A stretch of 34,418 bases of DNA, taken from contig NZ_MLCO01000084.1 of assembly GCF_001982615.1 (NCBI RefSeq), positions 1 through 34,418 on the forward strand, written 5' to 3'. The notes under the pieces were generated by a model. It saw only the letters and a list, made by a program, of their open reading frames with translations. It made no database searches and was not told the origin of the DNA. Numbering within the stretch: the stretch's first letter is position 1; each line of letters begins with the position of its first letter. The position numbers and the translations under genes are program-made. The stretch comes from Teichococcus deserti (lineage in GTDB: Bacteria > Pseudomonadota > Alphaproteobacteria > Acetobacterales > Acetobacteraceae). This document shows, piece after piece, positions 1 through 34,418 of the stretch.

Positions 1-601
1 CCGCCAGGATGGAGACCGCGGCATAGAGCCCGGTGAACAGGTCGCTGACCGGCAGGCCGACCTTCATCGGCCCGGCGCCGGCCGTGCCTTCGGGGCGGCC
101 GGTGATGCTCATCAGCCCGGACATGCCCTGGACCAGGAAGTCATAGCCGCCGCGCCGGGCATAGGGGCCGGTCTGGCCGAAGCCGGTGACCGAGCAGTAG
201 ATCAGTCGCGGATTGGCGGCGCGCAGGCTTTCGGCATCCAGCCCGAAGCGGGCCAGGGCGCCGACGCGGAAATTCTCCACCACGACATCGGCCTGCAGCG
301 CCAGTTGCCGCACCAGCGACGCGCCTTCAGCTTGGGAAAAGTCGATGGCCAGCGACCGCTTGTTGCGGTTGGCACAGAAGAAGTAGGCGGCGTCGGGCGA
401 CGGCAAGGAATCCGCCACGAAGGGCGGGCCCCAGCGGCGGGTGTCGTCGCCCCGGCCGGGCTGCTCGACCTTCAGCACCTCGGCGCCCAGGTCGCCCAGG
501 ATCTGCGAGGCCCAGGGCGCCGCCAGCACGCGCGACAGGTCCAGCACCTTCAGCCCGGCCAACGCCATCGGCTGCGCGGCATCGCCTTCCGCCTGGGCCA
601 T
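1..601 (-). CDS. CaiB/BaiF family (class III) CoA-transferase, N-terminal part
   Basis: The first 200 residues are in the window; the rest lies beyond its left edge. Class III CoA-transferases move CoA between organic acids through an aspartyl-CoA thioester. Visible family marks are the N-terminal LKVLDLSRVLAAPWAS block (residues 17-32), LGDLGAEVLKVEQP (36-48), a DxRRWGPP-like segment, VVVENFRVGAL (106-115) and the GFGQTGPYA segment followed by GGYDFLVQ, where D154 is the expected catalytic Asp. The ATG was chosen because the conserved core begins about 15 residues later. It is divergent from an IclR regulator, and the gap between them holds a palindromic operator candidate, so it is probably that regulator's target. 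The acyl substrate cannot be told from the sequence. Confidence 0.93.
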   Translation of the reverse strand, partial: MAQAEGDAAQPMALAGLKVLDLSRVLAAPWASQILGDLGAEVLKVEQPGRGDDTRRWGPPFVADSLPSPDAAYFFCANRNKRSLAIDFSQAEGASLVRQLALQADVVVENFRVGALARFGLDAESLRAANPRLIYCSVTGFGQTGPYARRGGYDFLVQGMSGLMSITGRPEGTAGAGPMKVGLPVSDLFTGLYAAVSILA

Positions 602-623
602 GCGGCCTTCTCTCCCTCGGTCG

Positions 624-648
624 TTTCATTCGTTGAAATTCTATTTCA
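624..648. promoter_or_regulatory. Candidate IclR-type operator, overlapping inverted repeats
   Basis: TTTCA-N5-TGAAAT-TCT-ATTTCA lies between the divergent CoA-transferase and IclR genes. The right half (634-648) is a perfect 6+3+6 palindrome. It shares its right arm with a second inverted repeat, TTTCA/TGAAA (624-638). The palindrome resembles the E. coli IclR site (TGGAAAT-N-ATTTCCA as I recall it). The tract is AT-rich against a very GC-rich background. Its role as the site of the adjacent IclR protein is inferred from position and symmetry. Confidence 0.55.
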
Positions 649-718
649 GAGGAACTATGGCATGGGGCGCGGCGCCTCGGGAAGCCCCATTCCGCGCCGC
701 GCCAGGGAGAAGAGCTGC

Positions 719-1534
719 ATGGCCTCCTACGAGCCGGTCACCGCGCTGCTGCGCGGGCTGGAGGTGCTGCGGGCGGTCAACCGCCTGCCGGTCGCGACGG
801 TGAAGGATATCCATCGCCAGACCGGGCTGAACCAGCCCTCCGTGGTGCGGATGCTGGAGACGCTGATGCATGCCGGCTTCGTCACCCGCGACGGGCAGCA
901 GGCGGTGTATCGCCCGACCGGCCGCACGCTGGAGCTCGGCGCCGGCTACGTCCTGCACCGGGAGGTGGGCGAGGCCGCCTCGCCGATCATGTCGGCGCTG
1001 CGGCGCCAGGTCGGCTGGCCGTCGGATGTCGCGGTCTTCGACGGCGACGCCATGGTGGTGGCGCATACCAGCCGCGGCGAGGGCCGTTTTCTTTTCGAAC
1101 GGCGCCAGGGCTATCGGGCGCCGATCCTGGCGACGTCGCTGGGGCTTTCCTTCCTGGCCTTCAGCGAGCCGGGGCACAGGGCGCAGGCGCTGGCCCTCGC
1201 CGCCCGCTCGCCAGAACCCTGGAACGACGCAGCCCGCCATCCGGAGCGCGCCGAGGCGCTGTTCGCAAAGATCCGGGAAGACGGCTTCGCGGTGATGGAC
1301 GAGGCCTATGCGCTGCGGGAGTACAATGGCCTGGCCAGCTCGATCGGCGTGCCGGTGATGGTCGGCGGCCAGGCGCGCGCCGCGGTCAACCTGATGTATC
1401 TGCGCGAGGCGATCGACCGCGACGGCGCCGCCACCCGCCTGCTGCCGGTGCTGCAGGAAGCGGCGGCGGAACTCGCCAAGGTCTTCGCCGGGCTGAATGC
1501 CGGCATCTGGCCAAGGCCCGCCCCGCCGTCCTGA
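719..1534 (+). CDS. IclR family transcriptional regulator
   Basis: A 271-residue one-component regulator of normal IclR length. The N-terminal winged helix-turn-helix covers about residues 8-68 (LLRGLEVLRAV, then TVKDIHRQTGLNQPSVVRMLETL). The C-terminal effector-binding GAF-like domain covers about 80-260. I chose the ATG preceded by AGGGAGAAGAG, because it places the helix-turn-helix at the usual distance from the N terminus. An in-frame ATG at 662 would add 19 residues of low complexity. It is divergent from a CaiB/BaiF CoA-transferase, an arrangement typical of local control of organic-acid activation. The effector is unknown. Confidence 0.93.
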   Translation: MASYEPVTALLRGLEVLRAVNRLPVATVKDIHRQTGLNQPSVVRMLETLMHAGFVTRDGQQAVYRPTGRTLELGAGYVLHREVGEAASPIMSALRRQVGWPSDVAVFDGDAMVVAHTSRGEGRFLFERRQGYRAPILATSLGLSFLAFSEPGHRAQALALAARSPEPWNDAARHPERAEALFAKIREDGFAVMDEAYALREYNGLASSIGVPVMVGGQARAAVNLMYLREAIDRDGAATRLLPVLQEAAAELAKVFAGLNAGIWPRPAPPS

Positions 1535-1537
1535 ACG

Positions 1538-2161
1538 CTACTTCGTCGGCCGCACCATGTCGAAGCGGTTGTCGGGCCCGATGGCGGCATAGGCGGTCGG
1601 GCCACCGGCGCGCATGACGACGCCGGAGTTGAAGGTGTCGTAGATGCCGTCCTTCAGCAGGTGGCTGGCGATGTGCACGGCGACGACCTCGGCCAGCACC
1701 AGCCAGCCCAGCGCCGGGCGGCCGTCATGCCCCTTCAGGTCGATGACGTCGCAGACCTTGCATTCGAAGCTGACCGGGCTTTCGGCGACGCGCGGGGCCG
1801 CGATGATGCGCGACGCCACCGGCGTCAGGCCGGCATGGGCAAATTCGTCCTGGCCATAGGGCAGCGGGGCGCAGGTGAGGTTCATCGCCTCGGCCAGGTC
1901 GCGGGTCACCAGGTTCCAGGCGAATTCCCGCGTCTCCCGCGCGTTGCGCAGGCTGTCCTTCGGCGCATGCGTCGTGGAGAAGCCGATGATCGGCGGGCTG
2001 TAGCAGAAGGCGTTGAAGAAGCTGTAGGGCGCGAGATTGAGCGACCCGTCGGTGCCTTTGGAAGAGATCCAGCCGATCGGGCGCGGGCCGATGATGGCGT
2101 TGAAGGGGTCGTGCGGCAGGCCGTGGCCCTTGGCGGGCTCGTAGAAATAGCTGTCGGTCAT
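1538..2161 (-). CDS. Flavin reductase-like, FMN-binding split-barrel protein
   Basis: A 207-residue protein of the flavin reductase-like domain family (DIM6/NTAB group). These proteins bind FMN non-covalently and either reduce flavin with NAD(P)H for a partner oxygenase or act as oxidoreductases themselves. The typical core is seen as GPRPIGWISSKGTDG (25-39) followed by NLAPYSFFNAFCYSPP (42-57), then NARETREFAWNLV (73-85) and SPVSFECKVCDVIDL. The ATG was chosen because the family start (MxxYFYEPAKGHGL) follows at once; the open frame extends about 50 residues upstream but is proline/arginine-rich with no family similarity. AAGG lies about 10 nt before the start. No oxygenase partner is adjacent. 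It converges on the IclR gene with a 3-nt gap. Confidence 0.9.
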   Translation of the reverse strand: MTDSYFYEPAKGHGLPHDPFNAIIGPRPIGWISSKGTDGSLNLAPYSFFNAFCYSPPIIGFSTTHAPKDSLRNARETREFAWNLVTRDLAEAMNLTCAPLPYGQDEFAHAGLTPVASRIIAAPRVAESPVSFECKVCDVIDLKGHDGRPALGWLVLAEVVAVHIASHLLKDGIYDTFNSGVVMRAGGPTAYAAIGPDNRFDMVRPTK

Positions 2162-2313
2162 CGGTGCGGAGCCTTCTTGCGGTCGGCGCGCAGCCTGCCC
2201 CGCCCGCGGCGTCCTGGCGAGAGCCTGGCCAGGCCAACCTGTCGGTCTTGTTACCGGATCTTCATTCTCTGTAAGGGTAAGCAGGGCCGCCCCCCTGTCT
2301 TCCCGGAGAAGCA

Positions 2314-3720
2314 ATGCCGGCCACGCTGCGCCGTCCTGCCCCTGCCATGCCGGCGCTGCGGCCGGTGGCCGAGGCTGGCCGCCTGGCCGCCTTCTTCCGC
2401 CCCGGCCCCCCGGCGCCGGCGGGCCAGCGCCGGCTGCTGGTCTCGCTGGCGCCGCGGCAGGAGACCCAGGCGGTCTGGGGGCTGGAATTCCTCGGCCGGT
2501 TCGAGGCCGGCCTGCTCGGCCTCGCCGATGCCGGGGCCGGCTGGTATCCGCAGGGCGACATGGCGGCGCTGCTGCCGAAGCTGCGCCCGATCCTGGCGGC
2601 GCATGACCGGGTGGTGCTCTATGGCTTCAGCATGGGGGCCTATGCGGCGCTGAAGTACAGCGGCGCGCTCGGCGCCGACGTCGTCCTGGCATTTGCCCCG
2701 CAGGCCTCGGTCGAGCCGGGCCTGGTCGGCGGCTTCGATGCACGGCGTCCGGCCTGCTTCTACCAGCCGCGGCTGCATGACGGCATGGCGGTGACGGCCT
2801 CCGACATCGGCGGGCTGGCGCTGGCCTTCCACGACCCGGCGCTGCCCGACGATGCCGGCCATGCCGCGCTGCTGGCGGCGACCGGCCGGGTGGCGGCCGT
2901 CGCCACTCCCTTCACCGGGCATGAGCCGGTGCGCTTCGCCAAATCCACCGGCCTGGTCGAGCGCCTGCTGCAGGCCGCCCTCGATGGCACGCTGACGGCC
3001 GGGGCGGCGCGGCGCTGGCGCCGGCAGGACCGCGCCCGCTGCCCGCATTACTGGCTGGCGCTGACCCAGGACGGGCTGCCGCGCGGCCGGGCCGCCGCGC
3101 TGCTGCCGCGGCTGGAGCGGGTGCAGCACGGCGCGCGCCGCCCGGCGCCGCTGCAGCTGGCGCGGCTGCTCGCCTTGCTGGAGACCGGCGCCGAGGCCGA
3201 GGCGCAAGCCGCGCTGCAGCGCTTCGCCCCCGCCCCGCGCGCCACGGTGGAGGAGCGCGTGGCGCTGTGGAAAGCCGCCGCCGGCCTCGGCCTGCCGCCG
3301 CCCGACGGGGCCGAGCCGCCGCCGCGCCCGCCGCTCGATGCCGCCTGGCGGCAGGTGATCGACTTCCTCGAGCCGCGCCTGGCGCCGCGCGACCGGGTCC
3401 TGGCACCGCTGCCCTTCTGGACCTACTTCGGCGGCTGCGCCCTGTCGGAACGGCCGCGCCCCGGGCCGCTGCCAGGCTGGGCGGTGCTGCACAAGGGTGG
3501 GCTGCACCCGCGCCAGGGCGACTTCCTGCGCGCGCTGACGCGGCAGGCCCGGCCGGTCTTCGGCAACGACGTCTTCGCCGTGTTCCGGACCGCCGGCACC
3601 GAGCCCGCGATGCCGCGCGATCGCCACCGCCGCGACCTGGAGCGGCGGCTGCGACAGGCGACCGGGGAAGCCGCCTGGCGCGGCAGGCTGGCCGCGGCCT
3701 GGCAGCGGATCGCCGGCTAG
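2314..3720 (+). CDS. Alpha/beta-hydrolase-like protein with unassigned C-terminal region
   Basis: A 468-residue protein of unknown role. The N-terminal part shows an alpha/beta-hydrolase nucleophile elbow, VVLYGFSMGAYAALKY, with Ser106 in GFSMG. H203 (in FTGHEP) is a possible catalytic His and D174 or D179 a possible acid. There is no signal peptide. A middle region of about 240-335 is Ala/Arg/Leu-rich. A distinct C-terminal block of about 350-440 (DRVLAPLPFWTYFGG, GWAVLHKGGLHP, VFGNDVFAVFR) looks conserved but I cannot assign it. GGAGAA lies just before the ATG. It is divergent from the flavin reductase gene (152-nt gap), and its TAG overlaps the NUDIX stop codon in a shared CTAG. A hydrolase acting on a glycan or lipid conjugate would fit, but no substrate can be supported. 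Confidence 0.8.
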   Translation: MPATLRRPAPAMPALRPVAEAGRLAAFFRPGPPAPAGQRRLLVSLAPRQETQAVWGLEFLGRFEAGLLGLADAGAGWYPQGDMAALLPKLRPILAAHDRVVLYGFSMGAYAALKYSGALGADVVLAFAPQASVEPGLVGGFDARRPACFYQPRLHDGMAVTASDIGGLALAFHDPALPDDAGHAALLAATGRVAAVATPFTGHEPVRFAKSTGLVERLLQAALDGTLTAGAARRWRRQDRARCPHYWLALTQDGLPRGRAAALLPRLERVQHGARRPAPLQLARLLALLETGAEAEAQAALQRFAPAPRATVEERVALWKAAAGLGLPPPDGAEPPPRPPLDAAWRQVIDFLEPRLAPRDRVLAPLPFWTYFGGCALSERPRPGPLPGWAVLHKGGLHPRQGDFLRALTRQARPVFGNDVFAVFRTAGTEPAMPRDRHRRDLERRLRQATGEAAWRGRLAAAWQRIAG

Positions 3721-4157
3721 ACCCGATAGTCGCGCAGCAGGACGGACAGCTCGGGCTCGATCACCAGCTTGGCGGCCGCGGCCAGGCTGAACCAGCCGGT
3801 CTCGCGCTCGGCGCGCTCGGGCCAGTCGTCCAGCTGGCGCTCGACCCAGAGCGGGAAGACGCCGACCGTGCAGGGCACGAAGCGGCCGTCGCGCAGCTCC
3901 TTGTCGTAATGGTATTCGCCGACGGCCAGGGGCTCCATGCGGCCCTGCAGCCCGGCTTCCTCATAGGCTTCCTTGGCGGCGAGCTCATGCGGGCAGAGGC
4001 CCGGCTCGGCCCAGCCCTTGGGCAGCACCCAGCGGCGCGTGCGCCGGCTGGTCAGCAGCATCACCTGCAGCTCGGAGCCCTGCCGGCGCAACGGCAGGGC
4101 GGCGTATTGGCGGCCCCCTATGGTCTTGGCCGTAGCCCTCTTGGCGGAATCTGTCAT
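3717..4157 (-). CDS. NUDIX hydrolase with atypical Nudix box
   Basis: A 146-residue single-domain NUDIX protein; such enzymes cleave nucleoside-diphosphate-linked compounds. The Nudix box runs from G48 to L70. The Gx5Ex7REUxEExGU pattern is met at E63, E66, E67 and G69. The first Glu position is Leu54 and the Arg is Lys62. The flanking RRWVLPKGWAEPG and PHELAAKEAYEEAG segments match an alphaproteobacterial subgroup (as I recall it) where the first Glu is often replaced, so activity is likely kept. The start codon lies inside a PHO-box-like repeat. A good promoter (TTCACT, 17 nt, TATTAT) would start the transcript almost at the ATG, so the mRNA may be nearly leaderless. The substrate is unknown; a dinucleoside polyphosphate or polyphosphorylated inositol are family options. 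Confidence 0.9.
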   Translation of the reverse strand: MTDSAKRATAKTIGGRQYAALPLRRQGSELQVMLLTSRRTRRWVLPKGWAEPGLCPHELAAKEAYEEAGLQGRMEPLAVGEYHYDKELRDGRFVPCTVGVFPLWVERQLDDWPERAERETGWFSLAAAAKLVIEPELSVLLRDYRV

Positions 4158-4179
4158 GGAACTGACATAATAGTGCTAT
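4151..4179 (+). promoter_or_regulatory. Candidate PHO box (PhoB site)
   Basis: Two 7-bp direct repeats, CTGTCAT and CTGACAT, are separated by GGAA, matching the PhoB box layout (CTGTCAT-N4-CTGTCAT) at 15 of 18 positions of the classical consensus. A weaker third unit (GTGCTAT) follows at the same 11-bp period. The site lies 118 bp upstream of a DUF47-Pit operon and covers the start codon and -10 box of the divergent NUDIX gene. In Sinorhizobium meliloti the equivalent orfA-pit operon is repressed by PhoB. The sign of control here is not visible. Confidence 0.62.
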
Positions 4180-4195
4180 GGACGCCCCCAGTGAA
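4167..4195 (-). promoter_or_regulatory. Candidate sigma-70-type promoter for the NUDIX gene
   Basis: On the minus strand TTCACT (-35, 4 of 6 matches) and TATTAT (-10, 5 of 6) are spaced 17 nt apart. Transcription would begin near 4160, about three bases before the NUDIX ATG. The -10 box overlaps the second and third PHO-box units, so bound PhoB would block this promoter. Confidence 0.45.
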
Positions 4196-4252
4196 GGGCA
4201 GTCGCAGGACAACCCTCGATTGCATTACGCGTGGTTTATTGCGCCGCCATGA

Positions 4253-4267
4253 ACTGTCCATGACAGT
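4253..4267. promoter_or_regulatory. Perfect inverted repeat ACTGTC-CAT-GACAGT before DUF47-pit
   Basis: A 6+3+6 perfect palindrome 30-44 nt upstream of the DUF47 start codon. It repeats the CTGTC/GACAG half-sites of the PHO-box-like element about 95 bp upstream. It could be a second regulator site or a 5'-leader hairpin. I could not fit it to the PHO-box direct-repeat spacing. Confidence 0.4.
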
Positions 4268-4296
4268 CTGATGACCAGCGCCGGGAGTGTTCGCGC

Positions 4297-4941
4297 ATGC
4301 TGTCCCTGTTTCGCCGGCTGATGCCGCGCGAGGAACGCTTCTTCGACCTCTTCGCCCGCCATGCGGATTGCGTCGTGCGCGGGGCGGAGGCGCTGCGCGG
4401 CATGCTGGAGGGCGGCACCGCGGTGCAGCAGCATTTCCCCGCGGTGCTGGCGGCCGAGGACGAGGCGGACGCGGTGACGCGGGAGGTGGTGCAGGCGGTG
4501 CGGCGCACCTTCGTCACCCCCTTCGACCGCGGCGACATCCAGGCGCTGATCGGGCGGATGGACGACACGGTCGACCAGATGAAGAAGACCGCCAAGGCCG
4601 TGGTCTTCTTCGAGATGGCCGAGTTCGACGAGGACTACCGCCGGATGGGCGACCAGGTGCTGCGCGCCGCCCGGCTGCTGCGCGAGGCGGTGCCGCTGCT
4701 GGCGCGGATCAGCGCCAATGCCGGTCAGATCGGCGTGGTCTGCGAGGCGATCCGCGCCGTCGAGGGCGAGGCCGACGACATCCACGACGCTGGCGTCACC
4801 GCGCTGTTCCGCAACGCCGCGCCCGACCAGGTGCTGCGCTTCATCGCGGCGCGCGAGGTGCTCGACCTGCTGGAGAAGACGGTCGACCGCTTCGACGATG
4901 CGGCGAACGAGATCGAGACCATCGTCGTCGAGCACGTGTGA
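4297..4941 (+). CDS. DUF47 family (PhoU-like) protein, Pit accessory protein
   Basis: A 214-residue all-helical protein of the DUF47/PhoU_div family, related to the PhoU fold. Such proteins sit next to Pit transporters and are thought to modulate phosphate uptake. Recognisable segments are LMPREERFFDLFARHA (8-23), a central MDDTVDQMKKTAKAV helix and the acidic VEGEADDIHDAGV and FDDAANEIETIVVEHV helices, whose carboxylates match the metal-binding E/DxxxD pattern of PhoU-like proteins. GGGAG precedes the ATG by about 11 nt. The pit gene begins 5 nt after the stop, so the two are one operon. The upstream gap carries a PHO-box-like site, linking the pair to phosphate status. Confidence 0.92.
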   Translation: MLSLFRRLMPREERFFDLFARHADCVVRGAEALRGMLEGGTAVQQHFPAVLAAEDEADAVTREVVQAVRRTFVTPFDRGDIQALIGRMDDTVDQMKKTAKAVVFFEMAEFDEDYRRMGDQVLRAARLLREAVPLLARISANAGQIGVVCEAIRAVEGEADDIHDAGVTALFRNAAPDQVLRFIAAREVLDLLEKTVDRFDDAANEIETIVVEHV

Positions 4942-4946
4942 CAGGC

Positions 4947-5951
4947 ATGGATGCGACCCTGGCCCTGCCGCTGCTGATCGGGCTGATCGGCGTGGCGCTG
5001 CTGTTCGATTTCCTGAACGGCCTGCATGACGCGGCGAATGCCATCGCCACCATCGTCTCCACCCGGGTGCTGCGGCCGCAATATGCGGTGATGTGGGCCG
5101 CATTCTTCAACTTCATCGCCTTCCTGTTCTTCGGCCTGCATGTGGCGGGCACCATCGGGACGGGGATCGTCGAGGCCGGGATCATCGATCCGGCGGTGAT
5201 CTTCGCGGCGCTGATGGGGGCGATCGCCTGGAACCTGATCACCTGGGGCTTCGGCATCCCTTCCTCGAGCTCGCATGCGCTGGTGGGGGGGATCCTGGGC
5301 GCCGGCACGGTGAAGGCGGGGTTCGGGGTGATCGTCTGGTCGGGCCTCGGCAAGACGCTGGCGGCGATCGTGCTGTCGCCGCTGGTCGGGCTGCTGCTGT
5401 CGCTGCTGCTGGTGCTGATCGTCTCCTGGGTCTTCGTGCGGCAGACGCCCTTCGTGGTCGACAGCAGCTTCCGGCTGCTGCAGTTCGTCTCGGCCTCGCT
5501 CTATTCGCTGGGGCATGGCGGCAACGACGCGCAGAAGACCATGGGGATCATCGCCGTGCTGCTCTATTCCCAGGGGCTGACAGGCGGCGAGTTCCATGTG
5601 CCGCTCTGGGTGGTGCTGTCCTGCCACACGGCGATGGGGCTGGGGACGCTGATGGGCGGCTGGCGCATCGTGCACACCATGGGGTCGAGGATCACCCGGC
5701 TGACGCCGATGCAGGGTTTCTGCGCCGAGACGGGCGGCGCGATCACGCTGTTCGTGGCGACGGGCCTGGGCGTGCCGGTCTCGACCACGCACACCATCAC
5801 CGGCGCCATCGTGGGCGTCGGCGCCGCGCGGCGGGCGTCGGCGGTGCGCTGGGGCGTCGCCGGAAATATCGTGATCGCCTGGGTGGTGACCTTGCCGGCC
5901 GCGGCCCTGATCGCCGCCGTGACCTATCTCGTCGTGGATCTCGTGGGATAG
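4947..5951 (+). CDS. pit: Inorganic phosphate transporter, PiT family
   Basis: A 334-residue inner-membrane, low-affinity phosphate symporter (PiT family). The inverted-repeat signatures are both present: NGLHDAANAIAT (24-35) paired with GHGGNDAQKTMG (189-200), and PSSSSHALVGG (105-115) paired with PVSTTHTITGAIVG (277-290). The rest is about ten hydrophobic segments. The length matches the short bacterial Pit form without the long cytoplasmic loop. The ATG lies 5 nt after the DUF47 stop. Immediately after the stop codon lies a conserved hairpin element shared with other gene borders in this window. Confidence 0.96.
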   Translation: MDATLALPLLIGLIGVALLFDFLNGLHDAANAIATIVSTRVLRPQYAVMWAAFFNFIAFLFFGLHVAGTIGTGIVEAGIIDPAVIFAALMGAIAWNLITWGFGIPSSSSHALVGGILGAGTVKAGFGVIVWSGLGKTLAAIVLSPLVGLLLSLLLVLIVSWVFVRQTPFVVDSSFRLLQFVSASLYSLGHGGNDAQKTMGIIAVLLYSQGLTGGEFHVPLWVVLSCHTAMGLGTLMGGWRIVHTMGSRITRLTPMQGFCAETGGAITLFVATGLGVPVSTTHTITGAIVGVGAARRASAVRWGVAGNIVIAWVVTLPAAALIAAVTYLVVDLVG

Positions 5952-5952
5952 G

Positions 5953-5999
5953 GAAAAGAAGGGGTCCAGGGGAATTCCTTCCCCTGGCCTTGCTTGCTC
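5953..5999 (-). terminator. Hairpin element copy 1 (terminator between convergent genes)
   Basis: A perfect 9-bp stem CCAGGGGAA/TTCCCCTGG (5966-5974 with 5979-5987) around a 4-nt loop TTCC is preceded on the plus strand by AAAAGAAGGGGT. Read on the minus strand the stem is followed by ACCCCTTCTTTT, so it can end the MetX-like transcript that stops at 6000. It is one of five copies of the same element in the window. Confidence 0.7.
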
Positions 6000-7001
6000 T
6001 CAGGCAAGCCAGTCGTTCACCGCCGCCCGGATGAAGGCGATGTCCTGCGGATTGCCGATCGGGTTGCCGGCGCGGTGTCCCCAGATGCTGGGGATGGGGC
6101 TGAGCTGCCCGTGCCGCAGGAAGGGCAGCTCGGCCTCGTTGTCGGCGGTGCGGAAATAGAGGTCGGTCGCCCCCGGCATCAGCAGCATGCGGGCCTTGAT
6201 GGCGCGCAGCGCCCGTTCCAGGTCGCCCTGATAGAGCGGGTTGGCGCTGATGTCGCCGGCGTCCCAGCAGCGCAGCTGGGCATGCAGGTTGGCGGCATCG
6301 CGCGCCAGGTAGCGTTCCTCCCAGCCGGTCAGGAAGGTCTCCAGATCCGGCGCGCCCGAGGTCGAGAGATGCAGCCCGGCGCGGTAGAAATCCTGGCTGA
6401 GGGCCCAGCCGGCATAGATGCGGCCGAAGGCGCGCAGCGCCGCGGTGGGGGGCGCCGCGAAGCGGCCATTGCCGGTATGCTCGGGCGCCGCTTCCAGCAC
6501 CGCCAGCAGGGAGCGGAGAAAGACCTGGTTGTGGACCGCGGTGCGGGCGCTGCCGCAGTTGATCACCGCCGCGCCCACGGCCTCGGGGAAGCAGGCGGCC
6601 CAGTGATAGGCCTGCTGCGCGCCCATCGACCAGCCATAGACCGCGTGCAGCTTCTCGACGCCGAAGACGTCTTGCAGCAGCCGGCGCTGGGCATGGACAT
6701 TGTCCCAGGCGGTGACCAGCGACGGATAGTCCGGCGTGTTGGACGGGCTGGAGGACAGGCCGTTGCCGAACATGTCGATCTGCACGATGCAGAAGCGCGT
6801 CGGGTCCAGCACGCCGTCAGGCCCGATCAGCCATTCCAGCTCCGGATGCTGCGCGCCGTAGCTGGTCGGATAGAGCACCAGATTGTCGCGCGCCGCGTTC
6901 AGCGTGCCATGGCGCTTCCAGCCAAGTTCCGCCGAGGCGATGGTCTCGCCGGACACCGTCAAAAAATCGCCGAGGGCGAAGCGGCCGGCCTCGCTGCTCA
7001 T
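6000..7001 (-). CDS. MetX-like alpha/beta hydrolase
   Basis: A 333-residue alpha/beta-hydrolase of the homoserine O-acetyltransferase-like group. The triad is visible as Ser125 in GWSMG, Asp280 in GATDLYF and His309 in WGHRAGNP. The N-terminal AELGWKRHGTLNAARDNLVLYPTSYG and IDMFGNGLSSSPSN segments are MetX-like, but true MetX has longer homoserine- and acetyl-CoA-binding parts, so an esterase, amidase or acyltransferase is more likely. Its ATG overlaps the stop of the upstream M81-family gene by four bases (ATGA), so the two proteins are translationally coupled and probably act on the same compound. No signal peptide. Methionine synthesis is unlikely given the context. Confidence 0.88.
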   Translation of the reverse strand: MSSEAGRFALGDFLTVSGETIASAELGWKRHGTLNAARDNLVLYPTSYGAQHPELEWLIGPDGVLDPTRFCIVQIDMFGNGLSSSPSNTPDYPSLVTAWDNVHAQRRLLQDVFGVEKLHAVYGWSMGAQQAYHWAACFPEAVGAAVINCGSARTAVHNQVFLRSLLAVLEAAPEHTGNGRFAAPPTAALRAFGRIYAGWALSQDFYRAGLHLSTSGAPDLETFLTGWEERYLARDAANLHAQLRCWDAGDISANPLYQGDLERALRAIKARMLLMPGATDLYFRTADNEAELPFLRHGQLSPIPSIWGHRAGNPIGNPQDIAFIRAAVNDWLA

Positions 7002-8518
7002 GCCGCGCCTCCGGTGGTGCTGGACGGGTCGCCGGCGCGCAGCCGGAGGCCGGGGCGCAGGTGGCGGAAGGGCAGCGTCGAGGGATCGGCGATGACCGGG
7101 CCCGGCGCGGCAGCGACGATGATGCGCTCGGCGATCGGCGTGTAGTCGGCGCGGAAATGCACCGAGGATTTCAGCGCCACGATGGTGCAGCCGGCAGGGT
7201 CCACGCCCAGGTGCCGCAGGATCGCCTGGTCATAGGCCTGGGTCTTGCGGCTGGCGACCATGACGCGGATGCCCGGGGCGAATTCCAGCAGCGCGCAGGG
7301 GCCGAGCCGCGCCCGGTTGCCCTGCCCCATCGGGCCGGTCAGCACGAAGTCGCCGTCGCCCAGCGCCAGCACCCGCGCCCGGCCGCGGAACGGCACGCCG
7401 TCCGACTTGCCGCCCAGCGCCAGGTCGAGCTCCGCCCCCTGCCCCGCCGCATGGGCGGCTGCGGCGGAGTCCGCGTCGTTGATCAGGCAGAGCACGGCGC
7501 CGCGCGCGCCCTGCGCCACCAGCTCGGCCAGCAGCCCGGTGGTGTCGGCATGGCCGCCGCCGCCGGGATTGTCCTGGGTGTCGGCGATGATCACCGGCCG
7601 CCGCGCGCCCATGGCCGATTGCAGCGCCAGCGTCACCGCTTGCTTCACCGGCATGGCGTCCGGCGTGAATTTCTTTTCGGAGGCATCGAGCAGGGCGGCC
7701 AGCTCGGCGGTCGCGGCATCGGCCTGCGCCTGGCTCTCCGCATGGCAGGAGATAGCGACGCCACAATCGGCAAAGTCGGCATAGGGGAAGCCGAAGCAGA
7801 AGCCGAGCTCGGCCACGCCATGCTTCGCGGCGATGGCGGCGCGGGCGGCCATGATGCCCTGCATCGGCTCGGCCATGGTGCATTGCGCGCTGAGGCCCAT
7901 CCAATAGTCCAGCTGCCGGAAGGCTTTCTCCCACGGCTTGCCGCGGGCGATGCGCGCCAGGAGAAGCTCCGCGGCGCGGGCGCCGGTCTCGCGCTTGTCG
8001 ATATGCGGATAGGTGCGGTAGGGCACCACCACGTCGCTGGCCGCGACCATCGCCGCGGTCAGGTTGGCATGCGGGTCCAGGCTGATGGCGACCGGCACCT
8101 CGGGACCCAGGATGCGGCGCAGCCGGGTCAGCAGCTCGCCCTCGGCATCGGGGATGCTGTCGGCCAGGGCCGCGCCATGCAGGTCGAGATAGACGCCGTC
8201 CAGCGGCGCCTCGAGCAGCGCGTCGGAGATGTCGGCCAGCAGCATCGCGGCGATGCGCTCGAAGGCGCTGTCCTGGATCGGGCCGGCCGGCATCGCCAGG
8301 CACCAGAGCAGCGGCAGCTGCGTGACGCCGGCCGCCGCCAGCACCGGCATGGCGCCGGCCAGCGCGGTCTGGGTGCCGTCCAGCGCCGCCGGCAGGGCCG
8401 GTCCCCGGGTCAGCGGCGGGAAGCCGCCCGGGCGCTGGAAATCGGCGAAGACGGTTGGCTGCGGCGCAAAGGAATGCGACTCGTGCTGGAAGCCACCGAT
8501 GGCGATGCGAAGCGACAT
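6998..8518 (-). CDS. M81 family metallopeptidase (MlrC-type)
   Basis: A 506-residue protein of the M81/MlrC family (DUF1485 N-terminal plus MlrC C-terminal domain), named after microcystinase C, which hydrolyses the linear peptide product of microcystin breakdown. Metal-binding-type motifs are present: GGFQHESHSF at residues 8-17, YLDLHGAALADS and ISLDPHANLT. The C-terminal domain shows IADTQDNPGGGGHADTTGLL and GPMGQGNRARLG. Family members are common in bacteria that never meet microcystin, so the natural substrate is probably another amide or peptide. It is the first gene of a two-gene minus-strand operon with the MetX-like hydrolase, and nothing in the sequence supports toxin degradation. 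Confidence 0.93.
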   Translation of the reverse strand: MSLRIAIGGFQHESHSFAPQPTVFADFQRPGGFPPLTRGPALPAALDGTQTALAGAMPVLAAAGVTQLPLLWCLAMPAGPIQDSAFERIAAMLLADISDALLEAPLDGVYLDLHGAALADSIPDAEGELLTRLRRILGPEVPVAISLDPHANLTAAMVAASDVVVPYRTYPHIDKRETGARAAELLLARIARGKPWEKAFRQLDYWMGLSAQCTMAEPMQGIMAARAAIAAKHGVAELGFCFGFPYADFADCGVAISCHAESQAQADAATAELAALLDASEKKFTPDAMPVKQAVTLALQSAMGARRPVIIADTQDNPGGGGHADTTGLLAELVAQGARGAVLCLINDADSAAAAHAAGQGAELDLALGGKSDGVPFRGRARVLALGDGDFVLTGPMGQGNRARLGPCALLEFAPGIRVMVASRKTQAYDQAILRHLGVDPAGCTIVALKSSVHFRADYTPIAERIIVAAAPGPVIADPSTLPFRHLRPGLRLRAGDPSSTTGGAA

Positions 8519-8613
8519 GCTGGTCCCTCAGTCTGCGGCCTTCCATTGAGCAGATCGGCGCGTCCTGGTCGAGGGGGGTAGCGCGGCGGTCCATCGCCGC
8601 TATGGTGCGCGCC

Positions 8614-9051
8614 ATGCAGGATCTGGCCGCCTATTCGGGGTTGTTCGCGGCGGCGCTGCTGGCCGCGACCATCCTGCCGATGCAGTCCGAGGCGGCCCTG
8701 GTCGGGCTGCTGCTGACCGAGCGGTTCTCGGTCGCGCTGCTGCTGCTGGTGGCGACGCTGGGCAATGTGCTGGGCTCGGTGGTGAACTGGTGGCTGGGCC
8801 GGCAGGTGGCGCGCTTCCAGGACCGCCGCTGGTTCCCGGCGAGCCCGGCCGCGCTGGCCCGCGCCCAGCGCTGGTACCGAAGGTTCGGCCGCTGGTCGCT
8901 GCTGCTCAGCTGGCTGCCGGTGGTGGGCGACCCGCTCACCCTGGTGGCGGGAACGCTGCGCGAGCGGCTGCTGCCCTTCCTGGCGCTGGTGACCCTGGCC
9001 AAGGCCGGGCGCTATCTGGTGCTGGCCGGCATCACGCTGGGCTGGGGCTGA
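8614..9051 (+). CDS. YqaA family membrane protein (DedA/SNARE-associated related)
   Basis: A 145-residue inner-membrane protein. Three or four hydrophobic segments are visible, with the YqaA marks LAATILPMQSEAALVGLL near the N terminus, GNVLGSVVNWWLGR, and the RRFGRWSLLLSWLPVVGDPLTLVAGTLR re-entrant-type segment with its conserved Gly-Asp-Pro. Related DedA proteins are linked to lipid flipping and proton-dependent membrane homeostasis; the role of YqaA itself is unclear. I chose the second of two close in-frame ATGs because it matches the usual family start; the first, at 8602, adds four residues. Neither has a strong ribosome-binding site. A GCGGCG/CGCCGC inverted repeat sits just upstream. 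Confidence 0.86.
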   Translation: MQDLAAYSGLFAAALLAATILPMQSEAALVGLLLTERFSVALLLLVATLGNVLGSVVNWWLGRQVARFQDRRWFPASPAALARAQRWYRRFGRWSLLLSWLPVVGDPLTLVAGTLRERLLPFLALVTLAKAGRYLVLAGITLGWG

Positions 9052-9162
9052 TCCGCGCCGGCGTTGCGCCCGGCGAAAAGGCCTGGAAAGAAGCCAGTGG
9101 CCCAGCGGCGGACCAATGCAAGACTTGGATTCTCCGCTGCTGCAGCGTGGCAAAAGACGTTC

Positions 9163-9198
9163 CGTCTGCCGATCTTGTGTTCGCCCGCTCGGCAGACG
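9163..9198. promoter_or_regulatory. 10-bp inverted repeat upstream of LuxR-type gene
   Basis: CGTCTGCCGA (9163-9172) and TCGGCAGACG (9189-9198) form a perfect 10-bp inverted repeat with a 16-nt spacer, 81 nt before the LuxR-type start codon. The spacer gives arm centres about 26 bp apart, so it could be a two-site operator or a leader hairpin. The rest of the 227-nt gap shows no gene. Confidence 0.4.
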
Positions 9199-9278
9199 CC
9201 TGGGCGCGCCATGCTAAGCAGCGCGCTTCCGCAACGGTCGCGCCGATCCCGCCGCGCGGCGGGAGAGGCGCCCTGGCC

Positions 9279-10358
9279 ATGGTCGAGATCGACGCGCTGG
9301 TGGACCGGATCTATGAATCCGCGCTGCTGCCGGACCGCTGGGAGGCGACGCTGGAGAGCCTGCGCGAGCGCTCGGCCTCGGCCAGCGCCACGCTGCTGCT
9401 GCTGCGCGCGGACACCGCGCCGCGCCATCGCGGCACCCCGCTGCTGCAGCCGGCGCTGCGGCAGTTCAGCGAAGGCGAAGCCTGGCGCAGCAATCTCCGC
9501 GTCGCGCGGCTGGCCGCCCGCGGCGAGGCCGGCTTCCTGCTGGCGGATGACTGCCTGTCGGAGCGCGAGCTGCAGAATGACTGGGTGGAGCAGACGCTGA
9601 AGCGCCTCGGCCTCGGCTTCCAGCTCGGCATGATGATCCCGATGCCGACCGGCGACTTCATCACCTTCACCCTGGAGCGCTGGCGCGAGGCGGGGCCGCA
9701 TCCGCCGGCGATGCGGCGGTTCATCGACACGCTGCGGCCGCATCTGGCGCGGGCCGGGCTGATGGCGTCGCGCCTGGGGCTGGAGCGCGCTCAGGCGGCG
9801 GTGGAGACGCTGCAGGCGCTGGGCCTGCCCGCCGCCGTGGTGGCCCCCGGGGAGCGGCTGGTCGCCGCCAATGCCGGCTTCCTGCAGAGCCCGGCCATCC
9901 TGGCGCTGGCGCGCGACCGCATCGCGCTGCAGGGCGCCGCCGATGCCGAGTTCCGCCGGACCCTGGCGGCGGCGACCGCGGCCGGCGGCGTCGCCTCGCG
10001 CTCGCTGCCGGTGCGCGACCGCGAGGGCCAGGCCAGCGTGGTGCATCTGCTGCCGCTGCGCGGCGCGGCGCGCGACCTGTTCACCGGCGCGCGGCTGCTG
10101 CTGGTGGTCACCGGCATCGGCCCGCTGCGGGCGCCCGACGGGGCGCTGCTGAGCAGCCTGTTCGACCTGACCGCGGCCGAGATCCGGCTGGTGCGCGGCC
10201 TGGTCGGCGGCCACACGCTGAAGAGCATCGCTGAGCAGGGGCCGGTCGCGCTGTCGACGCTGCGCACGCAGCTGGTCTCGGTGTTCCGCAAGACCGGCAC
10301 GGCGCGGCAGTCGGAGCTGCTGGCGCTGATCGCCTCGCTCTCGGTGGTGCAACGCTGA
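9279..10358 (+). CDS. LuxR-type helix-turn-helix transcriptional regulator
   Basis: A 359-residue regulator. The C-terminal 66 residues form a LuxR/GerE-type domain: LFDLTAAEIRLVRGLVGG (from residue 294), then TLKSIAEQ, ALSTLRTQLVSVFRKTGTARQSELLALI. This is the family's usual T-x-AE-x-x-V and S-TLRTQL-x-V-F-K-T pattern. The N-terminal 290 residues carry no clear receiver domain; no phospho-acceptor pattern is seen, and it may be a PAS- or GAF-like sensor. The open frame reaches far upstream, but GGGAGAGG is placed about 10 nt before this ATG and the preceding part has no protein-like composition. A 10-bp inverted repeat upstream may be its own site. Its target is unknown; the next genes are a small ORF and a LysE-type exporter. 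Confidence 0.85.
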   Translation: MVEIDALVDRIYESALLPDRWEATLESLRERSASASATLLLLRADTAPRHRGTPLLQPALRQFSEGEAWRSNLRVARLAARGEAGFLLADDCLSERELQNDWVEQTLKRLGLGFQLGMMIPMPTGDFITFTLERWREAGPHPPAMRRFIDTLRPHLARAGLMASRLGLERAQAAVETLQALGLPAAVVAPGERLVAANAGFLQSPAILALARDRIALQGAADAEFRRTLAAATAAGGVASRSLPVRDREGQASVVHLLPLRGAARDLFTGARLLLVVTGIGPLRAPDGALLSSLFDLTAAEIRLVRGLVGGHTLKSIAEQGPVALSTLRTQLVSVFRKTGTARQSELLALIASLSVVQR

Positions 10359-10594
10359 TCACGGGCTTGTGCGGGAATAAATCGACGCCTGCTCCGGTCG
10401 GCGAGTTTGCTGTGCAGGACTGGAATCGATGAAAATGACGACAGGAATCTCGCGCCCCCTGCGGCTCACGTTCTGTCGATTGTTGCTTCAACCAAATGGA
10501 TGATGTGGCGCCCCCGCGGCGCGGCCAGGAATGCCGCTGACCTGCGGTCGGGGGGATCCGGCGGAGCGCAGGCCACGGCCGAAAGGATGCCGCC

Positions 10595-10681
10595 ATGCCG
10601 CTGCCCACCGCCGCCCTGCTCTTCCTGCTGCTGCTGGCGCCACCCGCCGCGGCGCGCGCCTGGCTGGCTGCCGCGCGATGA
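10595..10681 (+). CDS. Small hydrophobic ORF (28 aa) coupled to the exporter gene
   Basis: A 28-codon frame starting ATG, preceded by AAAGGA at 8 nt. It encodes MPLPTAALLFLLLLAPPAA followed by ARAWLAAAR. It is a short leucine-rich transmembrane or signal-like segment with a polar, arginine-containing end. Its TGA overlaps the ATG of the LysE-type gene as ATGA, so translation of the two is probably coupled. It could be a real small membrane protein or a leader ORF that delivers ribosomes to the exporter. It could also be the remains of a longer secreted protein. In high-GC DNA such a frame can arise by chance; the ribosome-binding site and exact overlap argue for it. Confidence 0.45.
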   Translation: MPLPTAALLFLLLLAPPAAARAWLAAAR

Positions 10682-11397
10682 TCGATCTCCAGGCTTCCGG
10701 CGGCGAGCTGCTGCGCGGCGCCGCCCTCGGCATCGCGGTCGCCGCCCCGATCGGGCCGACCGCGCTGCTCTGCATCCAGCGCACCCTGGCCGGCGGGCCG
10801 CGCGCCGGCATGGCGGCGGGCTATGGCGCGGCGACGGTGCACACGCTCTATGCCGCGATCGCCGCGATCGGGCTGATCGCGCTGAGCCAGGCGGACACGC
10901 CGCTCGGCCGCGTGCTGCAGCTGGGAAGCGCGCTCTTCCTGCTGCGGCTGGCTTGGAAGGCGCTGCGCTCGCGGCCGCAGCTGGCGCCCAGCGGCGGCGC
11001 GGCGCAGCCCTGGCGCGCCTATGCCATGGGTCTGGCCTGGACGCTGTCGAACCCGCTGACGCTGGTCAGCTTCGCCGCGCTGTCGCCGGCGATCCTCGGC
11101 CAGGAGATGCGGCCCTGGCAGGACCTGCCGCTGCTGGCCGGTGGCGTGGCGCTGGGCTCCTGCCTGTGGTGGACGCTGCTGGCGGGTGTCGTGGGCTGCC
11201 TGCGCAGCCGGCTGAACGCCGGCAGGCTGCGGCTGGCGAACATGGCGACCGGCGCGGCGCTGGGCGGCTTCGGCCTGCTGGTGCTGGCCAGCGCGGCGGG
11301 CCTCCCGCTGCGCGCACCCGCCGCGCCGGTGATCGTCGCGGTGGCGGTGCCCCAGGCGGCGGCGAGCGAATTCCTGCCCGCCGCGCCACCGCCGTGA
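10678..11397 (+). CDS. LysE family transporter
   Basis: A 239-residue inner-membrane protein of the LysE/RhtB amino-acid exporter superfamily. The family N-terminal signature is seen in GAALGIAVAAPIGPTALLCIQRTLAGG (about residues 14-40), followed by GYGAATVHTLYAAIAAIGLIAL, LRLAWKALRSRP, and GLAWTLSNPLTLVSFAAL. There are six hydrophobic segments. The C terminus is a Pro/Ala-rich tail. Substrates of the family are amino acids and related small metabolites; none can be named here. The start overlaps the stop of a 28-codon ORF. It converges on the M20 amidohydrolase gene with a 10-nt gap and no terminator between them. Confidence 0.9.
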   Translation: MIDLQASGGELLRGAALGIAVAAPIGPTALLCIQRTLAGGPRAGMAAGYGAATVHTLYAAIAAIGLIALSQADTPLGRVLQLGSALFLLRLAWKALRSRPQLAPSGGAAQPWRAYAMGLAWTLSNPLTLVSFAALSPAILGQEMRPWQDLPLLAGGVALGSCLWWTLLAGVVGCLRSRLNAGRLRLANMATGAALGGFGLLVLASAAGLPLRAPAAPVIVAVAVPQAAASEFLPAAPPP

Positions 11398-11407
11398 CGC
11401 GCTGTCC

Positions 11408-12688
11408 TCAGGCTTCCTCGACGCCGCACCAGCCGGCGACGAAGGCGGCGATGGCACGCGTCGTGTCGCGGATCGAGGCGATCTCGACGCGCTCGTTGAA
11501 GCCATGGATCTGCTCGGCGCGCGGGCCGTAGCAGAAGGCCGGGATGCCGTAGAAACGCGTGTAGAAGCGCGCATCGTTCAGCCCGGTGCCGGCGCGGCTC
11601 GCCAGCGGCGTGTCGGTGACGGTCGCATGGGCGGCGCGCAGCATGTCGACCGGCGCCTTGGCATTCTCGAGGACATAGCCATGGCTGAGATAGCCCGACC
11701 AGACCAGCTCCGGCGGGTTGTTGGCGAGGAAGGGATCCTTCTGCGCGGCAGCGCGGACGCAGGCCTCGATCTCGCGCTGGCAGGTGGCGACGTCCCAGCC
11801 GGGCAGGATGGCGATGCGGCAGTCGATGTCACACCAGGCCGGCACGCTCGACGCCCAGTCGCCGCCGCGGATGATGCCCGGGTTGAAGTTGATCGGGCGC
11901 GGGATGCCGGCGTAGTGCGGGTCGGATTCCGCACGCCTGTTCCACTCGGCTTCAAGCCCCTCCAGCCCGTTGATCAGGCGATAGGCGGCCTTGATGGCGT
12001 TGGACCCGGTGCCGGCATAGGCGACATGCACGGGGATGCCGCGCACCTTCAGGCGGAACCACAACACGCCCACGCAGACATCGGTGATGGTGCCGGCGCT
12101 GGGCTCGGGCAGCAGGGCGCAATCGGCGCGATAGCCGCGCTGCAGGGTGGAGAGGGCGCCGACGCCGGTGCTCTCCTCCTCGATCACCGACTGGAAATGC
12201 AGCCGGCCCTTCAGCTTCAGCCCCGCCGCATGCAACGCGTCGACGGCGTAGAGCGCCGCGATGGTGCCCGACTTCATGTCGCCGGCGCCGCGGCCATACA
12301 TCCAGCCGTCGCGGATGACGGGGGCGAAGGGCGCGCTGTCCCACATCTCGATCGGGCCGGCGGGGACGACGTCGCAATGGCCCTGCAGGATCAGTGAGCG
12401 GCCGGTCTCCTGCGCCGGGCGCAGCGTGCCGACGACGGTGCGGGCCCTGGAGAAGTCATGCTCGATGACGCCGCAATCGGGCAGCGGCTTCAGGTCCTCC
12501 ATGTCGATCTGCCAGTCGTCGACGGTATAGCCGCGGGCGCGCAGCAGGTCGGCCATCATGTCCTGCGCCGGCCCCTCGGCGCCGCGGGTCGAGGGGATGG
12601 CGGAGAAGCGCATCGTGGTGTCGATCTGCGCGTCGAAATTCCGGTCCACCGCGGCGGCGATGCGGGCGGCGAGGGCGGGGTCGATCAT
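11408..12688 (-). CDS. M20 family amidohydrolase (ArgE/DapE-type deacylase)
   Basis: A 426-residue zinc hydrolase of the M20 family, which removes acyl or aminoacyl groups from amides. The di-metal and catalytic residues are in place: H104 and D106 in GHCDVVP, D137 in GRGAGDMKSG, the Glu triplet at 170-172 in VIEEESTG (one base and one ligand), and a C-terminal His in QIHGFNERV. A dimerisation lid lies between. ArgE, DapE and N-carbamoyl amidohydrolases share this plan, and the sequence does not single out one of them. It lacks a signal peptide, so it acts in the cytoplasm. No close operon partner: the next minus-strand gene upstream is about 200 nt away behind a terminator. Confidence 0.92.
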   Translation of the reverse strand: MIDPALAARIAAAVDRNFDAQIDTTMRFSAIPSTRGAEGPAQDMMADLLRARGYTVDDWQIDMEDLKPLPDCGVIEHDFSRARTVVGTLRPAQETGRSLILQGHCDVVPAGPIEMWDSAPFAPVIRDGWMYGRGAGDMKSGTIAALYAVDALHAAGLKLKGRLHFQSVIEEESTGVGALSTLQRGYRADCALLPEPSAGTITDVCVGVLWFRLKVRGIPVHVAYAGTGSNAIKAAYRLINGLEGLEAEWNRRAESDPHYAGIPRPINFNPGIIRGGDWASSVPAWCDIDCRIAILPGWDVATCQREIEACVRAAAQKDPFLANNPPELVWSGYLSHGYVLENAKAPVDMLRAAHATVTDTPLASRAGTGLNDARFYTRFYGIPAFCYGPRAEQIHGFNERVEIASIRDTTRAIAAFVAGWCGVEEA

Positions 12689-12773
12689 GCGGCAAGCCTC
12701 CTGGGGATCGCCGAGCCTCGCAGCATTCTTGCCAGATGATCAGAGGGGGTTTGCCAAGCCGCAGCCATGGCTC

Positions 12774-12815
12774 TGAAAACAAACCGCTTCCGGCGCGGGG
12801 CGGCGCCGGAAGCGG
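12774..12815 (-). terminator. Rho-independent terminator of the sugar-acid operon
   Basis: A perfect 13-bp stem CCGCTTCCGGCGC/GCGCCGGAAGCGG (12784-12796 with 12803-12815) has a 6-nt loop. On the minus strand it is followed by TTTGTTTT. This is the strongest intrinsic terminator in the window and closes the transcript that ends with the RraA-like gene. Confidence 0.85.
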
Positions 12816-12851
12816 GGGGCCGCGCGAGTCGCGGCATCGCTCTGCGATTCC

Positions 12852-12873
12852 CGGCGCCGTGGTCACGGCGCCG
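12852..12873. repeat. Hairpin just after the RraA-like stop codon
   Basis: CGGCGCCGTG (12852-12861) and CACGGCGCCG (12864-12873) form a perfect 10-bp inverted repeat with almost no loop, so the real fold is 9 bp with a 4-nt loop. It lies between the stop codon and the intrinsic terminator and may protect the 3' end of the mRNA. Confidence 0.55.
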
Positions 12874-12886
12874 TGGTCTCAGCGGA

Positions 12887-13603
12887 TCAGCGGTTGTTCG
12901 CCTTCCGCCATTCCTTGAACACGTCCAGGTTGGCCTCATCCGTCGGCGGATAAAGTCCCAGAATGCTTTGCCCACCGCGGACCTTCTCGGTGACGAAGTC
13001 CTCGAAGGCGGTCATCTCGGTGGCTTCCTCGGCGATCTCGTCGGCCAGATGCGCCGGGATGATGATGACACCGTCGGCATCGCCCACCACCACGTCGCCC
13101 GGGAAGACCGGCGCGTCGCCGCAGCCGATCGGCACGTTGATGTCGATCGCCTGGTGCAGCGTCAGGTTGGTCGGCGCCGAGGGCCGCGCATGATAGGCGG
13201 GCATGTCCAGCGAGGCGATCTCCGCGCTGTCGCGGAAGCCGCCATCGGTGACCACGCCGGCGACGCCGCGCTGCTGCAGCCGGGTCACCAGGATGCCGCC
13301 GGCCGAGGCGGCGCGCGGGTCCTTGCGGCTGTCCATCACCAGCACGGCGCCGGGCGGGCAGTCTTCCACCGCCTTGCGTTGCGGATGGGCGCGATCGCGG
13401 AAGGCGGCCAGGGTGTTCAGATCCTCGCGCGCCGGCATGTAGCGCAGGGTGAAGGCCTCGCCGACCATGGTCTCGGCGCGCTCGCGCAGCGGGCGGACGC
13501 CCTGCACCATCTGGTTGCGCAGGCCGCGCTTGAACAGGGCGGTCGCGAGCGTCGCCGTGCTCACCTGCTTCAGCTTGTCGCGGGTCTCGGGGCTCAGGGC
13601 CAT
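12887..13603 (-). CDS. RraA-like / HMG-CHA aldolase family protein
   Basis: A 238-residue protein of the RraA-like superfamily. This holds both RNase E inhibitors and class II pyruvate aldolases that cleave 4-hydroxy-2-oxo acids. The active-site region is visible: VSTATLATALFKRGLRNQ near the N terminus, GGILVTRLQQRGVAGVVTDGGFRDS with the substrate-binding Arg-Asp pair, and IGCGDAPVFPGDVVVGDADGVIIIP. The gene is last in a minus-strand operon with an IlvD/Edd dehydratase and an aldehyde dehydrogenase, 26 nt after the dehydratase. An aldolase acting on a 2-keto-3-deoxy sugar acid is therefore more likely than RNA-degradation control. The ATG chosen gives the normal family start; the open frame upstream is arginine-rich and overlaps the dehydratase gene. 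Confidence 0.9.
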   Translation of the reverse strand: MALSPETRDKLKQVSTATLATALFKRGLRNQMVQGVRPLRERAETMVGEAFTLRYMPAREDLNTLAAFRDRAHPQRKAVEDCPPGAVLVMDSRKDPRAASAGGILVTRLQQRGVAGVVTDGGFRDSAEIASLDMPAYHARPSAPTNLTLHQAIDINVPIGCGDAPVFPGDVVVGDADGVIIIPAHLADEIAEEATEMTAFEDFVTEKVRGGQSILGLYPPTDEANLDVFKEWRKANNR

Positions 13604-13629
13604 GGGGTTCTTCTCGTCTCGTCGCGGGA

Positions 13630-15378
13630 TCAATAGATGACGGGCTCGGACACCGGCGCGCCGAAATCGGTGCGCAGGAAGTCGAAGTCGCAGCCCTCGT
13701 CGGCCTGCTGGATGTGCTTGGTGAAGACCCAGCCATAGCCGCGCTCGAAGCGGACCGGCGGCGCCACCCAGGCGGCGCGGCGGGCGGCGAGCTCCTCCTC
13801 CGAGACGCGCATGTTGATGGTGCGGGCATCGACATCGACCTCGACGATGTCGCCGGTCTTCAGCAGCGCCAGCGGCCCGCCGATATAGCTCTCGGGCGAG
13901 ACGTGCAGGACGCAGGCGCCGTAGCTGGTGCCGGACATGCGCGCATCCGACAGGCGCAGCATGTCGCGATGGCCTTCCTTCAGCAGCTTCTTCGGCATCG
14001 GCAGCATGCCCCATTCCGGCATGCCCGGCCCGCCCTGCGGCCCGGCATTGCGCAGCACCAGGACATGGTCGGCGGTGACGTCGAGATTCTCGTCCTCCAC
14101 CGCCTTCTTCATCGAGGGATAGTCGTCGAAGACCAGAGCCGGGCCGGAATGCTTCAGGAACTTCTGGTCCATCGCCGCCGGCTTGATGACGCAGCCGCTC
14201 GGCGCCAGGTTGCCGGTCAGCACCGCCAGCGACCCCTCGCCGTAGATCGGCTTGTCCAGCGGCCGGATGACGTCGTCGTTGTAGACCTTGGCGTCCGCGA
14301 TGTTCTCGCCCAGCGTCTTGCCGGTCACCGTCACGCAGCTCAGGTCCAGATGCTCGCGGATCACGCCCATCAGGCCCTTGATGCCGCCAGCATAGAAAAA
14401 ATCTTCCATCAGGTAGGTGCTGCCGGAGGGGCGCACATTGCCGATGACGGGAACCTTGCGGCTGTAGCGCTCGAAATCCTTCAACCCGATATCCTGGCCG
14501 GCGCGGCGGGCCATGGCGATCAGGTGGATGATCGCATTGGTCGAGCAGCCCATCGCCATGGCGACGGCGATGGCATTCTCGAAGGCGGCATGGCTCTGGA
14601 TGCGGGCCGGGGTCAGGTCCTCCCAGACCATGTCGACGATGCGGCGGCCGCTCTCGGAGCAGAGGCGGATGTGGTTGGCATCGGCGGCCGGGATCGAGGA
14701 GCCGCCGGGCAGCACCATGCCGACCGCCTCGGCGATCGCCGTCATGGTGCTGGCGGTGCCCATGGTCATGCAGGTGCCGTGGCTGCGGGCGATGCCCTTC
14801 TCGACGCCCAGCCAGTCCTGCTCGGTGATCTTGCCGGCGCGCAGCTCATCCCAGTACTTCCAGGAATCCGAGCCGGAGCCCAGCACCTTGCCGCCCCAGT
14901 TGCCGCGCAGCATCGGGCCGGCGGGGACGAAGATGGCCGGGATGTTCATGCTGGTGGCGCCCAGCAGCAGGCCGGGCGTGGTCTTGTCGCAGCCGCCCAT
15001 CAGCACGGCGCCGTCGACGGGGTGGGAGCGCAGCAGCTCCTCCGTCTCCATCGCCAGCATGTTGCGGTACATCATGGTCGTCGGCTTGACGTAGCTTTCC
15101 GAGACCGAGATCGCCGGCAGTTCGACCGGGAAGCCGCCGGCCATGAGGATGCCGCGCTTCACATCCTCCACCCGCTGCTTGAAGTGGGTGTGGCAGGGGT
15201 TCAGGTCGGACCAGGTGTTGATGATGGCGATGACCGGCTTGCCGGTCCATTCCTCGGGCGAGTAGCCCATCTGCATGGCGCGCGAGCGATGGCCGAAGGA
15301 GCGCAGGTCGGCCGGGCCGAACCAGCGGGCGGAACGCAGCTCGGCCGCGGTCTTGCGGGGCGGGGGAACGTAGGACAT
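13630..15378 (-). CDS. IlvD/Edd family sugar-acid dehydratase (arabonate dehydratase-like)
   Basis: A 582-residue [2Fe-2S], Mg-dependent dehydratase that converts an aldonic acid to a 2-keto-3-deoxy acid. Cluster cysteines are C62 (NPCHTHF), C130 (GGCDKTTPG) and C203 (SHGTCMTMG); Mg ligands are E94, D131 and K132 (normally carbamylated); the catalytic Ser-Thr pair is S482/T484 in ARMSGTSYG. The cysteine and Mg positions lie three residues after those I recall for Rhizobium leguminosarum L-arabonate dehydratase (C59, C127, C200, E91), pointing to the pentonate branch rather than IlvD or Edd. It is 26 nt downstream of the aldehyde dehydrogenase gene and 26 nt upstream of the RraA-like gene. L-arabonate, D-xylonate and D-galactonate-type substrates all remain possible. 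Confidence 0.95.
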   Translation of the reverse strand: MSYVPPPRKTAAELRSARWFGPADLRSFGHRSRAMQMGYSPEEWTGKPVIAIINTWSDLNPCHTHFKQRVEDVKRGILMAGGFPVELPAISVSESYVKPTTMMYRNMLAMETEELLRSHPVDGAVLMGGCDKTTPGLLLGATSMNIPAIFVPAGPMLRGNWGGKVLGSGSDSWKYWDELRAGKITEQDWLGVEKGIARSHGTCMTMGTASTMTAIAEAVGMVLPGGSSIPAADANHIRLCSESGRRIVDMVWEDLTPARIQSHAAFENAIAVAMAMGCSTNAIIHLIAMARRAGQDIGLKDFERYSRKVPVIGNVRPSGSTYLMEDFFYAGGIKGLMGVIREHLDLSCVTVTGKTLGENIADAKVYNDDVIRPLDKPIYGEGSLAVLTGNLAPSGCVIKPAAMDQKFLKHSGPALVFDDYPSMKKAVEDENLDVTADHVLVLRNAGPQGGPGMPEWGMLPMPKKLLKEGHRDMLRLSDARMSGTSYGACVLHVSPESYIGGPLALLKTGDIVEVDVDARTINMRVSEEELAARRAAWVAPPVRFERGYGWVFTKHIQQADEGCDFDFLRTDFGAPVSEPVIY

Positions 15379-15404
15379 GGGCAGGGTCCTTGGATCTTAA
15401 AGGC

Positions 15405-16982
15405 TCAGTGCCGGCCCAGCGCGCCGTCGAGGCGGCGCCAGAGGCCGAGGGGATTGCCGTCGCGCAGCGCCTCGGGCAGCAGCGCCGCGGGCAGGTCCTG
15501 GTAGCAGACCGGGCGCAGGAAACGGCTGATGGCGAGCGTCCCGACCGAGGTGCTGCGGCCATCCGAGGTCGCAGGGTACGGCCCGCCATGCACCATGGCG
15601 TGGCAGACCTCGACGCCGGTGGGCCAGCCATTGGCCAGGATGCGGCCGGCGCGGCGCTCCAGCGTCGGCAGCAGGGCGCGGGCGGCCTCGGTGTCGGCCT
15701 CCACCAGATGCAGGGTGGCGGTCAGCTGGCCTTCCAGCTTCTCGGCCAGCGCCTGCATCTCCGCCAGGTCGCGGCAATGCAGGATCAGGCTGCTGGAGCC
15801 GAAGACCTCTTCCTGCAGATGCGGGTCGGCCAGGAAATCGGCGGCGCTGGCGCTGAACAGCGCGGCGCTGCCGGTGCAGGCCTTCGCCGCCTGGCCCTCG
15901 GCCAGCTTGGTCACCCGGCTGCTGCCGGCGAGCTGGGCGGTGCCGCGCTCATAGGCCTGCAGGATGCCCGGCGTCAGCATGACCTGCGGCGCCGCGGCGG
16001 CGACCGCCTCGGAGGCGGCGGCGATGAAGCGGTCCAGCGCCGGGCCCTCGACCGCCAGCACCAGGCCGGGATTGGTGCAGAACTGCCCCGCCCCCATGGT
16101 CAGCGAACCGACGAAGGCCTTGCCGAGCGCCTCGGCCTTCTCTTCCAGGGCGGCCGGCAGCAGGAAGACCGGATTGATGCTGGACATCTCGGCATAGACG
16201 GGGATCGGCTCGGCGCGCTCGGCGGCGGTCTTCATCAGCGCGGTGCCGCCGGCGCGCGACCCGGTGAAGCCCACCGCCTTGATGCGCGGATCGGCGACCA
16301 GCCCCTGCCCCACCACGGCGCCCGAGCCGAAGAGCAGCGAGAAGACACCTTCCGGCAGGCCGCATGTGGCGACGGCGGACTGCAGCGCGCGGCCGACCAG
16401 CTCCGAGGTGCCGGGATGCGCCGAATGCGCCTTGACGATCACCGGGCAGCCGGCGGCCAGGGCGGCGGCCGTGTCGCCACCTGCCACGGAGAAAGCCAGC
16501 GGGAAGTTGGACGCCCCGAAGACCGCGACCGGACCCAGCGGGATCTGCCGCAGCCGCAGGTCGGCGCGCGGCAGCGGCTGGCGCTGCGGCAGGGCCGGGT
16601 CGATGCGGGCCTCGAGGAAGGAGCCCTCGCGCAAAGTCGCGGCGAAGAGGCGCAGCTGGCCGACGGTGCGGCCCCGCTCGCCCTCGATGCGGCCGCGCGG
16701 CAGGCCGCTCTCGGCGCAGGCGCGCTCGACCAGCTCGTCGCCGATGGCGAGGATCGCCTCGGCGCAGGCCTCGAGGAAGGCCGCGCGGGTCTCGAGGCTG
16801 GTCTCGCGATAGGTGTCGAAGGCGGCCCAGGCGAGCGCGCAGGCGCGCTCGACATCGGCCGCCGAGCCGCCGCCGAAGCCGGGCTCCAGCTTCTGGCCGG
16901 TCGCCGCCTCGACGGCATGGATGGGGCGGTCGTTCCCGCGGAGCGCCGTGGCGCCGATCAGCATCTCGCCGGTGATGGTCAT
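15405..16982 (-). CDS. Aldehyde dehydrogenase, alpha-ketoglutaric semialdehyde (2,5-dioxovalerate) type
   Basis: A 525-residue NAD(P)-dependent aldehyde dehydrogenase. Catalytic residues are N159 (FGASNFP), K184 ([10 protein letters not shown]), E265 (YAEMSSINP) and C302 ([10 protein letters not shown]). [41 protein letters not shown] and [11 protein letters not shown] are marks of the 2,5-dioxovalerate dehydrogenase subgroup, which oxidises alpha-ketoglutaric semialdehyde to 2-oxoglutarate at the end of the non-phosphorylating pentose and galactarate routes. AAGGGA is 8 nt before the ATG. It is second in the operon after tctC. The 110-nt gap in front of it holds a GntR-type operator candidate and a stable hairpin. 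Confidence 0.93.
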
Positions 16983-17026
16983 CTCGTCTCGTCCCTTGCT
17001 GGCGGCGCCAGTCTGCCCACTCGTCA

Positions 17027-17042
17027 GAGGTCGTACAACCTC
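17027..17042. promoter_or_regulatory. Candidate GntR/FadR-type operator upstream of the ALDH gene
   Basis: GAGGTCGTACAACCTC is symmetric at 14 of 16 positions. Its core TCGTACAA fits the FadR-subfamily pattern T-N-GT-AC-N-A. It lies 45-60 nt upstream of the aldehyde dehydrogenase start, within the tctC-ALDH gap. The divergent FadR-type regulator of this cluster is the natural candidate protein. Confidence 0.42.
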
Positions 17043-17057
17043 CCCCCTCGCTCGGCC

Positions 17058-17081
17058 GCGCCGCCCCAACGAGGGCGGCGC
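17058..17081 (-). other. Intergenic hairpin after the binding-protein gene
   Basis: GCGCCGCCC (17058-17066) and GGGCGGCGC (17073-17081) form a perfect 9-bp stem with a 6-nt loop, 11 nt after the tctC stop codon. No T-tract follows on the minus strand, so it is more likely an mRNA-stabilising or partial-termination hairpin. Such hairpins often raise solute-binding protein output over downstream genes. Confidence 0.5.
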
Positions 17082-17092
17082 AACCGACAAAA

Positions 17093-18076
17093 CTATTCGA
17101 TGCGGATCTGGGCCTTGCGGGCGACCTCGCCCCAGCGCTGGGTCTCGGCGGCGACGAAGCTGCGGAAGTCATCCGGGGTGCTGCCGACGGCGGTGATGCC
17201 GAGCTCGCTCAGCCGGCTGGCGACCTGCGGGGCCTTCAGCGCCGCCACCGCTTCCTGGTGCAGCCGGGCGATGATCGCCGGCGGCACCGCGGCGGGGGCG
17301 AAGAAGCCGTGCCAGGACAGGCTCTCGAAGCCGGGCACGCTGTCGGCGATGGCGGGGATCTCGGGGGCGGCGGCGTTGCGCTCCTTCGAGGTGACGCCGA
17401 GGATGCGCAGCTTGCCCTCCTTGTGGAAGGGCAGCACCGAGGAGAGGTTGTCGAAGGCCATCGGCACCTCGCCGGTCAGCAGCGCGGTGGTCACCTGGCC
17501 GCTGCCGCGATAGGGGATGTGCTCGATCTGGGTGCCGGTCATCTGGGCGAAGAGCGAGCCGGCCAGGTGCACCGAGGTGCCGACGCCGGAGGTGGCGAAG
17601 GAGGTCTCGCCGGGCTTGGCCTTCAGATAGGCGATCAGCTCCGGGATGCTCTTGGCCGGGAAGCTGCTGGTCACGGCCAGGGCATTGGGCTGCGCCGCCA
17701 GCTGGGTGATCGGCGCGAAGTCCTTCTGCACGTTGTAGGGCAGCACCGGATAGATCGACGGGTTGATGGCGTGGCTGCTGATGGTGCCCAGGCAGAAGGT
17801 GTAGCCGTCCGGCGTCGCGCGGGCGCAGGCCTCGCTGCCGATGTTGCCGCCGGCGCCGGCGCGGTTCTCGACCACCACCGGCTGGCCGAGAGCCTTGCTC
17901 ATGCCCTGCCCGACCAGGCGGGCGATGGTGTCGGAGGTGCCGGCGGAAAACGGCACGATCAGCCGGATCGGCTGGTTCGGATAGTTGGCCTGGGCGGCCG
18001 CGCCCCTGGGCAGCAGGGCAGCGAGGCCGGAGCCGGCGAGCAGCGCCGCGGCGCCACGACGGGAGAGGTGGAGCAT
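17093..18076 (-). CDS. Tripartite tricarboxylate transporter substrate-binding protein (TctC/Bug family)
   Basis: A 327-residue periplasmic binding protein. A signal peptide is visible ([18 protein letters not shown], ending near [11 protein letters not shown]). The mature part has Bug-family marks: [41 protein letters not shown] (ligand-carboxylate loop), [19 protein letters not shown], and [18 protein letters not shown]. Bug proteins bind carboxylates and, besides serving TctAB membrane subunits, many are orphans. No TctA or TctB gene is in the window. It is first in the sugar-acid operon, so an aldonic or keto acid is a likely ligand. It is divergent from a GntR-family regulator. Confidence 0.95.
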
Positions 18077-18158
18077 GCGATGGCTTCCTCGATGGTGGCC
18101 CCTGGGGGGCCCTTGTTTGCCTGGACGTTGACGGCGCAGGGTCCGCCTGGCGACAAAA

Positions 18159-18170
18159 CTGATATATTAG
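18159..18170. promoter_or_regulatory. AT-rich quasi-palindrome in the tctC-gntR gap
   Basis: CTGATATATTAG pairs at 5 of 6 positions and stands out as a run of A/T in a GC-rich gap between the divergent regulator and the tctC operon. It may be the regulator's operator or contain a -10 box (TATATT). No well-spaced -35 box could be found on either strand. It does not match the candidate operator upstream of the ALDH gene. Confidence 0.35.
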
Positions 18171-18232
18171 ATTTTTCCCGTCAAGCGGCAGCTTTCCGGC
18201 GGCGCCGGGCTTTGCTAAGCGGTTGGAAGACA

Positions 18233-18973
18233 ATGCCAGATGCCGAAGCCCCCTCTGTCCTGGAGCGCGACCGCGCCGCCGCCGGCCGGCCGGAGGACGC
18301 CCTGCCGAGCTTCGGCCGCCGCCCCTCTGCCGCCGAATTCGCCTACGAGTCCCTGCGCGAGGCGGTGATCTCGCTGGCCCTGCCGCCGGGCGCCGCCCTG
18401 TCCCGCGCGGCGCTCGCCGCCCGTTTCGGCGTCAGCCAGACCCCGGTGCGCGAGGCGATCATCCGGCTGCAGGCGGAAGGCCTGGTCGAGGTCGTCCCGC
18501 AATCCGCCACCCGCGTCGCCCGCATCGACCTGGCCAGCGCGCGCGAGGCCAGCTTCCTGCGCCTGGCGCTGGAGCTGGAGATCGTCCGCCGCCTGGCCGC
18601 CGCCCCGCGTGACGCCAGCTTCGAGGCCGGCCTGCTGGACGAGCTGGCCCGCATGCGCGCCCGCCTGGCCGCCGGCGATGCGCCCGGCTTCAGCGCCGCC
18701 GACGAGGCCTTCCACGCGGCGCTCTACGCCGCCGCCCGCGTGCCCCGCCTGCGCGAGCTGGTGCGCAGCCGCAGCGGCCATCTGGACCGCCTGCGCCGCT
18801 TGCACCTGCCGAGCCCGGGCAAGGCGGAAGCGGTGATGCGTCAGCACGAGGCGCTGGCCGAGGCGATCCTGGGCGGCGAGCCGGAAGCCGCGGCGGCGCA
18901 TCTGCAGCAGCACCTGTCGGGCACCTTCGCGGAGGTGGAGCGGATCAGGGGCGCGTTTCCGGAGTTTTTCTAA
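18233..18973 (+). CDS. GntR family transcriptional regulator, FadR/FCD subfamily
   Basis: A 246-residue regulator. The winged helix-turn-helix spans about residues 34-100 (AEFAYESLREAVISLALPPG, LSRAALAARFGVSQTPVREAIIRLQAEGLVEVVPQ). The C-terminal all-helical FCD domain (about 108-235) has the metal-ligand pattern DEAFHAALYAAARVPRL and a later MRQHEALAEAILGGEPEAA. FCD regulators respond to carboxylic or sugar acids. It is divergent from the tctC-ALDH-dehydratase-RraA operon, which it probably represses until the substrate appears. GGAAGA lies just before the ATG. The first 30 residues are a Pro/Ala-rich extension. Confidence 0.93.
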   Translation: MPDAEAPSVLERDRAAAGRPEDALPSFGRRPSAAEFAYESLREAVISLALPPGAALSRAALAARFGVSQTPVREAIIRLQAEGLVEVVPQSATRVARIDLASAREASFLRLALELEIVRRLAAAPRDASFEAGLLDELARMRARLAAGDAPGFSAADEAFHAALYAAARVPRLRELVRSRSGHLDRLRRLHLPSPGKAEAVMRQHEALAEAILGGEPEAAAAHLQQHLSGTFAEVERIRGAFPEFF

Positions 18974-18974
18974 G

Positions 18975-19026
18975 ACCAGGGGGAAGAATGTATTCTTCCC
19001 CCCGGACCCCCCATCATCTTCTTCTA
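18975..19026 (+). terminator. Hairpin element copy 4 (terminator after gntR)
   Basis: A perfect 10-bp stem GGGGGAAGAA/TTCTTCCCCC (18979-18988 with 18993-19002) around TGTA can be extended by two pairs past one mismatch. It is followed on the plus strand by GGACCCCCCATCATCTTCTTCT. This is the element in reverse orientation, placed 5 nt after the gntR stop, and can end that transcript. Confidence 0.75.
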
Positions 19027-19175
19027 TCACCGGCCGTTGCCGGACCTGCGCCTTGCCGGCACCGACATCAGGGCATCACGGCGGGACGCGTCCTATGGAA
19101 ATGGCGCAACCGTGAGAGTCGCGCCCCGCTGCGGTGCAGCGTCCCGCATCGCCAAGGCCGCGCGGCAGCACTGAC
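19027..19175. other. Structured non-coding gap between two facing hairpin elements
   Basis: No gene is seen. GCGGGACGC (19081-19089) and GCGTCCCGC (19139-19147) pair perfectly over 9 bp and enclose 49 nt that contain GGCGC/GCGCC. CGCTGC-GGT-GCAGCG (19127-19141) is an alternative hairpin that would break the outer stem. CCGGC-CGTT-GCCGG lies further upstream. The mutually exclusive folds could be a regulatory leader of the GGT-like gene, a small RNA, or chance in GC-rich DNA. No cobalamin-box or other known riboswitch motif could be fitted. Confidence 0.25.
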
Positions 19176-19222
19176 AGAAGAAAGATGGGGTCCAGGGGAA
19201 TTCATTCCCCTGGCCTGCCCTT
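19176..19222 (-). repeat. Hairpin element copy 2 upstream of the GGT-like gene
   Basis: AGAAGAAAGATGGGGT precedes a perfect 9-bp stem CCAGGGGAA/TTCCCCTGG (19192-19200 with 19205-19213) with loop TTCA. The orientation is that of a minus-strand terminator, yet no minus-strand gene ends here. It lies 63 nt before the GGT-like start codon and faces copy 4. On the plus strand a pyrimidine-rich tract follows the stem, so it could also act as a leader hairpin for the downstream gene. Confidence 0.65.
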
Positions 19223-19276
19223 GCCTTCTCTCTCCTCCTCTTCCTGAATGCGGCGAACGGAAGACAGGAGATCCCG

Positions 19277-20884
19277 ATGAACGGCATGGTGGTCGCAGCG
19301 CAGCCGGAGGCGGCGGAAGCGGGGGTCGAAGTGTTGCGGCGGGGCGGCAATGCGGTGGATGCCGCCATCGCTTGCGCTTTCAGCCAGGGCGTGGTCGATC
19401 CGCAGATGTGCGGCATCGCCGGCTTCGGCGCCATGCAGATCTGCCTGCCGCAGCAGGGCGTGCACACGGTGCTGGAGTTCTTCGCCCGCGCGCCTTTGGC
19501 CGCCACGCCCGACATGTGGGAGAAGAAGTTCATCGGGCAGTCGCGCGACGGCTTCGTCTTCCTGCTGGACGACCAGAGCAACGACTGCGGCTACGGCGCC
19601 ATCGGCGCGCCAGGCAATGTCGCCGGCTATTGCGAGGCGCTGTCGCGCTTCGGCACGCTGCCGCTGGCCGAGGTGATGCGGCCGGCCATCGACCAGGCGC
19701 ATCGCGGCGTCATGGTGCGGCCCTACATGCACTACTACTGGGCGATGGACCATGGCGGCGACGGCCAGGTCAATGTCGAGGACAAGCTTCGCTTCAGCGA
19801 GACCGGGCGGCAGGTCTATTTCCGCCCCGACGGCACGATGAAGAAGTCGGGCGAGGTCCTGCGCAACCCCGAGATGGCGCGCACGCTGGAGCGGCTGGCC
19901 GCGGGCGGCGCCGACAGCTTCTATCGCGGCGAGCTGGCGCTCCAGATGGTGGCCGACCTGGAGCGCGGCGGCAGCCTGCTGCGTGCCGAGGATTTTGCCC
20001 AGTACCGCGTGAAGGAGAAGGCGCCGGTCTGGGGCCGCTACCGGGGGCATCGCATCGCCAGCAACCCGCCGCCGGCGGGCGGCGGCTCGCTGCTGGAGCT
20101 GCTGCAGATCCTGGAGCATTTCGACCTGGCCGGCCTGCCGCATAACGGGCCCGAGCATCTGCGCATCCTGGCCGAGGCCATGAAGTGGATGACCGTCGAC
20201 CGCGACGCGCATATGGGCGACCCGGACTTCGTCGACGTGCCGCTGGACCGGCTGCTCTCGGCCGATTACGCGGCGGCGCTGGCCGCGCGCATCCGCTCCG
20301 GCGAGAAGGCGCATGTCATGCGCGCGGAGGAGCCGAAGGACCCGCCCGACACCACCGTCGTCTGCGTCATCGACAAGGACGGCAATGCGGTGTCGCTGAC
20401 GCACACGCTGGGCATTCCCTCGGGCGTCATCACCCCGGGCATGGGCTTCATGTACAATGGCTGCATGAGCGGCTTCGACCCACGGCCGGGGCGTGCCGCC
20501 TCGATCGCGCCGGGCAAGAGCCGCGCCAGCGCCATGGCGCCGACCATGCTGTTCGAGGGCGACCGGCCCAGCCTGGTGCTGGGCGCGCCCGGCGGCACCT
20601 ATATCGTGCCGGCCATCGCCCAGGCGCTGATGAACGTCGTCGATTTCGGCATGAGCATGAGCGACGCCGTGGCGGCGCCGCGCATCGTGGCGCTGAGCGA
20701 CACCATCGATGTCAGCAACCGCATCCCGCATGGCGTCACCGCGGCGCTGGAGGCGATGGGCTATCCGGTCGCGCGTTCCTACCAGAGCTATGCCTTTGGT
20801 GCGGCGCATGGGCTGCTGGTGAAGGACGGCGTCATCACCGGCGGCGCCGACCCGCAGCGCGACGGCATGGCAATGGCGGTCTAG
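19277..20884 (+). CDS. Gamma-glutamyltransferase-family Ntn hydrolase, atypical substrate pocket
   Basis: A 535-residue protein of the gamma-glutamyltranspeptidase fold, which self-cleaves before a Thr that becomes the nucleophile. That Thr is T359 in DTTVVCVIDKDGNAVSLT, aligned with E. coli T391. GGNAVDAAIA near the N terminus and LGAPGGTYI (oxyanion Gly pair G439-G440) are family marks. Residues that hold the gamma-glutamyl group appear changed: the Arg of the RExxP segment (E. coli R114) is F69 in LEFFARAP, D433 is S398 in YNGCMSGF, and the Ser pair 462-463 is S418-A419. No signal peptide is visible, so it is probably cytoplasmic. An acylase or an HpxW-like amidohydrolase is more likely than true GGT. 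AGGAG precedes the ATG. Confidence 0.9.
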   Translation: MNGMVVAAQPEAAEAGVEVLRRGGNAVDAAIACAFSQGVVDPQMCGIAGFGAMQICLPQQGVHTVLEFFARAPLAATPDMWEKKFIGQSRDGFVFLLDDQSNDCGYGAIGAPGNVAGYCEALSRFGTLPLAEVMRPAIDQAHRGVMVRPYMHYYWAMDHGGDGQVNVEDKLRFSETGRQVYFRPDGTMKKSGEVLRNPEMARTLERLAAGGADSFYRGELALQMVADLERGGSLLRAEDFAQYRVKEKAPVWGRYRGHRIASNPPPAGGGSLLELLQILEHFDLAGLPHNGPEHLRILAEAMKWMTVDRDAHMGDPDFVDVPLDRLLSADYAAALAARIRSGEKAHVMRAEEPKDPPDTTVVCVIDKDGNAVSLTHTLGIPSGVITPGMGFMYNGCMSGFDPRPGRAASIAPGKSRASAMAPTMLFEGDRPSLVLGAPGGTYIVPAIAQALMNVVDFGMSMSDAVAAPRIVALSDTIDVSNRIPHGVTAALEAMGYPVARSYQSYAFGAAHGLLVKDGVITGGADPQRDGMAMAV

Positions 20885-20901
20885 TCTGACCGGATGATTC
20901 A

Positions 20902-20928
20902 CGTCTGCGGCGAAGCGCGCCGCAGACG
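20902..20928. terminator. Hairpin between convergent GGT-like and IclR genes
   Basis: CGTCTGCGGCG (20902-20912) and CGCCGCAGACG (20918-20928) form a perfect 11-bp stem with a 5-nt loop, midway between two converging stop codons. There is no T-tract on either side, so it is a terminator-like hairpin that could serve both transcripts. Confidence 0.6.
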
Positions 20929-20936
20929 ATCACACG

Positions 20937-21740
20937 CTAGCCGAACTCCATCGCCGCGGCGGCGCGGCGCAGCACCGGGTCGAAGGGGCTGACCTGCGCC
21001 GCGATGGCCGCCGCCTCGCGCCGCAGCAGCGCGGCGATGACGGCGCGGCGCTCGGCGGTCAGGCGGTCGGCGGTGGTGCCGACGCTGAGCGCCGCCATCG
21101 CCCGCCCCTGCCGGTCCAGCAGCGGAACGCCGAGCCCGGCCATGCCCGGGATCAACCCGGTCGCGCCGCCGGCATGGCCGTCGGCACGGATCTGCAGCAG
21201 CTCGGCGCGCAAGGCGGCCTCGTCCTGCCCGGCATATTGCCGCAGCCGCGGCAGGTTGTGGCGGATGATCTCTTCCTGTTCGGCATCAGGAAGAAATGCG
21301 AGGATGGCGCTGGCGCCCTGTCCGAGTCCCAGCGGCACCCGCCCGCCGATATCGCCGGTGAAGGAGCGGATCGGCAGCGGCCCGGCGCTGCGGTCGATGC
21401 AGACGGCATCGTAGCCGTTGTGCACCAGCAAGAAGAGCGTCTCGCCCAGCGAGGCCGTCAGCCGCAGCAGCACCGGCCGGGCGATCTCACGCAGCCCATG
21501 GGGCGTGCCGGCGCGCGCGGCGAGCACGAAAAGGTCGAGCCCCAGCGTGTAGCGCTTGCTGCGCGGGTCGTGGCCGACAACGCCTTCCTCGACCAGGCTG
21601 CGCAGCATGCGGTGGACGCTGGGCCGCGGCAGGCCGGCGGCTTCCGACAGCGCGGTGAGGCGCAGCCCGCCCGGGCCGCTCTCGCCGATCAGCCGCAGCA
21701 GGCCGAAGGCACGCTGCACGGCACCAGCGGCTTCGCTCAC
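20937..21740 (-). CDS. IclR family transcriptional regulator
   Basis: A 267-residue IclR regulator. The winged helix-turn-helix covers about residues 5-65 (AVQRAFGLLRLIGESG, LTALSEAAGLPRPSVHRMLRSLVEEGVV). The effector domain follows, with ETLFLLVHNGYDAVCIDRSAG, PLGLGQGASAILAFLP and GAGVPLLDRQG-like segments of the family. I chose the GTG preceded by AGGAT at 6 nt; an upstream GTG at 21803 has no ribosome-binding site at a useful distance. It is divergent from hyuA and convergent with the GGT-like gene, so it probably controls the hyuAB-ABC transporter block and perhaps both sides. Effectors of such regulators are usually small acids or ring-opened intermediates; none can be named. Confidence 0.9.
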   Translation of the reverse strand: MSEAAGAVQRAFGLLRLIGESGPGGLRLTALSEAAGLPRPSVHRMLRSLVEEGVVGHDPRSKRYTLGLDLFVLAARAGTPHGLREIARPVLLRLTASLGETLFLLVHNGYDAVCIDRSAGPLPIRSFTGDIGGRVPLGLGQGASAILAFLPDAEQEEIIRHNLPRLRQYAGQDEAALRAELLQIRADGHAGGATGLIPGMAGLGVPLLDRQGRAMAALSVGTTADRLTAERRAVIAALLRREAAAIAAQVSPFDPVLRRAAAAMEFG

Positions 21741-21817
21741 CGCAGCATCCTGCCGCGCATGTTCCACTTTCCGGACCAAACCGGCGGCATCGAAAGCCTC
21801 CACTTCCGCTCAGCGAG

Positions 21818-21850
21818 ATTCTGAACGCATAGCTCTCATTCACAGAAAAT
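21818..21850. promoter_or_regulatory. Candidate operator in the iclR-hyuA gap
   Basis: ATTCTGAA (21818-21825) and TTCACAGAAAAT (21839-21850) are near-complementary arms, with a two-base bulge in the right one, around 13 nt of AT-richer sequence. The position between divergent iclR and hyuA and the TGAA/TTCA half-sites suit an IclR-family site, but the symmetry is imperfect. Confidence 0.3.
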
Positions 21851-21932
21851 GTGGCTTGCGGAGCGGCGCGGTGCAACGAAATAGTAAAGGCCATCCATCG
21901 CATTCATCCTTTCAAAGGGGAGCGGAGCGGGC

Positions 21933-24005
21933 ATGGCGCGTTGGCGTGTGGGCGTGGATTCCGGGGGTACCTTCACCGATGTCTGCCTCTTCGACGAGGA
22001 AGACGGCCGCGTCGAAGTCTGGAAGGTGTCGTCCACCCCGGACGATCCGTCGCGGGGCATCGCCCAGGGCGTCGAGGAAGGCATGCGCCGCGTTGCGCCC
22101 GAATCCGGCGACAGGCCTGGCGCGTCCGTCGCCTATTTCGGCCATGGCACCACGGTTGCCACCAACGCGCTGATCCAGCATCGCGGCGTCCGCACCGGCC
22201 TTGTCACCACCGACGGTTTTCGCGACCTCTTGGAGATCGGACGCCAGAAACGGCCCGACCTCTACGACATGCAGGCCGACAAGCCGCCGACGCTGGTGCC
22301 GCGCGACCTGCGCCAGGAAGTGCCGGAGCGCGTGCGCTACACCGGCGAGATCGACACGCCACTGGACGAGGCGAAGATGCGCGCGGCCGCGCGCGCGCTG
22401 AAGGCCGCCGACGTCAAGGCCATCGCCGTCTCCTTCCTCTACGGCTTCATCCGCCCCGAGCATGAGAAGCGCGCGGTGGACATCCTGCGCGAGGAGCACC
22501 CCGACGCCTTCATCTGCGCCGGCCACGAGATCGCCCCCGAATTTCGCGAGTACGAGCGCCTGTCGACCGTCGTGCTGAACGCCTATCTCGGCCCCGTCAT
22601 GCGCCGCTACATCGAGCGCCTGACGCCGCGGCTGCAGGGCCTCGGCATGACGGCGACGCCGCATCTGACGCAGAGCAATGGCGGCGTCATCGGCTTCGCG
22701 GCCGCGGCCGACATGCCGGTGCGCACCGTGCTGTCCGGCCCCTCCACCGGCGTCGTCGGCGCCCAGGCGATCGGCACCCTCGCCGGCTTCGATGAGCTGA
22801 TCACCTTCGACATGGGCGGCACCTCCACCGATGTTGCGCTGCTGCAAGGCGGCCAGTGCAAGATGACCTCGGAAGCCGTGGTGCACGGCTATCCGATCAA
22901 GGCGCCGATGCTCGACATCCACACCGTCGGCGCCGGCGGCGGCTCGATCGCCTATGTCGATGCCGGCGGGCTGCTGAAGGTCGGCCCGCGCAGCTGCGGC
23001 GCCGATCCCGGCCCGGTCTGCTACGCCCGCGGCAACGAGGAGCCCGCCACCACTGACGCCAATGTCGTGCTGCAGACGCTGAACCCGGACTATCTTCTGG
23101 GCGGCCGCATGGCCGTGCGCCAGGACCTGGCGCGCGAGGCCATTGGCAGGCTGGCCGAAACACTCGGCCTCGGCGTGATGGAGACGGCGCAGGGAATCCT
23201 GTCGGTCGTGACGGCCAATATGGCCCGCGCCATCCGCGTCATCTCCATCCAGCGCGGCCATGATCCGCGCGACTACACGCTGATGGCCTTCGGTGGCGCC
23301 GGCCCGCTGCATGCCGCGCGCCTGGCCAAGGAGCTGGAGATGAAGCGCGTGCTGGTGCCGCGCAATCCCGGCATCCTCTGCGCCATGGGCCTGCTGCTGA
23401 CCGACCTGCGCGCCGACTTTGCTGCAACGAAGCTGCTGCCGGCGACGGAAGACTCGGTCACCGAGGTCGCAGACTCCTTCGCCAGCCTCACCGCCCGCGC
23501 TGAGGACTGGTTCGCCCAGGAGCATATCGAGGCCGCGGCGCGTCGCCTGACCCGCACCGCCGACATGCGCTATGCCGGGCAGAATTACGAGCTCGCCGTG
23601 CCGCTGCCCGATGGCCCAGTGACCGCGGCGACGATGCATGCGCTGACATCAGGCTTCGCCGATCTGCACCGCCAGCGCTACGGCTTCGTCGCCGACGGCG
23701 AGCCCGTGCAGCTGGTCACCCTGCGCCTCGAGGCCACCGGCCTGGTGCGCAAGGCGGAGCTGAAATCCTATCCCGATGCCGGCCCCGACGCGAACGGCGC
23801 CGTCATCGGCCAGCGCCAGGTCTGGTTCCCGGAGGCCGGCGACTTCGTGGCCACCCCCATCTACAGCCGCGACGCGCTGCTGCCCGGCAACCGCTTCGCC
23901 GGCCCCGCCATCGTCGAGCAGATGGACACCACCACCGTGGTGCCGCCCGGCATGAAGGCGCGCGTCGACGCCTATCTCAACCTGATCCTGGAGGTGACGG
24001 CATGA
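21933..24005 (+). CDS. hyuA: Hydantoinase/oxoprolinase family protein, A subunit
   Basis: A 690-residue subunit of the ATP-dependent hydantoinase/5-oxoprolinase family. The enzyme phosphorylates and opens a cyclic amide (5-oxoproline, N-methylhydantoin, hydantoin). The actin-like ATPase marks are RVGVDSGGTFTDVCLF (residues 5-20) with the phosphate loop DSGGTFTD, TTVATNALIQHRG, and the second phosphate motif ITFDMGGTSTDVALL near residue 290. GAGGGSIAYVDAGG and GPRSCGADPGPVCYARG follow; length is normal for a stand-alone A subunit. The ATG follows AGGGGAGCGGAG. It overlaps hyuB by ATGA. The ring substrate cannot be told from acetone carboxylase-like relatives with certainty, but the B-subunit pairing favours a cyclic amide. 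Confidence 0.93.
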   Translation: MARWRVGVDSGGTFTDVCLFDEEDGRVEVWKVSSTPDDPSRGIAQGVEEGMRRVAPESGDRPGASVAYFGHGTTVATNALIQHRGVRTGLVTTDGFRDLLEIGRQKRPDLYDMQADKPPTLVPRDLRQEVPERVRYTGEIDTPLDEAKMRAAARALKAADVKAIAVSFLYGFIRPEHEKRAVDILREEHPDAFICAGHEIAPEFREYERLSTVVLNAYLGPVMRRYIERLTPRLQGLGMTATPHLTQSNGGVIGFAAAADMPVRTVLSGPSTGVVGAQAIGTLAGFDELITFDMGGTSTDVALLQGGQCKMTSEAVVHGYPIKAPMLDIHTVGAGGGSIAYVDAGGLLKVGPRSCGADPGPVCYARGNEEPATTDANVVLQTLNPDYLLGGRMAVRQDLAREAIGRLAETLGLGVMETAQGILSVVTANMARAIRVISIQRGHDPRDYTLMAFGGAGPLHAARLAKELEMKRVLVPRNPGILCAMGLLLTDLRADFAATKLLPATEDSVTEVADSFASLTARAEDWFAQEHIEAAARRLTRTADMRYAGQNYELAVPLPDGPVTAATMHALTSGFADLHRQRYGFVADGEPVQLVTLRLEATGLVRKAELKSYPDAGPDANGAVIGQRQVWFPEAGDFVATPIYSRDALLPGNRFAGPAIVEQMDTTTVVPPGMKARVDAYLNLILEVTA

Positions 24006-25648
24006 GCTCCGCCCTGCAGCCCTCGAGCGCGCCGGTGCTGGACCCGATCACCGTCGAGGTGATCGGTGCCGCCCTCTCCTCCATCGTCGAGGAAACCGGC
24101 GAAGCGCTGATCCGCGCCTCCTACTCGACCAACATCAAGGAGCGGCGCGACTGCTCCACCGCGCTGTTCAACGCTGCCGGCCACACCCTCTGCCAGGCCG
24201 AGCACATCCCGATCCATCTCGGCAGCTTCATCGGCATCGTGCCGCATATCATGAAGCTGCACGATTTGGCCGAGATGAAGCCCGGCGACGTCTTTGTCGG
24301 CAATGACGCCTATGAAGGCGGCGGCACGCATCTGCCCGACATCGTCCTGGCCGAGCCGATCTTCGTCGACGGCGCCATTGCCGCCTGGACGGTGAACCTG
24401 GCGCATCACTCCGACTTCGCCGACCGCGGCCATGCGCATATCTACCAGGAAGGCCTGCGCATCCCGCCCGTGCGCCTCTACCGCGCAGGCCAGCTGCAGA
24501 AAGACGTGCAGGAGCTGATCCTGCTGAACTGCCAGGTCCCGCGCGAGCGCCTCTCCGACCTGCGCGCCCAGATGGCCGCCAACCGCGTCGGCGTGCAGCG
24601 CTTCCAGGCGCTCTGCGCGAAATACGGCACCACCACGGTGCTGGCCGCCGGCGAGGCGCTGCTCGACTATGCCGAACGCAAGATGCGCGCCGGCATCGCC
24701 GCCATGCCCGACGGCACCTGGCGCTTCGAGGATGTCTTCGACAACCCCGAGATCACCACCAACCTGCCGCTCGCCGTCGACGTCACCATCGCCCGCGACA
24801 GCATGACGCTGCATTTCGAATCGCCCGATCAGCTGCGCGCCGGCCTGAACATGACCTACACCGCGCTGCTGGCCACCGCCTACTACGTGGTGAAATCGGT
24901 GGTCGACCCGACCATCCTGCCCAATGCCGGCCTGGCGCGCCCGATAACCGTCACCGCACGCAGCGGCAGCGTGCTGAACTGCGCCCACCCTGCCGCCGTC
25001 AACGGCCGCGTGCAAACCTGCCAGCGCGTCTCGGACCTGATCCTCGGCGCCCTCGCGCAAGCCGTTCCCGACCGCGTCACCGCCTGCTCCAACTCGACCT
25101 GCACGGTCGCGACCTTCATCGGCCAGCGCAAGGACAACGGCGCCATCTGGGTCTATCTCGAGACCATGGGCGGCGGTGGCGGCGCCCGCGCCTCCAAGGA
25201 CGGCCTCGACGGCGTGCATGTCCACGTCACCAACACCTCCAACCTCCCCGTCGAGGCGCTGGAGCTCGAATACCCCTTGACCCTGCTGCGCTACGAGCTG
25301 GTCGCCGAATCCGGCGGTGTCGGCGAGTTTCGCGGCGGCATGGGCCTGCGCCGCGTCTATCGCGCCGACGAGGACTGCCGCGTGCGCGTCGACGTCTCCC
25401 GCCTGCGCTCGCAAAGCTGGGGCCTGCTCGGCGGCGGCCCGGGCGGCAATGGCCACGTCGAATGCGGCCCCGGCGTCACCTTCGATCGCGACAACGCGGT
25501 GCTGAAGGCGGGACAATGGTTTGCCGTCGTCTCGCCCGGCGCCGGTGGCTACGGGCCGCCGGAGAAGCGAGACCCAAAGGCGATCCAGCGGGATCTGGCG
25601 GAAGGCGTGATCGGAACCGACACCGCCACCACCATCTACAAGGCATAA
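24002..25648 (+). CDS. hyuB: Hydantoinase/oxoprolinase family protein, B subunit
   Basis: A 548-residue partner of the A subunit that hydrolyses the phosphorylated ring intermediate. Family marks are DPITVEVIGAALSSIVEETGEALIRASYSTNIKERRDCSTALF at the N terminus, QAEHIPIHLGSFIGIVPH, GDVFVGNDAYEGGGTHLPDI (putative metal-binding region), and AHHSDFADRGHA-type segments. C-terminal ETMGGGGGARASKDGLDGVHVHVTNTSNLPVEALE and GGVGEFRGGMGLRRVYR are typical. Its start overlaps the hyuA stop (ATGA), so the subunits are made in balance. A hairpin element lies directly after the stop and may reduce read-through into the ABC transporter genes. Confidence 0.94.
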   Translation: MSSALQPSSAPVLDPITVEVIGAALSSIVEETGEALIRASYSTNIKERRDCSTALFNAAGHTLCQAEHIPIHLGSFIGIVPHIMKLHDLAEMKPGDVFVGNDAYEGGGTHLPDIVLAEPIFVDGAIAAWTVNLAHHSDFADRGHAHIYQEGLRIPPVRLYRAGQLQKDVQELILLNCQVPRERLSDLRAQMAANRVGVQRFQALCAKYGTTTVLAAGEALLDYAERKMRAGIAAMPDGTWRFEDVFDNPEITTNLPLAVDVTIARDSMTLHFESPDQLRAGLNMTYTALLATAYYVVKSVVDPTILPNAGLARPITVTARSGSVLNCAHPAAVNGRVQTCQRVSDLILGALAQAVPDRVTACSNSTCTVATFIGQRKDNGAIWVYLETMGGGGGARASKDGLDGVHVHVTNTSNLPVEALELEYPLTLLRYELVAESGGVGEFRGGMGLRRVYRADEDCRVRVDVSRLRSQSWGLLGGGPGGNGHVECGPGVTFDRDNAVLKAGQWFAVVSPGAGGYGPPEKRDPKAIQRDLAEGVIGTDTATTIYKA

Positions 25649-25697
25649 GAGAAGGCTGGGGGAAGGAATTCCCCCAGACCCCCATCTTCTTTTTGAC
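25649..25697 (+). terminator. Hairpin element copy 3 (terminator after hyuB)
   Basis: A perfect 9-bp stem CTGGGGGAA/TTCCCCCAG (25656-25664 with 25669-25677) around GGAA is followed by ACCCCCATCTTCTTTTT. This is the element in reverse orientation with the best T-tract of the five, directly after the hyuB stop. It lies inside a same-strand gene block, so it may be a partial terminator. Confidence 0.75.
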
Positions 25698-25782
25698 TTA
25701 CAAGCACAAAGAACATCGGGCCACCAAGCAAGGGCTCGCGCGGTTGCAGGGCATCTTCAACGCTGGAGCAGGAGAGTTCGCG

Positions 25783-27306
25783 ATGGCCACCCTCCCCACC
25801 ACCCGCCGCGCCGTCATGGCTGGTGCCGCGCTGCTGCCCTTCCTGCGCATGCCGCAGGCCCGCGCGAAGACGCCGGGGGTGCTGACCTTCGGCCTCTCCA
25901 GCTACCCGCCCACCATCCAGCCCTGGGCCAACAGCGGCACCGCCGCCGCGACCATCAAGCTGATGATCTATCGCGGCCTCACCTCCTATAGCGCGGACGG
26001 CAAGCTGCAGCCCGAGCTCGCCGAATCCTGGACCCGCGAGACCGACACCAGCTGGGTCTTCAAGCTGCGCGACGCCAAGTTCCAGAACGGCGAGAAGGTC
26101 ACTTCCGCCGACATCAAATGGACCTTTGAGCAGATCGCCGGCGAACGCTCCACCGCCTATTTCCGCTCCGAGGTGCAAGGCTTCGAGCGCGTCGAGACGC
26201 CCGATGACCTGACGGTGCGCATCGTCACCAAGCAGCCCACCGTGACCCTGCCGGTCTGGATGGCCAGCTACCATCTGCCGATCATCTCGCGCAATTCGCC
26301 GCGCGGCCAGTTCGTCGGTGCCGGCCCCTTCGTGCTGAAGGGCCAGGAACGCGGCGTCTCCCTCGACCTCGAACCTTTCGAGGGCTACTACAAGCCCGGC
26401 TTGCCCAAGCTGCGCGGCATCCGCGTCGTGGCTTACGCTGACGAGAACCTGCGCACCGCCGCGCTGCAATCCGGCGACGTCGACCTGATCGAATACGTTC
26501 CCTGGCAGGCGATGGACGCCATCGCCGCCAATCCGGGCCTGTCGCTCGACGCGGTCGACGGCGCCTTCATGTTCCTCGTCTTCAACGGCAGCAAGCCGCC
26601 CTTCAACGACGCCCGCGTTCGCAAGGCCGTCGCTCACGCCATCAACCGCGACGACCTGGTCAAGGCCGCCTTCTTCGGCCGCGGCTCCGGCCTCGCGCAT
26701 CTGCCCATCCCGGAATCCAGCGCCTTCTACAACGCCGACTTCAAGGACGGCTGGAAATACGACCCGGCGCTGTCGAAGAAGCTGCTGGCCGATGCCGGCC
26801 ATGGCGGCGGCATCAACTGCTCGTTGCTCTCCACCGCGCAATACGGCATGCACAAGGACACCGCCGAGGTCGTGCAGCAGCACCTCGCCGCCGTCGGCAT
26901 CAACGTCACGCTGAACCTGCCGGACTGGGCGACCCGCGTCGCCGTCGGCAACCGCGGGCAATACGACATGGCGGTGATGGGCACCGCCGCCGACAGCAAC
27001 GATCCCGACGGCCTCGCCAGCTTCATCGACGGTGCCCTCTCGCCCTCCTATGTCCGCAGCTTCGGCTTGAAGACCGAGCGCATCACGCAGCTCCTCGCCG
27101 CCGGCCGCGCTGAATTCGACGAGACGAAGCGCCGCGCCATCTACCGCGAGATGGAGCAGGTCGCGATCGAGGAAGCGCCGATGGTCGGCCTCACCTGGCG
27201 CAGCCAGGGCTATGCCATGCGTAAGGCGGTCACCGGCTTCCGCAACCTGCCGGGCGCGCTGACCTTCTATTCCGGCCTGACCTTCGAGACCGCCGCGGTC
27301 GGGTGA
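25783..27306 (+). CDS. ABC transporter substrate-binding protein, family 5 (peptide type)
   Basis: A 507-residue periplasmic binding protein of the DppA/OppA family. The N terminus has a twin-arginine-like TRRAVMAGAALLPFLRMPQARA signal. The mature protein shows IYRGLTSYSADGKLQPELAESW, the family segment WVFKLRDAKFQNGEKVTSADIKWTFEQI, and FNGSKPPFNDARVRKAVAHAINRDDLVKAAFFGRG. Ligands of the family include short peptides, opines, nickel complexes and glutathione. AGGAG is 8 nt before the ATG. It opens a run of four transporter genes with 6-nt or overlapping junctions, downstream of hyuAB. A cyclic-amide, dipeptide or glutathione-like ligand would suit the context but is not shown. Confidence 0.94.
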   Translation: MATLPTTRRAVMAGAALLPFLRMPQARAKTPGVLTFGLSSYPPTIQPWANSGTAAATIKLMIYRGLTSYSADGKLQPELAESWTRETDTSWVFKLRDAKFQNGEKVTSADIKWTFEQIAGERSTAYFRSEVQGFERVETPDDLTVRIVTKQPTVTLPVWMASYHLPIISRNSPRGQFVGAGPFVLKGQERGVSLDLEPFEGYYKPGLPKLRGIRVVAYADENLRTAALQSGDVDLIEYVPWQAMDAIAANPGLSLDAVDGAFMFLVFNGSKPPFNDARVRKAVAHAINRDDLVKAAFFGRGSGLAHLPIPESSAFYNADFKDGWKYDPALSKKLLADAGHGGGINCSLLSTAQYGMHKDTAEVVQQHLAAVGINVTLNLPDWATRVAVGNRGQYDMAVMGTAADSNDPDGLASFIDGALSPSYVRSFGLKTERITQLLAAGRAEFDETKRRAIYREMEQVAIEEAPMVGLTWRSQGYAMRKAVTGFRNLPGALTFYSGLTFETAAVG

Positions 27307-27312
27307 CGGCGC

Positions 27313-28266
27313 ATGCTGGCCTTCGCCGCCCGCCGCCTCGCCGTCTCGCTCGCCCTGGTCTGGGTGGTGGCGACGCTGGTCTTCCTGGTCATCCACATGA
27401 TCCCAGGCGACCCGGCCGAGCTGCTGCTCGCCCAGGGCGGCGTCGCGCCCGATCCCGCCCTGGTCGCCGATCTGCGCGAGCGCCTTGGCCTCGACCAACC
27501 GCTCTGGACGCAATACGCGACCTATATGGGCGGGCTGCTGCAAGGCGATTTCGGCCTGTCGCTGCAGGACGAGCACGCCGTCGCCGACGAGATCGCGCTG
27601 CGCCTGCCCCGCACCCTGGAGCTCGTCGCCACGGCCGGCCTGCTGTCCGTGCTCATCGGCCTGCCGGCGGGCGTGCTCGCGGGCTTGCGCGCCGGCCAGC
27701 TGACCGACCGCATCCTCTCCGGCATCGCAGCACTCGCCTTGTCGATCCCGGTCTTCGTCATCGGCACCCTCGCCGTGCTGCTGCTGGCGCAGAAACTGCG
27801 GCTGGTCTCGGCCGGCGGCTACGTTCCCTTCGCCACCGATCCGCTGCGCCACATCGGCTTGTTGCTGATGCCGGCAGGCACCATCGCCTTTGGCTTGGCC
27901 GCCGTCGTGCTGCGCGTCACCCGCGGCGCCGTGCTGGAAGTGCTGGAGCGCGAGCATGTCCGCGCCGCCCGCGCCCGCGGCCTGCCCGCCGGCGCCATCA
28001 TCCGCCGTCACGTGCTGCGCAATTCGCTGACCCCCGTCGTCACCGTGGTCGCGCTGCATCTGGGCGCGCTGCTCGGCGGCACGGTGCTGGTGGAGTTCGT
28101 CTTCAACTGGCCCGGCCTCTCCGGCTATCTCGTCCGCTCGGTCGAGGCGCGCGACTATCCCGAGGTGATGGGCATCGTCCTCGTCGTCTCCGCGATCTTC
28201 GTGCTGCTGAACTTCCTGGTCGATATGCTCTACGCCGTCATCGACCCACGCGTGAGGCAGGGCTGA
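27313..28266 (+). CDS. ABC transporter permease (DppB-type)
   Basis: A 317-residue inner-membrane permease with six hydrophobic segments. Family marks are LAVSLALVWVVATLVFLVIHMIPGDPAELL at the N terminus, LGLDQPLWTQYATYMGGLLQGDFGLSL, and the coupling EAA-like loop VRAARARGLPAGAIIRRHVLRNSLTPVVT near residues 215-245. It ends ARDYPEVMGIVLVVSAIFVLLNFLVDMLYAVIDPRVR, the usual end of DppB proteins. It starts 6 nt after the binding-protein gene. Its TGA shares its final A with the next ATG (TGATG), so translation is coupled to the fused permease-ATPase. Confidence 0.95.
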   Translation: MLAFAARRLAVSLALVWVVATLVFLVIHMIPGDPAELLLAQGGVAPDPALVADLRERLGLDQPLWTQYATYMGGLLQGDFGLSLQDEHAVADEIALRLPRTLELVATAGLLSVLIGLPAGVLAGLRAGQLTDRILSGIAALALSIPVFVIGTLAVLLLAQKLRLVSAGGYVPFATDPLRHIGLLLMPAGTIAFGLAAVVLRVTRGAVLEVLEREHVRAARARGLPAGAIIRRHVLRNSLTPVVTVVALHLGALLGGTVLVEFVFNWPGLSGYLVRSVEARDYPEVMGIVLVVSAIFVLLNFLVDMLYAVIDPRVRQG

Positions 28267-30106
28267 TGCGCCGCTCGCTCCGCCGCCTGGTGCTGCCCGC
28301 TGGCCTGCTGGGCCTCATCCTGCTGCTGGCCCTCGCAGCCCCCCTGCTGCCGCTGGCCGATCCGGTGCGGCAGAACATCGCCGGCCGCCTGGCGCTGCCC
28401 TCCGCCAATTTCTGGCTGGGCCAGGACGAATACGGCCGCGACGTGCTGTCGCGCATCCTCTGGGGCGCGCGCGTCTCGCTCAGCGTGGCGCTTGCCGCCA
28501 CCATCATCGCCGCCGTCATTGGCACGCTGCTCGGCATCCTCGGCGGTTATTTCCGCAAGTTTGTCGAGCTGGTCACGGTCCGCCTGGCCGAGGTCGTGCT
28601 CTGCTTCCCGCCGATGCTGCTGGCGCTGCTGGTGGTCACCCTGCTCGGCCCTGGCGCCGGCACGCTGGTCGTCTCGCTCGGCATCCTCTTCGCGCCCGCC
28701 TTCGCCTGCCTCGCCTATGCCGAGACCTTGTCGGCCCGCGCGCTGGACTATGTCACGGCGCAGCAGGCGTTGGGCGCAGGTCCCGGCCGCATCCTGCTGC
28801 GCACCCTGCTGCCCAACATCGCGCCGCCGCTGATCGTGCAGTTCTCGCTGACCGTCGCCTCCGCCATGGTGCTGGAAAGCGGACTCTCCTTCCTCGGCCT
28901 CGGCGTGGTGCCGCCCTCGCCCTCCTGGGGGCTGATGATCCGCGGCGCGCGCGCCACCATGGAACAGGCGCCGCTGCTGCTCTTCTGGCCCTGCCTGGCG
29001 CTGGCGGGCACGGTGCTGGTGCTGAACCTGTTCTGCGACCGGCTGCGCGACGCGCTGGACCCGCGCGCGGGCGGCGGCGGCCCGGCCGGCTTCCTGCGCC
29101 GCGCCGCCGCTTTGCCCGGCCCCGCCCTCCGCAAGGATGCCACGCCCGGCCTGCTCCGCATCCGCGGGCTGACGCTGGAAATCACCGGCCCGCGCGGCCC
29201 CGTCGCCGTGGTGCGCGACGTCGGCTTCAGTGTCGCGCCTGGCAAAACCCTCGCGCTGGTCGGCGAAAGCGGCAGCGGCAAGACGCTGACCGGCCTGGCC
29301 GTGATGGGCCTGCTGCCCGGCGCCGTCCGCGTCGCCTCGGGCGAGATCCTCTATACCAGCCGCGACGGCGCGACGCGCGACCTGCTGCGCCTGCCGGAGG
29401 CCGAGCTGCGCGCGCTGCGCGGCCGCGACCTCTCCATGGTCTTCCAGGACCCCTCCAGCAGCCTGAACCCCTTGCTGCGCATCGGCAGCCAGGTGGCCGA
29501 GGCCCTGCCCCGCGCCCCCGGCCGCATGGCGCGCGTGGTCGAGCTGTTCCGCCAGGTCGGCCTGCCCGACCCCGAGGGCCGCGCCCGCGCCTGGCCACAT
29601 GCCCTGTCCGGCGGCCAGCGCCAGCGCGTGATGATCGCCGCCGCCATCGCCAACCATCCGCGGCTGCTGCTGGCCGACGAGCCCACCACCGCCCTCGACG
29701 TCACCGTGCAGGCGCAGATCCTCGAGCTGCTGGCAGGGTTGAAGCGCAGCGAGCAGGGCATGGGCATGGTCTTCGTCACCCACAACCTGGCCGTCGTCGC
29801 GCAGATCGCTGACCGCGTCGCGGTGATGTATGCCGGCGAGGTGGTGGAAGAAGGCCCCGTCGCCGAGGTCTTCACCGCCCCCCGCCACCCCTATACCGCC
29901 GCGCTGATCGCCGCGACCCCGGAGGGCGAGGCCGAGCGCCTCTCTGCCATACCAGGGGCGGTGCCGCAGGCCTGGGCCATGCCAGCCGGCTGCCGCTTCG
30001 CCCCCCGCTGCAGCGAGGCCCGCCCCGCCTGCGCCCAGACCGCGCCGCCGCTGCAGTCGATCGGCCCTGGCCGCGCCACGCGCTGCCTGCGCTGGAAGGA
30101 GCTGGC

Positions 30107-30110
<4 letters not shown>
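28266..30110 (+). CDS. Fused ABC permease (DppC-type) and ATP-binding protein (DppD-type)
   Basis: One uninterrupted 614-residue frame joins two normally separate subunits. Residues 1-266 are a DppC-type permease (LGQDEYGRDVLSRILWGAR, the EAA-like ALDYVTAQQALGAGPGRILLRTLLPNI, SGLSFLGLGVVPPSPSWGLMI, ending DRLRDALDPR). A Gly/Pro/Ala linker of about 30 residues follows. Residues 296-614 are a complete ATPase: Walker A GESGSGKT (333-340), Q-loop Q394, signature LSGGQRQR (447-454), Walker B LLLADEP (467-473), switch H506, and the C-terminal oligopeptide-transporter region with CRFAPRC. Such fusions are known in peptide/nickel transporters. It overlaps the next ATPase gene by four bases (ATGA). 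Confidence 0.94.
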
Positions 30111-31105
<995 letters not shown>

Positions 31106-31124
31106 CCCAAGGATCCCTGGTCCC

Positions 31125-31820
31125 ATGCTGAACCCCGAAGGCCGCGTCGTCATGCTCTCCGGCGCCAGCCGCGGCATCGGCCGCGCCGTGCTGGAGCGCC
31201 TGCTGGCCGCCGGCTGCACCATCAGTGCCGGCGTGCGCGACCCTGCCCGCCTGCCGCAGCACCCCAACCTGACCCATACCCGCTACGACGCGGAAAAGAC
31301 CGGCAGTGCCGAGGCCTGGGTCGAGGCCACGATGCAGAAGCACGGCCGCATCGACGCGCTGGTCAATGCCGCCGGCATCAATCCGCGCGGCACGCTGCTC
31401 GATGCGGACGAGACCGTCTTCGACACCAGCTGGACGGTCAATGCCAAGGGGCCGATGCGCGCCATCCGCGCCGCCTGGCCGCATCTGGTCGCCTCCGGCA
31501 CCGGGCGCGTGGTCAACATCGCCTCGCTCTCCGGCAAGCGCGTCAAGAACGACAACCTTGCCTACGCCATGAGCAAGTTCGCTGTCATGGCTTTGACGCA
31601 GGAGGTGCGCCGCGCCGGCTGGGACAGCGGCATCCGCGCCACCGCCCTCTGCCCCGGCTTCGTCGACACCGACATGACCGCGCATGTCACCAAGACGCCG
31701 CGCAGCGCCATGTCGCGCCCCGACGACGTCGCTGCTTTGGTCGAGACCGTGCTGCACCTGTCCAACAACGCCACCGTCGCCGAGCTGCTGGTCAGCTGCC
31801 GGCACGAGGAGCTGGTGTGA
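31125..31820 (+). CDS. SDR family NAD(P)-dependent oxidoreductase
   Basis: A 231-residue classical short-chain dehydrogenase/reductase. The dinucleotide motif is SGASRGIG (12-19), NAAG is at 81-84, the catalytic Ser is S134 (NIAS), and the Tyr-Lys pair is Y147/K151 in YAMSK. PGFVDTDM follows as usual. The first Gly of TGxxxGIG is preceded by Ser rather than Thr, a common change. It is the last gene of the hyuAB-transporter run, 19 nt after the ATPase gene, so it may reduce or oxidise a hydroxyl or keto group in the same compound. Substrate unknown. Confidence 0.93.
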   Translation: MLNPEGRVVMLSGASRGIGRAVLERLLAAGCTISAGVRDPARLPQHPNLTHTRYDAEKTGSAEAWVEATMQKHGRIDALVNAAGINPRGTLLDADETVFDTSWTVNAKGPMRAIRAAWPHLVASGTGRVVNIASLSGKRVKNDNLAYAMSKFAVMALTQEVRRAGWDSGIRATALCPGFVDTDMTAHVTKTPRSAMSRPDDVAALVETVLHLSNNATVAELLVSCRHEELV

Positions 31821-32114
31821 GGCTGCACCCGTCGGCGGCCAGGTCCGTCTGCGGCGGATCCCGCGCGGCGCCGTCGTCGTGGGTGGCGGCCCTGGCGGGA
31901 GCGGCGCCAATCCGGAAGACGGCCGCCCCCTGGTGCCTGCGCTGGCCGGCTTGCAGCTGATCCGCGGCTGGAGCGGCAGCGACGGCCCAATGCCCGACCG
32001 CCTCCCGCGGATCGGGCCGGGCCGTTCCCGGCCTGTTCCACGCCCTCGTATTCTCTGGCGTATTCTCTGGCTGTGGCCTGCCCCGCCGACACTGTCCTGA
32101 TGGAGCCTGCGACC
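31821..32114. other. 294-nt gap between SDR and FGase-like genes
   Basis: I see no convincing gene. The first 225 nt are GC-rich with no family-like translation in any frame and no strong hairpin. The last part is less GC-rich and holds a 12-bp tandem duplication that includes two TATTCT boxes, so a promoter for the FGase-like gene may lie there. Confidence 0.4.
32047..32070 (+). repeat. 12-bp tandem duplication CGTATTCTCTGG
   Basis: Two perfect head-to-tail copies (32047-32058 and 32059-32070), 45 nt before the FGase-like start. Each copy carries TATTCT, close to a -10 box. It could be a duplicated promoter element, a pair of regulator half-sites about one helical turn apart, or a slippage product. 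Confidence 0.6.
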
Positions 32115-32966
32115 ATGCTGACCGAGCTTCGCCCCGGCGTCTTCGCCCGCCGCGACCCCGAGGGCGCCGCCGCCCCCGTCATCTTCGACATCCCGCGCAG
32201 CGGGGCCGAATATCCGCGCGACTTCCGCAGCATCGCGGCGCTGACCGACCTGCAGCGCTCGATCTCGATGTATGTCGAGGAATGCTATGCCGACGTCACC
32301 AGGGCCGGCGCCACCTGGCTCTACGCCTGCTTCCCCAATGCCTATATCGACCCCAACCGCCATGCGCTGGACATCGACCCGGCGGCGCTGGACGGCGAAT
32401 GGCCGGAGGCGCTGAAGCCCTCGCCCAAGACCAGCGCCGGCATCGGGCTGATCCCCATGGTCTGCGCGGGGACCAGGCCGCTCTATGACGGCAAGCTCAG
32501 CATCGCCGATGTGCGCAACCGGCTCGACAACTACTACCTGCCATACCACGGCGAACTCGCCCGGCTGCTGCAGGCGGCGCGCCAGAAGTCTGGCGTGGCC
32601 TATCACCTGTCCTGCCACTCCATGCCGGCCGTCGCCGCCAGTGGGCCGGATGCCGGGCAGCGGCGCTCGGATTTCGACCTCGGCGACCGCAACGGCACCA
32701 CCTGCGCGCCCGAGCTCGTCGAGGTGGTGGAAAAGACGCTCGCCGGCTTCGGCTATAAGGTCACCCGCAACGCGCATTTCATCGGCGCCGAATGCGTCCG
32801 CCAGCACGGCAACCCGGCGGGCGGCATCCACAGCCTGCAGATCGAGATGAATCGTGGCCTCTACATGGACGAGGCGGCGCGGACCCGCCGGCCGGAACTT
32901 GGCCAGGTGCGCGACCATCTGACCGCCGTGGCCACGGCCGTCGCCGCGCTCGCCGGCCGGGCCTGA
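32115..32966 (+). CDS. N-formylglutamate amidohydrolase family protein
   Basis: A 283-residue protein of the N-formylglutamate amidohydrolase (FGase/HutG-like) family; the type enzyme frees glutamate and formate from N-formylglutamate at the end of histidine breakdown. Marks are YACFPNAYIDPNRHALDID, RPLYDGKLSIADVRNRLDNYYLPYH, the CHSMP segment (167-171) and DFDLGDRNGTTC (186-197). The N-terminal PHSG motif of the family reads PRSG (27-30), so a usual His is Arg28. No other hut gene is nearby, so another N-acyl amino acid may be the substrate. I chose the second ATG because GGAG is 9 nt before it; the first, at 32100, adds five residues. Confidence 0.9.
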   Translation: MLTELRPGVFARRDPEGAAAPVIFDIPRSGAEYPRDFRSIAALTDLQRSISMYVEECYADVTRAGATWLYACFPNAYIDPNRHALDIDPAALDGEWPEALKPSPKTSAGIGLIPMVCAGTRPLYDGKLSIADVRNRLDNYYLPYHGELARLLQAARQKSGVAYHLSCHSMPAVAASGPDAGQRRSDFDLGDRNGTTCAPELVEVVEKTLAGFGYKVTRNAHFIGAECVRQHGNPAGGIHSLQIEMNRGLYMDEAARTRRPELGQVRDHLTAVATAVAALAGRA

Positions 32967-33300
32967 AACACGTCTGCCTGGACGGTCCTGCCTTGACGGT
33001 CCCTGGGGAGTCCTGCCTGGGGTCCAGGCTGATCCAGCAGGTCACCCCCGCCACACCCTCGTGGAAGGGCAGGTAGATGTCCCTCGGCATCGCTGCGGGC
33101 CGAGCCCGGGCAAGACGGCGGGGCCGATGCCTCGTTCAGGGCGCGGCCAGGACCGGCACGGCCGATAGGGCGAGCGCGGCAGCCGCCTGGGAACCGCACC
33201 GGGAGACGGGTCGGTCAGCCCCCGCCTGGCCGGCCCCGCTTGGCAAGGGTGGCGCCACGGTGGCAGGCTGGCCTTCCCTAGCGAGAAGGCTGCCCCTGCC
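32967..33300. other. 334-nt gap between FGase-like and flavoprotein genes
   Basis: No intact gene is seen. The left third carries on the minus strand a short stretch that resembles part of a phytanoyl-CoA dioxygenase. It also holds short direct repeats (GACGGTCC twice, GTCCTGCC twice). The remainder is GC-rich with no hairpin followed by a T-tract. A ribosome-binding site (GAGAAGG) for the flavoprotein lies at the right end. Confidence 0.4.
32992..33090 (-). pseudogene. Possible remnant of a phytanoyl-CoA dioxygenase-like gene
   Basis: The minus strand reads MPRDIYLPFHEGVAGVTCW followed by ISLDPRQDSPGTVK. This resembles the core of PhyH-type Fe(II)/2-oxoglutarate dioxygenases, where an HxD metal motif is followed by Y-x-P and then W-[IL]-x-L-D. 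The HxD position reads PRD, so one ligand would be lost. Both sides stop looking like the family at once, and the frame runs into the antisense of the FGase-like gene. The resemblance covers only about 33 residues and may be chance. Confidence 0.28.
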
Positions 33301-34245
33301 ATGCCCTTGCCCGTCGCGCTGCAGAACCGCCTGGCCATCCCCGCCGTGGCCGCGCCGATGTTCCTGGTCTCCGGCCCCGACCTGGTGGTGGAGACCTGCA
33401 AGGCCGGCCTGCTGGGCACCTTCCCGACGCTGAACCAGCGGACCACGGACGCCTATGTCGACTGGCTGCAGGAGATCGCCTCCCGGCTGGCGGCGGCGCC
33501 GGCCGCCGCGCCCTTCGGCGTCAACCTGATCGTCCACCGCAGCAACAAGCGGCTGGAGGCCGATCTGAAGGCGACGGTCGACAACCGCGTCCCGCTGGTC
33601 ATCACCTCGCTCGGCGCGGTGAAGGAGGTGGTGGAGGCGGTGCATGGCTATGGCGGGCTGGTGTTCCACGACGTCATCAACCTGCGCCATGCCGCCAAGG
33701 CGGCTGAGGCCGGCGTCGACGGGCTGATCGCCGTCTGCAACGGCGCCGGCGGCCATGCCGGCACGCTGAACCCCTTCGCCTTCCTGACCGAGCTGCGGCA
33801 GATCTTCGACGGCACGCTGCTGCTGGGCGGCTCGATCGGCCAGGGGCGGCAGGTCGCGGCGGCGCAGCTGATGGGCGCCGACCTGGCCTATATCGGCACC
33901 CGCTTCGTCGCCACCGCCGAGAGCATGGCGCCGGCAGAATACAAGCAGATGGTGCTGGAGGCCTCGGCCAAGGACATCGTCTACACGGCGGCGATCAGCG
34001 GGGTGAAGGCGAATTTCCTGCGCGCCTCGATCGTTGCCGCCGGGCTGGACCCGGACAAGCTGGACGAGGCCGCCGGCGGCAACCTGTCCGAGCACGAGAA
34101 GCGGCCCTGGAAGAACATCTGGTCGGCGGGGCATGGCGTCGGCAGCATCGACGACCTGCCGACGGCGGCGGCGCTCTGCGCCCGGCTGATCGAGGAGTAT
34201 CGCGCCGTCGCCCCGCGCGCCGTCCTGGCCGACGCGGCGGATTGA
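33301..34245 (+). CDS. NAD(P)H-dependent flavin oxidoreductase / nitronate monooxygenase family
   Basis: A 314-residue FMN-dependent TIM-barrel protein of the nitronate monooxygenase (2-nitropropane dioxygenase-like) family. Marks are IPAVAAPMFLVSGPDLVVETCKAGLLGTFP at the N terminus (FMN-binding APM), PFGVNLIVHRSN, the phosphate-binding and catalytic region CNGAGGHAGTLNPFAF (146-161, His152 as the likely base), and LGGSIGQGRQVAAAQLMGADLAYIGTRFVAT, the second FMN phosphate site. Members oxidise propionate-3-nitronate or act as quinone or enoyl reductases. GAGAAGG lies about 11 nt before the ATG. It stands alone, and its role may be protective rather than part of the upstream block. Confidence 0.93.
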   Translation: MPLPVALQNRLAIPAVAAPMFLVSGPDLVVETCKAGLLGTFPTLNQRTTDAYVDWLQEIASRLAAAPAAAPFGVNLIVHRSNKRLEADLKATVDNRVPLVITSLGAVKEVVEAVHGYGGLVFHDVINLRHAAKAAEAGVDGLIAVCNGAGGHAGTLNPFAFLTELRQIFDGTLLLGGSIGQGRQVAAAQLMGADLAYIGTRFVATAESMAPAEYKQMVLEASAKDIVYTAAISGVKANFLRASIVAAGLDPDKLDEAAGGNLSEHEKRPWKNIWSAGHGVGSIDDLPTAAALCARLIEEYRAVAPRAVLADAAD

Positions 34246-34325
34246 CTGTCCGGTATCCTTCGGGCCCCGCCGCGATGCCCTGACAGCAGGCCAATGAGGC
34301 GCTGGTCTCCCAACGGCCGGTCATC

Positions 34326-34370
34326 AGAAAAAAGAAGGGGGTGCGGGGGAATTCATTCCCCCGCCCTGCC
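34326..34370 (-). terminator. Hairpin element copy 5 near the right window edge
   Basis: AAAAAAGAAGGGGGT precedes a perfect 9-bp stem GCGGGGGAA/TTCCCCCGC (34343-34351 with 34356-34364) with loop TTCA. Read on the minus strand the stem is followed by a C-tract and TTCTTTTTT, a good terminator. This suggests a minus-strand gene ending just to the right; the last bases can be read as Tyr-Gly-Thr-Lys-stop on that strand (stop at 34403-34405), too little to call a gene. Confidence 0.68.
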
Positions 34371-34397
34371 CTGTTGTCCCCTGCCCTGTTCTCCCCT
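34368..34397. repeat. 15-bp tandem repeat, two copies
   Basis: GCCCTGTTGTCCCCT (34368-34382) and GCCCTGTTCTCCCCT (34383-34397) differ at one base, and a partial third unit follows. They lie directly after hairpin element copy 5. Probably a slippage product; no function is visible. Confidence 0.6.
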
Positions 34398-34418
34398 GCC
34401 CTTCACTTCGTCCCGTAA

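What the first reader, a model, noticed from the sequence alone, without database searches (positions are those of the whole stretch)
5953..34370. A dispersed hairpin element in five copies with paired stem changes
Copies at 5953-5999, 18975-19026, 19176-19222, 25649-25697 and 34326-34370 share one plan: AAAAGAAG(AT)-GGGGTCC-like box, a perfect stem of 9-10 bp, and a 4-nt loop. The stems are CCAGGGGAA/TTCCCCTGG (twice), CTGGGGGAA/TTCCCCCAG, GCGGGGGAA/TTCCCCCGC and GGGGGAAGAA/TTCTTCCCCC. Each difference in one arm is matched in the other, which argues for selection on the folded form. All copies lie at gene borders, in both orientations. Most fit terminators for the gene on the T-rich side, but the conserved GGGGTCC box beyond the stem is more than a terminator needs. 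It may be a lineage-specific terminator family, a REP-like mobile hairpin, or a protein-binding mRNA end.
Basis: seen in the sequence. Interest (0 to 1): 0.75.

Follow-up and report, generated by a model that had tools for sequence, protein, structure and literature searches.

The report
Dispersed hairpin repeat at gene ends
This bacterium carries hundreds of copies of one short hairpin sequence, often in inverted pairs and mostly placed where genes end; it looks like a new relative of the known REP repeats that may double as the end marker of messenger RNAs.

Summary
The five hairpins are real and belong to a large repeat family. A strict stem pattern occurs 322 times in the 6.25-Mb genome (backwards control 0). 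Stem plus box occurs in 16 of 17 genus genomes (0-266 copies), 5 of 41 other-genus genomes of the family and 0 of 40 outside it. Named hits are Roseomonas/Pseudoroseomonas.

Copies form inverted dimers: 83 of 84 distinct neighbours under 400 bp apart face each other, tails inward. Window copies 18975 and 19176 are the two ends of one ~250-bp element; 34326 is a half element. A probe for the long spacer finds 93 and 92 places in this species and its nearest relative, background elsewhere. Copies lie outside genes (0 of 66), mostly right after stop codons; many dimers fill convergent gaps.

Stem covariation is strong. The tail is not a canonical terminator tail: RCCCC separates stem from T-run. 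Neither REP tag (GTAG, CGTC) fits; no RAYT-type transposase match in 16 of 17 genus genomes.

Best reading: a REP-like dimer family without the known tags or RAYT, reused as mRNA-end hairpins. Termination is inferred, not shown.

The parts
5941..5996 (-). single hairpin unit in the 48-bp gap between convergent genes (+ gene ends 5951, - gene ends 6000); flanks do not match the long spacer
18975..19222 (.). full long dimer: B-end hairpin, spacer, A-end hairpin, tails facing inward; lies between two + strand genes (stop at 18973, start at 19277)
   Evidence: nearest relative G011 keeps only A-side sequence here, alignment junction 18974|19139
18967..19030 (+). B-end hairpin (divergent copy, stem GGGGGAAGAA/TTCTTCCCCC)
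   Evidence: 22.9 bits
19103..19125 (.). central hairpin of the spacer, imperfect here; in several other copies close to CAGCGCGACCTTNNAGGTCGCGCTG followed on the A-to-B strand by a run of T
   Evidence: sequence, alignments
19167..19222 (-). A-end hairpin
   Evidence: 61 bits
25647..25702 (+). single hairpin unit directly after the stop codon that ends at 25648; present in G011, absent from 10 other genus orthologues, whose gaps are shorter
34259..34372 (-). half element (B half of the spacer plus B-end hairpin at 34318-34373), after a + gene ending at 34245; the contig ends at 34418

Best explanation
This is a genus-level family of repetitive extragenic palindromes. Its unit is a 9-bp stem with a 4-nt loop, then an RCCCC box and a T-rich tail. 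Copies occur as inverted dimers with the two tails facing each other across a spacer, and as singles. In the lineage of this species and Roseomonas sp. 18066 one long dimer (~235-250 bp, asymmetric spacer) reached roughly 90 copies. Copies are found almost only outside genes, mostly right after stop codons, so they now form the RNA 3' ends of flanking genes: each end folds as its own hairpin behind one gene, and a dimer between convergent genes gives each gene one hairpin. Shown: family, dimer arrangement, placement, presence and absence at orthologous sites, stem covariation. Inferred: that the dimer is the unit that was copied, that the hairpins end or protect transcripts, and that machinery outside the RAYT family did the copying.
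For: Copy number and control; genus-limited, uneven distribution including one member, G009, with none; dimer orientation in 83 of 84 distinct close neighbours, the other one same-strand, with spacings that differ by species: 141-180 bp in the unselected sample of this genome, 22-95 in G003, 59-152 in G008, and 39, 141, 154, 183 in G011; homologous spacers over the full length in this genome; 93 and 92 A-arm places in G000 and G011 (backwards control 9 each) against 0-8 in 15 others (control 3-16); 0 of 66 copies inside genes in the whole own sample, and 0 of 31 (own, unselected), 0 of 15 (G011), 0 of 22 (G003), 2 of 21 (G008) and 1 of 120 (pattern-fetched named records); 15 of 21 own dimers lie in a convergent gap, 27 of these 30 ends starting 4-27 nt after the stop and 3 overlapping it, measured from the edge of the match; at two orthologous convergent sites own and G011 carry the long dimer while relatives carry a single copy or none; stem covariation.
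Against: No transcript data were available. The tail is not canonical. No target duplication, excision product or mobilising gene was identified; orthologous gaps are too diverged to show a clean empty site. All six sites compared between own and G011 are occupied in both (one by a partial element), so movement after their split was not seen; two of the six G011 loci were fetched because they hold the hairpin. Pairing between the two ends of a dimer shows no compensatory change, so one large REPIN-like hairpin is not supported. 18-47% of copies in the samples are singles.
Confidence: 0.7

Rival explanations
1. It is a plain family of intrinsic terminators whose sequences became alike by shared selection, not by copying.
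For: Position after stop codons; unpaired copies whose tail faces the upstream gene carry an A-run of four or more before the stem (a U-tract on that gene's RNA) in 11 of 25 cases, against 22 of 136 paired copies (p=0.005) and 1 of 12 unpaired copies lying the other way (p=0.058); several relatives have other GC-rich palindromes at the same gene ends (by eye).
Against: Homology extends over the whole spacer of the long form, neighbours keep one arrangement, copy number jumps between species of one genus, and the box is an odd part of a terminator.
Confidence: 0.15
2. It is a miniature inverted-repeat transposon moved by an ordinary IS transposase, with the hairpins as its terminal repeats.
For: Nearly fixed length of the long form and inverted ends of about 50 bp, high copy number in one lineage; one dimer holds an extra stretch with an OmpA-like open reading frame.
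Against: In the 4 facing pairs 400-3000 bp apart that were seen, no gene between them looks like a transposase (by eye); no target duplication seen; 18-47% of copies are singles. Whole genomes were not scanned for IS ends.
Confidence: 0.3
3. The long element is a structured non-coding RNA gene, and the hairpins are its parts.
For: Conserved spacer with a central hairpin.
Against: Covariation beyond the two end hairpins is weak: of 51 consensus pairs 9 show a change on both sides, 6 of them in the end hairpins; reverse strand 3 of 33; no Rfam family at gathering score in the window; no promoter-like site called in 18000-34418 (sigma-70 consensus only).
Confidence: 0.06

Closest known systems
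CGTC-tagged REP super-family (PMC3733652; sections 6 and 15, first part of section 17, and passages seen)
   Same: 8-9 bp stem, 4-5 nt loop, mostly one type of inverted dimer, clusters rare, no transposase association; copies between convergent ORFs mostly under 20 bp from both 3' ends (stated there for S. wittichii CGTC-1 and P. entomophila GTAG-1).
   Different: No CGTC tag (nor the TGTC/CCTC variants the paper names): the base of the stem is followed by RCCCC (GGGGY on the other strand). The paper reports CGTC repeats missing in Acetobacteraceae. Here many spacers are longer than the 20-100 bp given there for most dimers, and a T-rich tail is conserved.
REPINs and GTAG-tagged REPs with RAYT (PMC3116915, PMC8049555; passages seen)
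   Same: Palindromic unit, hundreds of copies, extragenic, inverted doublets, singlets present.
   Different: No GTAG tag; Y1 transposase match in only one of 17 genus genomes, a 36-position match just over the cut-off; no compensatory changes in the pairing between the two ends.
Bacterial MITEs (recalled; only search listings seen)
   Same: Short, non-coding, inverted ends, many copies, expansion in one lineage.
   Different: No target duplication or partner IS identified; the ends are themselves hairpins and also occur alone.
Intrinsic (Rho-independent) terminators (recalled)
   Same: GC-rich hairpin near a T-run after a stop codon.
   Different: 4-6 C between stem and T-run in the tail direction; sequence homology between copies far beyond the hairpin.

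Membership tests
GTAG REP / REPIN | GTAG at one foot of the palindrome | tested here: not met
   Alignment of 72 copies: one foot is followed by RCCCC, the other preceded by AAGG
GTAG REP / REPIN | RAYT (Y1) transposase in the genome | tested here: not met
   0 in own genome; 1 of 17 genus genomes (G006) has a 36-position match, 22.6 bits, just over the cut-off with its neighbours in frame; the control rings in 5 of 14 known genomes
GTAG REP / REPIN | inverted doublets | tested here: met
   83 of 84 distinct neighbours under 400 bp face each other
GTAG REP / REPIN | the two units pair into one large hairpin | tested here: inconclusive
   Predicted fold pairs box and tail of both ends, but these pairs vary on one side only or break
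CGTC REP | CGTC (or TGTC, CCTC) tag next to the stem | tested here: not met
   tag definition from PMC3733652 section 6
CGTC REP | stem 8-9 bp, loop 4-5 nt | tested here: met
   9 bp and 4 nt; loop 4 was part of the pattern and the only loop tried (301 copies; 280 distinct ones with at least 6 of 9 pairs)
CGTC REP | next to 3' ends of flanking ORFs | tested here: met
MITE | target site duplication | tested here: inconclusive
   Orthologous gaps too diverged to define the empty site
MITE | parent IS with the same ends | tested here: inconclusive
   4 facing pairs 400-3000 bp apart seen, none with a transposase by eye; whole genomes not scanned
Intrinsic terminator | T-run starting 0-2 nt after the stem | tested here: not met
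   Tail direction: 0 of 5 window copies called; opposite strand 1 of 5. Some singles of the genus do have a T-run close to the stem on the opposite strand
Intrinsic terminator | stops transcription | not testable with these tools
   needs Term-seq or in vitro transcription

The most novel reading that the evidence does not exclude
A third REP super-family, tagged by an RCCCC box instead of GTAG or CGTC and spread by machinery other than RAYT, that supplies the ends of convergent genes with a ready-made two-way terminator. A palindrome of about 20 bp occurs in this genus only at the stem-box junction of these repeats (19 of 19 places, up to 1 mismatch, 17 genomes), as if the repeat were itself a site-specific target.
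Probability: 0.25. Interest if true: 0.65.

Novelty: new variant of a known kind. Interest (0 to 1): 0.42.

Why it matters
REP repeats are common, but how they spread where no RAYT gene is found is open. This genus offers species with 0 to about 270 copies, orthologous sites with and without the repeat, and a traceable expansion of one long dimer. That makes both the copying mechanism and the cost or use of repeat-borne mRNA ends testable. It could also improve transcript-end annotation in Roseomonas-like genomes, since the simple consensus scan used here missed these hairpins in their tail direction.

Tried and rejected
Rfam: no family at gathering score on the window; the 11 weak matches (window 18900-19300) are all far below their cut-offs. 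Y1/RAYT as the mobiliser: not found in 16 of 17 genus genomes. End-to-end pairing of a dimer as the selected structure: not supported by compensatory change. Phages and plasmids: one long element has no match in 50,697 phage records and only its first 45-51 bases, the hairpin end, match 3 plasmid records, two Pseudoroseomonas and one Roseomonas. Literature: searches listed no paper reporting such a repeat in Roseomonas; 33 and 76 named Roseomonas, 77 Acetobacteraceae; of the 44 papers only 25 were listed, all with 0 occurrences of Roseomonas. RepRanger (PMC12306157, passages) reports 1,369 REPs in Lichenicola cladoniae, which I recall to be an Acetobacteraceae; whether they include this family was not tested. 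One ancestral empty site could not be reconstructed because relatives differ from each other.

Limits of counts: gene calls come from my own codon-usage predictor, not a published one. Own-genome stretches were chosen because their contigs hold copies; the unselected own sample is 564 kb. The G011 contigs had appeared in hit lists. The named-genus set was fetched by pattern, so it is biased to presence, and a partner scoring under 18 bits or beyond a locus edge makes a copy look single. One search scores at most 97 candidates per genome, so its counts are lower bounds. One search counted 86 of 87 neighbours with some duplicate DNA and loci from other phyla; one search repeats it without them (83 of 84). 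The wobble count (13 against 39) treats cells as independent although copies are related, and 21 of 301 copies were dropped there as duplicates, too near a locus edge, or with fewer than 6 of 9 pairs. In one search elements longer than 330 bp or shorter than 200 bp (2 of 21 dimers) were left out. Gene names such as hydantoinase or transporter, where used in my working, are recalled, not tested by a call.

Full report
What is in the window. The five hairpins are as described. A covariance model made from 72 family members (A1; model) finds these five places and no other in the window. Four score 57-69 bits and were in the training set; the copy at 18967-19030 is divergent, 22.9 bits.

Family size and range. 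The strict stem GGGGAA-N3-7-TTCCCC occurs 322 times in the genome, 0 times for the pattern read backwards. With the box added (GGGGAANNNNTTCCCCNNNRCCCC) there are 253 in G000 and matches in 21 of 98 genomes: 16 of 17 of the genus, 5 of 41 other-genus members of the family (1-19 copies), 0 of 40 from other families. Within the genus counts run from 0 (G009) through 3, 9 and 21 to 208 (G003) and 266 (G011). The covariance model agrees: 22 of 58 genomes, namely 16 of 17 of the genus, 5 of 17 other-genus members of the family and one weak match (E 5e-4) among 24 genomes from outside it; G009 again has none.

Dimers. The hairpin with its tail is often followed by a second copy on the other strand, tails facing inward. 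Of 84 distinct neighbours under 400 bp apart, 83 have this arrangement, one is same-strand and none is tail-out. Spacings differ by species: 141-180 bp in the unselected sample of this genome, 22-95 in G003, 59-152 in G008; four in G011 are 39, 141, 154 and 183. In G000 the long spacers are homologous over their whole length: a B arm, a central hairpin with a T-run on one strand in several copies, and an A arm. A probe for the A arm (up to 3 mismatches) finds 93 places in G000 and 92 in G011, where the backwards control gives 9 each; the other 15 genus genomes have 0-8 with controls of 3-16. G010 and G014 each hold one truncated relative at the same place: their loci align over 2.9 kb at 94% identity. 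So the long form is not confined to the two species, but it multiplied in their lineage. In the window 18975-19222 is a long dimer and 34259-34372 a half element (alignment score 27 against a shuffle maximum of 14). The flanks of the single at 5941-5996 do not match the spacer; downstream of 25702 there is no clear match (13.5 against a shuffle maximum of 12.5 that was taken over fewer comparisons).

Where copies sit. My gene caller reproduces sensible genes and% of 534 kb coding. In 917 kb of this genome 0 of 66 copies lie in genes. In further samples the counts inside genes are 0 of 31 (own, unselected, 85% coding), 0 of 15 (G011), 0 of 22 (G003), 2 of 21 (G008) and 1 of 120 (named records fetched by pattern). 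Of 21 dimers in G000, 15 lie between two convergent genes, 5 between tandem genes and 1 at a contig edge; 27 of the 30 convergent ends start 4-27 nt after a stop codon and 3 overlap it. In the unselected own sample 17 of 30 copies with known context lie in convergent gaps, against 78 of 457 adjacent gene pairs that are convergent.

Presence and absence at sites. At window 25649 own and G011 carry the single hairpin; ten other genus orthologues have shorter gaps without it, one of them (G004) with other palindromes (by eye). At two convergent sites on contig C76 own and G011 carry the long dimer. At the first, the three relatives with both flanks aligned have gaps of 51-59 nt with unrelated GC-rich palindromes; at the second, G010 and G014 carry a single copy of this family and eight further relatives carry none; at a third site (C582, tandem genes) own and G011 carry the dimer and three aligned relatives do not, two of them having about 0.8 kb of other sequence there. 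Six sites could be compared between own and G011; all are occupied in both, one (window 18975) by only part of the element in G011, but two of the six G011 loci were fetched because they hold the hairpin. Spacer identity of the five full orthologues is 81-91% against a mean of 78% between copies within G000, and in three of five cases the G011 element scores better against another G000 copy than against its own counterpart. That fits expansion shortly before the species split, with or without later exchange between copies.

Structure. On 72 aligned copies the three outer stem pairs change on both sides in 57 cells, with 0 of 500 shuffles reaching that; sliding the partner by one column removes most of it; the number of pairs with a double change and of pair types is not above shuffles. 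The inner six pairs were fixed by the search pattern; on 280 distinct copies found by a profile (itself trained on such copies) they are also nearly invariant. Pairing between box and tail of the two ends, which the fold predicts, shows one-sided or broken pairs only: each hairpin is kept on its own. One oddity: non-Watson-Crick stem cells that would still pair as G-U number 39 on the strand opposite to the tail and 13 on the tail strand, p=0.0004 if independent, which they are not fully.

Does it end transcripts? Placement and stem selection suggest that an RNA hairpin at the 3' end matters. But the tail has RCCCC(C) between stem and T-run, and the scans call none of the five in that direction, one of five in the other. 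Over all samples unpaired copies between tandem genes lie 25 times with the tail towards the upstream gene and 12 times away from it; in this genome alone the split is 6 to 5. The former carry an A-run of four or more before the stem, a U-tract for the upstream gene's RNA, in 11 of 25 (1 of 12 in the latter, p=0.058; 22 of 136 in paired copies, p=0.005). So singles may be tuned as terminators through their other side, while dimers keep box and tail inside. Termination stays an inference.

What it is not. No GTAG or CGTC tag (definitions). No Y1 transposase in own genome and a 36-position match just over the cut-off in one of 17 genus genomes. No Rfam family. The closest described behaviour is that of REPs in Sphingomonas wittichii (CGTC-1) and Pseudomonas entomophila (GTAG-1), whose copies between convergent ORFs mostly lie under 20 bp from both 3' ends (PMC3733652 section 15); the same paper states that CGTC repeats are missing in Acetobacteraceae. 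So it behaves like a CGTC-type REP and is not a member by tag.

Verdict. A real, sizeable REP-like family that the searches made here did not find in print, with a long dimer form and a likely role at mRNA ends; a new variant of a known kind rather than a new category.

Noticed in passing
L321-L336, L100:2869, L304:10771 and 12637: A perfect or near-perfect palindrome GCAAACRTATAYGTTTGC occurs at 19 places in 6 of 17 genus genomes (up to 1 mismatch, control 0), and in 19 of 19 it lies between the hairpin stem and the C-rich box. One viral contig holds it in another setting.
   Followed up: partly
L155, L156, L165, L168, L170 and eight more loci of JAITHF01; L144, L182, L184 of WQTY01: Unrelated metagenome genomes (a Spirochaetaceae and a proteobacterium) have dispersed GGGGGAAC..GTTCCCCC hairpins followed by ACCCC(C), without a T-rich tail: same plan, perhaps independent.
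   Followed up: no
L028:13648-14363: A dimer whose ends are 613 bp apart and enclose an open reading frame of 158 aa with an OmpA match below the curated cut-off (E 0.00026, 21.7 bits, cut-off 27.2).
   Followed up: partly
genome G009: One genome of the genus has no copy by pattern or model, a natural contrast for finding the factor that spreads the repeat.
   Followed up: no
window 25703-25783: Downstream of the single hairpin own and G011 also carry extra sequence before the next gene that most other orthologues lack; no clear match to the long element.
   Followed up: partly
stems of 280 distinct copies: G-U-type cells are three times commoner on the strand opposite to the tail (39 against 13).
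   Followed up: partly
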